Shown in pieces: positions 1 through 64,000 of a stretch of DNA of 64,000 nucleotides. The stretch's first letter is position 1. Each line of letters starts with the position of its first letter. Made by a program: the position numbers and the translations under genes. The DNA is taken from NCBI GenBank assembly GCA_017871115.1, contig JAFCIZ010000006.1:3224001-3288000 (forward strand). Reading direction: 5' to 3'. The DNA comes from Cunninghamella blakesleeana (lineage: Eukaryota; Mucoromycota; Mucoromycetes; Mucorales; Cunninghamellaceae). Under the pieces are notes generated by a model that was not told the origin of the DNA, searched no databases, and worked only from the letters and a program-made list of their open reading frames with translations.

Positions 1-1063
1 ATTCGTATACCAATATAAATAAATTATTTTCATGTGTATAATTGACAATTTTATATTTCTTTAGTTTTTTCCTTTTACCTTTGATTTATTCCATGATGTA
101 TCAATATTCCCCTCTAATAATTGTTCCATGATAGAATTTTGAATTTTAAGAACTAAAAGTAATATTGAATAATTAAACAAAGTGAATCAAATGAAAAATA
201 GTTTACCATATCATTTATTTTTATTATTTTTATTTTCCTCTTTTTTTATATATACCTTGATTTCGAACAAGAGCTTCATCACTAATATTTTCCTCTATAG
301 CTTTTAACTGACGTTCATTTGTTTTTCGTTGAATACACCATACTAATAATTGTTGGAGCCGTAATGAATTGTCTAAATTTTGATCAATTTGTGTATATAA
401 TTTATTAGAAGGTACTTTTATGGGTAACGAAGATGCTATAAAATATTAATAAAAGTAAAAATAAAAAAAACAATTGTTTTAGTGAAAGTATTTATATATA
501 TACATCCTTTTTATGGCTGACGATAAAATATTAATAATTATACCTATTCCTTTTCTATCTATGGAGGGTAGATTTTTCTTAGAAAAATGCTTATTATTTT
601 TATTCATATCGCTTGATATATATAGAGGAGATGAGTGATCTGATGATAATTGATGAACTGAAGTGGTTTCTGGTGATAAGGTATAAACTTCAATTGCATT
701 TTGTGGTGGTGTTACAAATGGGATCTTATTTCCATGTGGTGATAGAGGTGACAAAGTTTGTTGGGACTATAATAAAAATAATATATAAATACCAATTAAT
801 CAATAAACAAGAATATTATATGTATGTATGTATGTAGTATAAACTGTTGTTTTTATTTTATTTTATTTCGTTCTTACTGATTTATCTTGACTTACTATTA
901 CAGATTCATGTCGTTGTACAATTTTGCCTTTTTTCTTTTGAATTTCATATTTGTTATTATTGAAATATTTTATCTCTCTTCTATTTTCATTATTGACAGA
1001 TAAAGGTTTACGTCGTGTAAAAATGAATCCTTCTTCTTCTTCTTCAATTTCAAGGAATTGCAT
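1..1063 (-). CDS. DSN1: Mis13/Dsn1-type kinetochore protein, 5' part (runs off left edge)
   Basis: Dsn1/Mis13 is a subunit of the Mis12 (MIND) complex that links inner kinetochore chromatin to the Ndc80 complex. I assembled four exons on the minus strand: 1063-896 (or to 878), 766-544, 435-256 and 152-79, with GT-AG introns and preserved phase; the 3' end lies outside the window. The match rests on exons 3 and 4: the segment LRLQQLLVWCIQRK resembles the family block (LRxRQLLxWC), and DTSWNK near the end of exon 4 resembles the conserved DTSWY. The N-terminus is acidic and then basic (EEEEEGFIFTRRK), as is common in fungal Mis13 proteins. The exon 1 donor is uncertain because two in-phase GTAAG sites exist. 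A further upstream exon cannot be excluded, since an AG lies just before the ATG. The identification is from remembered family motifs, not a search. Confidence 0.72.
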
Positions 1064-1578
1064 AGCTGATAATAAATTAATTTTTAGACAATAAAAAAAA
1101 AGAATCAAAATATAATAATTAATCAATGTATTTATAAAGAGATAAAGAGTATACTATTTGGCTAAAATATAGTAAAAAAAAAAATTAAAATGATACTATT
1201 ACTATTGCTAGAAAAAGAAGAATGATTAATATATTAGATTAACACAAATATAAAAATAAAAACGAAAAAAGAGGAGGGAAAAAAAATTGGCTTTCTCATT
1301 TAAAAAAAAAAAAAAAGGCTGGATTTAAAAAATGGTAGGACATGTCGAAATTTTTTATAGTATTATCTTAGCAATGAAAATAAACAATAAAGAATAATAA
1401 TATTAAAAAATAATAAAAAAAAAAAGTAATAATTAATATAATAGAAACAATAATAATAGTACTAATAATACAATACAAAAATGGTATTTAACAACAATAT
1501 GTAAGAGGAAATGTAAGTGACATATGGAATAAAAGTTTTTTTGTTGGTTTTTTTAAAAAATAAAAATAAAATTAAAAA
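1064..1578. other. Intergenic, DSN1 promoter side / bZIP-1 3' side
   Basis: This 515-bp stretch is strongly AT-rich, with A runs. It lies upstream of the DSN1 start and downstream of the stop of the next minus-strand gene. I see no further gene or RNA in it. Confidence 0.5.
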
Positions 1579-4009
1579 TTAACGTTGATGATCTAAATTG
1601 CCATCTGTGGAAAGAGAATTCATTAATTTCATCATAGCACCTACATATAATTAAAAAAAAAAATTCATAAACAAAGAAATCAGCATAAAAAAGAAGATGT
1701 ACTCTTTACTTTATATATATATAAATTTATGAATACATATTCTCTACCTATACTTGGTGATCTTCTTGAAGTTCTTGCTTCAGGTGGTGTGCCCATAAGT
1801 TGTGCGTAAAATGGATGTGTATCAGGACTCATTGAAGGAAACATTGACTGCTGTTGCTGTTGTTGCTGTTGTTGCTGTTGTTGCTGTAATTGCTGATGCT
1901 GCTGATCAAATGGATAATTGTTATTAATTACAGGTTGTAATGGAGGCATTGTTTCTACCATATGTCGGAAGACTTCATCCGTCCAAGCAGTTGGTGATAG
2001 TGCATCATCATTCATAAATGGTGGTAAAGGCTCTTCCCTATTCATGTCCATAAATGGATTACCTTGTTGGAAATTAGAAAGCCATCGTTCATCACCAGAC
2101 GATGTAGGAAGTTCAGGTAGACCTTTCATTTTACGCCATTTATTTGTTTTATGTACATCATATCCAAGCATTAAATACCTATTTGTACGATTTTTTTTTT
2201 TACAAAATAAAATGAAAAGTTAATTAATAAATCATTTTTAATTAATATCCATATAAAAATATATATAAATTTATATTTTTAATTACCAATATTCCTGTAT
2301 AAATGCAGGGCTCTAAAATATTAATAATAGTAAAATAAAAAGGAAAAAGTATTAATTCTTTTCTATCGTTTTATATATATATAATAAATAACAATAATAA
2401 TAATACATACCAATTCCCAATTGTCGCTCATTGTAGGATCGCCACCGTGATATCTTGTTCCGTTTAATAATAAATCAAAACATTCATCATAATTAATCTG
2501 ATGTCTAAATATAATCATTCGATCACGCATATGAGCTGTAGGAATTAAATCAATACGTGGATCATGAGGTATTGCAAGTTGTAATATAGTAGGTTGTAAC
2601 CTTTCTGAATTATTAACACCTGAAGATAAAGCTGATTGTATACGTAATTGTAATCTAATCCTTTGAAGGTTACTAAGATTTTTTACAGAATCTTTATCCT
2701 CCACCTGTTGATCTTTATTATTTTCTGTATCTTTATCATTATTACTCTCATTATTGCTATTGTTGTTATCTTTATTATTTTGTTGTGATTTTAAAGATGG
2801 AACCAATTCACCAATTTGTTGCTGTGAAATACCTTGCTGTTGTAACCAATTGCTTATACTCATACCTTCCTCTAATCCTTCCTGTTTTATATCATGTTCG
2901 TCCATATCCATATCCATATCCTGATGCTGATGATGGTGATGGTTTTTATTATTGTTATTATTGCTATTACTAGTATTATTATTGTTATTATTATGTTGCC
3001 AATGATGTTGAGGATGATCTGTTGAGGATGCTCTTGCTCTAGCAGCAGCAGCTTGGGTCATAGCTTGATAGGTAGTAGGTGTATTAATGGTATCTTCCCC
3101 GACATACAATGCCGATGTATCATGCTGCTTTTGCTGTTGTTTCTGCTTCCTTTCATGTTCCAAAGAAGATAAAATATCAATATTATTTTTTGTATTTAAA
3201 TGATTATCCGATTCATGCCTTGTATTTGAAATATGAGAAGCCATAGTAGGTTTTAAATTAGCATTATTACGTGTATAGGCATTGACATAAGCTTCAATAG
3301 CATGAGGCGCTGTCTTAGCCATCTCACTGAGGGTTTCTTCTGTTAAATAAGGTGAATGAGTTGGGATATGAATATTATGATGTAAACATACAAATTGAAG
3401 TGTCAAGACCACACCTTTTAAATACCATGTTTCAGCTTTATATGCGTCTAATTTACTTTTCACTTCTGTTAGTTCTTTTAATGCATTATTCCTTTGATCA
3501 CGGAGTGTACGTATTGTATGTTCTAAATCTCGAAGATGACGTTCTTTACGTTCACGGAAGGCACGTTGTGCAGCACGGTTTTGCATTTTTCTTAAAGCTG
3601 GTGAAGCTGGATTGGGTTTACGCCCCGGTTTTTTACGTACTTTTATAGGTTGGCCCTGGTCGTCAAATTTAGGTGAAGTAGGATTATCTGTTGCTTCATT
3701 CATTTGGCTATTGTCATCATCTTCTTCTTTATCATCAATATCATTTTTTTCTTCATTAGAAGTGTGCTCATTCAAATTCCCAACATAAATGGCATTCTGT
3801 GGACTAGTGTAATTACTATTACTGTTATTATTACTGTTATTATTATTGTTGTTGTTTGCTGGGGAAGGTGAATTCAAATAACTATTATTTAAAAAAGGTG
3901 AAAAGGCTGAATACTGAGTTGAGTTTGACTCTGGTGATTGTTGTTGTGGCCAGGTATCTTCTTCACCTGTATCATTTATAAAACTATCAATGTCTTGTGA
4001 CAATTCCAT
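1579..4009 (-). CDS. AP-1-like bZIP transcription factor with DUF3425-like C-terminal domain (paralogue A)
   Basis: Probable nuclear DNA-binding regulator of the fungal Pap1/Yap1 type. Four exons (4009-2411, 2312-2287, 2178-1748, 1640-1579) join in phase to 705 aa; exon 2 is only 26 nt. Residues 1-120 are acidic and Asn-rich. The basic region at about 139-160 contains NRAAQRAFRERK, matching the AP-1/YAP signature NxxAQxxFR, and is followed by a leucine-zipper helix to about 200. The middle is low complexity (poly-Asn, His, Gln). The C-terminal domain starts near IPHDPRID and MRDRMI and crosses the exon 1/2/3 junctions (NWELSPAFIQEYWYLML); this is the pattern I associate with DUF3425 in fungal bZIP proteins. 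A long Gln run and SPSIGAMMKLM near the end follow. The neighbouring divergent gene at 6095 is a paralogue with the same domain order. Targets cannot be told from sequence. Confidence 0.85.
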
Positions 4010-6094
4010 TATATGGCCAAGGTATTTTAAAAAAATAAAAAATATAAAATATAAAATGGAAAGAGATAGAAAAAAAATAAAGTCTGAGATTTTTTTAATT
4101 TTTTGTCTTTTTTAAACTCACCATGTGAAATCCTTTTTTTTAACAAATATATCACTACATTAAAAAATCATTTACCATACATACCGCTTTTTTCTTTCTA
4201 TTATATTTCTTTATGTTTTTTAAACAATGTTTAATCATATCCACTCTTTAAGTTTCATGATGAGTTTAAAATTTTTGAATTTATATCTTTTCCCCAGTTT
4301 TTTTTTTTTTTTTTTGCAACGATTTCAATATCCGAGTGAAAAGTGCAGATACTTACCGTAAAAAAAATAACCATCATCATTCCATGTACATTTGCATGAA
4401 ATAATAAATATAATTATTGTTATTTTTTTTAAAAAAAAAAAAAAAAAAAACTATAATTATAATCATAATATGACAATAGTAAAAACTATAGTAATATGCC
4501 AATAAAAATTTATAACTATATATCTCATTATTATTATTATTATTAATTAATTACAAGCCTACATAATCCTTTTTTCCTTTTTTTTGTATATATTTGTTCT
4601 AAAAGTTGATCAAATATCTATACTACTATTTAGATTTATCATTATTTTTTCTTATTGGTGTAAAATAAGTGAAATAAATTAGAAAAATCTAAACTCCAAT
4701 TAAAATTCAACTTTTATATACAGGCACTTGCTAAAAAATTGTTTTTATTTAAACCATTTTTTATATTTATATAGTTATATATATATATTAACTTTTATTT
4801 GGTACATTCAGTGATCATAAATAATATTAATCATCCTTTCATTTTGATTGAACCTTATCAACTAATTTGTATTAATATAGAAAAAAAAATATTACATTAA
4901 TCAAAAAACAAATCTTTATTAAATTGACATATTTTCTGTTTTCCTTCCTTCTTTTCTTTTATGATAGAAACCTATTGTAAAATAACAAAAGATTATTATT
5001 TAATATATATTTATGTCATTTTCATGTAAATTCTTGATTATCTTATTCAATTTTCACAGATTCCTTTTACTTAAATTGAGACATTATATTCTCGGTTAAA
5101 CATAGTATATGGGAAAAATAAAGGATGATCACTTCCCGGCAATATATATATAATTCATAATAGTAAGCAAAAAACTCTATGGGAAAAAAAAAATAACAGC
5201 TATTATATTTATTATTTTTCATATTATATATAAGTATATATATATATATAACATAACATAGTTCAATTGATTTTTATTTTTTTATTTTATTTTTTTAAAA
5301 AAATGATAATAACCAGATAGATAGATTGATTGATAGGTTGATTTTATTTTTGCTTTTTTCCAATGATAATTAAATTGAGATAAAATTATAGTTCAGAAAG
5401 TTTATTTCCCCACTTTAAAAACGTTCTATTTTGTTGAAAAACTTTGTTCAATTTCCATATTTTTATTGAATTCTTCTTTTTTTTATAATAATAATAGTAT
5501 GAGTATAAATATTAATATAATTAATTATTAAACAGTACTAACATTATCATCTATTATGTATAAGTATGGCCATATAGGTATGTAGTTTATATGTTCAAAA
5601 TAAAAAACAAGGTATTTCAATAACCGTGTTGTCGGCAATACATTTTTACACGTGAAGAAATATAAAATCAAAACCAAAAACAAAGAGTGCCAAAAGTGAT
5701 ATGATTGGGGTACCCCAGAAAAGGCAGCATGTGAAGACTTGTCTCACAAACTTAAAAAACGTTTTTTAATATGAATATTAAAGAGATCACTTACCATTCT
5801 TCATTCGGAATTTCTCCATGTATACTAATTGTTTTATTATTTTATAAAAATATAGTATCATAATCACTTTTTTTCATCCCCCCCAAAAAAAAAGTTTATA
5901 TTTAATTGAAAAACAGCAATCTTTTTTTCTTTTTTCTTTTTTTTACTTTCTTTTCCCTATTTCTCTCTTTTTTTTCCCAACCTTTTTTTTCTCTTTAAAT
6001 TTTTAATATTATTAGGATTATTTTGTAAATACATTATATATATATATATATATACGCACATATATATCTAGTCATAAATAAACCAACTACCGTT
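4010..6094. promoter_or_regulatory. Shared 2.1-kb upstream region of the divergent bZIP pair
   Basis: This is non-coding, AT-rich DNA between the two divergent bZIP starts, with long A and T runs and short (AT)n tracts. Pyrimidine-rich stretches at about 5920-6000 lie just upstream of the plus-strand ATG at 6095. I see no ORF or RNA gene. Being shared, it could co-regulate both genes, but no specific binding sites are claimed. Confidence 0.5.
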
Positions 6095-8481
6095 ATGTCC
6101 TTATCACCTGATATTTCTTTTGAACATTTTGATCCTAAGCTAGAATTAGGTAATTTTGATATTAATGGTAAACCTATTCGACCACGTAAAAAACCAGGCC
6201 GTAAACCTAATCCGCCTTCACCTGCACAACGTAAAGCACAAAACCGAGCTGCGCAACGAGCTTTTCGTGAACGAAAACGACGTGAAATGAGGGAAGCTGA
6301 AATAACTGTTAAGCATTGCTTATTTATACGTGACCAAGCCCTTTGCGAAGTAAAACGCTTGTCAGATAAAGTAGAAGAAATGAGATATGAAAATCATTAT
6401 TTAAAAGGTCAACTTTTAACTTATAAACTTGCCTGTGTTGCCAATCGTGTTGATGTACCGAAGTTCTGGGATGCTGGGAATCAAGATGGAACTGGATCGG
6501 ATCAAATGATATTTTCAGGAAGTGATGATATACCTCAACCTTTGGAAATCTATTTGGATAAGCATAGAAATATTATTAATTTTTCACAACAACATGTTGC
6601 TTCCACTTTATTATCGCCTAGTCCCTCTGTTATATCAGATACCTTTGAGTGTTCTCCTCCTTCTGCTATGGTGAATCTTCATGAACATGAATCTTTATTA
6701 TCTTCAAGTCCTACTTCTTCATATTCTGGAAGCAATGATCATGATTCTTTTTTAAATGACGATGAATTAATCAAGTCTCCTTCTTTGCCTTTGGTTTCCG
6801 CCATCAATGATGATATACCTTCACCAACATCTACATCTCCTCATTCAAATTTATCCACAACTCCTCCCCCTCCTTCATTATCACCCAAGGACGATAGTAA
6901 CACCTCTATTCAACAAAACATGATGGATATGCAACATCAATTATCTTTAATTGCACCTCAATTAGCCTGTCATTTAGATTCACCTTTCTTTCAGCGATTA
7001 TTATCAGTAGATGTCATTGGTGGATTATCAACGATTGCCAATGGTGGCACAATTGAAGGGTTAGATATGTTAACAAATTCTAACAATAATGATAATAATG
7101 ATAATAATAATAATGAAATGGGAAATGGTATAAAAAATGAAAACTACGATGATCATGATGATAACGATGGTGACTTTATACCTGGCGTGAATCAATGGTT
7201 ACAGCAACAAAACTTACACCCTAGACATTTAGCTGCTGTTTCTGCTGCTGCTAAATTACTTCAAAATAAATCACAACAACAACAACCAGAACAAACTGAT
7301 GATACAGAAATGATGGATGCGAATGAAGAATTAAGTACTTGGCCAAATATAAAACCTGAACTGGGATCGCTGGACGATAATAATAATAATAACGATATTT
7401 TGGGATTGAACAGTATAGTCAATAATATATCATTACCAGAAGTGGATTTAAAGACAGGAATAGAAAGGGTGAAATCAAAAGATATAGATGATGATCATTT
7501 ACAACAACAATCTACCTCTACAACTTTATTAATAACTGATAATAAATTAAAATCGGCACCTCCTATGAAACCTTTAGAAGCCCTACAGTACATTCGTTCT
7601 GTGAAAAATTTAAATACAAGTGTTAAAGCCTTGTTTAAACCAAGTAAGTATTTTAATTATTTATTTATTTATTATTTTTACAAAATAAATCAAATTATCT
7701 TTTATTGATTGTATTATTATTATTGACATTTTAGCTGAATTACAACGCAAAATCCCTCATGATGCAAGAATTGATCATGTTCCAAGTAAGTCGTTTTTAA
7801 CACATGTAATAAAGAAATGGAATAATTAAACTAAATATATATTAACATTGTTAGGTGCCATCATGCGTGATTTAATGATTCTTTATCAAGACTTTTATAA
7901 TGCCAATGAATTATTTAAGCTTTTATCCGAATCTGCATCATTTTTAGGTGGAGAAATTGGAAATCCTGATTGCTGGTTTGTTCCTCCTTCTTTTATCCAC
8001 CAGTATTGGTTCTTATGTCCTAACCATCGCCCTAAGAAACGAATGGATAACTTGGTGGATATTGTAGTGGGTATGGGTCAAGATATGATTAAAATGATGA
8101 TGGAAAGAAAGTCCATGTATAATGATCGTGATAGATATGCTGACTATTTCCCAGCTATCAATGACAGCAACAATAATAACAATAATTCACAAACAAACTT
8201 ATCTTCACCCCCCTCATCAGAACCATATCAACAACAACAACAACAACAAGATGAACCAATGAGTCATTCTTTATCTTTTGATGGTTTTTCTGAAAATGAC
8301 TTTCCTTTAAGTAAGTGTATAAATAAAAAGAATAATTACTAAAACTTTTAATTCTAAATATATATATATATATATATATATTATTTTTATATTTATTTCT
8401 TTAATAATAGATTCTTTTGTAGCTTTTGACGATATATCACGATTAACTTCTGCTGTTCCTAGTGATATATTTGCTATGTAA
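6095..8481 (+). CDS. AP-1-like bZIP transcription factor with DUF3425-like C-terminal domain (paralogue B)
   Basis: Paralogue of the divergent gene at 1579-4009. Exons 6095-7643, 7735-7785, 7855-8310 and 8411-8481 join in phase to 708 aa. The basic region at about 43-65 again contains NRAAQRAFRERK, preceded by RKKPGRKPNP as in paralogue A, and a zipper helix runs to about 110. The C-terminal domain keeps IPHDARIDHVPSAIMRDLMI and a Trp-rich FIHQYWFL segment, matching the position and sequence type of paralogue A. The middle is Ser/Pro- then Asn/Asp-rich. Intron positions in the C-terminal domain also match (just before and after the IPHD block), which supports duplication after the introns were present. 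The last acceptor is ambiguous: an alternative AG 12 nt downstream keeps the frame and changes only a few residues. Confidence 0.85.
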
Positions 8482-9369
8482 ACCTATTTCATTTGTTTTA
8501 TTTTTGTAATACTTTTTTTATGCTGTTTCATTACAAGTATATGTATATTCTGTTTAATTTTACTTTTATTACTTCTCTATTTTTTAATATGGTTATATAT
8601 GTATTTTTTCATTTTTTTATAAATTTTCATTTGTATAATAAATATTTTTAAGTATATCAATAATAATGACAATATTTTTTTTAACATGTGAAGATGAACC
8701 TTTTTCCCCCAGATTCATATATGGGTCATATTAACTTGGCATTTCTTGTAGGTACGAATCTTTCCATATATGGCTTTGAGAAATTTAGTCCACAAAAAAA
8801 AAAAAGTAAATAATCGGGTATTAAAATATACCAATCATTTTCATTATTTCTATTTTGTGTATTTTTTAAAATTCTATACTGTTAATTTGATCATTATAAT
8901 AATAAGTTTGTCTAAATCTGATAATAAGTTATAATATATGTTCGAAGGGGCAACCTTTGCTAGATATTAATGAGTGTTTCTAAATGTTATTCAAAATAAA
9001 AAATATATTACAGATAAATACATTATTTTTGAGCATATATTATCACTACTATATTTTAAGAAAAATATACTTAATATATGACAAAAAATTGATCCAATTG
9101 ATGTATTATAAAAATCTATTTGTAGCGTATTTACTTATTTTTTTATTTTATTACTTTAAAAAAAAAAAGATGATTTAACCCTACATACTATTCAAATAAT
9201 TAACTATTATTAAAATTTTCAATTATATATATATTTAATATAAAAATATAAAAAAAGAAATAGACACAAAAGAAAAGAGAAAAAAAATACACATACATAA
9301 ATCAGCATAAAATATAACAATAAATAAATTACTATACATTCATAAATAAAATAAAATAAAAAAATTATT
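8482..9369. other. Convergent intergenic region
   Basis: AT-rich 3' flanks of paralogue B and the minus-strand GATA-like gene. Several AATAAA-like polyadenylation motifs are visible on each strand. I see no gene. Confidence 0.5.
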
Positions 9370-10764
9370 TCATCCTTCCGATCTCCAAGAACTCCAATCC
9401 ATCCAAGACCTTACATCTATTTTTCTTTTTGCTGCCTTTATAAATAATTCTGGAGGTCTAACTTTTCCATGTCTTAAATAATAACTTTTACAAGTTTCAC
9501 ACCAATGACCATGACCACAAAGATTACGATACCACTGATGGGTTTCTTTCACACCACAATTCACGCATACTTTCGTTTTGATTGTACCAAGCTGTTGGAG
9601 TGATTGACTTCTATGTTTTTTATGAGTGTTATTATTATTATTATTATTATTTATTGACATTGAATTTGTTGAGGGTGTAAAAATAGAACACAATGAAGGG
9701 CTAACTGTCGGAGTATATATTGAGGATGAGGATGAGGATGAGGATAGAGATGATAAAGAGGATATGGATGAAATAGAAGAAGAGGAAAAAGATGAAAATC
9801 TTAAATCAGAATAAAATTCCTTCATATTGTGATCATTATTATTAATTATTGGAGAAGAAATTGGTCTAGAGGTTGGATTATTAGCTATAATCAAACGTAA
9901 AGGACGAGGAGTGTTGTGTTTTAATTGATAACGATAACAAGCAACACAAAGCTGCCGTCTCGAAGCAGGTTTAGAATTACAGTTATAACACATTGCTTTT
10001 ATTTTGGTTGGACGAGGAGCATGCAGTAAGAAAATCAAAGAAGAATATAACGAAGGTTGTTGCTGCGAATATGAACCATCATGATGTGTCATCGTCATCA
10101 TATGAGGCCGTGGTAGTTCCATAGGGTTTAAACCAGCAATATTAAATAAATAATTTGATAAATAAATAGCATTTTCTAATTGATCATAATTTATAGAATA
10201 CAATTGGAACCTAAAAAGTGAATTAATCACATGATTTAGCCGATAAATATGGTCTTCTTTTGCAATGGATGCATTTTCCAAAAATCGTATATCCGTCCGA
10301 CCAGGTACAGTTCCATGATTAGAATATTGAAATAAATGTAACAACCAAGTAGGAAAGCAGATAAAATCTGCCATAACCCATGGACTTTTACCAGACTCTA
10401 CTCTAAAAAAGACAACCATCATCCTCATTTGCTCTGATAACTCTTTGGTTTGAATAGGACGAGATTGTTTACCAGTACCAAGATGACATCGAAAAGATCC
10501 GTTTGTATGCCGACCTAATATTTTAATGTGAATTGGTGTATTTTCACCGATTTTATTCCCATTTATTTTTTTACTACTATTATTTCTTGATATATAACAA
10601 TCTGATAATTTATTTCGATCATAAATAGTACTTAGCGCAAATCCACCTTTATATAATTGATTTTCCCATATGTTCATTAATTTTTCTTCATGTATCACTT
10701 CCTGTTCTGTGGTTGTTTTTGAATTACTTTCTATTGGACTTGTTAATAGTTTATCAATATCCAT
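9370..10764 (-). CDS. GATA-like zinc-finger protein with two unequal fingers
   Basis: Single-exon, 464-aa probable DNA-binding protein. The C-terminal finger (residues 400-425) is CVNC, 18 residues, then CETC, followed by KSYYLRHGKVRPPE. Spacing and tail match GATA-type fingers (CX2CX17-20CX2C with a Y-x-H-x-RP tail). A second motif at residues 259-276 is CYNC, 10 residues, CVAC, then YRYQLKHNTPRP. It has the same tail but a much shorter loop, so it looks like a degenerate or minimal finger. The N-terminal 250 residues carry no domain I recognise. Between the fingers lies a Ser/Asn-rich low-complexity linker. The gene is convergent with the bZIP-B gene and divergent from DUO1. Function beyond probable transcription factor is unknown. 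Confidence 0.7.
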   Translation of the reverse strand: MDIDKLLTSPIESNSKTTTEQEVIHEEKLMNIWENQLYKGGFALSTIYDRNKLSDCYISRNNSSKKINGNKIGENTPIHIKILGRHTNGSFRCHLGTGKQSRPIQTKELSEQMRMMVVFFRVESGKSPWVMADFICFPTWLLHLFQYSNHGTVPGRTDIRFLENASIAKEDHIYRLNHVINSLFRFQLYSINYDQLENAIYLSNYLFNIAGLNPMELPRPHMMTMTHHDGSYSQQQPSLYSSLIFLLHAPRPTKIKAMCYNCNSKPASRRQLCVACYRYQLKHNTPRPLRLIIANNPTSRPISSPIINNNDHNMKEFYSDLRFSSFSSSSISSISSLSSLSSSSSSSSIYTPTVSPSLCSIFTPSTNSMSINNNNNNNNTHKKHRSQSLQQLGTIKTKVCVNCGVKETHQWYRNLCGHGHWCETCKSYYLRHGKVRPPELFIKAAKRKIDVRSWMDWSSWRSEG

Positions 10765-10803
<39 letters not shown>

Positions 10804-10914
10804 GATATATTATAACAATATAATATAAATATATATTAAATACAAAATATTATAAAATAAAGTAAATAATAATTATAAAAGAAAAAGGAGAAAAAGAAAG
10901 AAAAAAAAAAAATA

Positions 10915-10949
<35 letters not shown>

Positions 10950-12229
10950 AATGACACTATTTAAAAACTAATCTGGATTGAAAATATGAGCTCGCATATT
11001 ATATATGACTTCATAGATATATAAATGAATTTATATATAAAATCTTATTCAATATGTTAATTTTATTATTATAACAAGTTGAATATAAAACGATTTTCAT
11101 TTAAAATAAACCCGTAGTTTATATACACTATAAAATAAATTAAAAAAATAGCTAACCTTATATACACCCACATATATTTACAGAGAAAATCCAAAAAAAG
11201 AACACTCCGTTTATTTGCAATAGTTATCATTGGACAAAAAAGATAATTGGTTTAATATATTATATAATTAATATAAAATAAAACAGAGTAGTTCTAAAAT
11301 TATCTTCACTCATCAAGTAACCCTACCCTAATTTTTTCCCAATTTATAGGTGAATACTAAATTATAATATGTATAAAAGTCGTTTGTTACCAAAAACCAT
11401 TTATATTTTTTTATTTTTCATGTAGCTCTGTTTTTTATACGATTTATTCTTGATTCAGCTTTTTTAAATATAAATGGTAAGCTATGATTATAAGCTAGTC
11501 GCCCATTTCCGAAAATATTTTATATTTTAGTAATGATCATCTTATACGTAATTATACACATTTTATTTAATCAATTTAATTTTCATCATATAATTATTTT
11601 TTATGTCTATTAGCCATATTACATTTTTATTTGTTTATGAAATATAAAGGAAGCTAAAAAATTAAAAAACTTGCTCTTATTTTTCTCGAAAAGTAACTAA
11701 TTTTTTGTATTAGAGTAATCATATTATAGTTAAATTAGCAAAATAAAATAAAATAAAATAAAAAAAAATCAGCTTTTTAATATAATATTCATTATAACAT
11801 AGATCAACCTAAATCAATTTTTAAACTTTTATCTCTTGATGTATGTTGGGTTTAAAATATGCTGTAAACCCAAGATTCAATTTTTTATGATCAACCGTTT
11901 TCCCCAATCTGGTTCATTATAATTTTTTTTTTACTTTAATTCTAATAAAAAATAGACTCTTTCCGATAATTTTTTTAACATTTATTGGAATCAATTAACA
12001 ATTTTTTAAAAAAATATACTTTATTATTTTATCCTTTAATTTTATCTTTTTATTTTTGTTTATTACTAAACTTATTATCCTATTAATTCCTCATAATTTG
12101 GACCTTTTTAAGGATTTACATGAAAAAAAAAAGGGCGGAAATTAAATTTCAAATATTAAAATTTTTTTAATTTTTCTCTTTTCCTTTCTTTTCCATAATA
12201 ATAAAATAATAAATAGTAGCAATATAGTA
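10765..12229. promoter_or_regulatory. Divergent upstream region of the GATA-like gene and DUO1
   Basis: This 1.47-kb AT-rich stretch has (AT)n tracts at about 10769-10797 and 10918-10944. I find no supported coding exon or RNA gene. It must contain the promoters of the two flanking divergent genes, but no site is specific enough to call. Confidence 0.45.
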
Positions 12230-12706
12230 ATGGAATCGCGTAAATCTGTACAGTCAACTACCGATGCACCACCAAATTTAAAAAGACAAAGTTTATTACT
12301 TAGAAATATAGATCACAGTCAGCCTCCAGTCGAAGATCCAAATAACTCACCTCAAACTAACGCTCAAAGAAGAATAGAATACGAACGAGTTCAACAGCTA
12401 AATCATATGATGGAAACTGTTATTATTGATTTTGAACAAGCTTCTAGCAATCTTAATGTAATATACCATATATTCTGAATATAATAAAAATACCAATAAT
12501 AATAACATTAATAGTAATAGTAATAGCTATATACTTAAAATTACATTTTATATACCAATACTATATATAAATACACCTATATATATATATATATATATAT
12601 ATAGAATTTTTTAGAGACTTTACATGAAACTGATCAATTATTAGATATTTGGACTAAAATATTATCACAGACTCAGCATACAAAAAGGATATTAGAAGAT
12701 GTATAA
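12230..12706 (+). CDS. DUO1: DASH complex subunit Duo1
   Basis: Duo1 is a subunit of the fungal DASH/Dam1 ring that couples kinetochores to microtubule ends. Two exons (12230-12457 and 12605-12706) join in phase 0 to 109 aa. The diagnostic part is a helical block: ERVQQLNHMMETVIIDFEQA in exon 1, followed across the intron by LHETDQLLDIWTKILSQTQH and TKRIL. The TDQLLDIWxxILSQTEHTQRLL pattern is the Duo1 family core as I know it. The protein is short because the N-terminus before the helix is only about 50 residues and almost nothing follows the core. A GT directly before the stop (GATGTATAA) would allow a further 3' exon, so the C-terminus is less certain than the core. Confidence 0.8.
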
Positions 12707-13371
12707 TTACTGTTTTTTAAAAAAAATATAACAAAAGGTAAAAAAGGAAAAAATACGAAGTATTATTAAATAAATAAAAAAAGATTAGCAGTTATTAAGC
12801 ACTAACTCAGTTTTATAGTGATAGGATTCCCAGCAAAGTGAATAATATTTCTAATGCTATTACAAGAATTTTATTTTCAGTATCAGACTAAACGGCATAC
12901 ATAACACTACAAGAATAAAAAGCTGATCACTATAAAAGTTTTATTCACCCTATATGTGTAAATTTTAGTTGGTAATAAACAATGTAAATAAATCACAAGA
13001 AAATAAAATCTGATTACGTAAATAAAACATATTAAAAATACTATTAAGGAACTACTTTATAATAGCATTAATAAAAAGAGTAAATATATAATTCAAAGTA
13101 TATTTTCTTAAGTTTTATACACACATATTACAACATAAATCATAATAATATTTACAGCAAAAATATTCATTTCATTATTAAATATATGATGGTTTCAATA
13201 AAAATATTGCTTTTTTATTTTAAATAAAACAAAATAAAGAAAGGATTTTAAAAATTCCTTCTTTTATTTTCTTGAAAATAACTTAAATAATATTACAAAC
13301 AATTAAATATATGTACAAGTGTTATTAGAAAAAAACAGAGAAAAAATGAAAAAAGAAACAAAAGAAAGCTT
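12707..13371. other. Convergent intergenic region
   Basis: AT-rich DNA between the ends of DUO1 and the NDUFA4-like gene. A short imperfect inverted repeat (TTTTATAGTGAT near 12811 and its complement near 12929) is present but too weak to call a mobile element. No gene is visible. Confidence 0.4.
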
Positions 13372-13620
13372 TTACCATTGAGAGCGATTCCATTTACTAT
13401 CGTATTTTTGATTGATACTAGCCAATTTTACTTGCTCCCCTTCACGAATTTCCTGCCAAGGATATCTATTAGCTTTATGATTCCACACGACATCAGGAGC
13501 ACGAGCTTGATGAACAGACATGTAAACAGCACCAGATAAGGCAAATCCTAAGATACCAACAATTGGAAACACTTCTGGTTTAGCTTTGGAAATTTGGAGA
13601 AAATGTTGAAGAGCACCCAT
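13372..13620 (-). CDS. NDUFA4/MLRQ-like small mitochondrial membrane protein
   Basis: An 82-aa single-exon protein of the NADH-ubiquinone reductase complex 1 MLRQ family (NDUFA4/B12D-like), an inner-membrane accessory protein of the respiratory chain. The signature is KPEVFPIVGILGFALSGAVY, a hydrophobic segment that would be the single membrane span (about residues 15-35), followed by MSVHQARAPDVVW and the basic/acidic tail NRYPWQEIREGEQVKL. Length fits the family (about 80-90 aa). It starts at the only sensible ATG and has no cleavable presequence, as expected for the family. Whether it is assigned to complex I or complex IV varies between family members and cannot be decided from this sequence. 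Confidence 0.85.
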   Translation of the reverse strand: MGALQHFLQISKAKPEVFPIVGILGFALSGAVYMSVHQARAPDVVWNHKANRYPWQEIREGEQVKLASINQKYDSKWNRSQW

Positions 13621-14192
13621 TTGTATATAAATTAAAGTCTAAGAAGTTTATTATAGAAAAGTATTAATGTAAAAAAAAATAAAAGAATAATAAAAAATCA
13701 AATTTTATATTAAAAAAAACGAAGGAAAAGTGGCATCATTTTTTTTATCAACATGGCATGATTTTTTCTTTTATTTTTCTTCTCTTGGTTTCTAAATTTG
13801 GTTTATTGGTCAAAAAGCATCCGTTTTTTTTTTTTTTTTTGAACTCCTTTGATTTTTCTCTTATTCTATTAATGAATTTTTTTAAAAAAATATTATTCAA
13901 TTCATTTTTTAAATTTTTGGGATATATCGTCATAAAAAAACATGCATAATTTAAAATTGATATATATTTAAATTCGTCATTTTTTCATATTTTTATAAAG
14001 AAAAAATAATCCAATAGTATATTACACAAATAAAAATAATAAAAATAAAAATCATGCCTTTTTTTTAAAAAAAATTTTTTTGATCCGCCATTTTTTATTT
14101 TCCTTGTTATTTAGGTTAAAAAATGATATCATTATAATTGCTACAATTAATCACAGAAAAGAAAAAGTATAGCATAATTATTATATATTATT
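13621..14192. other. Intergenic, upstream of the MLRQ-like gene
   Basis: This 572-bp region is very AT-rich, with homopolymer runs, between two minus-strand genes. Two mirror-image ORFs at about 13750-13950 come from low-complexity sequence and are not supported as genes. Confidence 0.45.
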
Positions 14193-17100
14193 CTAAACAT
14201 CATCGGCTGCAAGATTACTAAGGCCACGTCGAATATAACGTTGGAAATAAGTACCAGTTTGATTTAAATATGAATTTACTTTGTTTTCCGCAAGTGGATA
14301 TTTCTTTTGAAATTCGTATAATTCAACAATTCCCTATATATATTTATAAATATATATATTATGATTAGATATTAAAAATTTCTGCTTTTTTTCTCTTTCC
14401 ATTTTTAATTTTTAATTTTTTTTACCTGTTTTGTTTGTTCTCTTGTACCAATCTTTTCGAAAATTTGAGTAAGCATATTATTCATTTCATAATCAGATAA
14501 AGTTGTTTTATTTGTATTGATTGGCTCGTCTACTTGCATTGAATTTGAATCACCGTTGTTTTGATGCTGAGGATCACCAATCATAGTATTCGAATTCATA
14601 TTGGAAGAGAAAGCTTGAAGAGCTTCCATACCTCCTCCTATATAAGCTGATGATGTAGGTAAGCTTTGTTGTTGAGGCATGTTTTCATGTGGATATCCAT
14701 CTGAAGAAGGGTATGAGCCCATGGAAGTAGATCGGAATAAATGGTTGGAACGGATAGATGATATAGAGGAAGGTCTACTAAATGAATTGGAATGACGAGA
14801 TTGTTGATATACTTGTTCATCATGGGAAAGATTTCCTATGGAAGATGAAGAATTAGGAAATGACAGGGGTCTCGATTGATTACCATCCATGGACATGTCT
14901 TGGTGTGATTGCTGATGATACTGCTGATGTTGGTGCTGTTGCTGTTGCTGTTGCTGTTGCATCATTTCTTTTTTACGACATGCCTCCAGCATGTGATGCA
15001 GATAAGGATATACACTGCTATGCTGAGGATCTTCAATTAAGCTTAAGTGTTGAAACACACCTTCACCTAATCCATTGACTAGTTCCAATAAAAGCGTTTT
15101 AACTGTACGTAGAGGTAATTCACCAAGAGGCACATTTTCTTGAGTACGTCGTTTCCACTCATTTGGCGGTGTTACTAAAAAGAATTTATTAATTTCATAT
15201 AAGAGTTGATCAGGCAATAGAGTACCAGTACGTAAATTATCTTGAATAGTTTTAGCCAGTTTCCATAAGCATTTCATGATTAATTCAGTATACTTAGTTT
15301 CTATAGAGCTACTAGAATCACCAGGTCTTAAGCCAGCGGAGCAAGTTCCAAGAATAGTCAAAAGTGCACTGTAATTATGTTATAAGTATATATATATATA
15401 TAAAAAAATCAATAAATATCATTCTCTGTTACCTACTACTATTACATTTCTTTTTGTTTTCATTTATTACCTAAAAGTAGCATTCTTTTGACTATTTTCT
15501 AACACTTTGACCATAGCCACATTAAGAGCTTTAGATAATTGTGGACCAGATTCCAATGTTAACATATTTTGATCTAACAAACGGTGAGCTAGCTCTTGTA
15601 AAAGATGATGCAAGGCTTCTTGAGATACAGCACCAGCAAGATCACGATTAGAAAACAATAATACCAAAGCGTTGACCAAATGTTTACATAAACGAGTTGT
15701 AATAGGACTTCTAGGATCGACATTAGAATAGGCAAATCGCACTTGTAATGTAATTGCGTTAATTAAAGGTTCAATATCTGGTAAAATAAGCTCTGGCTGC
15801 GTATTTAAATGCTTATCCAATTGTTTCAATGCATCTATACTAGGTTGTGGATCACCACTAGTTATTTGGGCAATAAGATAATCTACAATATATTCTCTTT
15901 GATCTTGATGATGATGTTGATTTGCCATAGAGTAAGGTGAGGGTATAGTTGATTGAGGATGGTTTTGGGCTATTAAAGATGGGGAATGGTGATTATATTG
16001 CATTTGCTGCGGCTGTTGCTGTGTTACTGTACGTGGTTGTCTCATTGATGAAGATCCAGGTAATATTCTAGGCTCATTACTATGATCTTGATATTGATGA
16101 TGTGACATATTATTTTGATATTCATCAGCAATTCCTTCCATTGGTTCTGGCTCTATATATGAATGATTATTAACAGTACGTTGCTGATGTTGATATCCAG
16201 AATGTGAAGATGGCTGTGGTAACGAGCGTGGCTTTCCAATACGTGAACGAGGTGTTCGAGCCAAATTATTAATCATTGGTAAATCATCAATATCCATTTC
16301 TTCTTCTTCTTGTTGTTGCTGTAGTTGTTGTCTTTCACGTGCTTCTTTTTCTGCTAGCACACTTGCAGATGGTTTTGTACGTTTTAATCTTTCTTCCAGC
16401 ATAGCTTTCTCTTTTTCACCAATTCTACTAACATATTTAAACACTGTATCACCAATAAGTATATAAACTTGAGCAATGGCATTTAACGCTGCATTTCGGA
16501 CACCTGCATCTCGATCACCAATATGTGCTGCAATAAGCGGTAGTGATTTATTTGGCAACATAACTGCAATTCCATTACATCGAACAGCATCACCAACTTC
16601 TTCCAGACACTCTGCACGAGCCTTAGCATTTTTTGAATTTGCTGCTACATCCAGTAAATAGTTAAGCAATTTACTTGCAGGATAAATACGACAGAAATCT
16701 TTAAGGATAGTACGAATTCTTACACGGATAGTTTCCTTCGGATCTCCAACCTTAAAAATGAAATAAAATTAAATAAAAAAACATCAATAAGTTAATGAAT
16801 TCTATATAAATATGAATATAAATACAACTTTATACCTTATTAATCAAAAATGGTAAAAATGATATAGCTTCATATTCCGTAAGATGATAACCTTCTTCAT
16901 CCAAAACCCCCACTAAATGCTGCGTTAAATCCAAACATTTCAAGAGCATACTTGTATTAGTATCAAAGAAACGAATAGTCAAATACTTAAATATCAAATC
17001 GGTATTGGCAACATATCGTTGTTTTAATTCATTAAAATCCAGACCATATTTATCCATTGATATATCACGATTCACTAAACATTCATCCAGCTGTGATAAG

Positions 17101-20100
17101 GCATTAAGACGATCTCGTTCAGCATACTGACTTGTACTAAACATAAGTGAAACGATTTCAGAATTAAAATGTGTATCACAAACCCCACGCAACATATCTA
17201 TAACATCAGATCTGGGAGAATCAAATTGCCATCGGATTTCCTTTTTTGCACGAACTTGCTTTGCACGAACATCACCGGTTAATAGAGGGGGCTGGGCCTG
17301 TTCAATTGTGGAAACTTGATTACTGTTATTTATTGTACCAAATGAGCCAGTTTTTGTTCTAGGAGTTAATAGCTTTTTTTTTCCTAGTGAAGGTTTAATT
17401 CGAGTTGGCTTATCATCAGAACCGTTGGAAGCCATTGAATCTGGTCTTTTAGATTCAGGAGTATCAGATGTTTTTTTAATTTTGGGAGTTGCTGTCGCTG
17501 ACGCTGCCATAGTGTTTTGAGCTGATGGCGCTATTGTTGCAGGCACTGATCCACGAGCTGCTTCTATCAGAGGTATAACAGTTTGTTTTTGTGCACTTTT
17601 AAGTTCTGAAACTTTATTCATCACGTTGTCATATCCAGTGTTTGCAATAACTATGGGAAGTACATTTTGGGCTGCTTTTCTAACATCTGCATTTCTATCT
17701 TGTAAACATGCTAATATAGATGATATTAATGGTGAAAAATCTACAACAGTTCCAGTAGGGTCTCGTTCATTGAGAGCTGTAGAAAGCCAGGTTAATAATT
17801 CTTTCCTTAAAGCTGGAGCATCTGCTGCTAAACTTGTTCCAAAAGCACCAATTAATCCTTCTAAACCACATGTCTGTCGAATGATTTCCAAGGTAGCTAT
17901 ACCAGCACTACGCACATTTGCTTTGTTGTCGGAAACAACTGATGTAAGTGGACCAGATAATATTTTAACATATTTTTCAAAAGGTTTGCCCATTGATACA
18001 ACCAATAATCCTGTAATTTCTACGGTTTGAATTTGTAGATTTTTATTACTATCACCCAACCTTTGTTTAAGGGTGCTTGGAAATTCACCTATATAGGGTA
18101 TAAAAAAATAAAAACAATAAAAAAAAAGAGATTTGTTATTATACTTGTTGATATTTTATTTTATTTTATTTATTTATTTTAATTATTATTATTATTATTT
18201 ACCTAAATTTGGCTTAATTCTCTTGTTTGCCCCTTCAATAATTGCCAACACTTTATCAAGCCCTTCTTTACGCACCTTCCAATTTGTATCGTTACATTCA
18301 GCCATTACTTTATTTAATTGGTTAGATATGTCAAGACGAGGAATCAAACTATCTAATGCATCAATCTCCATATTATTGTTGCTTCCTCTACCATTACTAT
18401 TATCATTACCAGGATTACCACCATCAGACTAATTAAGAGTATATTATTTAGAACATTAAGTTAAATAAATAAATACATATATATTATGAACTATGATCAA
18501 TTTAAAGCTAACTTACAGCTGCTGTGGTTTTAGTAGGTTGAGGTGGGTCTAACTTAGCAGCTTTTTCAAACTCTGCTTCAATATTAGCCATAAGGGCAGG
18601 ACTGACATCTTGGACAAAAGTAATAATTTCTAATTGGTAAAACGTATCATGTCAGTAAAAAAAATTAAATCAAATTAAGACATCATAATACATCAATAAT
18701 TATATCTATCAATCTATTATATAAGTTTTACCTGGACCAATGTATCTTCTCAAAACACCAAGCACACTAACAGCACTGGTACGTACAGAAGCGTTTGTGT
18801 TTCCAAGAGCTATTTTTACGAATTCAATAAGGTCTCTTACTTGTAATCTTGCAATTCCAAAATCAAGAAGAGCTTGATGTATCCACATTAGCGAGTCAGC
18901 TAATACTTTAGGAGACTTTGATTTTTTCCAGATTGGGTAAGATTGAGCTAAAACGAATTGTAGCGTGGTTTTTTCAGCAAAGACTTCTAAACATTCACCA
19001 GCAGGTTTTTTGAGTTTAATGTCACCTAGTTTTTCTACTAAGCCTATAAAAAATAACAATAATAATTGGATTACGAAGTTAAGCAATGATAGACTAATAC
19101 ATGTGTATATATACACATACTCACATATGCATATTTACTTACCAGGAATTCCAATAGCTGCACACGACTTCGTAAAAGAAGGGCATGATGTAGCCAGCAA
19201 TTGCATAACACCATATAACTTGGTCATGACTTGAAAATTCATTTCTTTCCATCCAGGTTTTTTAGATAAACAACGAATAATAATTTCAGGTTCTATATCT
19301 TCAGGTTCTAATTCATTTTCTAAATGTGAATATAATGCTTCCATTGCAGCAAGACGTACTTTCCACTGACTTTGACCTATATCCTCCCATACTTGTTCGG
19401 GAATATAATCTGTTGCACGAGCTTCAGCATCTTCTGCAGAGAACTTGTACTTAACTTCTTCTGGTTCGCTAGAGGGAGGCAATTTACCGGATTTTTTTGG
19501 CGCTGCTGTGGTAGTAGCTGCAGCTGGTTTTGGTTTTGGTTTAGATGATGACAGAGTTGGTTTCTTAGTATTACCTCCCGTAAGGCGAGCTGGTGGTTTT
19601 CGTTTTGGTGATACTAAAACGGTAGTATCTGACTGAGGTTCATCATCAACCACCATAGGCTGAGGCTCTGGTTTGACTGGCTTTTTAGCTGGTGCCTAAA
19701 TATATTAAAAAAGTAATCCAGCATACGTTAGATCAATAATATATACATACATATAAATATATATGTGTGTATGGTACCTTTTTTACAGCAGATGCTGGTT
19801 TTTTAGGTGGAGGTGGAGCTGGTTTCTTCGCTACTACAGGTTTTGCTTTAACTTCTACTTTATCATACCATTCTTTAATTTTATTTTTTTTAATGTCATC
19901 CAAATCATCAGTATATACAAGCATTGCCTTTTCGCCAATAACTTTCATTAAAGTTCCTAAACCTTCTGCGCTATTTTCTCGAGCATTTGCATCCGCATCA
20001 TCTAATGTTTTGAGCATCATATCAGCAAAGGCTTTGACTTCGGGTTTTGAAGGGGATATACGCGTAGATTGTAATTGCTTGGCAAGTAATTTCATCGATT

Positions 20101-22265
20101 GAGCACGAATTTGTGGATTTTTATGTTTAACTGCGGCGCTAAGATCCTCTATAATATCAGATAACTGTACAGTTGAAAAAATGGAGTTTAGTGAATTAAC
20201 GAGACTTTCCAAAATAGCAGGCTTTCTTTCTTTTAATTTTTCAATCATTGGCGGTGTTAGCTACAGTAAAAATGGAATATAAAACGAAATGAAAGAGTAA
20301 AAAATTAATATTATTACTATTACTTTTATTATTATCATTATTATCATTATCGTATATATAGGTATATCAATATTCTTTTTTTACCATTTCCTTATATTTT
20401 CCAAAATCATTTCTTAAACCATTTGCAATTGCTTCAATACAATTTGCTGTAGTTCCAACAAGTAATATATTTGTATCATTTATACGCTAAAAAATACAAT
20501 AACAATAATAATTAGCAATAGACTAATATATGTTGCCTTATCAATATATAATGGTTTTTCTAAATACCTTAACTAAAGCGGCCATTAATTCTGAATAATC
20601 CTTATCCATAATCTTTGGTGTTTTCGTTGCTTCCATTAATGCATCCAAAGCTTCGCGTCGTTCTTGCCATTTTTTTGAAACCTAAATATCAGAGCATATA
20701 TAAATACCTAATTAATTAACATATGCTACAGGCGTATATTTGTAATAAAAATATACTTACAATAAGCTCATAAAAGTTTCCAGGTAATTTGGTAGTAATA
20801 TCAACAGGATCCGCAAGATCGAAAGGATCTATAGGATCATCATCCATTTGTTCATTACTATCATCATCTCCATCAGCATCGCCTAAATAAATATATTAAA
20901 AAAAGATATTATTAAAATTAATATTTTTATAGTTATTTTATTATTATTATAGTTACTATTATTACCCATTTCTAATTCCTGTGTGGCCATCTCCGCAGCT
21001 TTTTGTTGTTCACTACGTAATAGTCTTTCTGGAGCTGGTCGATCAGTAGGTAACTTACTAAAAGCCTCTTCAAGTTCTTTAATTTGTACAGGTTTTAAAT
21101 TTGATAATGAAGGCGTGAGAGCCGCTCCAACCCATCGATATATTTCAACTGTTAATGTAAACGTCTATACAATTAAATTATTATTAAATAAGGAAATACT
21201 ACAATAATAATAATAATAATACCAATAACAATAGTACTTAAAATAAAAATAAAAATAAAAATTTACCTCAGCTCTGACGTTTTTATCCGTATGACTAAAT
21301 AATTTAGATAATGACTTAATAACAGGTTTTGGATTTACAGTTTTAGCACCAAATTGCCTATAAATAAAATATGTAACATATTGATCATTCATCAGTATAT
21401 ATTCCATAATATATAAAAACTCTATTTTTACATTCTTTTGTATATATACCTAATCATTTCACGTAATACTACTACTGTTTGGGTAACTAGTTTAGGTTGT
21501 TTTACATCAATTCCAGGAAGAACCAATTCCTAATAAACATATATATACGTAATATGCATGCATGTGTATAAATATATATTAATAAAAATGAATTTCAAGT
21601 TTGATAAAGTGATATTTTTTTCAGCTTACAACTACAGGATCAGGTACATCGATTTCAGCATAAAGTAAAATAATATCAGTTGCCTTTTGTTTTGTACCAG
21701 CTTTAGGTACACCTAAACATTTTGATACTAGAGCAGGAATAATAATTTCACGAGTGCTAATATATAAAATAATTAAAAAGTAAGTACATATGGCAATCAA
21801 TGAGTTTTCTCAATAAATGCTTCCGTTTTATTTTCTATATAGAATCCCCTTTTAGCCCTAGCAACTATATGTTTGCATTTCTTTTATTATAATTATTATT
21901 TTACCTCGAAGCATTTGGTGCATTGTTGACAAATTCATAAACAGCATTTAGACCAGCTTCTTGAGCAATGGCATTTGCATCTGTTACAATATTTTTAAGA
22001 TATCCTTCGTATTGATGAAAATCAGAGTCTTCTACTGTTTTCCTAAATAGATCATGAAGTTCTGAATAAGCTGAAAGTCGAGCTTTCCATATCTAAGCAA
22101 TAAATTTATAATAACAAAATCATCGCGTATAAATTAATAAGTGGAAAATATATGTAAGTAAAATTTACTGGGAATATTTCTTTTCTTTTCTTTTTCAGTA
22201 TATTTTACTTTGTGTTGAAGTCTATCTACGATTGATAATGATTTAAAATCCTCTTCGGTATCCAT
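14193..22265 (-). CDS. XMAP215/ch-TOG family microtubule polymerase
   Basis: TOG-array protein that binds tubulin and promotes microtubule growth at plus ends, spindle poles and kinetochores. I assembled 18 exons, 5' to 3': 22265-22209, 22092-21905, 21756-21630, 21529-21450, 21357-21267, 21164-20966, 20882-20761, 20681-20568, 20486-20385, 20260-19778, 19695-19143, 19043-18732, 18629-18517, 18428-18203, 18088-16836, 16750-15471, 15368-14426, 14333-14193. They total 6384 nt (2127 aa) in one frame. The N-terminus MDTEEDFKSLSIVDRLQHK then IWKARLSAY is the TOG1 start. HEAT-type TOG repeats follow: TOG1-2 within about 1-500, TOG3 about 605-830, TOG4 about 865-1105, TOG5 about 1190-1480, separated by basic Lys/Pro/Ser linkers. 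A C-terminal helical domain (about 1600-1900) and the final TGTYFQRYIRRGL helix match the long animal-type form. Budding and fission yeast homologues have two TOGs and under 1000 aa. Confidence 0.85.
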
Positions 22266-23784
22266 TAATATATTTTATTTAAATAAAGATTGTGTATTAA
22301 TGGTACATTCAAATTTTATATGACTTTTAATTGGTAATTTTGACAGATATATATAAATTCGATTAGAAAAGAAGATATAATATAATAATAATAGTAGTAG
22401 TAGTGGTAGATGGTATAAATTGTAATAAAACAATCAAAGAAAGAACGAGCAAAAAAAATTCAAAAAAAAGTGTAAAAAAAACCCAGAATTTAAAACTCCG
22501 TATTTTGGCAGCCTAGTATATGTCTATAAATTTTGGAAACACTAGGCGCACGGGTTAAAATGGAAGAATTTCCTAGTAAACCATGCCTTTATATTGATCA
22601 AACACTTTATAATACAACATTATTTATTTATAATATTAATATAATAATAAATAAAATAATAATTAACATAATATATTAATATACTGAAATGAATAATTTT
22701 TGTTATTTATATTATAAAAAATAAAATTAGTAAAAAAAAGAGAACGAAGAATGAAAATGTTATAATTCTTTCTTTCATCTCCTGTCTCTTTTTCTTTATT
22801 GTATTATTATTTTTATATAATAATAATACATAAATACCCCACTTTTATTTTTTTTATATTTATTTAGTTTATTGATATTTTTGTTATGCATATAACTCTC
22901 AATATACCTAGTTTGTTACTAATATTATTTTGGAATTTTTAAAATGCAATTTTTAATTAATTCTTTTTCCTTTTTTTTATTTTTTTTTTTTAAAAAATAT
23001 ATTTGCCTTGAACCTGTTTTTATTCAGTAACCATATTGTTTATAATAATTTATAATTTAGTTAAATAGATTCTTTAATTTTATTATTTATTAAATTATAT
23101 ATACACTGCTTGAATTAATAAAATGGCTTGTAGATATATAATTATTTAAAACTCACAGTAGTACATGAAAAATAAAATATTATAAAAATATTCCCAATTT
23201 AAAAAATACATTTATATTTATAAGAGATTATAGTCAATTTAACCTAAAATATCGACTAATGTTATATCTCAGGAAAGACTTGGTCGATATAATTAACAGT
23301 TAAACAACTTTATTTGGTAAAGTATTACCTACCTCAAACTGAGTTGATTTTTAAAACTGGATTAGATTAAAAAACATATAATCATTGCCTCAGACGATCT
23401 ATATTACCATATATCAAATAATTATCCTCAGAAAAAAATAACCATTGATAATAATTATTTTCTAATAATTAAATGATATTATATACAACACTGTTATCAA
23501 TATCACATACACTGTTTTATGAAACACAGTGGTATAGACCCAAAATTAACAAAATAAAACTTAAAAAGGAAAAATAGCCTATAGAGAAACCTTAGATTTT
23601 TGGCGTTTATATTGAGTTTGTTTATTGCTTTTATGAATCCTAAATACTATTTTATTTTAACTATTCTAATTATCTAGTTTAATTTTTTATAAGTCTATTC
23701 ATTTTTATTTAACTCCATTTTTACTATTCTTATTTACTTTTCTTAGTTTTTTTCAAAAAAATCCTCACAAGATATATTAGCTCT

Positions 23785-24120
23785 TGTTGAATCTAGCAAA
23801 ATAAAATACAAAAGGTACAGAAAGACAAAGAAAATATTGTGAAAATTTTTGGTAGACTGATGACAATTGACTCAATTTAGGCATTGTATATTATGGATTA
23901 TTTTGTTTTTTTGACTTTGAAAAATTAGGAAATTTACTGGAGGTTAAAAGTATATTATGAAAAAAAATTATCTGTCAGATATCATGAATTATGACGGAGT
24001 TTAAATTACGCATAAAGTAACAGACCTATGTGGTTGAAAAATTAAGGTTTATAACATGGGATAAGTCAATATAAATGGCTCATCTCATGTCAGGTACGTA
24101 ATTGTGACTTTATAAGAGTA
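23785..24120 (-). repeat. Diverged LTR relic related to the element-5 LTR family
   Basis: The stretch starts TGTTGAATCTAG and follows the same order of short matches as the LTR at 63126-63532: ACAAAGAAAATATTGTGAAA, then GGAGTTTAAA, then TCAGGTAC, then GTGACTTTATAA. Divergence is heavy and the TACAACA end is not found. It is called by visual collinearity only. The inverted repeat at 24125 may have landed in or next to it. Confidence 0.4.
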
Positions 24121-24124
24121 AGCC

Positions 24125-24292
24125 TATGCGCAGGGAAAAAATCCACCCAAGTATTATTTCACTATTATAATTACTGATTCACAACACTACCAAGCTTAAG
24201 CATTCCAAAATCCGAGCTTTCTGTTTTAAAATTTCAACTTTAACTTTTATTAATGAAAAAAGATACCAAGTGGATTTTCCCCCTGCGCATAT
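24125..24292. repeat. Imperfect inverted repeat, possible MITE
   Basis: The left arm at about 24125-24153 begins TATGCGCAGGGAAAAAATCC. The right arm at about 24263-24292, reverse-complemented, reads ATATGCGCAGGGGGAAAATC, continuing CACTTGGTAT against CACCCAAGTAT on the left. The arms are about 28 bp with a few mismatches, and the whole is about 168 bp with no ORF inside, which is the form of a small non-autonomous DNA transposon. No clear target duplication was found. Confidence 0.45.
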
Positions 24293-25609
24293 ACTTCACC
24301 ACATAGTAATAAATAAAACATATGAAATATCACTATAATGGAATTGTAAATTATATTGATTAATATTACTAATCATATGAAAAATAAAATATTATTTTAT
24401 AATCACCAGAGCAGAATTAGATTATTATATCAACATTCATCCTATGTTTATAATAAAACAAAATATCCAAGGAATTTCAATTAATTGTTTCAACTTTTTC
24501 ATTATATATAATATTTTACCTATTTTTGATAGTTTTGATATTTTTCAAACCACTATTTTCAAGTTTATTGATAAAAAATACAAAGATTTATAGTTTATAT
24601 CAAATTTTAGCTCTTTAAATCTTTTTTTATATTTTTAACATGTACAGTTATTTGTAAAGAACCACTATATTCCTTACTGATACCACTTATCATTTCTCTA
24701 TTTGTACATCCAAAAATTAATCATATTCAATATGAATCTTACTTGCTGGAGCTACACTTTTTGAGTAAAAATAAACGATAGCTGTGTTTAAAAGATAATA
24801 ATTATATTGATCCATAATATGCATTACTTTCCATATAGCTCCACTAAAAAATAAACATAAAAAATATGCACATTCACCTATTACCGAATTTCGCTATCCA
24901 GTTGGCTATTTTTTTTTTTTTGGCCAAAGATTTTTGTTTTATTTAACAACGATAACGTTGTAATTTTCTTTTTTACTCCCCTCTTTTTCTTTTTCAGTGT
25001 TTTTTCTAAACTTCTTTTTTCTCATTATATTCTTATTTTCATCATTTTCTTCTATATAGTCTCCCTTTTTTTCGTTATAATTTTCATTATTTTTTTGCTG
25101 TTTTTCCTTTAGTTTTATATTTCAGAATAGATACAATCAAAGTCAAGTCTTTATAATTACTTCTAATAGCAGTTACCAATAAATCATTCTGTGTTACAAA
25201 TTTTTGGCATTATTCTTTCTTATCTCATTTGTTTTTCAGCTGCATTTCAGTTTTAAATTCATAATTTTAGACTTGATTAAAACAAATTAACATAGTACAA
25301 GAAAGAAAAAATAAAAGATAAAAAAGTATATGTAAAAAAAGGATGCGTGTTACTTTTAAAATTTCGAAAAAAATTAAAGTGAAGGCAATTAAATACTATT
25401 TTTTTGAAATGAATGCAGGTAACCTCTTATTTTTTCATTAAATCTTTTGAAATTATTTCATATATTTTAAAAAAGATGTTTGGCAGTAATAAAATAAAGT
25501 TGATTCAAAAATATCATCATAGAATAGAGAAAAAATAAATTTTATAATAATATGAGTAAAAAGGTGTATATAAGAAAAGGAGTGTGTAAATAATTTAAAA
25601 TATTAAACT

Positions 25610-28142
25610 TTATAAATTAAATTCAGGAAATCTTGATTCAAAAGTAGGGTCAACATCAGGAGCTTGAGCAGTAGCGGTTTCAAATGCCAATAAATCAATA
25701 TATTCTTTAAGATCTGGAGCCACTTTATAACCATTTTCGAATCTATTTCTTTCATCTATAATCTTTTGATCTTGTTCATGTTTACGTATATCCAACCCAA
25801 TTAAACTCATTTCCATGCCAATTTCTTTAAGACTATCTTCCAATTCATGAATAGAATCTCGGATAGAATCCACATATATTTTAAATTCCAATCTTTCTTC
25901 TTCAATCTTTTTCAATTCATCATCCAAATTTATTTTACAGTTACTGTTAGTCCCTTTACCAGTGATTTTACCCATTTTTGCAGCAATTAATGCTTTTGCT
26001 TTCGCTCTAATACGATCAGCTTCAGTAACTTCACCATTAGGTCCAGTACCTTCAATTGTATCTAGTGATGGATTGATAGGTTCGCCTAACAATTTAGCAT
26101 GTTCTTGTTTCACTTTTTCGCTTTTTTTATTTTTTAAATCGTCTTCTGTTTCGTCTACTTGTTTTATTAACCCATATAAAGTTTCATCCAACATAAACCG
26201 TATTTCTGAAGTTAACGATTTTTCTTGATCTGCCAAACTGGATAATTCACTAGTTTTATTGATATAATCATCCCATTTACTTTTACTTCCATTTCCGCCT
26301 GATCTCGTCAATTCTTGTTGAAGTTCTCTAATCTTATCTTTTAATTCATTGATATCTTTCTGTTCTAAATAAGATAGCTGATCGTATGTCTTAGGTACTT
26401 TGTTTTTCTTCTCTTCTTCAATTTGTTTTAATTTGTCTTTACAAGTAGCAATATCTTTTCTTAAGTCCGCGATCCGCGTTGCTTTTCCTCTGTAACCGTA
26501 ACTTGATGTAACTAATGCTTTTGATGATATTGTTGGTGATGAAGAAAAGCTAGTAGTAGGAGATGATCCATCTTGCGAATTCCACCTGGATCTATCAGGC
26601 CCCATTCTACGTGCACTTGATACATAGCCTACATTATCATCATCTTCATATTCACTTTTATCTTTTTTTCCACTTCTTTTATATATTGGTCCTGGACTAA
26701 CCGAGCGTGAACGTTGAGTTAATGGTACTGAAAGTGAGGTTGGTGATGAATTAAAACTAGTAACACTTTTCTTTTGAGCTATATTTTTTAAAATGGAATC
26801 TTTTAAAGTATCTACAGTATCTTTAAGCTCACGAGTTGATGGTGGAATTAGCTCTGGAGGTAAGGAAGTTGGTACATCATAACCGTTTAACTTTCTATAG
26901 ATTAAATGCATAGCTACAGAAAATTCATCTACATTCAATTTCCCTTGGTTATTAGGATCAGATAAATTCCTAAAAAAAGGAATATATATACAAGTGAATA
27001 AAAAATAATGTGATTTTATTTATTTAAATATATTAAAAAGAAAATTACTTACCAAATTTGCATTAAAACATTTTGGGCTAACCCAGATTGAGTAAAAATT
27101 TCCTTAGCTTTTTCACCAGTAAGATAACCAACCTTATCAGTATCCCAAGCATTAAATATTTTACTATATTGCTTCTTTTCTTCCGCTGTAACGGCCCATG
27201 GTATCTTTACTTTATTTGACAATCGTTGGAATTGACGTGGCTGCTGCTGTTGTTGAGGTAGAGATGCATTTGGCATCATTTGATTTGCAAAAGCTAAATT
27301 ATTTCCATACATCCCAGTTGGCATAGGCACTTGAGACAAAGTTCCTGAAGATAATGTTCCTGTCATTAAAGGAACTTGAGTTCCATTAGCTAAAGATGAT
27401 TGTTGTTGTTGCATATAAATAGGCGATACTCCGTTAGCAAGGTTATTAAGTATAGGCGTAGAAGCTGATCGTTGAGGCTGAGGAGAAGGAGCTAAAGTTG
27501 ATGATAAACCGGTAGGTTGTGGTCGAACATTTGATTGCGATTGAAGCGCTTGAATGGATGCATATATTTCGTTTTTTATATTATCTGGTAAGACAGTTGG
27601 AATAGCATGTCCAGTCATTTTCATGGAAGTTAAATACATTGCCAGAGCAAATTCAGGAAAAGTAAGCTGTGGTTGATTTGTTACGTTTGATAAATCCCTA
27701 TAAAAACATATAGTCGTTTTATAGTTTATATATAATTTTCTTTTTTTTCTTTTTCTTTTTTCCTTAAAAATATAAATTACCAAATAGTTGCCAAAACTTC
27801 ATCTGCAAGATTTGATCTCGATAATACATTTTTAGCAGCAGCAGCTATATACATATATTAATTTATAAAAATAAATAAAATAAAAGTGTATTAGAAATAA
27901 GTTTTAAAAAAGTATTTGATTTTAAATGCTATATACAATACCTGACAAAGTTCTATTATCAGTAGATGCTTGTGTAAATAATGTTTCATACTTTGCTTGA
28001 TCAACTTGTGTAAGAAAGCTTAAACGAATACCTATTAAAAATAAGTGGATGAGCCTTACTAACTTAACAAATACTTCTAAAATATTATTATTATTATTAT
28101 TATTTAATATACAATAATAATACCTGCTGTAAAGTTAGCCAT
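25610..28142 (-). CDS. PAN1: Pan1-like EH-domain endocytic scaffold (short form)
   Basis: EH-domain protein of the actin-patch/endocytic coat. Exons 28142-28124, 28031-27942, 27844-27781, 27697-27053 and 26969-25610 join in phase to 725 aa. EH1 (about 8-105) begins [19 protein letters not shown] and ends with [11 protein letters not shown]2 (about 220-310) has [17 protein letters not shown], an EF-hand loop [15 protein letters not shown], and [16 protein letters not shown]. Between them is a Gln/Pro/Ser linker. From about 310 the protein is Ser-rich and then mostly coiled coil (Lys/Glu heptads about 440-700), ending [13 protein letters not shown]. Pan1 is preferred over Eps15/Ede1 because of two EH domains with LSFLT and LPPEL-type context. 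The C-terminal proline-rich and acidic Arp2/3-binding tail of yeast Pan1 is absent; a further exon downstream of 25610 is not apparent. Confidence 0.7.
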
Positions 28143-28307
28143 GTGCGATAACCAGCCTTTAGGAAAGTTGATAAAAAAAAAAGAAAACGAAAAGTTGGGC
28201 ACATTTTTTTATTCTAAAAAAAGTAGCTAAAAGAAAAATCGGAGTAAAAATTGATTAAAAAAAAATTTAAAAAAAAATACTCTTCTTTTCCATATTTTTT
28301 TAAAAAA
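28143..28307. promoter_or_regulatory. 165-bp bidirectional promoter region, PAN1 / OCT1
   Basis: The two ATGs (28142 minus, 28308 plus) face away from each other with only 165 bp between them, so both promoters and 5' UTRs must share or overlap here. The sequence is A-rich near the OCT1 start. An in-frame TTG at 28251 is not a convincing start. Confidence 0.6.
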
Positions 28308-28476
28308 ATGTCAATTTTCTTTCTACAAAAAAAATGTCCTCGAGATATCATAACCAAATACATAATAAATAGACGCATCAAAACTTTATATAAATTAGAT
28401 CAAATTCGATATTTTTCAAGTGGAAATGAAATTTATAATTTAAAGCATGATGTTCATAATATTAATATTAATAATT

Positions 28477-28507
<31 letters not shown>

Positions 28508-30996
28508 TAATAATAATAATGAACACCTGCGCTTAATATTTGATGATCCTTCAGTATGGAAACAGCATCAGTACTTATCACATACAAAATTAACTGACAA
28601 AAATACTGGTTTATTGGAACACCCTTATTTTAATGATGCAACAGGATTTAATTTTGCAACAAAGCAAGCTATTCAACGTGCACAAATTATTGTTGAACGT
28701 ATTTGTAATGCTCCTCAAAATGGATTAGAAGAAATGCAACGAGTTGTAAAAAATTTAGACAGATTATCCGATACTTTATGTATTGTTATTGACTTAGCTG
28801 AATTTTTACGTAATGCTCATCCAAATCCCACCTTACTTAATGCTGCTAATAATGCATACACTGATCTTTGTACTTACATGAATACCCTTAATACGGATAC
28901 ACGTTTATATAAGGTGAATAGCAATAAGGATGATTGAGATTATATAAATTATAATAATAGTAATAGTAATAATAATAATAATAAGAAAAAATAAAATAAA
29001 ATGAAGATAAACTTTAATACATATATATGTACAATTATACCATATATTTATTTTTAATAGGTTTTGAAGCAGGTACTAGAAAATAAAAACATTATATCTA
29101 ATTTCTCACCAGACGAACATGCAGCTGCTGTCATATTTTTACGTGATTTTGAAAAATCTGGCATTCACTTACCAAACGAGCAACGTAATAAGTTTGTAGA
29201 ATTATCAGACCAAATAATTCAATTAGGGCGCCAGTTTATACAAAGTGATCCATATGGTACTACTCATGTTAAAATTGCAAAGGAGAATATTCAAGATATA
29301 GGCTCCTCACGTATAAATTCTACTGTTGGGAAAGACGGATTTGTTACATTATCTACGAATTCTATGGAATGTCGGTTAGTGCTTAAATATTCAAAAAATG
29401 AAAACGTTCGAAAACAAATATACGAAGCAATTAATTCAGCAAATAAAGATAATATCAAAATATTAGAATGGCTTATGATATCAAGAGCAAAATTGGCAGA
29501 TTTAGTTGGACAAAAATCTTACGCTGACTTACAGTTACAAGATAAAATGGCTAAAAACCCAAGTAAAATAATAATCAGAATATGAATATAAATATAAATA
29601 AAATTAACATATGTAAATGTATAACTAATTACTATTATTACCATCACTATTATATTTATTACTTTATTGGTTAATAGCAAATGTTGAAGCATTTTTACGT
29701 ACATTATTAGAACATCAAGCGACAATAGGCGCCAGCGATATTAATATACTCCAACAAACAAAACAAAAACATCTAGGATTATCAACATTGCCAAATATCA
29801 ATGCTTGGGATCGTGATTATTATATGAATATTTACAATTCATCACTACCTCATATGACACCATCCATACCACACTTTTCGGTTGGCTCAATTATCCAAGG
29901 CTTGTCTCGTCTTTTTGACCATTTATATGATGTTCATTTTGAACCAGCACATATGCAACCTGGAGAATCATGGCATAGTGATGTAAGAAAATTGAATGTT
30001 GTATGTGAACGTGAAGGAAAAATTGGTGTAATATATTGTGATCTATTCTCTCGACCTGGTAAAACAACTAATGCAGCACATTACACCATAAGAACTTCAC
30101 GAAGAATAGATAATGATGATCAAGAAAATGATATACAATTTGCGTTTCCTGGTCAAGATATATCTCCAAATCAATTCTTACCACCTTTAACTATAGAACA
30201 TTTTGCATCATTAATAAAAGGGCGCCCTGGAAAGTACCAATTACCGGTTATTGTACTTACTTGTGACTTCAGTGGTGAAAATAATAGTCATCGTCTACTT
30301 TCCATGTTTGAAGTTGAAACTCTTTTGCATGAAATGGGACACGCTATGCATTCAATGCTCGGCCGTACTGATTTTCATAATGTATCAGGGACAAGATGTG
30401 CTACTGATTTTGTTGAATTGCCATCTATCCTAATGGAACGATTTTTAACCCATCCCAAAGTACTATCTTTATTTTCAAATGATACTAATCGTATCGTATC
30501 ACCTGAGGCAGTTCAATCTTATTTACATCATCGTAAACTATTTAGTGGTATTGAAGTTAATAGTCAAATATTAATGTCTATGGTAGATTTAAAATATCAT
30601 ACTCTGCAAATGTCAACAATAAATGGTCACCAATGCAATAAATTTTCAACCGCTCATATATGGCATCAACTTCAAGATGATATTGGCTTGTTTCCTAGTG
30701 TTCCCAGAACAATGTGGCCAGTTCATTTTGGACATTTATTCGGCTATGGTGCTAGCTATTATTCCTATTTATTTGATAGAACTCTAGCCCAAAGAATATG
30801 GCATAAGTGTTTTGAATTGAACCCATTGGATAGGGAAATGGGACTAAAGTTCAGGGATCAGTTACTTAAATGGGGAGGTGCAAAAGATCCTTGGAAGTCT
30901 GTAGCAGATGTTCTTGGTGATGAAGATGGCGAAAAAATTGCCAGTGGAGACGAAAATTCAATGCGAACTGTAGGTGATTGGGGAATATATATGTGA
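28308..30996 (+). CDS. OCT1: Mitochondrial intermediate peptidase (M3 metallopeptidase)
   Basis: OCT1/MIP is a matrix zinc peptidase that removes an octapeptide from imported precursors after MPP cleavage. Exons 28308-28913, 29061-29562 and 29678-30996 join in phase to 808 aa, close to the family's usual length (about 770). The N-terminus is basic and hydroxylated with RYFSSG near residue 43, a plausible processing site. An Asn run follows, which is an insertion relative to typical family members. The zinc site HEMGH (587-591) lies in the M3 block LLHEMGHAMHS, and the downstream FVELPSILMERF carries the third metal ligand region. The C-terminal SYLFDRTLAQRIW segment is also typical. It shares a short promoter region with PAN1. 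Confidence 0.88.
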
Positions 30997-31125
30997 ATGA
31001 CTTATTTATAATATCTTTGTAATATTATTATTTATTTATTTTAAAAAAAAATGGATAGAATGTAATACTTAAATAAAATAGATGTTTATAATCAAATATT
31101 CATTTCAGGAAAATGGATTGCCTTT

Positions 31126-31175
<50 letters not shown>

Positions 31176-33950
31176 GACGTGAATGAAAATTAAAAAAGTA
31201 ATTAGACAATGTAGCAACAACAACTACATCAAAGAAATAAAGACTATAAAATTTATTAAATAGAAAAAAATATGCTGGTATTATATATGTAATATAATTA
31301 AAAAAATGGTTTGTTATTTAACTTGAAAATAACTCTAAGATGATGAAGCATATTAGCTTAGAAACTAATTAGGAGATATTTTATTTTTAAAAAATAAAAT
31401 ATAAAATATAGAAATTGGCGATAACCTTTATTAAAAAAGAGCTTTTATAAAAGTGTTTAAAAGCATTTAAAATTTTACTTTTACAATTGTTTTATAAAAA
31501 TATTAGTATCTATCCTGTATTAGCCATATACAAAGAATTAAGTATCATGGATTTAATTACAAATTGCCAGAAATACTTATATAGTCTACAATGGATCTAG
31601 AAAGAAAAACAGCTATTTCGCATCAGCATATAACGACCTATTATTTTTACAATGTTATTGTATAATTAAATAACCTATTATAATATTTTACTTTATTAAT
31701 AATAACGCACAAATGAAAATTTATTTAATATGACACTGCTATAAATTTAGATAAAAAATAAGGGTAGATTTGTATTTATATTTTTTAAAAAAGGTTTTTA
31801 AATTTAAATATTTCAATTTTTTTTTTTTTCATAAAATAAAATATAGTAAAGCTTACATGTAAAGATATAGAAACAATTATCATCAATACAACTTAAAAAA
31901 GTTTAGTACTTGGTAGTTGTTAATATGATATTGTCACGGGTGCCATGAATATCTCTAGTTGCAATTGCTGTATTTCATACTAAAATTTATTATTAAAACT
32001 AATATCAATATAATATCAACACCTATAACTATATTATGTATATATATATTATTTATTTAAATGATATAATTATGCTATACTACATTCTATTAATTATACA
32101 CAAAGTATGAATAATTAAATAATACTATATTCCTAATTAAGATATTAATTCTATATATTAAACTTTTCTTTATAGTGGCGAGCAAAATTGTTCACGATTT
32201 TTTTTACATTTTTTCAGTTATGTGGAATAAACTTATTTTAACTATAAACTTATTTTATATCGTTCGAAAGCCCAATTAAAATACTAGCTCAGCATATATA
32301 ATTTCCCATACAATATATTTAATATGACTAGTGGAATATATTATTGTATCAGGCTATTTAATATTATAGTAAATAAATCCATTATTATTATGTTATATAA
32401 TATAATATTAAATGTTATAAAACAAAACATTGATAATGGTCGTCAATTGCGCTGAGACTAAAATAAATAATCTTTCATTAAGATGAATAGCTACAATATT
32501 TCCACTTGAATTTATTTGGACAAAAAAATTAAAATTCATAAAAATATATACTATTATATATTTATGATACAATGTTCGGGTACCACTCAAAATTTGATAA
32601 ATACCTTCCTACCATTAATTTCTTGGTGATTCTTGTCTATTTTATTTTACTTTACTTTTCTTTTTTTTTTGTCAATTGTTATTATTATTAAACAATATGA
32701 GCTATATTAACTATTGTTATAATTGGTTAAAATAAAATATTAAATATAAGTTAAGGCAAAAGAGATATTGTGAAACTGTTGATTGTTTTATTAAAAATAA
32801 AATAAAATATGCATTAATATTACAAGAAGTTTGTTTATTTAGTATAACTATTCATTTAAATAAAAGATTATATATTTTAATCTCAGTGCACTTGACGATC
32901 ATTATCATTATTTTATTTTATACTATTTACTATTATATAACCATAGTATTATATTTGTTTACTATAAGATAAAATAGCCTGATACGACAAAGTTTTTATA
33001 TAGAAGTTTGGTATTTTAGTTAGGAATATGCACTATTTAACCATTCATTTTTCTTGTGTGTACTAATTAGAAATTACAACGACGAACGAATATGTTCACG
33101 ATTTTTTTACATTTTTTAATTTTTTCTCAAAATTAAAAATAAATGCAAAGTGATAACTTTTATATCAATTGATTTTCATGGTCGTAGGTTTTCATACCAT
33201 ATATATTAATTAGCGTTAGAGAAAGTGTGAAGTTTTAAATTAACGAAGTTTCAAAAAAAATACGAAAATCCTAGTTTTTTTTTCCGTTTTTATAGTAATC
33301 TTAATATATTTATATAAATAACCACTTTGTTATTTTTTATCTTATTCTTTAAAACTTTCTGAGACCCTAATTTATATTTGCAAATTTCTATCAAAATCTA
33401 AAATATAATAAAGTTTAAAATAATAAAAATAACAAAAAATAAAATGATTACAATAAAAACAACTAAAAAAATGAAATGGCTCGAGACGAGACGACTTCAA
33501 TGACGCACTGACACCCTCTCACACTGCCAATCGGGCTTCTGTTTTAATTAGAGTAGTCTATTTACTTTAGATACAATGATTATTAAAATAAATAGAATAA
33601 AAAACAATATTATGTAAATATGATTAAAGAAGTATAAGAGAATAAAACAACCCAATGCAAAGATGATGAAAGTAAATAAAAAATATAAAACAACCATACA
33701 CACTGGTGTTCAAAAAGTATATAATTTTAAAAAAGATTACTCTTACCCAAAAAATTAAAACATCTAACGCGAAGACAAAAATAAAAGTATCTAAAGTTAA
33801 ACGTAAGAGGAAGAGTTCCTTTTTTTTTTTTTGCTTTTTTGTTTTCAAGTCAGCCTTTATATAATTTTTGACTTTAATACCATAAGCGAAAGAAAGGAGC
33901 TTCAAGAACAACCCTGCATGGTACCCAGGATTATGAGCGAAGCTTAAAAC
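30997..33950. other. Gene-free AT-rich region
   Basis: About 3 kb with no supported gene. It contains a 44-nt A run (31130-31173), a diverged direct repeat (about 32174-32219 and 33079-33120, both with GTTCACGATTTTTTT) and, at about 33475-33545, a GC-richer block related to the array at 34949-36530. The rest shows nothing I can name. Confidence 0.5.
31130..31173 (+). repeat. A44 homopolymer tract
   Basis: Uninterrupted run of 44 A bases about 130 bp downstream of the OCT1 stop. It could be a retroposition tail or simple expansion; no target duplication was found. Confidence 0.85.
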
Positions 33951-34362
33951 TGTTGTATTTACCATAAAATAGCAATATTAAATGACTTCATAATTATAAT
34001 ATACTTATAACCCACATGAAATATTTGATCTTTATTATAAAATTATCTCTGTGTACCTGATATGAAATAAATCATTTCTACTAACTTATTCTATGTTATG
34101 ACTTTAAATCTTCTAATCCTGCAGATCCATTACCATAAACATACTTTAAACTCCATTCTAATTCGTCTTGTCTTTACTAGATAACACTATAATTCTATTT
34201 TCATACTATATAATATATAAATTAAGCCTATTGGCACTATTCCACTAAAAAGTATAAATATAACACTTATTTTAAACATTTGAATGAAGGTTAACCAAAA
34301 GTTTCACAATATTTTCTTTGTTTTTCTTAATTTTTTAAAACTTTACATTGATAAATTCAACA
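33951..34362 (+). repeat. Solo LTR of the element-5 family
   Basis: Starts TGTTGTATTTACCATA and ends GATAAATTCAACA (412 bp). It is collinear with the reverse complement of the LTR at 63126-63532, with many substitutions, so it is an older copy in opposite orientation. The flanks (AAAC left, AAAA right) are only a partial 4-bp duplication. No internal coding sequence is visible on either side, so I call it a solo LTR. Confidence 0.65.
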
Positions 34363-34948
34363 AAAATCTTGGACCAGTTTAGAAAGGTGTTTCGAACTTT
34401 GGATTTCTTTCTAATTTTTGGAATTGATTTATAGCAAAAAACTAAATAAATAAAAATCAGATAAAAGGACTAAAGTTAAAATAAGTAGAAATATGTAGTT
34501 TAGATATAAAATAGAATTAAAATAAAATCATGATGAAAGTTTGGAAAACGAGAAAAAGCTTGTTTTTTATTAAATCAAATTTATATGATTTTTTTAGATA
34601 CACAAAACACCATTAAAGTTTTTAAAATAAAAAATATAACAAAATTCCTACAGGCAAATTGATAAAATCGTGATTAGGAATTATTTCATTCTCAGGTCAG
34701 CATTGTTGATTTGAAACTCCATTTTCATTTCCTTTCTTTGTCCAACTCCATATTTTCATTTTTCATTTCTTATTTTCAGTGTAGATTTATTAATTGAATC
34801 TTTATAGTATCATTATTTTTAAATAAATCATTACTTTCTTCCTCAATAATAACCTTTCTATCATCATTTTTGTCTATATTCATTTTAATATGTTCTGATT
34901 TCTTGAAAACATTGCCTTTACTACTATCGATTATTTTATTGCTGACAA
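34363..34948. other. AT-rich spacer between solo LTR and repeat array
   Basis: No gene or recognised repeat. The small minus-strand ORF at about 34776-34958 is not supported by any recognisable motif. Confidence 0.4.
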
Positions 34949-36530
34949 ACCATATCACGTGTGGTGCTTCGACTTGAAGTGGCTAGGTTCAAGTGTTTGT
35001 AAAAATAAAATAAAAATATAAAAATATAAAAATATAAAAATATAAAAATATAAAAATATAAAAATAAAATAAAAATAAAAAAATAAAATATTCAAAATAG
35101 AAATCATTCTACTAAATATATTCTCTAAACTAAATAAAAAAACGACTTGTGATCAATACACGAAAGAGAGGTAAAGATGATTTTATTTCTAATTCAGTTT
35201 GACTCGTTATATAATGTTGTCGGTATTTAAAAATAATTAAAAATAACCCAAATCAGGATAAAATTTGAAATAAAAAATAAAATAAAAATAAAAATAAAAT
35301 TATATAAAAAAATAAAAAAAAAATAATAAATAAAGCGATAATAAGCAAAAATGAATTAAAATATATAAACTAAAATATAAAAAAGAAGAGTTAATGGCCG
35401 GAAACAAAGAGATCTGGTTTCAAAGAAGTCTCAGCAACATCTCAATCATGATACGGATGGTGCTTCAACTTGAAGTGGCTAGGTTCAAGAGTTGTATGTA
35501 TCAGAGTTTGCTAGTGTTTAATTCGATAGGGGAATTCGAATTAAACAATATCAGAATAAAATAAAAAAAATAAATAAAACAAAAAAATGAACAATAAAAG
35601 TTAAAAATAATTAACACGAAATAACTAACTAAAATAAAATAAGAAAAACAAAAAATAATTCAATCTTCAAAAAAATACTTCAACTAAAAGAAATAAAAAA
35701 CTAAAACTAAAAAACCAAATCGAGTGACTAATACACTAAAGAAAAGTATAGTTTTATTATTATAATGAAATTCTGATTTTATGGTTGCATATTTCTATCG
35801 GGATTTAAAATATAATAAAGTTTAAAAATAAAATAAAAAAATAAATAAAAAGATAATAATAAAAATAATAAAATAATAATAAAATAATAAATAAAAATAA
35901 TATAACATGTAATAGAAATAGTAAAATAAATAAATTAACAAAAATAATATATAAAAATATAAAATAATTTAAATAAAAAAGAAAAGTTCAAGACGGAGCG
36001 ACTTCAAAGACGCACTGGCGCCCTCTCAATCATGTCACGTGCGGTGCTTCGACTTGAAATGGCTAGGTTCAAGTACTTGTAAAAATAAAATAAAATAAAA
36101 TAAAAAAATCAAAATCAAATAAAACAATTATCAAAAACGGAAACTATCCAACGAAAATGTTCTTTTAACTAAACAAAAAAAAAAAACAAAAACAAAATAA
36201 CTAAAAAATAAAAAAAAAACTACTTGTGATCAATACACGAAAGAGAGGTAAAGATGATTTTATTTCTAATTCAGTTTGACCCGTTATATATATAATGTTG
36301 TCGGTATTTAAAAATAATTAAAAATAACCCAAATCTAGATAGAATTCGAAATAAAGAAAAATATAAAAATAAAAATAAAATTCTATAAAAAAATATGTAA
36401 AAATAATAAATAAAATAATAACAATTGAAAATAAATAAATATATATAAAATTGAATATGAAAAAGAAGAGTTAATGGCCGGAAACAAGACGATCTGGTTT
36501 CAAAGACGTCTCAGCATCGTCTCAATCACA
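34949..36530. repeat. Diverged tandem array of about 0.5-kb units (1.08-kb higher-order repeat) ending at the tRNA-Gly
   Basis: Short GC-richer blocks recur in AT-rich filler. GGTGCTTCGACTTGAAGTGG (or variants) followed by CTAGGTTCAAG occurs near 34963, 35458 and 36041. TTAATGGCCGGAAACAA followed by GATCTGGTTTCAAAG occurs near 35391 and 36472. A block TGTGATCAATACACGAAAGA occurs at about 35148 and 36226, some 1078 bp apart. A related block is at 33475-33545. The last unit runs directly into the tRNA-Gly. Each GGTTCAAG resembles a Pol III B-box core, but no tRNA fold is evident. A (AAAATAT)n tract lies at about 34999-35070. Confidence 0.6.
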
Positions 36531-36535
36531 AGAAA

Positions 36536-36606
36536 GCATCAATGGTTAAGTGGTATAATCTTCGCCTGCCACGCGAAGGGCCGGGGTTCGATTCCCCGTT
36601 GATGCA
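36536..36606 (+). tRNA. tRNA-Gly (GCC)
   Basis: 71 nt without an intron. The acceptor stem GCATCAA (36536-36542) pairs with TTGATGC (36599-36605), and the discriminator is A. The anticodon stem TTCGC/GCGAA encloses loop CTGCCAC, so the anticodon is GCC (36568-36570). The T arm GGGGTTCGATTCCCC carries the B box. A T5 run at 36609-36613 is a Pol III terminator. The first LTR fragment begins 18 bp after the tRNA end. Confidence 0.95.
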
Positions 36607-36623
36607 ATCTTTTTGTTATCTAT

Positions 36624-36710
36624 TGTTGTGTGTATTTTTGATAAAGGTTATTTTTGTTGAAATAAAAAGAAGAATTTGTATTTTGTTGTTGTTGTGTAAA
36701 TTTTTGGTTG
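36624..36710 (-). repeat. Truncated older LTR heads next to the tRNA (left side)
   Basis: Starts TGTTGTGTGTATTTTTGATA, matching the terminal 60 bp of the element-1/3 LTR type with substitutions. It then switches at about 36685 to GTTGTGTAAATTTTTGGTTG, an element-2-type LTR end that is itself interrupted by element 2 at 36711. These are remnants of at least two earlier insertions in the same orientation. Confidence 0.65.
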
Positions 36711-36752
36711 TGTTGTGTAAATTTTGGGTTGTTTGAAAAGTAGAATTTCCTT
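36711..36752 (-). repeat. Element 2 left (3') LTR, outer 42 bp
   Basis: First 42 bp of the element-2 LTR as seen on the plus strand (TGTTGTGTAAATTTTGGG...). It is interrupted by element 1 after CCTT. The uninterrupted version is at 52918-52959. Confidence 0.9.
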
Positions 36753-37502
36753 TGTTGTGTGTGTTTTTGGTAAGAGTTATTTTTGTTAAAATAAAATAAG
36801 AGAGTTTGTATTTATATTAATTATAAATAAGATAATTCCAGTGAGCACCAGTTCTTGTTTTGTAAGTAGAACGACTTAATATAACGTAAAAGTAAAAAAA
36901 AATAAAAGGATAAAAAAAATAAAAATATTTAAAAAAAATTCAAAAGTATATGCAAATGAATTTAAAAGTCAGAGAATAGATTATTATATAAAAAGAGTAA
37001 TAATCAAATAAAGTAATAATAAAATTAAAAAATAAAATATAAAAGTTTATATATGTTGTATATAAATAAAAATAGAGATTTCACTTAAGAAATAAAAATA
37101 TATCTGTTATAGTAATAAATATGATTTCAATTAAGAAATTAGTATAAAGTTAAAATAAAATAAAAATAAAAATTGGTTTGGACAAATAAAATATTTATTA
37201 TATAAAATATTATCTTAAAAATTTGACATTTATATTTGACAAAGAAAAAAAAAAAACAAAAGAGAAAGAGAAATATTCTTTCCTATTTATATTAAAACAA
37301 AATTTATTTTTGAGAGAGAGAGAAAGAAGTCATACGGTCAAGGATGTGCGGTTGTGGATGTACATCTGTGGATGTGCGTCTGTGGATGTGCGTCTGTGGA
37401 TGTGCGTCTGTGGATGTGCGGTTGTGGATGTGAGCTTGACCAATTAAAACAAAAGTTAAAAAATTTTTTTAAACACCGGTAGGATCATTATCCTGCGCGA
37501 CA
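36753..37502 (-). repeat. Element 1 left (3') LTR
   Basis: 750 bp, TGTTGTGTGTG...GCGCGACA on the plus strand. It contains a 12-bp minisatellite (GTGGATGTGCGT type) at about 37340-37432 and the PBS-like block CCAGTGAGCACCAG at 36838-36851. The ORF4 C-terminus is encoded in its right end. Confidence 0.92.
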
Positions 37503-37999
37503 CCCTCACCACCAGGAGAAGATGGACCTCCATCGTTATTATTGTCATTAGCGACACCGACAAAAGTCATAGGAACTTCCACATCATTTTCTTCTTGTTC
37601 CATGAGAATAGTATCCTTTCCCCAAGGATCTTCTTTACGTAATTTTTTATAAAAAACTTGGTTAAAACGAGGTTTAGCCAAAGGACTTAACAACTCATTG
37701 AGTAATTCCATACGTTCACGTCGATAATTAATTAATTCACCAAGATTGGTTGGTTTTCCCAAGGATGTATGAAGAAGCTTGACCACGTTAGGTAAAATAT
37801 GCTTGGCATAATTTTCTTGCATACTCTTTTGTATTTCAATTACACGATGGTGATCATCTACATACATATGGTAGGAATACTTGATAAAGAGTTTCAAAAG
37901 TTCAATTTCCGAGAGATTTTCTGTAAAGGCTGCAAGAACTTCTTCATAGATGGGATCTTGATCCACAGAAGGTCTGTTAAAATTAAAAGGTAGATTCAT
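37469..37999 (-). CDS. ORF4 of element 1, unknown accessory protein
   Basis: 176 aa, located after integrase and ending inside the 3' LTR; the last 11 or so residues (VAQDNDPTGV region) are LTR-encoded. I do not recognise the family. It is predicted to be mostly helical and soluble, with no signal peptide or membrane span, so it is not an envelope-like protein despite its position. It shares a pattern with the ORF4 proteins at 46107 and 54683: LHTSLGKP...LINYRRERMELLNELL... and a later DPW. The C-terminal GGPSSPGGEG is encoded over the G-rich polypurine tract. Start ATG at 37999, 306 nt after the integrase stop. Confidence 0.6.
   Translation of the reverse strand: MNLPFNFNRPSVDQDPIYEEVLAAFTENLSEIELLKLFIKYSYHMYVDDHHRVIEIQKSMQENYAKHILPNVVKLLHTSLGKPTNLGELINYRRERMELLNELLSPLAKPRFNQVFYKKLRKEDPWGKDTILMEQEENDVEVPMTFVGVANDNNNDGGPSSPGGEGVAQDNDPTGV
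37503..37513 (-). other. Polypurine tract of element 1
   Basis: On the minus strand GGTGGTGAGGG lies immediately before the 3' LTR start TGTCGCGC, as expected of a plus-strand primer. It is also ORF4 coding sequence (Gly-Gly-Glu-Gly). Confidence 0.65.
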
Positions 38000-38305
38000 T
38001 CTTGTATAATGCTTGAATTGTATAAAAATAAGTGAGATATGTTTATATTGTAAATATTTTTTTTTTTTTTGAAATAAAATTTTATTTTTTTTTGATATTT
38101 ATATAAATTTTTTTTTTGTAATTATCATATATATCTATCTAAATATTTCTTTATCTTTATAATTATTTTTATTTATTTATTTATTATTATTATTGCTGTT
38201 ATTTTTTTTTTTTGATTGTATTTGTTTTTTTTTTTTTTTTTAAAAAAAATTTTCTTTTATCTTATTTTATTTTATTTTATTTATATGTAAATTTTTTTTT
38301 TTTTT

Positions 38306-39625
38306 TTATAGATCAATTCCATAAGTTTTAGATACATGTGTATTCCAATATACATCTGGCATTTGTAATAATTTGAGTCGGTTTCCATGTACACGCTTTA
38401 TTCTTATGTTATTAGAGTCTAGAGATTTAATCAAATAGGTACCTTTTCCTAAAGATTGATGTATAGTATACCTTCCTTGCCACATATCCGATATTTTACC
38501 TGACCATGAGTTTGATTGTATTCCTGTATATAAGGTTACTATTTCACCAATTCTAAAAGCTGGTTTCCATTCGCGGTCTCGTTTATTTACTTTCTTATCT
38601 ATTGCCTTTTTCTGGTTTTCTTGCGACCTTTTGATTTTTTCTGCTGATTGTTGTCTTATTAGATTTAGTGCAGTAATTTCCTTTTTTGTTCTGAGCATTA
38701 TCTGATTTTCAAAGTTATAAGAGTTAAAATCTACTATTGTGTCTATATGATCAAAAGGAGTCTTTGGAATGTAACCATATGTTAAATAAAATGGAGATTG
38801 TTTTGTTGAATTTTGTTTTATTGTGCGATAGGAAAATAATACAGATGGTAAATATTGATCCCATAATCCCTTTTCTGTTGTTGCAATCTTTTTGATAATT
38901 GATCCAAGTGTTGAATTAAATCTTTCTATTAATCCATTAGCTTGAGAATTTCCAACAGTAATAGTATTATGATGAATATTATATTGTCTACAAACTTTAT
39001 TGATTAAGTCACTAATAAAAGGAGTACCATTATCCGATATAATAAGATGAGGCGTACCATGCCTACATATAATTTCTTCATATATAAATAAAGCAATTTC
39101 CGAAGTTGATTGATACTTAAGTGCTCGTGCCTCCACCCATTTAGTAAGATAGTCAATAGCGGCTATAACGTAACGATATCCACTTTTAGACGTTGGAACA
39201 TGCTTGACATCAATTCCCCATTGTTCGAAAGGTTTTGATTTCACAGGAACAGGATATAAAAATTCGTTTAATTTCTTAGGTCCAGTAGTTTGACATCTTT
39301 TACATTTTTTAACATATTCTTGTATATCTTTAGCCATAGCATTCCAATAATATCTAGTTGATACCTTATATAAAGTATTATGATAACCGAGGTGACCTCC
39401 TAAAGGATGTTGGTGACACATAAATAAAACTTCCATAGCTTGTGTTTTATTTAGGACTTTTCTTAATGTTTGATGTTCTATATTATATTTATATAATTGA
39501 TTTGATCGTACCACAAAGTTATGTGAATTTCGTTGTATATATCTTTTTTCTTTTGGTGTAATGTTGTTTGGTAGTTTTAAAGTGACTAAATATTGCTTCA
39601 TATTATCTATTAATTGTTGATCCAT
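38306..39625 (-). CDS. Stand-alone integrase ORF of element 1
   Basis: 439 aa with its own ATG (MDQQLIDNMKQYL). Residues 1-80 correspond to the linker normally joining RNase H to integrase. The zinc-binding HHCC domain follows: HQHPLGGHLG...C-K-R-C (about 90-135). The DDE core has D in WGIDVKH, D in SDNGTPF and E in GLIERFN, separated as in retroviral-type integrases. The C-terminal module (SWSGKISDMWQGRYTIHQSL, then GKGTYLIK) resembles the GPY/F domain; there is no chromodomain. It is separated from the RNase H stop by 639 nt with no continuing frame, so integrase is not part of the Gag-Pol polyprotein. Confidence 0.9.
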   Translation of the reverse strand: MDQQLIDNMKQYLVTLKLPNNITPKEKRYIQRNSHNFVVRSNQLYKYNIEHQTLRKVLNKTQAMEVLFMCHQHPLGGHLGYHNTLYKVSTRYYWNAMAKDIQEYVKKCKRCQTTGPKKLNEFLYPVPVKSKPFEQWGIDVKHVPTSKSGYRYVIAAIDYLTKWVEARALKYQSTSEIALFIYEEIICRHGTPHLIISDNGTPFISDLINKVCRQYNIHHNTITVGNSQANGLIERFNSTLGSIIKKIATTEKGLWDQYLPSVLFSYRTIKQNSTKQSPFYLTYGYIPKTPFDHIDTIVDFNSYNFENQIMLRTKKEITALNLIRQQSAEKIKRSQENQKKAIDKKVNKRDREWKPAFRIGEIVTLYTGIQSNSWSGKISDMWQGRYTIHQSLGKGTYLIKSLDSNNIRIKRVHGNRLKLLQMPDVYWNTHVSKTYGIDL

Positions 39626-39830
39626 ACTAAGTAATTAAATTTTTGATAGGTGTGTTGATGTTATTGTTTACTAATTTTTTTTTTTTGTGTTACTAGCTTA
39701 TTTTTTTTTTTTTTTTTTGATAACTGATATTATAATTTTTTTTTTTGTTGATTTTGTTGAATTAAGATAGGTAAAAAGTTGTTATTAAGTGATATATATG
39801 TTGATTGTATGGTGTGAGTATAGCTTTTTA

Positions 39831-39852
39831 CGTCTTCAATCGTCTTTGGACG
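39831..39852 (-). promoter_or_regulatory. Spacer hairpin, element 1 copy c
   Basis: Sense strand CGTC, 14-nt loop starting CAA and ending TGAA, then GACG, followed by an A-rich AAAAGCT tail. The stem extends to ACGTC/GACGT here. Confidence 0.6.
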
Positions 39853-40058
39853 TTTGTTGTATTAAATAATTTTATAAGTTGTGTGTTATTGTTTTTTTTT
39901 TTTTTGACTATATATATATTGTTGATTAAAAATAATTGTTGTATTATATAAAAAATGTTTGAATAATATTGTTGTATAAAATTTGTTGTAAAACTAATAA
40001 AAATAAATGTAAAATAATTGTTAATAATATAATGTTATGTTAATAGATTAGCTTTTAA

Positions 40059-40079
40059 CGTCTTCAATCGTCTTGGACG
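40059..40079 (-). promoter_or_regulatory. Spacer hairpin, element 1 copy b
   Basis: Sense strand CGTC, 13-nt loop (CAA...TGAA), GACG, then TTAAAAGCT. It is embedded in a 38-40 nt block identical to copy a. Confidence 0.6.
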
Positions 40080-40153
40080 CTTGTTGTATGAAATAAACTA
40101 TTGTGATAATAAAAATAAAAATCTTGATATTAATTTGTTGGATTAGCTTTTAA

Positions 40154-40174
40154 CGTCTTCAATCGTCTTGGACG
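40154..40174 (-). promoter_or_regulatory. Spacer hairpin, element 1 copy a
   Basis: Same 13-nt loop and CGTC/GACG stem as copy b, 95 nt nearer the RNase H stop, with the same ACAACAAG leader and AAAAGCTAATC tail. Confidence 0.6.
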
Positions 40175-40264
40175 CTTGTTGTATAAAATATATTTATTCA
40201 TTTATTATTTCTTTTTTTTTTTTTTTTATATTTTATATATATATATATGTATTTTTTTTTTTCT

Positions 40265-43200
40265 TTAATAACCAAGTCTTGAGAGAAAATCAGCCGATTG
40301 TTGTTTTTTACCACTTCTATATATAACTTCAAATTCATAATCTGCTAAATAAGTGATCCAACGAGCTACCATACCAGTAGGTTTTGGTGATTTAATAAGC
40401 CATTTGAGTGGAGAGTGATCTGATAATACTGTAAATTTTTTCCCAAGTAAATATGGTCTAAAAATTTGCAAACTCCATATAAGAGCCAAACATTCTAACT
40501 TAGTTGCACTATAATTTGCTTCACTTTCTTTTAAACCACGACTGGCATATATAACAGGATGTTCTAGACCTTCTTCATCCAATTGTGATAATATAGTTCC
40601 AAGTCCATCAGTAGAAGCATCACAAACGATAATAAATGGTTTGTTATAATCAGCCCTTTTCAATATAGGTGCTTCAGTTAATTTTTGTTTTAATAATTCA
40701 AAAGATTTTGTTGTTTCCGCAGTCCAAGGTATTTTCTTTTTTGTTTTAGTGACATTATGTAATGGTCTAGCAATAGCTGCAAAGTTTTGTATAAATCTTC
40801 TATAATAAGAAGCTAATCCAATAAATCCTCTTATTTGCTTGACTGTAGTTGGTATAGGATAATTCTTTACTTTTTCTATTTTTGTAGGATCAGTTTTTAT
40901 TCCATCTTTAGTGATTATATATACAAGGAACTTCAATTCATCTTTAAAGAATACACATTTTTCAATATTGAATAGTAATCCGCCAAGTCTTGCACATTTA
41001 AATAATTCTTCTAAATCCAATAGATGTTGATCCAAATTATTCGAGTGTACATTAAGATCATCAATATATGCTACTAAGCATCTATTGATCATAGTTTTAA
41101 AACATATATCTATTAAACGTTGAAAGGTAGCTGGACTATTTACTAAACCCATAGGTAACATTTCATATTGATAAGTTCCAAACTTGGTGACAAAACCAGT
41201 TAATTCTTTACTATTTTCTTTCATAGGTACTTGATGGAACCCTGATCTAAGATCCAAAGCAGAAAATATTCTTGATACACCAATTTCATCAATTAAGTCA
41301 TCTATTCTTGGTAAAGGATATGCATCTACTTTAGTTTGAGCATTAAGCTTTCTATAATCAACTACCATTCTATAATCACCATTCTTCTTTTTGACTAAAA
41401 TTATGGGAGCAGTATAAGGAGTGTTAGCTGGTTTGATTATTCCAAGTTCACATAAACGATCCAATTCTGATTTTAAATATTCTTGTTCCATAGGGCTCAT
41501 ACGATAAGGTCTATGTCGTATTGGCATTGCATCTTGTTTTAGTATTATTTCATGTTCAAGAAGAGTAGTATGTCCCATCTTGTCATTATTCCAATCGAAT
41601 ACATCTTGATATTGTTGTATTAATTTCCAAAATTTTATTTTGTATTCCATTGGTATATTTCCAAGTTGTAGTTTATTTTTAAAAGATTCATCCAAAGTGT
41701 CTTCTTTAATATCTGTTTCAATATTATTAAATTCTATATATGTTTTATATGGACTAAGCTGGTCTACTAAATTGTATCCTTCTATACCTTCATTATTCCC
41801 ATTTTCATCTAAATTAAAAAATTCACTAATGATTTGATTAGGTGGTAGATCCATATTATTATCAGACTTATTAATTAAATTTATTGTTGTGTGATCATAA
41901 TTATTTTTTATTTTTGATTCATTTAATATGTTGCTTGTAGTTGTATGTATATCTTTATTAGAATCGATTTGTATTTGACATATTGAATACGGTGGTACAG
42001 TTAATCCATCTTTTCCTGTTGTAATAGTTGTTGTATCATCATCTTGTTGTATTTTTAAATTATTTTCTATTGTTGTAATATTATAATAATCATCTTCATC
42101 TTCGTCAGAATGTTCATCATGTTCCCATTCTTCTTCATCTGTTTCAAGGTCTGTTATATCAGTATCACTTTCATCTAAAGTTTCTTTTTCATTAATTGCA
42201 ATCTTGTTGTCTTGTTGATAATTTCCATTAATAGATTTAATTGATATGAGTGGTCTATCAGTTGATTTTAGAAATATAATAGGTAGTTCAGCTATTTTAT
42301 GTTTGTATGTAACCTTTAGAGTACTTGTTTTAAAATTAAGGAGAGCTTGTACATGACTTAACCAATTATTACCAAGAACTATATGAGCAGGACATCTGGG
42401 TAATACTTCCATATTGACCGGTATATTTATATCAGGTGTTACTTGTATATTAACATCATGTACAATACCTAAGGTTGGTTGTTTTGTTCCATTTCCTAAT
42501 ACAAATATGTTAGTAGAAGGTGCATCTATTTCTAATCCTAATAGCTTCATCATTGCTTTTGACATACATGATTTAGCTGCTCCACTATCAATTAATACTT
42601 TGACTTTTTTATTTTCTATAATTAAATTAGTGTAAGCTGCAGTTGTTATTACATCTTCATTATCTAATGTATTTAAGTGTGATGATTCTGTTATTTGTTG
42701 ATCCAATTTATTTTTTACTGATCTTCTTTTAGGTTTACATGCTGTTAATAGTTGTTTTCTTAAATGATGTGATGATTTTATTAAATCTCCAACTTCTATG
42801 TTAGCTTTTTGTTTGAATACATCTTTAATAATATCATATTCTATATCAATAGTTGCAGGAGGTGATCTTTTTCTTTTGGGTTTATCATTATTTTCAGATA
42901 TTTTATTATGATTAGATGGAATAGTTGTTGTATCAAGTGAAACGATATCGATATCATCCATCATTTCTTCTTTTTCTAAATCTTTATCTGTAATTTCATC
43001 ATCCATTCTGATTCTTTTAGCTGATCTTGATTTTTCTGTAACCCTTTTTGTTTTTGCTGATGTTTCATGATGTTTAACAACAGGAGGTTTTTCTATTCTT
43101 GCAGCATATAAATCATGATTATTTATATGCGGTCCATAATTATATTCATCTTCTATTTCTTCATTATTTAATAAAACATTCATGTTTTGATGGTTATCCA

Positions 43201-43426
43201 TATTACTTGTATTTTGTTGATTTTTTTGTGTATTATTTATTTTTTGTTGAGTATCCATATGATGTTGATTATTTATATTTTGTTGGTTATTTATATTTTG
43301 TTGGTTATTTATATTTTGTTGGTTATTTATATTTTGTTGGTTATTTATATTTTGTTGTTTATTTTTATTAATGGATTTATTATCAGGGACTGCCAATTGA
43401 CCATTATTAACAATTGCCCTATCTAG
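40265..43426 (-). CDS. Pol ORF of element 1: protease, reverse transcriptase, RNase H
   Basis: Read in the -1 frame after gag, about 1053 aa beyond the slip site. The N-terminal 240 residues are low complexity with repeated Asn/Gln blocks. The aspartic protease has LIDSGAAKS (active site DSG) and the distal IVLGNNWL. RT begins near RHRPYRMSP and has YRMVVDYRKLN, SALDLRSGFHQ, FGTYQYEMLPMGL and the catalytic YIDDLNVHS. RNase H follows (VCDAS, ATKLECLALIW, SDHSPLKWL) and ends FLSRLGY-stop, the same end as elements 2 and 4. There is no initiating ATG near the start, consistent with translation only by frameshift. One oddity: FLVYII replaces the usual FLGYII, which might weaken RT. Confidence 0.92.
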   Translation of the reverse strand, partial: LDRAIVNNGQLAVPDNKSINKNKQQNINNQQNINNQQNINNQQNINNQQNINNQHHMDTQQKINNTQKNQQNTSNMDNHQNMNVLLNNEEIEDEYNYGPHINNHDLYAARIEKPPVVKHHETSAKTKRVTEKSRSAKRIRMDDEITDKDLEKEEMMDDIDIVSLDTTTIPSNHNKISENNDKPKRKRSPPATIDIEYDIIKDVFKQKANIEVGDLIKSSHHLRKQLLTACKPKRRSVKNKLDQQITESSHLNTLDNEDVITTAAYTNLIIENKKVKVLIDSGAAKSCMSKAMMKLLGLEIDAPSTNIFVLGNGTKQPTLGIVHDVNIQVTPDINIPVNMEVLPRCPAHIVLGNNWLSHVQALLNFKTSTLKVTYKHKIAELPIIFLKSTDRPLISIKSINGNYQQDNKIAINEKETLDESDTDITDLETDEEEWEHDEHSDEDEDDYYNITTIENNLKIQQDDDTTTITTGKDGLTVPPYSICQIQIDSNKDIHTTTSNILNESKIKNNYDHTTINLINKSDNNMDLPPNQIISEFFNLDENGNNEGIEGYNLVDQLSPYKTYIEFNNIETDIKEDTLDESFKNKLQLGNIPMEYKIKFWKLIQQYQDVFDWNNDKMGHTTLLEHEIILKQDAMPIRHRPYRMSPMEQEYLKSELDRLCELGIIKPANTPYTAPIILVKKKNGDYRMVVDYRKLNAQTKVDAYPLPRIDDLIDEIGVSRIFSALDLRSGFHQVPMKENSKELTGFVTKFGTYQYEMLPMGLVNSPATFQRLIDICFKTMINRCLVAYIDDLNVHSNNLDQHLLDLEELFKCARLGGLLFNIEKCVFFKDELKFLVYIITKDGIKTDPTKIEKVKNYPIPTTVKQIRGFIGLASYYRRFIQNFAAIARPLHNVTKTKKKIPWTAETTKSFELLKQKLTEAPILKRADYNKPFIIVCDASTDGLGTILSQLDEEGLEHPVIYASRGLKESEANYSATKLECLALIWSLQIFRPYLLGKKFTVLSDHSPLKWLIKSPKPTGMVARWITYLADYEFEVIYRSGKKQQSADFLSRLGY

Positions 43427-43432
43427 TTTTTT
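43385..43432 (-). promoter_or_regulatory. Programmed -1 frameshift signal, element 1
   Basis: Sense strand: gag codons TCA AAA AAC TAG contain the slippery heptamer A AAA AAC (43426-43432). After a 5-nt spacer (TAGAT) comes AGGGCAATTG, an 11-nt loop, CAATTG, a 5-nt bulge and CCCT (43385-43420), giving a 10-bp bulged stem. Pol is open in exactly the -1 frame. Confidence 0.85.
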
Positions 43433-44580
43433 GATTGTTGGTTATCATATTGTTGATTATATTGTTGATGAGATTGCTGTTGTTGATATTGTTGAATTGG
43501 AACTTGTTGAGAATTAGATAAGTTCTGAGCTGAATTGTAATAATCATTATATTGTTGAGGTTGAGGTGGTTGTTTATCATTATAATAATTATTATTATGA
43601 TAATCTTGATTTTTCTGTTGTTGACGATAGAATCTTTTATTGTTGTATTGATTGTTATGTCTATTATAATTATTATTATTTGAATTATTAATTGGACCAT
43701 TAGATTTAGCTAATTCAGAACGTACAAGTTTGATTATATCATCACTAGACATATTATCATTATTTTTAGTTTGTTTTTTAGTATGCTGAATCTGTTCAAT
43801 TTTGTCATTCACATTCTTTTCCATAGTCTCAACATTAAGAACCAATCGTTCTAAGAGTTTTACTATTGGGTCAGAGTTTGAAGATAAATTTGTAACTGAT
43901 TCGTTTTTACTAAACTCCATAACATTAAATGAATTAATATTATTATGTGGATTATCAATTGTATTTCTATCCATAGCGTAACCAGAGTACAATAATTGTT
44001 CATGTTCAGTTGTACGGTTGTTTATCATTCCATAATTCATTGATTTGTTAGCTGACCACCAAGCTTCAGCATTTTTTAACCATTGTTCAGCAGTTATAGA
44101 AGCAAGAGCAATGCAATGTTTACTAATATTAGGATTCAATCCATATCTGAATCGCATAAGAATAATATCATCATCTTCTTTCTTAGCTAATCTAGCAACT
44201 TCTTGTAATCTTGAGTAAAAGTCCCTTGGATGTTCCTCGGTACCTTGTTTCATTTCGTTTAGCATTAATTTATAAGATTCTAAAAGTTCAGCAGTAACGA
44301 ATTTTGTTTCAAAAGCCGACATAACAATATCAAAAGTTAAAGAATCCTTGTATTGATCCTTAAGACAGTCCAAATAAGTTTTTGCAGACTTGTGTACTTG
44401 AGTTCTTAATATGGCTAGTTTTCTTGAGTCACTTGTAGTATTTGTGAGTTCTAAATAAGTTTCCAGCATTTGTCTGAAGTGGCGAAAGTCTTCACGCTCA
44501 CCTCCAGTAAAAGGAATGAGTTTAGGAATGAGCTTGAGCAAAGGTTGTTCTTGAGCCAACGCGGTATAATCGTAAGACAT
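43423..44580 (-). CDS. Gag of element 1
   Basis: 385-aa structural protein. The N-terminal half is a retrotransposon Gag capsid-type domain: IPFTGGEREDFRHFRQMLET, later EHPRDFYSRLQEVARLA and ILMRFRYGL, a pattern of the Retrotrans_gag family. The C-terminal 130 residues are Asn/Gln/Tyr-rich low complexity. No CCHC zinc knuckle is present, so RNA binding must rely on something else, perhaps the few Arg/Lys in the Asn-rich tail. It ends QQSKN-stop at the frameshift site. The leader between PBS and ATG is about 123 nt. Confidence 0.9.
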   Translation of the reverse strand: MSYDYTALAQEQPLLKLIPKLIPFTGGEREDFRHFRQMLETYLELTNTTSDSRKLAILRTQVHKSAKTYLDCLKDQYKDSLTFDIVMSAFETKFVTAELLESYKLMLNEMKQGTEEHPRDFYSRLQEVARLAKKEDDDIILMRFRYGLNPNISKHCIALASITAEQWLKNAEAWWSANKSMNYGMINNRTTEHEQLLYSGYAMDRNTIDNPHNNINSFNVMEFSKNESVTNLSSNSDPIVKLLERLVLNVETMEKNVNDKIEQIQHTKKQTKNNDNMSSDDIIKLVRSELAKSNGPINNSNNNNYNRHNNQYNNKRFYRQQQKNQDYHNNNYYNDKQPPQPQQYNDYYNSAQNLSNSQQVPIQQYQQQQSHQQYNQQYDNQQSKN

Positions 44581-44703
44581 TTTATGGTTGATAATCTTCA
44601 GTTTTAAAATGAATAAACTTCAAAGAGTGTACTTGCAGAATGTAATAGTTTTGAAATTTTCCTTAGTAGTTTTTAAAGTTTACCCTGTAGTTTTTTGAAG
44701 TTT

Positions 44704-44721
44704 CCCCGCCAGTGAGCACCA
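44704..44721 (-). other. Primer binding site, element 1
   Basis: Sense strand TGGTGCTCACTGGCGGGG, 4 nt after the 5' LTR end, beginning TGG as expected for pairing with a tRNA CCA end. The tRNA is not identified. It is conserved in elements 2 and 4. Confidence 0.7.
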
Positions 44722-44725
44722 AATA

Positions 44726-45475
44726 TGTTGTGTGTGTTTTTGGTAAGAGTTATTTTTGTTAAAATAAAATAAGAGAGTTTGTATTTATATTAATTATAAA
44801 TAAGATAATTCCAGTGAGCACCAGTTCTTGTTTTGTAAGTAGAACGACTTAATATAACGTAAAAGTAAAAAAAAATAAAAGGATAAAAAAAATAAAAATA
44901 TTTAAAAAAAATTCAAAAGTATATGCAAATGAATTTAAAAGTCAGAGAATAGATTATTATATAAAAAGAGTAATAATCAAATAAAGTAATAATAAAATTA
45001 AAAAATAAAATATAAAAGTTTATATATGTTGTATATAAATAAAAATAGAGATTTCACTTAAGAAATAAAAATATATCTGTTATAGTAATAAATATGATTT
45101 CAATTAAGAAATTAGTATAAAGTTAAAATAAAATAAAAATAAAAATTGGTTTGGACAAATAAAATATTTATTATATAAAATATTATCTTAAAAATTTGAC
45201 ATTTATATTTGACAAAGAAAAAAAAAAAACAAAAGAGAAAGAGAAATATTCTTTCCTATTTATATTAAAACAAAATTTATTTTTGAGAGAGAGAGAAAGA
45301 AGTCATACGGTCAAGGATGTGCGGTTGTGGATGTACATCTGTGGATGTGCGTCTGTGGATGTGCGTCTGTGGATGTGCGTCTGTGGATGTGCGGTTGTGG
45401 ATGTGAGCTTGACCAATTAAAACAAAAGTTAAAAAATTTTTTTAAACACCGGTAGGATCATTATCCTGCGCGACA
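44726..45475 (-). repeat. Element 1 right (5') LTR
   Basis: 750 bp, visually identical to 36753-37502. The PBS-like block is at 44811-44824 and the minisatellite at about 45313-45405. Confidence 0.92.
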
Positions 45476-45479
45476 CCTT

Positions 45480-46161
45480 TTATAGTTTTGGAAAGTAGAT
45501 AGTTTTGTAGTTTAGTTTAGTCGTCAGTGAGCACCAGTATCTTGTTTTATAAGTAGATACAACTTAGTTTAGATTGATAGTTTAAAATAAAAATAAAATA
45601 ATAAAATAAAATAAAATAAATTATATAATTGGATAAAGATCAACAATTATATAGACAAAATAATAAAATTAAAATAAAATAAATATAATATCGGATAAAG
45701 ATCAACGATTATTATAATAATATAATATAAAATAATATTGGATAGTAATCAACAATATTAATATAAAGTAAATATAATCTTTAGCTAAAAAGATGAGTTA
45801 AGAGAATTTAATATATATAAATCTTTATTTCAAATTAACTGAATATTAACTTCGTATTAACTGATTTTTCCAAATAAAATAAAATTTCGCTCCTTTATAT
45901 ATAAAAATGATCTGAATTCAAACCCAGATTGGTAGGTAAGTTATAAAGACCATTATAACAAGGAGGAGTATAAATTGATAAAGTTATAAAAGATAAAATA
46001 AATAAATATATATAAAATTATGAAATACTATTGGATAAAATATAAAGTTAATATATATATATATGCATATATTTATATATGCAAAAACACTTGTTTAAAA
46101 ATATATTTAAAAATTATTTTTAGGATTATTTAGGTATGATAAGTTCAACCATACCATAACA
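45480..46161 (-). repeat. Element 2 left (3') LTR, main part
   Basis: Continuation of the LTR interrupted by element 1. It ends ACCATACCATAACA, matching the end of 52918-53641. It contains CAGTGAGCACCAG at 45525-45537. Confidence 0.9.
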
Positions 46162-46655
46162 TCCCTCCACCACGATTTAGATGACGCCGCATCTTTTTCA
46201 TGCGTCCAGGTATCTAAATTTATTATCCTTTTGATCATAACCTGGTCGAGTTCATCATAAGAACCACTTTTAAATAGCTTCTTCAGTGTTTCTCTTCTTG
46301 CCCTAACATACTTATGGTAGCCTATTTTGTTTGGGTGAGCGCAACTTTGATGTATGTATTCCAAGGTTTGTGGAATAATAAAATTATCTACCAAATTTTC
46401 CTTTTCCCATCTTGCTTTTAATTCAGTAACCAAAATATCGAGTAGATTTTTATAGTTTTCCTGAATTTGAAACTTGATCCATTCACTAGTAGATATATCC
46501 GTGTTTAACCAATATAGAAGTTCAGGAGTTAAAAAATTTAAGTCAATAGGTTCGGTTATAGGTACCAATTCATCGAGTATGTTGTCAACTTCATGGGAAT
46601 CAACAAGATCTTCTTGAGAGAGTAGTTTGTTTGTTTGGTTATCTTGTGGAGTCAT
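46107..46655 (-). CDS. ORF4 of element 2, unknown accessory protein
   Basis: 182 aa, homologous in position and weakly in sequence to ORF4 of elements 1 and 4: LEYIHQSCAHP...YHKYVRARRETLKKLF... and a later LDTW. It is helical and soluble with no membrane span. The last 18 or so residues (from about VMVWLNLSYL) are encoded inside the 3' LTR, which begins at 46161. Start ATG at 46655, 171 nt after the integrase remnant. No family is recognised. Confidence 0.55.
   Translation of the reverse strand: MTPQDNQTNKLLSQEDLVDSHEVDNILDELVPITEPIDLNFLTPELLYWLNTDISTSEWIKFQIQENYKNLLDILVTELKARWEKENLVDNFIIPQTLEYIHQSCAHPNKIGYHKYVRARRETLKKLFKSGSYDELDQVMIKRIINLDTWTHEKDAASSKSWWRDVMVWLNLSYLNNPKNNF
46162..46174 (-). 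other. Polypurine tract of element 2
   Basis: Sense strand CGTGGTGGAGGGA directly before the LTR start TGTTATGG. It is read within ORF4. Confidence 0.6.
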
Positions 46656-46826
46656 CTTTAATATCGTTAATATTATTATTTTTTTTTTTTTGAATAAAGA
46701 AAAATTATAATATAATTTTTCCTTATTTATAGTTTTTTTTTTTTTTTCGGAATTTTAAATATATATATAAAGTTTTTCTTTTTTTTTTTTTTAAATTTTC
46801 TTTTTCCCATAAATTTTTTTTTTTTT

Positions 46827-48139
46827 TTATACGATTGTCTTTTTAGCAAAGTCAATCCAAAATACGTCAGGCATCTGCAACAACTTCAATTTATTGCCGT
46901 GTATTCTTCTTAGTTTGGTATTGGTCACGTTGAATTCTTTTATCAGATAAGTACCTTTACCTAAACTTTGATGAACAATATATTTGCCTTTCCAGTTATC
47001 TGATATTTTGCCACCCCAAGAGTTTGATTTTCTTCCAATATACATCATAACAATATCACCAATCCTAAAAGGCGGTTTCCATTCCTTCTTTTCATTATTA
47101 ATCTTCTTGTCAATGGCCTTCTTTTGATTCTTTTGGATTTCTTTATAAATTCTGCAGCGTCTTCTCTTATCTGTTTTAGTGACAATAATTCTTTTGCAGC
47201 GCGTACGTGTAACTGATATTGGAATCTTGCAGAATTTACTTCTATTGGTATATCCATAAATAAATCATAAGGTGTCTTTGCTTCATGCCCGTAAGTTAAA
47301 TAAAAAGGAGAATAATTTGTTGATTTTTGTTTGATAGTACGATAGGCAAATAGAACGGATGGTAAATATTGATCCCATACTTGTTTTTCTTTATTGTTTA
47401 ACTTTTTTAGAATAGCGCCTAAAGTGGAATTAAACTTTTCTATCAACCCGTTTGCTTGCGAATTCCCAACACTTATAGTTTTATGGTGGATATTGTATTG
47501 GAAACAGACTTTTTTTATTAATTCACCTATAAATGGCTTTCCATTATCTGTAATTATTATGTGTGGCGCACCGTGTCGACAAATAATATCTTCATAAATA
47601 AACAATGCTATTTCGGCTGCAGTTTGGAATTTTAATGCACGAGCTTCAACCCATTTCGTTAGATAATCAATACCTGCAACTATATATCTATATCCATTTT
47701 TAGATGTAGAAATATGTTTGACATCTAATGCCCATTGGAAGAAAGGTTTGGATGTTGTTGGAATAGGGTGTAATAATTCGTTATGTTTAGCAGGACCTGT
47801 AGTTTGACATCTACTGCATTTCTTGACGTAATTCTGTACATCTTTTGTCATATTTTCCCAATAATAATGATTTGCAAGTTTGAATAATGTGTTGTGGTAA
47901 CCCATATGTCCTCCTAATGGATGTTGATGATGCATGTATAATGCTTCTGACACTTGATCTTTATTCAAAACTTTTCTTATCGTCTGCAGGTTAATATTAT
48001 ATCGGTACAATTCGTTGTTGTGTATGATAAATTTGTGGGAATGTTTTTGTAAATAATTTTTTTCTTTATCGGTGATGTTGTCAGGTAATTTTAATGTTGA
48101 TAAATAATTTTTTATTAAATCAATTTTGTTTTGTTCCAT
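46827..48139 (-). pseudogene. Integrase of element 2, broken by a one-base frameshift
   Basis: Frame one (48139-47045) covers the start (MEQNKIDLIKNYL), the HHCC zinc domain (HQHPLGGHMG...C-S-R-C) and the full DDE core (ALDVKH, TDNGKPF, GLIEKFN), then runs off into an unrelated basic tail. The expected continuation (NQKKAIDKK, WKPPFRIGDIV and the GPY/F-like SWGGKISDNW module) is in another frame, ending at 46827. The break is at about 47137, where elements 1 and 4 have KSQENQ or similar. A one-base loss in an A/C run explains it. It could also be a sequencing error. Confidence 0.8.
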
Positions 48140-48384
48140 TTTTACTGATATTTGTTGTAAATTTCTTGTATTTAGATTCTTGAATATATTGTTGAATAAT
48201 ATTTTAGTAATACTGATAAATAGTGTTGATCGATTATAAGTGTAGGTATGCAGCTTTTTACGACTTCAGCAAAACTTGGTCGAGTAGTAAGTAATTGAAT
48301 TTTTTTTTTTTTGTTTTTGTTTGTTTTTGTTTTTTGTTTTTTTTTTTTTATATATATGTATTTATATTTATGCATTTTGTTATT
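48140..48384 (-). other. RNase H-integrase spacer of element 2
   Basis: 245 nt, the shortest of the three spacers. It is A-rich on the sense strand, with one hairpin at 48261-48282. Confidence 0.6.
48261..48282 (-). promoter_or_regulatory. Spacer hairpin, element 2
   Basis: Sense strand CGAC, 14-nt loop (CAA...TGAA), GTCG, then TAAAAAGCT. The stem differs from CGTC/GACG at two positions that compensate each other. Confidence 0.6.
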
Positions 48385-51300
48385 TTAGTAGCCTAGCCTT
48401 GAAAGAAAATCAGCAGCTTCTTGTTTTCTTCCAGCTCTATATTTGATTTCAAATTCATAATCGGCCAAATATGTGATCCATCTTGCAACAATTCCAGTAA
48501 CTTTTGGTGATTCAATTAACCATCTTAACGGCGAATGATCAGATATAACAGTAAACTTCTTTCCCAATAAATACGGTCTGAATATTTGTAAACTCCATAC
48601 CAAAGCAAGACATTCTAATTTAGTAGCACCATAGTTTAATTCACTATTCTTCAATCCTCTACTGGCAAATATTATAGGATGTTCACGACCATCATCATCT
48701 AGTTGTGTTAATATAGAACCTAGTCCTAGTTGTGAAGCATCGCATACAACAATGAATGGTTTATCAAAATCAGGTCTTCTTAATATTGGAGCATTGATTA
48801 GATTTTCCTTTAATTTTTCAAAAGCTTTTGTTGTATCTTCTGTCCATGGTATTCTCTTTTTGGTTTTTGTTTGCTCATGTAATGGCCTAGCAGTAGCAGC
48901 AAATCCTTTTACAAATCTTCTGTAATATGAAGCTAAACCTAAGAAGCCTCTAACTTGTTTAATTGTTTTTGGTATTGGATAATCTTTAATCTTTGCAATT
49001 TTATCTGGATCAGTCTTGATTCCTTCAGCAGTTATTATGTAGCCTAAAAATTTTAATTCATCTTTAAAGAATATACACTTTTCAATATTAAACACCAATC
49101 CACCTCTTCTAGTGTATTCGAATAATCTTTCCAAGTCAATTAGGTGTTGATCCAAGTTTTTGGAATGTACATTAAGATCATCAATAAATGCAACTAGATT
49201 ACTATGCAGCAAATCTTTATAACAGATATCAATTAATCTTTGGAAAGTAGCAGGACTATTCACCAAACCCATTGGCAGCATTTCATATTGATAAGTACCA
49301 AATTTAGTTGTAAAGCCAGTTAATTCTTTACTTGATTCTTTTAATGGAACTTGATGGAAACCAGATCTTAAATCCAAAGCTGAAAATATTTTTGATTTTC
49401 CAAGTTCGTCAATTAAATCATCAATACGTGGTAGCGGATATGAATCAACTTTTGTATGTGTATTCAGTTTACGATAGTCAACTACCATACGATATTCACC
49501 ATTCTTCTTTTTGACTAAGATAATTGGTGCAGTAAAAGGAGAATTTGAAGGTTTTATAATTCCCAATTCACAAAGACGGTCTAATTCATTCTTCAAATAT
49601 TCTTGTTCACTTGGTCCCAATCTATATGGTCTGTGTCTGATAGGTAATGTATTTTCTTTTAATATTATTTCGTGTTCTATTAATGTAGTTTTTCCCATTT
49701 TATCATTATTCCAATCAAAGATATCTTGATAATGGTGTATTAATTTATAAAATTTCTTTTTATATTCTTCAGGTATATCACCCATTTGGATTTTTCCTTT
49801 TATATTAGGATCAAGTATAATTTCTTCAGTATCATCTTCCAGCAGCGAAGGTGGTAAATCTCTATAGTGGTCTTCAAAATCATAACCAGTATATTCGACA
49901 TATGGATCCTTTTGTATTGGAAATTGTTTCCTATTTATGAATTCACCTAGTATGTTGTTTGGCGGTATTTCCATCATGTCTTCAGTTTTATTTATAATTT
50001 CCAAGATTACATCAAAGTCTTCGTGCTTGTCCAAAAATTCGTCAAGGCGTTTAAAATATGGAACAATTATATTTTCATCAATAGCATAATTGATTTGACA
50101 AATATGATAAGGTGGTATTGATAAACCAGTACTTCCACTTAATATCATCATAGTGCCTTCATCTTTATTTGAACGTGTTTGGATTACTGGACTTTTTTCA
50201 TGATCATCCATTAGATAAAAGTCTTCATCATCTTGTACAGCATCTTCTTCATTATTATCAGTAGATTCTTCGTCATCAATCGAATCTTCATCATTAGAAT
50301 CAGTATCATCTTCAGATTCACTAGTATTTGATAGATTATCAGCTACTTCTTCACCTTGTGGCTGTTCCAATTCATATTTAACATTTGTAACACGTTGATA
50401 TGTATATGGACGTTCATTTGTTTTTATATATGTAATTGGAATTTCTTGTGTACGACGTTTATAAGTCACCTTTAAGGTACCTGTTTTAAAGTTTATTACT
50501 GCTTGTGCATGATCCAACCAACTAGTACCTAACACTATATGTTGTGGACACTTTGGTAATACTTCAACATCAATTGGTATAGTTAACCCTTCACCAACAG
50601 TAATAGGAACATCATGAATTACACCTAGTGCAGGTTGTTTAGTACCATTTCCCATTACAAAAATACTTGTAGATGGTGCATCAATTTCTAGATCTAATGA
50701 TTTCATCATTGCCCTGGACATACAAGCTCTTGCAGCTCCACAATCAATTAATCCAGTAACTTTTACATCATTCACCATTATATCGGCATATGCAGCAGTA
50801 GTTACAACATCACTATTATCAATAGAATTTAGCTGTACATCTTTTTCTTTACCTTTATCAACTGGTCTTTTTATTCTTGATTGTCTACAAGCTGTAATCA
50901 ATTCTCTTCTTAATGGAGCGGATATAGTTATAAGATCTCCAACATTAATATTAGCTTTTTGATGTAATATATCTTCAGAAATATTATAATTTATTGGTAA
51001 TGGTTGTGATTTCCTTTTTGGTGTCTTCTTCTTTTTATCAACAAGTGGTTCTTGAATGGATACTTTTTTCCTTTTGTCATTTATTATTTGTACTTCTTCC
51101 ATCATATCATTATTATTTGATTTAGAAGGTTCAGCTACATCTTGATTTGGATGCTGTGAAAATACGTTTTGGAAAAATGGATTATTTTGTGGTGGAACAT
51201 GTGTATGATCACGAATATCCTGTTGTATTTGTTGTGGAATAGATTTTGTAGCAGCTGCTGATGTACTTGGTTTTTCTATAGTTTTCCTTGTACGTGGTTT

Positions 51301-51624
51301 TCTTATTGCTTTTTCAACAACTGGTGGTTTTGGATTTGCAGCAACATTAAAATCGCAATCATTGATTTCTTGATCACCTTCTAATATATTTTGAAGATAA
51401 TAATGATCTTGTGCTGATAAATAATCATTATGGTTGTCCATTATGTTATGTGGGACGTAAGTATTTGTATTGTAATATCGTGAATTTATGTTGGAATTAT
51501 TTGGTGTATTATAGTTGTGATATTTATTCATATTATTTTCTTGATATAGTTGATTATCATTTGGATGGATGGATTTTGTAATAGGGATTCCCAATTGACC
51601 ATCTGTAACAATTGCCCTATTTAG
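48385..51624 (-). CDS. Pol ORF of element 2: protease, reverse transcriptase, RNase H
   Basis: About 1079 aa in the -1 frame after gag, with the same layout as element 1. The protease region has LIDCGAARA, so the usual DSG/DTG active-site triplet is DCG; the distal IVLGTSWL is kept. RT has YRMVVDYRKLN, SALDLRSGFHQ and FIDDLNVHS, with FLGYII intact. RNase H carries VCDAS, ATKLECLALVW and SDHSPLRWL, ending FLSRLGY-stop. An acidic stretch of about 40 residues lies between protease and RT. There is no ATG near the true start. Confidence 0.92.
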   Translation of the reverse strand, partial: LNRAIVTDGQLGIPITKSIHPNDNQLYQENNMNKYHNYNTPNNSNINSRYYNTNTYVPHNIMDNHNDYLSAQDHYYLQNILEGDQEINDCDFNVAANPKPPVVEKAIRKPRTRKTIEKPSTSAAATKSIPQQIQQDIRDHTHVPPQNNPFFQNVFSQHPNQDVAEPSKSNNNDMMEEVQIINDKRKKVSIQEPLVDKKKKTPKRKSQPLPINYNISEDILHQKANINVGDLITISAPLRRELITACRQSRIKRPVDKGKEKDVQLNSIDNSDVVTTAAYADIMVNDVKVTGLIDCGAARACMSRAMMKSLDLEIDAPSTSIFVMGNGTKQPALGVIHDVPITVGEGLTIPIDVEVLPKCPQHIVLGTSWLDHAQAVINFKTGTLKVTYKRRTQEIPITYIKTNERPYTYQRVTNVKYELEQPQGEEVADNLSNTSESEDDTDSNDEDSIDDEESTDNNEEDAVQDDEDFYLMDDHEKSPVIQTRSNKDEGTMMILSGSTGLSIPPYHICQINYAIDENIIVPYFKRLDEFLDKHEDFDVILEIINKTEDMMEIPPNNILGEFINRKQFPIQKDPYVEYTGYDFEDHYRDLPPSLLEDDTEEIILDPNIKGKIQMGDIPEEYKKKFYKLIHHYQDIFDWNNDKMGKTTLIEHEIILKENTLPIRHRPYRLGPSEQEYLKNELDRLCELGIIKPSNSPFTAPIILVKKKNGEYRMVVDYRKLNTHTKVDSYPLPRIDDLIDELGKSKIFSALDLRSGFHQVPLKESSKELTGFTTKFGTYQYEMLPMGLVNSPATFQRLIDICYKDLLHSNLVAFIDDLNVHSKNLDQHLIDLERLFEYTRRGGLVFNIEKCIFFKDELKFLGYIITAEGIKTDPDKIAKIKDYPIPKTIKQVRGFLGLASYYRRFVKGFAATARPLHEQTKTKKRIPWTEDTTKAFEKLKENLINAPILRRPDFDKPFIVVCDASQLGLGSILTQLDDDGREHPIIFASRGLKNSELNYGATKLECLALVWSLQIFRPYLLGKKFTVISDHSPLRWLIESPKVTGIVARWITYLADYEFEIKYRAGRKQEAADFLSRLGY

Positions 51625-51630
51625 TTTTTT
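51583..51630 (-). promoter_or_regulatory. Programmed -1 frameshift signal, element 2
   Basis: A AAA AAC at 51624-51630 directly before the gag stop TAA, spacer TAAAT, then AGGGCAATTG, 11-nt loop, CAATTG, 5-nt bulge, CCCT (51583-51618). Same geometry as elements 1 and 4. Confidence 0.85.
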
Positions 51631-52742
51631 GAACCATTAACTGGTGTGTTATTTTGATTATTATTTGGTGGATTATTATAATTATTTTGTTGTGGATAGT
51701 TATATTGTGGATTATAATTATTATTATTCTGCATTTGATTTCCTTGGTAATAATAATCTCTGTTGTTATAATTATCTTCAGGTAAATATTGATTGTTATA
51801 ATTATGATTATTGTTGTTATTATTATTATTATTATATTGACGATAATTGTTATACTGATTATTTCTGTATTTTTGATTATTATTTCTGTTGTAATTATTA
51901 GGTCCATTATATGTTTGGTTGTTACGATTATTATTGTTGTTGTTTCTTTGGTTATTGTACGAGCCTCTTTTGTCTTCTAATTTGGTGTTTATTAATTTTT
52001 CCATGTGACCTAAAAGTCTTTGCATCAAAGCAGATTCTCCATCAACATGTTCAGCAGTATTTAAAGATGTATTGCCATTATAATCACCATAATTATTATT
52101 TGACTTCTTTTTATGGCCTCCAGCAAATCTATTAGCATTAGTAAGATTACATACAGATGGTAATGATTGTATGTGTCTTGTCTTCCACCAATTTTCAGCA
52201 TAGTTATACCATTGATTCAATGTTTCAGCACCTTGATCCATACAGTGCATTCTGATTTCTTCTTTTAAACCAGCACGGAATCTCATCAATATAATATGAT
52301 CATCTTTTAATTGTGCCAATCTTGCCATTTCTTGGATACGTGCCAAAAAGTTCTTTGGTCTTTCGTCATTGCCTTGTTTAATAGTACCAAGTGCAATTTC
52401 GTATGATAATATCAATTCTTTGGTGACATACTTTTCCCTTAAAGCATTCATCAATTTTTGATAATCATTAGCCATATTAGGATCTTGTTCTAATTGTTCA
52501 AAATAGAATTCAGCAGGACCAGACAATTGCACCTTCAAGATAATTGCCCTTCTATCCATACCAACTCTAGATAATTTAAAATAATTTTCCAAGGACTTTT
52601 CAAAATAACGAAAGTCTTCGTCATCAGAACCTGAAAAAGTTAAAAGATTAAGCTTCAGCTTAGCAGCAAGGTTAGGATCATGGTAATGATCATGATTTTC
52701 CAACGCGGTTTGCTCGATACTTGATTTTTGTGGATTTTCCAT
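51621..52742 (-). CDS. Gag of element 2
   Basis: 373-aa Gag. The capsid-type N-terminal half contains LTFSGSDDEDFRYFEKSLEN, RPKNFLARIQEMARLA and ILMRFRAGL. The C-terminal 130 residues are extremely Asn-rich with Tyr and Arg. No CCHC knuckle. It ends VNGSKN-stop on the slippery heptamer. Confidence 0.9.
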   Translation of the reverse strand: MENPQKSSIEQTALENHDHYHDPNLAAKLKLNLLTFSGSDDEDFRYFEKSLENYFKLSRVGMDRRAIILKVQLSGPAEFYFEQLEQDPNMANDYQKLMNALREKYVTKELILSYEIALGTIKQGNDERPKNFLARIQEMARLAQLKDDHIILMRFRAGLKEEIRMHCMDQGAETLNQWYNYAENWWKTRHIQSLPSVCNLTNANRFAGGHKKKSNNNYGDYNGNTSLNTAEHVDGESALMQRLLGHMEKLINTKLEDKRGSYNNQRNNNNNNRNNQTYNGPNNYNRNNNQKYRNNQYNNYRQYNNNNNNNNNHNYNNQYLPEDNYNNRDYYYQGNQMQNNNNYNPQYNYPQQNNYNNPPNNNQNNTPVNGSKN

Positions 52743-52894
52743 TGGAATATAAAGATAAGTTTTTGAAATAGGATGATAAAGTTTGTATATTTTTAAAGTA
52801 GTTGTTTAACTTGAATTTAAGTATTCTTGATTTTATTCTTTTATAGATTTAGTTATTCTTTGATAATTAGTATTTCCCCGGTTTTTAGTATTAC

Positions 52895-52912
52895 CCCCGC
52901 CAGTGAGCACCA
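52895..52912 (-). other. Primer binding site, element 2
   Basis: Sense strand TGGTGCTCACTGGCGGGG, identical to element 1, 5 nt after the LTR end. Confidence 0.7.
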
Positions 52913-52917
52913 AAATA

Positions 52918-53641
52918 TGTTGTGTAAATTTTGGGTTGTTTGAAAAGTAGAATTTCCTTTTATAGTTTTGGAAAGTAGATAGTTTTGTAGTTTAGTTTAG
53001 TCGTCAGTGAGCACCAGTATCTTGTTTTATAAGTAGATACAACTTAGTTTAGATTGATAGTTTAAAATAAAAATAAAATAATAAAATAAAATAAAATAAA
53101 TTATATAATTGGATAAAGATCAACAATTATATAGACAAAATAATAAAATTAAAATAAAATAAATATAATATCGGATAAAGATCAACGATTATTATAATAA
53201 TATAATATAAAATAATATTGGATAGTAATCAACAATATTAATATAAAGTAAATATAATCTTTAGCTAAAAAGATGAGTTAAGAGAATTTAATATATATAA
53301 ATCTTTATTTCAAATTAACTGAATATTAACTTCGTATTAACTGATTTTTCCAAATAAAATAAAATTTCGCTCCTTTATATATAAAAATGATCTGAATTCA
53401 AACCCAGATTGGTAGGTAAGTTATAAAGACCATTATAACAAGGAGGAGTATAAATTGATAAAGTTATAAAAGATAAAATAAATAAATATATATAAAATTA
53501 TGAAATACTATTGGATAAAATATAAAGTTAATATATATATATATGCATATATTTATATATGCAAAAACACTTGTTTAAAAATATATTTAAAAATTATTTT
53601 TAGGATTATTTAGGTATGATAAGTTCAACCATACCATAACA
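52918..53641 (-). repeat. Element 2 right (5') LTR
   Basis: 724 bp, uninterrupted. It preserves the empty target of element 1 at about 52954-52965 and carries CAGTGAGCACCAG at 53005-53017. Confidence 0.93.
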
Positions 53642-53706
53642 GTTGTTTGAAAAATAGAATTTCCTTTTATAGTTGTTGTGTAAATTTTTGGTTGTTTGAA
53701 AAATAG
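53642..53706 (-). repeat. Truncated older LTR heads (right side of element 2)
   Basis: TTTGAAAAATAGAATTTCC follows the GTTG duplication and continues the LTR head seen at 36685-36710. A second copy of the same head (TTGTGTAAATTTTTGGTTG, TTTGAAAAATAG) then stops at element 3. These are remnants of earlier same-orientation insertions. Confidence 0.6.
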
Positions 53707-53904
53707 TGTTGTGTGTGTTTTTGGTAAGAGTTATTTTTGTTAAAATAAAATAAGAGAGTTTGTATTTATATTAATTATAAATAAGATAATTCCAGTGAGC
53801 ACCAGTTCTTGTTTTACAAGTAGAACGACTTAATATAATGTAAAAGTAAAAAGGTAAAAAGATAATATAAAATAAAAATATTCAAAAAAAATTCAAAAGT
53901 ATAT

Positions 53905-54704
53905 TGTTGTGTGGGTTTTTGTTTAAGATTTATTTTTTTTGAAATGAGGAATGAGTATTATAAGTAATATTTGATATGTATAATATAATTCCAGTGAGCA
54001 CCAGTTCCTGTTTTATAAGTAGAACGACTTAATATAAAGGAATAAAAAAATAAAATAAAATAAAGTAAAAAATAAAGAAATAAAAAAATAAAAATTTTAA
54101 AAGGTGTAATATAATTGCAGGATTAAAGAGAGATTTCAGTAACCGCAATGTAAAATAAATATAATAAGAAAATTTAAAAAAAGTAATTTAAATTTGAGTG
54201 GTTGAAAAATATTTAAGTAAATAAATATAAAAATGTAAAATAAAATAATATGGGTTGTTATAAAAAATAGATAAATTCAGTAACTTGAATGAGTTATAAG
54301 TAAAATAAGTTAAAATTATAAAATATGATTTATAAAGTGGACAAGTTCAATAATTATTTAATAGATAATAATTTATTATAAAAATTTGACAATTTTAAAA
54401 GAAAGAAAGAGAGAAAAATTGGTTCTATTTATATTTAAAAAAAAAATTAAAATTTATAAGGATCGGGTAAGGAACAAAAGCACCTTGGTGTTTTTGCACC
54501 TTTGGTGTTTTTGCACCTTTGGTGTTTTTGCACCTTGGTGTTTTTGCACCTTGGTGTTTTTGCACCTTGGTGTTTTTGCACCTTGGTGTTTTTGCACCTT
54601 GGTGTTTTTGCACCTTGGTGTTTTTGCACCTTGGTGTTTTTGCACCAGTAGCACAAAGCCAATCCAAAAAAGGAAAGAAAAATCAGAGAGCGTTATTGCT
54701 AACA
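53905..54704 (-). repeat. Element 4 left (3') LTR
   Basis: 800 bp with ten units of CACCTT(T)GGTGTTTTTG at 54481-54642 and the PBS-like CAGTGAGCACCAG at 53992-54004. Several overlapping ORFs over the minisatellite are not genes. Confidence 0.92.
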
Positions 54705-55141
54705 CCCCCAACGCCAACAAAAGATGGACCTCCATCTTTATTAAATCCCACTTGGCTCCAAAGATCATTCTTATTAACATTTCTTGCAAATATTTTATTG
54801 AATTTAGAGTTACCTAAACCAGAGAGCAAATAATTTACAAGCTTTGATCTTTCCATCTTATACGCAATGAGTTCTTCTTTAGTAGCAGGAGGTTGGAGCT
54901 TTGTATGTACAAACCGAACAACAACTGGACTAAGTTGCTTGGAGAAGGTAGTTTGCATCTTCACTTTTAACTTCTTTATTTTTTCATAATCATTGACATA
55001 TATAGGATAGATAAACTTAATAAACGTCTTGTATGAGTCTTCTTCATTAAGTGAGTCAAATTCCGTGAGGGCTTGTAAAGTTTCGTCATAAAGATTATCT
55101 TCGTCCAAAGGAACCCGTTCGGTATTAATTGGCATATCCAT
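54683..55141 (-). CDS. ORF4 of element 4, unknown accessory protein
   Basis: 152 aa. It aligns with ORF4 of element 1 over VVRFVHTKLQPP...LIAYKMERSKLVNYLLSGL (element 1: VVKLLHTSLGKP...LINYRRERMELLNELLSPL) and a following FNKIFAR...DLW. It ends GGPSFVGVGG and then a short tail encoded in the 3' LTR. No membrane span, zinc motif or signal peptide. Start ATG at 55141. Function unknown; conservation across three families in an otherwise compact element argues that it is used. Confidence 0.6.
   Translation of the reverse strand: MDMPINTERVPLDEDNLYDETLQALTEFDSLNEEDSYKTFIKFIYPIYVNDYEKIKKLKVKMQTTFSKQLSPVVVRFVHTKLQPPATKEELIAYKMERSKLVNYLLSGLGNSKFNKIFARNVNKNDLWSQVGFNKDGGPSFVGVGGVSNNAL
54705..54715 (-). 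other. Polypurine tract of element 4
   Basis: Sense strand GGCGTTGGGGG before the LTR start TGTTAGC. It is G-rich but interrupted by pyrimidines, so weaker than in elements 1-3. Read within ORF4. Confidence 0.5.
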
Positions 55142-55233
55142 TTTATAAAAATATATTTTTGTATTATTAAAATAAGTGTTTTTGTATTGTTAAAAGATTT
55201 TCAAAAGAAAATGTGAATATGTGAATGAAAGTT

Positions 55234-55267
<34 letters not shown>

Positions 55268-55500
55268 TTTTTTCTTTTTTTCGTAGTTTGAAAAATATAC
55301 TTCTTTTTTTTTTTTTTGTAATCATCTTTTTGGTTCTTCCTTTTTTTTTTTTTTTTGGTTTATGTTTATCTTTTATGTATATTATTTTAATGTAGTTATT
55401 ATATAAATTCTTCTTCGGGTAAATACGTGAATTAATATTTTAAATTTCATTATTAATTATATTTATATATTTCATTATTATCTCTTTTTTTTTTTTTTTT

Positions 55501-56820
55501 TTATATGTCCAATCCATAGGTTTTATTTACGTGATTATTCCAATATACATCTGGTAATTGCAATATTTTTAGTCTGTTTCCGTGTATTCTTCTTAATTTT
55601 GTTCTTGTTGTATCCAAGGATTTTATTATATACGTGCCTTTTCCAAGTGATTGATGTATTGTATATTTTCCTTGCCACATATCGGAAATCTTACCAGACC
55701 AAGAATTTGATTTTATACCAGTATATAAAGTTACTATATCCCCAATTCTAAATGCTGGTTTCCATTCTCTATTACTGTTTAAAACCTTTTTATCAATAGC
55801 CCGTTTTTGGTTTTCTTGAGATTTTTCTATCATTTTTGCAGCTGTCGATCTTATCTGATTGAGTGATATAATTTCCTTATTTGTACGTAATTTTAATTGT
55901 GTATCAAAATTATAAGAATTAAAATCTATAGGTTTGTCATGTTGATCGAACGGGGTTTTAACATTATATCCGTAAGTTAAAAAGAATGGTGATTGTTGAG
56001 TAGATGCCTGTCTGATTGAACGATAAGCAAATAGAACTGATGGTAGATATTGGTCCCATATTGATTTTTCCGTGGAAGTTACCTTTTTTATAATAGACCC
56101 AAGTGTAGAATTAAATTTTTCAATTAATCCATTGGCTTGAGAATTTCCAACTGAGATTGTGTTGTGATGAATATTATATTGATAGCAAACTTTCTTTATA
56201 AGGTCACTGATAAATGGTTTACCATTGTCGGTTATAATTAAATGAGGAGTACCATGCCGACATATTATTTCTTCATAAATAAACAAAGCAACTTCGGATG
56301 TAGTTTGATAACGTAGCGCACGCGCTTCTACCCATTTTGTTAAATAATCTATTCCTGCAATAATATATCTATAACCGCCTTTAGATGTGGGAACATGTTT
56401 AACGTCTAATCCCCATTGTTCAAAAGGTTTTGACTTGACAGGTATTGGATATAAGAATTCATTTAACTTTCTTGAACCAGTTGATTGACATCTTGGACAT
56501 TTTTTTATATATATTTGTATATCTTTTGCCATGCCATCCCAATAATATCTTATAGATAGTTTATATAAAGTATTGTGATAACCTATATGACCACCTAAAG
56601 GATGTTGATGATACATATAAAGTGCTTCTATGGCTTCTTGTTTATTTAATACTTGTCTTAAGGTTTGGTGATAAATATTAAACTTATATAATTTATTATT
56701 GCGAATGATAAAGTTGTGTGAATTACGTTGTAAGTATCTTTTCATTTTTGCTGTTGTGTTTTCAGGTATTTTTAATGTAGTAAGATATTCTTTTAATTTA
56801 TCTATAGTTTGTTGGTCCAT
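55501..56820 (-). CDS. Stand-alone integrase ORF of element 4
   Basis: 439 aa, the same length as in element 1, with its own ATG (MDQQTIDKLKEYL). HHCC domain HQHPLGGHIG...C-P-R-C. DDE core GLDVKH, TDNGKPF, GLIEKFN. C-terminal GPY/F-like SWSGKISDMWQGKYTIHQSL. No chromodomain. Preceded by a 608-nt non-coding spacer after the RNase H stop. Confidence 0.92.
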   Translation of the reverse strand: MDQQTIDKLKEYLTTLKIPENTTAKMKRYLQRNSHNFIIRNNKLYKFNIYHQTLRQVLNKQEAIEALYMYHQHPLGGHIGYHNTLYKLSIRYYWDGMAKDIQIYIKKCPRCQSTGSRKLNEFLYPIPVKSKPFEQWGLDVKHVPTSKGGYRYIIAGIDYLTKWVEARALRYQTTSEVALFIYEEIICRHGTPHLIITDNGKPFISDLIKKVCYQYNIHHNTISVGNSQANGLIEKFNSTLGSIIKKVTSTEKSIWDQYLPSVLFAYRSIRQASTQQSPFFLTYGYNVKTPFDQHDKPIDFNSYNFDTQLKLRTNKEIISLNQIRSTAAKMIEKSQENQKRAIDKKVLNSNREWKPAFRIGDIVTLYTGIKSNSWSGKISDMWQGKYTIHQSLGKGTYIIKSLDTTRTKLRRIHGNRLKILQLPDVYWNNHVNKTYGLDI

Positions 56821-56985
56821 TTTTTTTTTTTTTTTTAAGTATAATTATATATATTTGTTGTTTTTATTATTGTTGTTAGATTTGTTGTTTAGGCTTTGTT
56901 GTAAGTTATTTTAATAATATAATTTAATAAGTGTTATTTATGTTGTAATAATTATGTATTTTGTTGGTTTGGATATAGCTTTTAA

Positions 56986-57007
56986 TGTCTTCAATCACCT
57001 TTGGACA
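56986..57007 (-). promoter_or_regulatory. Spacer hairpin, element 4 copy b
   Basis: Sense strand TGTC, 14-nt loop (CAA...TGAA), GACA, then TTAAAAGCT. The outer base pair is changed on both sides relative to CGTC/GACG. Confidence 0.6.
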
Positions 57008-57336
57008 AATAATAATGATATATATATATATATATATATATTTTTTTGTGTGTGTGTTTGTTTTTTTTTTTTTTTAATTTTGATATTGTTGAAATAATTG
57101 TTTGTTAAATAACTGTTATAAAAGATTTGTTGTAATATAAATAATTGTTGTATAAAGTAAAAATAATTGTTGTAAATAAATAAAATGTCTGTTGTAAATA
57201 AATAATATAACTATTGTAAAATATAACTTTTTGTTGTATGTGTTGTTGAAATAATAATAACTGTTGTAGAATGTTGTCTTTTGTAAAATAATTGTAATAT
57301 AATAAATTGTTATGTTAATATTTGTCTAGCTTTTAT

Positions 57337-57358
57337 CGTCTTCAATTTCCCTTGGACG
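57337..57358 (-). promoter_or_regulatory. Spacer hairpin, element 4 copy a
   Basis: Sense strand CGTC, 14-nt loop (CAA...TGAA), GACG, then ATAAAAGCT. Confidence 0.6.
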
Positions 57359-57428
57359 TATATTAAAAATATAATTTATAATAATTCTTTTTTTTTTTTT
57401 TTTTTAAATATTATTATTATTATTATTT

Positions 57429-60400
57429 TTAATACCCAAGTCTTGAAAGAAAATCTGCAGACTGTTGTTTTTTCCCACTACGATACTGTATTTCAAAATC
57501 ATAATCAGCCAAGTAAGTAATCCATCTTGCCACCATACCAGTAGGTTTAGGTGCTTTTATTAGCCATCGTAAAGGAGAATGATCAGAAAGGACTGTAAAC
57601 TTTTTTCCTAAAAGATATGGTCTAAAGGTTTGTAAACTCCATATGAGAGCCAGACATTCTAGTTTAGTTGCACTATAATTTTGTTCACTTTGCTTTAAAC
57701 CTCGGCTTGCATATACTACTGGATGTTCTTGATTGTCATCATCCAATTGTGAGAGTACACAGCCTAATCCTTCCATAGATGCATCACATACAATTATAAA
57801 TGGTTTATTAAAATCAGCCCTTTTAAGAATTGGTGCTTCTGTTAATTTTTGTTTTAAAAGTTCAAACGATTTTGTTGTTGTTTCAGTCCAAGGTGATTTA
57901 TTTTTTGTTTTTGTAACATCGTGTAAAGGTCTTGCTATTGCTGCAAAATTTTGTATGAATCGCCTGTAATAAGAAGCTAGTCCAATAAATCCTCTGGTTT
58001 GTTTAACTGTTATCGGTTGAGGAAAATCTTTTACTTTTTCTATTTTTGCTGGATCTGTTTTTATTCCATCTTGTGTTATTATATATCCCAGGAATTTTAA
58101 TTCATTTTTAAAGAAGACACATTTTTCTATATTAAAAAGTAGTCCACCTTTACGAGCACATTTGAATAATTCTTCTAAATCTATTAAATGTTGTTCTATA
58201 CTTTTTGAGTGTACATTCAAATCATCTATATAGGCTACTAGACATCTATTAATCATTGATCTAAAACATATATCTATTAACCGTTGGAATGTTGCAGGAC
58301 TATTAACTAAACCCATTGGTAGCATTTCATATTGATAAGTGCCAAATTTTGTGACGAATCCAGTTAGTTCTTTACTATTATTTTTTAGAGGTACTTGGTG
58401 AAATCCTGACCTAAGATCCAAAGCTGAAAATATACTTGAAGTACCAAGTTCATCAATAAGATCATCAATTCTAGGTAATGGGTAAGCATCTACTTTAGTT
58501 TGTGCATTTAATTTTCTATAGTCTACTACCATTCTGTAATCGCCATTTTTCTTCTTAACTAATATAATAGGAGCAGTATAAGGTGTATTAGCAGGCTTAA
58601 TTATTCCCAATTCACATAGTCGATCCAATTCCTTTTTTAAATATTCTTGTTCCATTGGACTCATACGATAAGGTCGATGTCTAATGGGTACTGTGTTATC
58701 TTGTAAAATTATATCATGTTCAATCATAGTAGTACATCCCATCCTATCATTGTTCCAGTCAAAAACATCTTGATAATGATTTATTAGTTTCCAAAATTTA
58801 ATTTTATAATCTTCAGGTATATTTCCAAGTTGTAGTTTTTCTTTAAGAGATTCATCCAGTGTTTCATCATCATCCATATTATCAATATTGAATAATTCTT
58901 CTGTTAGTCCATTCATGTCAAGTGATTCAACTATATCATAACCTTTCAGATCATCAGCTTCTAATACACATTCATTATTCATTAAATTATAATATTCACT
59001 AATTATATGATGAGGTGGTAAATCAATATCATTATCAGATCTATTAATTAAATTTAATGTAAATTCGTTTGGATTAGCAATAGCATTTTGATCATCTTGA
59101 GTAAGAAGTATAGGTTCAGATGTATGCATAGAAGGATTTACATAGAATTGACAATTTGTATGAGGAGGTATGGTCATCCCTTGAATACCAGTAGATATAA
59201 TTAAACTATTTTCATTTTGATTACGATCAATATTAATTCTAACGTCATCTTCCATATAATAATTTTCTTCATCAGAGTATTCATCATGTTCCCAATCATC
59301 ATCAGTTTCAGTGTCTGTTGTTGTTTCAAGATCACTATTTGTTGTATCAAAATTATTATCTATTTCGTTAGTATCCTTTGTTGTATTATCTTGTGTTGAG
59401 TTTGCAGATTGATAATTAATATTAATTGATTTAATTGTAACTAAAGGTTTATCTGTTTCTTTTAAAAATGTAATCGGTAATTCAGCTGATTTATGTTTAT
59501 ACAAAACTTTAAGAGTACTTGTTCTAAAATTTAGAAGAGCTTGAGCATGACTTAACCAATTGTTGCCTAAAACCAAGTGAGCAGGACATTTAGGTAATAC
59601 TTCCATATTAACAGGTATTATAATGTCAGGTGTTACTTGTATTTGTACATCATGTATTGTTCCAAGAGTTGCTTGTTTTGTACCATTTCCTAAAATAAAG
59701 ATATTAGTAGAAGGAGCATCAATTTGTAAACCTAATAATTTCATCATTGATTTTGACATGCAAGATTTCGAGGCACCGCTATCAATCAATCCTCTTATTC
59801 TTTTATCATTAATAATTAAACTTGTATAAGCTGCTGTTGTAGTAAGTTCTGTGTTAGTTAATGTATTTAATGGTATGTCTGTTGCAGTTGTATCAGTTTG
59901 ATCTTTTATTTTTGTTGCTTTTCTTTTAGGTCTACATGCAGTTAATAATTGACGTCGTAAAGTATGTGATGATTTAATTAAATCTCCAACATCAATATTA
60001 GCTTTTTGTTTAAAAACATCATCTACTATGTTATAGTTTATTTGCACTGGAGATGGTGGTTGTCGTTTTCGTTTTGTTTTATTTTCTGGTTCAATAATAT
60101 TATCTATAATATAATCATTAATCATATCTTGTTGGGATAATTGTTGTTCAGTAATATCTTCAATTAATTTAGATGTATTATTTATATTTAATTTTTGTTT
60201 TCCTTTGCTGATTGTTTTTGGAGTCTTAGAAGACGAAGGTATAACTGCAGGTGGTTTGTCTAATCTAGCTGCATAAAGATCTTCATCATCATAATGTGTA
60301 TATTCATTTTCATCCCATAATTCATGTTGATCAAATATTGCATTCATATTTTGTTGATTATTTTTTGTATTATTATCTTTTATATTGTTTTTATTATTTT

Positions 60401-60515
60401 TATAAAAGTTATTGTTATTATTTTGATTATTATTGCTAATATTATTATTATTGTTGTTAATGGATTTGTTATCAGGGACTTCCAATTGACCATTAGATGC
60501 AATTGCCCTGTCTAG
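57429..60515 (-). CDS. Pol ORF of element 4: protease, reverse transcriptase, RNase H
   Basis: About 1028 aa in the -1 frame after gag. Asn-rich N-terminus, protease LIDSGASKS with distal LVLGNNWL, RT with YRMVVDYRKLN, SALDLRSGFHQ, YIDDLNVHS and FLGYII, RNase H with VCDAS, ATKLECLALIW and SDHSPLRWL, ending FLSRLGY-stop. All catalytic motifs I can check are intact, unlike element 1 (FLVYII) and element 2 (DCG). Confidence 0.93.
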   Translation of the reverse strand, partial: LDRAIASNGQLEVPDNKSINNNNNNISNNNQNNNNNFYKNNKNNIKDNNTKNNQQNMNAIFDQHELWDENEYTHYDDEDLYAARLDKPPAVIPSSSKTPKTISKGKQKLNINNTSKLIEDITEQQLSQQDMINDYIIDNIIEPENKTKRKRQPPSPVQINYNIVDDVFKQKANIDVGDLIKSSHTLRRQLLTACRPKRKATKIKDQTDTTATDIPLNTLTNTELTTTAAYTSLIINDKRIRGLIDSGASKSCMSKSMMKLLGLQIDAPSTNIFILGNGTKQATLGTIHDVQIQVTPDIIIPVNMEVLPKCPAHLVLGNNWLSHAQALLNFRTSTLKVLYKHKSAELPITFLKETDKPLVTIKSININYQSANSTQDNTTKDTNEIDNNFDTTNSDLETTTDTETDDDWEHDEYSDEENYYMEDDVRINIDRNQNENSLIISTGIQGMTIPPHTNCQFYVNPSMHTSEPILLTQDDQNAIANPNEFTLNLINRSDNDIDLPPHHIISEYYNLMNNECVLEADDLKGYDIVESLDMNGLTEELFNIDNMDDDETLDESLKEKLQLGNIPEDYKIKFWKLINHYQDVFDWNNDRMGCTTMIEHDIILQDNTVPIRHRPYRMSPMEQEYLKKELDRLCELGIIKPANTPYTAPIILVKKKNGDYRMVVDYRKLNAQTKVDAYPLPRIDDLIDELGTSSIFSALDLRSGFHQVPLKNNSKELTGFVTKFGTYQYEMLPMGLVNSPATFQRLIDICFRSMINRCLVAYIDDLNVHSKSIEQHLIDLEELFKCARKGGLLFNIEKCVFFKNELKFLGYIITQDGIKTDPAKIEKVKDFPQPITVKQTRGFIGLASYYRRFIQNFAAIARPLHDVTKTKNKSPWTETTTKSFELLKQKLTEAPILKRADFNKPFIIVCDASMEGLGCVLSQLDDDNQEHPVVYASRGLKQSEQNYSATKLECLALIWSLQTFRPYLLGKKFTVLSDHSPLRWLIKAPKPTGMVARWITYLADYDFEIQYRSGKKQQSADFLSRLGY

Positions 60516-60521
60516 TTTTTT
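60474..60521 (-). promoter_or_regulatory. Programmed -1 frameshift signal, element 4
   Basis: A AAA AAC at 60515-60521 before the gag stop TAG, spacer TAGAC, then AGGGCAATTG, 11-nt loop, CAATTG, 5-nt bulge, CCCT (60474-60509). Confidence 0.85.
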
Positions 60522-61591
60522 GATTGATTTTGTTGATTATATTGTTGTTGATTGTTTAATTGTTGAGTATTTTGCTGCTGTGAATATTGTTGTTGATGTT
60601 GTTGTTGGTTAGATAAATAATTATGATTATTATTGTCATAATTATTATCTTGATTATATTGTTGATTGTTGTAACGTCTTGATCCATAGTTATTTTTATA
60701 TGGTCCATAATTATGAGGTCCATGGTAATTATTATAGTTATTACTTCTATTAGATTTCGATAGTTCATTTCGTACTATTTTAACAATATCATCACTGGTA
60801 AGGTTATCATTTTTAAGAGGTTTCTTTGTCGATTGATTCAATTGTTCCATTCTATCATTCATTTTCTTTTCCATGGTTTCCATATTAGTAACTAAACGTT
60901 CTAATAATGTTACAACTGGATCAGAATGAATAGACGATTTAGAATCCATGACACGTTGACTAGAATCCATCATTGTAAAAGAATCTACATTTCCAAGTGG
61001 ATAATTGTTCAATTGTACATCAGTACTAGAATAATTATGAGTAATACCATAAGTTTTATTAGCATTCCACCATGATTCTGCATACTTCAACCATTGTTGT
61101 TCGGTAATGGATCCATGTTCAATACAATGTTTACTGATGGCAGGTAATAATCCATAACGAAAACGCATCAATACAATGTCTTTGTCATCTTTTTTTGCTA
61201 ATCGCGCAACTTCTTGTAACCTTGAATAAAAATCACGTGGATGTTCATCAGTACCTTGACGCATATCATTAAGAATTAACTTATAAGATTCAAGTAGTTC
61301 TGGAGTTACAAACTTTTCTTCTAAAGCATCCATCGCTACATCAAAAGTTAAATTATCTTGAAGTTGATCTTTGAGCGAATCTAAATAAGTTTTAGCCGAT
61401 TTTCTAACTTGTATTTTCAATATAGCAAGTTTTCTACTATCTGTAGTATTATTAGAGAGTTCCAAGAATGTTTCTAAAATTTGTCTGAAGTGACGGAAGT
61501 CTTCACGTTCACCACCAGAAAAAGGAATAAGTTGAGGTTTGAAGTCCATGAATGGTTGTTTTTGAGCCAACACGGTATAATCGTAAGACAT
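60512..61591 (-). CDS. Gag of element 4
   Basis: 359 aa, close to Gag of element 1 (MSYDYTVLAQKQPF..., IPFSGGEREDFRHFRQILET, EHPRDFYSRLQEVARLA, ILMRFRYGL). The C-terminal 110 residues are Asn/Gln/Tyr-rich. No CCHC knuckle. It ends NQSKN-stop on the slippery site. Confidence 0.9.
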   Translation of the reverse strand: MSYDYTVLAQKQPFMDFKPQLIPFSGGEREDFRHFRQILETFLELSNNTTDSRKLAILKIQVRKSAKTYLDSLKDQLQDNLTFDVAMDALEEKFVTPELLESYKLILNDMRQGTDEHPRDFYSRLQEVARLAKKDDKDIVLMRFRYGLLPAISKHCIEHGSITEQQWLKYAESWWNANKTYGITHNYSSTDVQLNNYPLGNVDSFTMMDSSQRVMDSKSSIHSDPVVTLLERLVTNMETMEKKMNDRMEQLNQSTKKPLKNDNLTSDDIVKIVRNELSKSNRSNNYNNYHGPHNYGPYKNNYGSRRYNNQQYNQDNNYDNNNHNYLSNQQQHQQQYSQQQNTQQLNNQQQYNQQNQSKN

Positions 61592-61695
61592 CCTATAATT
61601 AATTATTTTCAGTTTGCTTGATTGTTTTTTAGTAGTTTATATAGAATGAATATCTTTCCCAGTAGTTATTGAAAGTATAAGCTTGTAGAAAAGAT

Positions 61696-61713
61696 CCCCG
61701 TCAGTGAGCACCA
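61696..61713 (-). other. Primer binding site, element 4
   Basis: Sense strand TGGTGCTCACTGACGGGG, one base different from elements 1 and 2, 4 nt after the LTR end. Confidence 0.7.
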
Positions 61714-61717
61714 AATA

Positions 61718-62485
61718 TGTTGTGTGGGTTTTTGTTTAAGATTTATTTTTTTTGAAATGAGGAATGAGTATTATAAGTAATATTTGATATGTATAATATA
61801 ATTCCAGTGAGCACCAGTTCCTGTTTTATAAGTAGAACGACTTAATATAAAGGAATAAAAAAATAAAATAAAATAAAGTAAAAAATAAAGAAATAAAAAA
61901 ATAAAAATTTTAAAAGGTGTAATATAATTGCAGGATTAAAGAGAGATTTCAGTAACCGCAATGTAAAATAAATATAATAAGAAAATTTAAAAAAAGTAAT
62001 TTAAATTTGAGTGGTTGAAAAATATTTAAGTAAATAAATATAAAAATGTAAAATAAAATAATATGGGTTGTTATAAAAAATAGATAAATTCAGTAACTTG
62101 AATGAGTTATAAGTAAAATAAGTTAAAATTATAAAATATGATTTATAAAGTGGACAAGTTCAATAATTATTTAATAGATAATAATTTATTATAAAAATTT
62201 GACAATTTTAAAAGAAAGAAAGAGAGAAAAATTGGTTCTATTTATATTTAAAAAAAAAATTAAAATTTATAAGGATCGGGTAAGGAACAAAAGCACCTTG
62301 GTGTTTTTGCACCTTTGGTGTTTTTGCACCTTTGGTGTTTTTGCACCTTGGTGTTTTTGCACCTTGGTGTTTTTGCACCTTGGTGTTTTTGCACCTTGGT
62401 GTTTTTGCACCTTGGTGTTTTTGCACCAGTAGCACAAAGCCAATCCAAAAAAGGAAAGAAAAATCAGAGAGCGTTATTGCTAACA
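61718..62485 (-). repeat. Element 4 right (5') LTR
   Basis: 768 bp with eight units of the 16-bp minisatellite (62293-62424), otherwise matching the left LTR by eye. The PBS-like block is at 61805-61817. Confidence 0.92.
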
Positions 62486-62994
62486 ATATGCAAATGAATT
62501 TAAAAGTCAGAGAGTAGATTATTATATAAAAAGAGTAATAATCAAATAAAGTAATAATAAAATTAAAAATAAAATATAAAAGTTTATATATGTTGTATAT
62601 AAATAAAAAGAGATTTCACTTAAGAAATAAAATATATTTGTTATAGTAATAAAAATGATTTCAATTAAGAAATTAGTATAAAGTTAAAATAAAATAAAAA
62701 AATTGGTTTGGACAAATAAAATATTTATTATATAAAGTATTATTTAAAAATATTATGTTTATATTTGACAAAGAAAAAAAACAAAAGAGAAAGAGAAATA
62801 TTCTTTCCTATTTATATTAAAACAAAAAATAAATTTTTTAGGGAGAGAAAGAGGAAAAAGGTTGTAGGAATTTGGTTGTAGAACTTTGGTTGTAGGAATT
62901 AAGTTGTAGGAATTTGGTTGTAGGAATTAGGTTGTAGAACTTTGGTTGTAGAACTTTGGTTGTAGAACTTTGGTTGTGAAAAAAATAAAATAAT

Positions 62995-63125
62995 TTAATC
63001 ACCGCCAACATCATCCGCTTGGACGACACCCTCACCACCAGGAGAAGATGGACCTCCATCGTTATTAACCTGAGCAACACCTACAAAAGTTAATTCTTCA
63101 CCATCAAGAATGGAATCTTTTCCCC
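62995..63125 (-). pseudogene. ORF4 C-terminal fragment of element 3
   Basis: Encodes GKDSILDGEELTFVGVAQ, then NNDGGPSSPGGEG as in element 1 ORF4, and ends ADDVGGD-stop inside the LTR. It is cut upstream by element 5 in the conserved GKD segment, so only about 43 residues remain here. Confidence 0.7.
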
Positions 63126-63532
63126 TGTTGAATTTATCAATTAAAATTATACAAAAAATTAAAAACAAAGAAATATTGTGAAACTTTTGGTTAACCTTTA
63201 TTCAAATGTAAAAGACAAGGGTTGTATTTATACCTTTTAGTGGATTGGTGACACTGGGCTTAGTTTATATGATATAATATGAAAATAGAATTATAAAGTT
63301 ATCTAGTAAAGGTAACGTGAATTAGAATGGAGTTTAAAGTGTGTCTGTGGTAATGGATCTGCGGGATTAGAAGATTTAAAGTTATAGCAATGCATAAGCT
63401 AATAGGAATAGATCATTTTGTATCAGGTACACAGTAGTGATTTTATAATAAATATTAAATATTTCATGTGTATTATAAGTGTATTATAATTATGAAGTCA
63501 TTTAATATTGTTATTATATGGTAAATACAACA
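63126..63532 (-). repeat. Element 5 3' LTR
   Basis: 407 bp; sense strand TGTTGTATTTACCATA...GATAAATTCAACA. A diverged copy in the other orientation is at 33951-34362. Confidence 0.85.
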
Positions 63533-63544
63533 TTACTCCCTTCC
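63533..63544 (-). other. Polypurine tract of element 5
   Basis: Sense strand GGAAGGGAGTAA immediately before the LTR start TGTTGTATTT. Confidence 0.75.
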
Positions 63545-63610
63545 AGGTTGAAGCAACCGTTAGAGTGTTGTACTTGTGAATTTTTTTAAGGAGTATAGTT
63601 GAAGAAAAGA

Positions 63611-63639
<29 letters not shown>

Positions 63640-63644
<5 letters not shown>

Positions 63645-64000
63645 CAAGCAGTTTTCTACGACCATGTTTTTTAATGACCGACGTGGCTTGTTTTCTTTTA
63701 AGAGGATTTCTCTTTTCATTTAAATTTTTCTTTTCTTTTTCTTTTAATATATTTATTCTTTTCCAATATGTATCAATGCAGTCTTGTGCATTTATATCGA
63801 TAGATTTTTCCCATGTATCATCTTCAGCAGAATAACCTTTCCATCTTATTTTATATTCTCTATTTTGTTCAGTGCCTCTATGGTTTATTATAGCTTCAAC
63901 TTCATAGATTTCATCAGTTGGAATGGTTTCATCGTGTGATATTAGTTTTAATTCTGATGGTGTATAATTTCTTGATGTTAATGCACCAGTCATATCTTTT
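63640..64000 (-). CDS. Pol C-terminus of element 5 with chromodomain (partial)
   Basis: The frame is open to the window edge; about 120 residues are visible. A chromodomain is recognisable: YEVEAIINHRGTEQ, then REYKIRWKGYSAEDDTWEK, with the aromatic cage-type Y, W and W positions (Y of YEVE, W of RWKGY, W of DDTWE). A basic Lys/Arg tail follows to the stop at 63640. In chromoviruses this domain at the integrase C-terminus guides insertion toward modified histones; that role is from family knowledge. The ATG at 63993 is internal, not the start. Confidence 0.88.

Follow-up and report, generated by a model that had tools for sequence, protein, structure and literature searches.

Integrase usually reaches the particle of a Ty3/gypsy retrotransposon inside Gag-Pol. 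The window analysed here, a 64,000-nt stretch of the Cunninghamella blakesleeana genome, carries LTR elements that encode integrase in an ORF of its own, behind a non-coding spacer in which a short motif is repeated. An element that makes its integrase as a separate protein needs another route for expression, dosage and delivery, and the question raised by this locus is whether spacer and motif are part of that route.

Integrase encoded apart from pol

The coding regions and LTRs of the three elements concerned are as follows:
36753..37502, minus strand: 3' LTR of element 1, same sequence as the 5' LTR
37469..37999, minus strand: fourth ORF of element 1, 176 aa, without Pfam match; the spacer preceding it is the ATG-depletion control
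38306..39625, minus strand: stand-alone integrase ORF of element 1, 439 aa, with Integrase_H2C2 and rve (Pfam)
40265..43396, minus strand: pol ORF of element 1, protease-RT-RNase H without integrase domain, C-terminus ...ADFLSRLGY-stop
43423..44580, minus strand: gag-position ORF of element 1, without Pfam match
44726..45475, minus strand: 5' LTR of element 1
47045..48139, minus strand: integrase ORF of element 2, 364 aa, frame broken in this copy
48385..51594, minus strand: pol ORF of element 2, protease-RT-RNase H
51621..52742, minus strand: gag-position ORF of element 2, without Pfam match
55501..56820, minus strand: stand-alone integrase ORF of element 4, 439 aa
57429..60485, minus strand: pol ORF of element 4, protease-RT-RNase H
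60512..61591, minus strand: gag-position ORF of element 4, without Pfam match

The LTRs that flank element 1 are identical at 750 of 750 positions. The Pfam domain order, protease-RT-RNase H with integrase downstream, matches the Ty3/gypsy (Metaviridae) type, an assignment that rests on domains and similarity searches rather than on an RT tree. RT and RNase H are present and rve is absent in pol, and the ORF that follows contains H2C2 and rve. In the arrangement described as usual in the text of PMC3248453 the integrase closes the pol ORF; here, pol stops after RNase H and the integrase begins at its own ATG. Because the integrase is a separate ATG ORF and not the last part of pol, we name these elements Ty3/gypsy-like with a split pol.

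The split recurs among relatives. Of the 44 best pol relatives, those of Absidia and Rhizopus included, 43 have a pol that ends three residues past the SR of RNase H, and the same start methionine is found in 10 of 11 aligned integrases (two are from the window; the one exception is a fragment). The integrase ATG has A at -3 and G at +4, a statement drawn from the full spacers, as partial loci gave some reverse-transcriptase ATGs. Ty3/gypsy-type elements of other Mucorales (Rhizopus, Absidia, Parasitella) share a protease-RT-RNase H pol that terminates at or close to SRLGY and the stand-alone integrase start; their integrases are 51-65% identical among the first 50 relatives listed, and some from Rhizopus have a long C-terminal extension, unlike those of the window. 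No relatives were found in viral contigs, and a search of genome contigs returned two distant loci, from a rumen MAG. In an open-licence library, and in the text of PMC3248453, PMC11943222 (which also draws the domains of Mucor LTR elements) and PMC12440569, no account of Mucorales elements with a split integrase came to light.

A dictyostelid origin, suggested by the AT content and by a tRNA gene adjoining the element, was rejected because a peptidase gene of the window has 98% identity to one from Cunninghamella echinulata, which places the host among Mucorales close to that species. A tRNA primer pattern (perfect GCTCACT/AGTGAGC acceptor, 45-75 nt apart) had no matches.

A repeated motif in the RNase H-integrase spacer

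The spacers and the motif copies that they contain are located as follows, the copies as given by the motif scan:
39626..40264, minus strand: RNase H-integrase spacer of element 1, 639 nt, interpreted as integrase-cistron leader
39822..39852, minus strand: motif copy of element 1 proximal to the integrase, CGTC/GACG
40050..40079, minus strand: middle motif copy of element 1
40145..40174, minus strand: distal motif copy of element 1
48140..48384, minus strand: RNase H-integrase spacer of element 2, 245 nt
48252..48282, minus strand: motif copy of element 2, CGAC/GTCG
56821..57428, minus strand: RNase H-integrase spacer of element 4, 608 nt
56977..57007, minus strand: proximal motif copy of element 4, TGTC/GACA
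57328..57358, minus strand: distal motif copy of element 4, CGTC/GACG

The motif has the consensus CGTC-CAA-N6..7-TGAA-GACG-NN-AAAAGCT, with variants, and occurs in one to nine copies. When both strands of the whole window were scanned with four motif alleles, at no more than 8 mismatches, six copies and no others were found, each on the minus strand, which is the sense strand of the elements. All six copies of a preliminary description of this DNA were thereby recovered; the ranges above include the AAAAGCT tail and therefore extend 9 nt further on the low side. The three stem types were also as described there, the second copy of element 4 carrying CGTC/GACG. Loops that always start with CAA and end with TGAA had been claimed as well, and this holds for every copy in the window, but not genome-wide, since the proximal copy of locus L104 (family B'') has CGA in place of CAA.

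The motif is more frequent than expected by chance. In the window its 3' half, TGAAGWCRNNAAAAGCT, is matched 6 times, and 100 shuffles gave no match at all; the bare loop frames are not enriched (CAA-N6-TGAA, 15 against 21.3 expected; CAA-N7-TGAA, 27 against 21.5). The opposite strand and the reversed spacers contain no match at up to 9 mismatches, and the window scan found no copy in the LTRs. Genome-wide, the motif has 228 matches and the reversed pattern 0; the 3' half alone has 239, with 0 for its control, and a pattern with relaxed stem has 13, with 3 for its control. A single tail-less arm match lies at C1:3461014. Of the first 100 motif matches listed, 83 lie at most 1.3 kb upstream of, and on the same strand as, one of 96 listed integrases, and among the matches listed none is clearly at a host gene.

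Copy number and spacing vary between families. Most have several copies per element and family C has one; in family B the distance between motifs drifts freely (305-374 nt), family B' contains 40-bp tandem arrays of variable copy number, and one element (L047) has two decayed motifs. The earlier view that the motif is kept within a fast-diverging AT-rich spacer was borne out. The flanks are unalignable across families by eye, which makes recombination among copies unlikely as the sole cause of their likeness, although the B' array copies are clearly homogenised within their family. Judged from sequence, these observations support the motif as a conserved cis-element in an otherwise unalignable AT-rich spacer, one that would be tied to separate integrase expression.

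Stem pairing and the level at which the motif acts

The same description had proposed that the motif is a covarying RNA hairpin, and the two double substitutions on which this rested are real. Seventeen alleles were counted by script for stem pairing. MAFFT placed the loop gap of the 30-nt alleles inside the stem, so pair statistics were taken from the eleven 31-nt alleles, leaving aside six 30-nt alleles, three paired and three broken. In the eleven, 97.7% of cells were paired against 89.5% in shuffles and the covariation score was 0.318 against 0.141, each value being reached by 1 of 500 shuffles. Pairs changed on both sides numbered 2 against 0.9 in shuffles that leave kinship uncontrolled, of which 36 of 500 were as high; two more one-sided changes preserve a G-U pair.

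A functional stem of 4 bp (plus 3 bp) would account for these values, but several observations speak against it. Four of the 17 alleles break the stem, all of them from elements with an open integrase frame, and double events number just two, with the 30-nt alleles outside that test. Families with unpaired substitutions, which the original proposal had regarded as contrary to it, do exist: family A' has CGCC/GACG, and family B'' has CGTC/GACA. The additional pairing of CAA with TTG fails in the element-2 family, where it is broken. Among 9 proximal copies, 7 (including two with the CGCC allele) have a predicted stem probability in context of at most 0.06, and distal copies have 0.12-0.94. Paired alleles folded in isolation give only -1.3 to -3.5 kcal/mol (z -2.2 to 0.4), and for several alleles the best fold is a different small hairpin. 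Rfam had no match up to E = 1 overlapping the spacers, which points to no described RNA family. The action of the motif as an RNA hairpin is thus only partly supported, and that the stem itself is the functional feature seems to us rather unlikely.

Covariation does not separate action as RNA from action as DNA, because an inverted repeat in DNA, if recognised by a protein dimer, would covary alike. The motif could then be an inverted-repeat box of an internal promoter, recognised by a dimeric protein of host or element, that would drive a separate integrase mRNA, with tandem copies working like an enhancer or upstream activating array. Its arms form a dyad, so that double changes are equally expected here, and both the multiple copies and the variable B' arrays would suit such an array. 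In Sireviruses, according to the parts of PMC2829016 that treat them, palindromic repeated boxes cluster upstream of env and are taken as support for an internal promoter, and the likeness extends to multiple symmetric boxes in non-coding DNA directly before a downstream ORF that has to be expressed on its own. Sirevirus boxes, however, also fill the LTRs, have mostly CGG-CCG cores and precede env (same parts of PMC2829016), whereas the motif is absent from the LTRs of the window, precedes the integrase and has a long asymmetric conserved part, TGAAG..AAAAGCT. The restriction to one strand of the spacers, the lack of clear host-gene sites among the places listed and the free drift of inter-motif distance do not favour a promoter, and the avoidance of ATG presented below spans the whole stretch from the first motif, not just a short proximal leader. 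A DNA-level promoter seems to us less likely than not.

The spacer as a putative integrase leader

Downstream of the first motif, no ATG occurs in 22,721 nt from 47 distinct spacers. Two loci, L047 and L044, stand outside these 47 full spacers, their pol end having been missed by the script; the L047 spacer was cut by hand for the permutation, shuffle and six-representative counts. Six representative spacers have 0 ATG against 9.35 expected, a value as low as in 0 of 2000 mononucleotide shuffles. ATG was counted 4 times, and the other permutations of ATG 7-31 times, in nine spacers plus two pieces of a tenth (overlapping by ~80 nt). In comparison, six spacers between integrase and the fourth ORF, whose start was set as that of the longest ATG ORF (too short for L059), have 11 ATG against ~13 expected and hence no comparable deficit.

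The strength of this avoidance depends on how it is measured. Dinucleotide-preserving shuffles leave a weak deficit when pooled (2 ATG against 3.0 expected, 150 of 500 as low), and per spacer between 12 and 340 of 1000 were as low. The short C spacers alone show no deficit (386 and 554 of 1000 mononucleotide shuffles as low). Spacer copies share ancestry and represent only about three independent lineages; with one spacer each from A, B and C, zero ATG was reached by 40 of 2000 shuffles. Besides, the spacers are poor in G, and runs of at least 8 on their sense strand comprise 43 A-runs and 0 T-runs. This asymmetry is unspecific, since three spacers before the fourth ORF show 14 A-runs with 1 T-run, and counts vary among the LTRs (element 1, 0 A and 4 T; element 4, 1 A and 1 T; element 2, none).

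A short conserved ORF had been named beforehand as a possible explanation of the motif; with no ATG beyond the first motif in the 47 spacers, such an ORF is ruled out downstream of that motif. The ATG-free spacer favours the internal-initiation kind of idea that the preliminary description had suggested, while action through an RNA hairpin, the other part of that suggestion, is not established by the results above. The split, the motif with its association with spacers and the absence of ATG can be read directly in the sequence. We read the spacer as the probable scanned leader of a separate integrase cistron, with the motif as the cis-element of that leader, and give this reading as a whole about an even chance. 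Gag-Pol would end after RNase H, and the integrase would form a cistron of its own, with translation starting at its ATG. The spacer would be scanned as the 5' leader of this cistron, being free of AUG between the first motif and the integrase start, low in G, and with A-tracts confined to the sense strand. In this view the motif would most likely be an RNA site recognised by a protein factor, perhaps shown on a short stem, that lets ribosomes get to the integrase AUG. They would do so by internal entry or re-initiation on genomic RNA, or else on an integrase mRNA starting near the pol stop. Cap-independent or re-initiating A-rich leaders are likewise long and AUG-free and resemble the spacer; to our knowledge, a conserved repeated motif is not a feature of theirs.

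Two further explanations concern delivery and processing of the RNA. With the integrase not carried in Gag-Pol, the genomic RNA may recruit it through the repeats as a packaging or docking signal. The absent fusion would create the need for it, and most families hold several copies per element. Foamy viruses offer an analogy in the sections of PMC7828637 on Pol: Pol is translated separately, an enzyme usually delivered in Gag-Pol being thus encoded outside it, and requires genomic RNA, which holds several cis-acting encapsidation elements with purine-rich sequences. The 5' arm of the motif, however, is not purine-rich, family C makes do with one copy, and docking alone would leave the avoidance of ATG unexplained, so we regard it as improbable. 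Splicing by which the spacer, or just the integrase ORF, comes to follow a 5' leader exon, as for retroviral env or foamy pol, with the motif as splicing signal, appears very improbable. Downstream ORFs of retroelements are often expressed in this way, and the same sections of PMC7828637 give a spliced mRNA for foamy-virus Pol, which retains integrase within it; in the present elements integrase alone is split off, and by eye no AG acceptor is kept across families before the integrase ATG or beside the motif (TTAG in A, TTAA in A' and none in B). A central polypurine tract was rejected as well, the purine stretch before the 3' LTR being unlike the motif by eye.

Returning to the leader reading, a bolder version of it would be that a clade across Mucorales has split integrase off Gag-Pol, expresses it behind an internal leader free of AUG and recruits it in trans, the motif being the integrase's own RNA docking site; this would be a foamy-virus-like solution, evolved independently for one enzyme, and we consider it a long shot. 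With about 100 copies in one genome, many of them with open frames, and a repeated motif that can be counted, these elements make the question of how a separate integrase is expressed and delivered directly testable.

Occurrence of the motif in the window and the genome

In a scan of both strands of the window, the motif (4-nt arms around a loop, followed by an AAAAGCT tail) was found exactly six times, at the places named in the preliminary description, and all six copies lie in element sense, in the spacer that separates the integrase ATG from the preceding RNase H stop in the Ty3/gypsy-like elements 1, 2 and 4. The 3' half of the motif gave 6 matches in the window and none in 100 shuffles. 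Across the source genome (31.9 Mb, 12 contigs), the full pattern gave 142 + 86 matches (reversed control, 0 + 0), whereas 239 matches were found for the 3' half by itself and 235 for the tail-less arms, with 0 and 7 in the respective controls; one stem-relaxed search returned 13 matches against 3 in the control, and a second 0 against 1. Among the first 100 motif matches listed, 83 were at most 1.3 kb upstream of a listed integrase match on the same strand, counted against the 96 integrase matches listed by a search that scored 96 of 182 candidates. Four of the other 17 were inspected: two lie in an element with an RNase H end and an integrase start, and two in a copy with an RNase H end where the integrase start was not found. 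No motif clearly at a host gene was seen among the first 100 listed places per search.

We assigned letters to families according to how close their integrase is to that of element 1, which itself represents A (100% identity): A' is at 95% and A'' at 92%, B, with element 4, and B'' are at 76%, B' is at 77%, and C, with element 2, at 65%. Spacers range from 221 nt (locus L105, family C) to 1046 nt (B'). Among 47 distinct full spacers, those of C carry one motif (8 spacers), those of B two (18), those of A and A' three (15) and those of B', in which 40-bp units are repeated in tandem, five to nine (6). By eye, no alignable motif flanks were found between A, B and C. Loci L047 and L107, on genome contigs C5 and C6, belong to family A''; L047, whose integrase frame is open, has two decayed and two intact motifs and, over a long stretch, abundant TACAACAA repeats, and the shorter copy L107 has the same two decayed motifs.

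The window has 24-30% G+C in 8-kb steps, and its mitochondrial intermediate peptidase gene is 98% identical to a Cunninghamella echinulata counterpart, which places the host among the Mucorales, in or close to this genus. All three LTR elements are encoded on the minus strand, and a tRNA-Gly gene lies close by. Element 1 sits inside the 3' LTR of element 2, since the latter's LTR sequence begins at 36711 and resumes after 45475, flanking element 1. Ty3-type integrase reading frames also occur on two contigs (L102, L103) of the metagenome-assembled 'Bacilli' genome Tb.RUG.176, probably as eukaryotic contamination.

Pairing in the motif and in the LTRs

The proposal that the motif is a hairpin maintained by double substitutions holds in part. 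Two such changes retain pairing, C-G to U-A in the motif nearest the integrase (the proximal copy) of the B families and U-A to A-U in C, and two one-sided stem changes retain a G-U pair. Of 17 alleles (distinct motif sequences), 12 pair fully and one by wobble, but four are broken; the 14 distinct cores divide into nine, one and four in the same way, and the broken alleles are found in elements with an open integrase frame. In a test without the six 30-nt alleles (three broken), whose gap MAFFT misplaced, 97.7% of cells were paired against 89.5% in shuffles and the covariation score was 0.318 against 0.141, each reached by 1 of 500 shuffles; pairs with double changes numbered 2 against 0.9 (36 of 500 shuffles as high). 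An inverted repeat in DNA would covary alike, so covariation does not separate action on RNA from action on DNA. The strongest rival to an RNA role is an internal DNA promoter for the integrase, which has a published parallel in the Sirevirus boxes upstream of env (PMC2829016, in excerpt).

Within full spacers, the predicted stem probability was 0.00-0.06 for seven of nine proximal copies (two being the CGCC allele), 0.36 and 0.43 for proximal copies in two C spacers, and 0.10-0.94 for non-proximal copies, with 0.0 for the CGTC/GACA allele. Several alleles fold best into a small CGUC-CAA-GACG hairpin instead, and in 10 of 11 spacer pieces predicted structure was not above mononucleotide shuffles. 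The suggested CAA/TTG stem extension fails in family C; since this family keeps the letters CAA and TGAA although the extension is lost, the comparison points to recognition of the motif as a sequence.

The LTRs hold copies of a putative primer-binding sequence (sense TGGTGCTCACTG), directly after a short hairpin.

Putative primer-binding sequence in the minus-strand elements
36839-36850, 44812-44823, 45525-45536, 53005-53016: LTR copies, first four
53793-53804, 53992-54003, 61805-61816: LTR copies, other three
44710-44721, 52901-52912, 61702-61713: copies at the primer-site position

The hairpin stems of elements 1, 2 and 4 (GTTCT/AGAAC, GTATC/GATAC and GTTCT/GGAAC, respectively) differ by several double substitutions between families, and by eye covary better than the spacer motif. 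No tRNA gene with a perfect acceptor stem matching the primer-binding sequence was found. The element-4 LTRs carry a tandem array of CACCTTGGTGTTTTTG, a palindromic box (~54480-54650 and ~62290-62430), which resembles Sirevirus LTR boxes and apparently differs in copy number between the two LTRs (800 vs 768 nt).

The spacer as a putative leader

Beyond the first motif, no ATG occurs in the total of 22,721 nt from 47 distinct full spacers; 22 of these spacers do have ATG, but only before the first motif or within it. Mononucleotide shuffles predicted 9.35 ATG for six representative spacers (0 of 2000 as low) and 3.81 for a set with a single spacer per family from A, B and C (40 of 2000 as low), the spacer copies being related and amounting to about three independent ones. 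The deficit was weaker with dinucleotide-preserving shuffles (2 observed vs 3.0 pooled; 150 of 500 as low), because TG itself is rare, and none appeared in two short C spacers tested alone. With motifs masked, nine spacers and a tenth, taken as two pieces that overlap by ~80 nt, held 4 ATG against 31 AGT, 29 TAG, 14 GTA, 13 GAT and 7 TGA. As a control, six spacers between the integrase and the fourth ORF (ORF4) of the same elements had 11 ATG vs ~13 expected.

Sense-strand runs of at least 8 nt in the RNase H-integrase spacers comprised 43 of A and 0 of T. Three integrase-ORF4 spacers gave 14 and 1, so A-runs are not specific to the former; in the LTRs, A/T runs of this length were 0/4 in element 1, 1/1 in element 4 and none in element 2. 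Taken together, the lack of ATG and the A-runs would be features of a scanned, unstructured leader. Splicing to express the integrase is disfavoured, as by eye no acceptor is conserved. A packaging role has a parallel in foamy viruses, whose separately made Pol requires RNA elements for encapsidation (PMC7828637, in excerpt). We take the motif to be the cis-element of an integrase that would be translated separately, and on balance we favour its action on RNA.

The split between pol and integrase

Pfam assigns protease, RT and RNase H to the pol ORF and H2C2 and rve to the following one. At the gag-pol junction (43426-43434, 51624-51632 and 60515-60523, minus strand) all three elements have TCA AAA AAC TAR in the gag frame, a sequence that has the form of a -1 frameshift slippery site with the gag stop after it; Gag-Pol as such therefore looks conventional. 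ORF4 of element 1 (37469-37999) has weak similarity to the C-terminal extension present in a Rhizopus integrase protein of 722 aa (E = 0.003 for one comparison) and may be a detached integrase tail; the ORF of element 2 showed no similarity to another extended integrase in one comparison.

The literature searched, including the portions consulted of PMC3248453, PMC11943222 and PMC12440569, yielded no description of these elements as carrying a split integrase. In the same portions, PMC3248453 describes a Ty3/gypsy element that clusters with no other sequence as the most successful one in Rhizopus oryzae, and PMC11943222 lists integrase alongside protease, RT and RNase H among the domains of Mucor LTR elements, whether in one ORF or several being unstated.

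In full copies the pol ORF ends in ADFLSRLGY-stop, with one exception (SRLDY, in L047). Among the best 120 pol relatives listed, five carry an rve domain and four more H2C2 only, and 43 of the best 44, Absidia glauca- and Rhizopus-named proteins included, stop three residues past the SR of RNase H. The same start Met is found in 10 of 11 aligned integrases (two being the window's own), the eleventh being a fragment. From these pol ends and the common start Met, the split between pol and integrase looks old and common to Mucorales.
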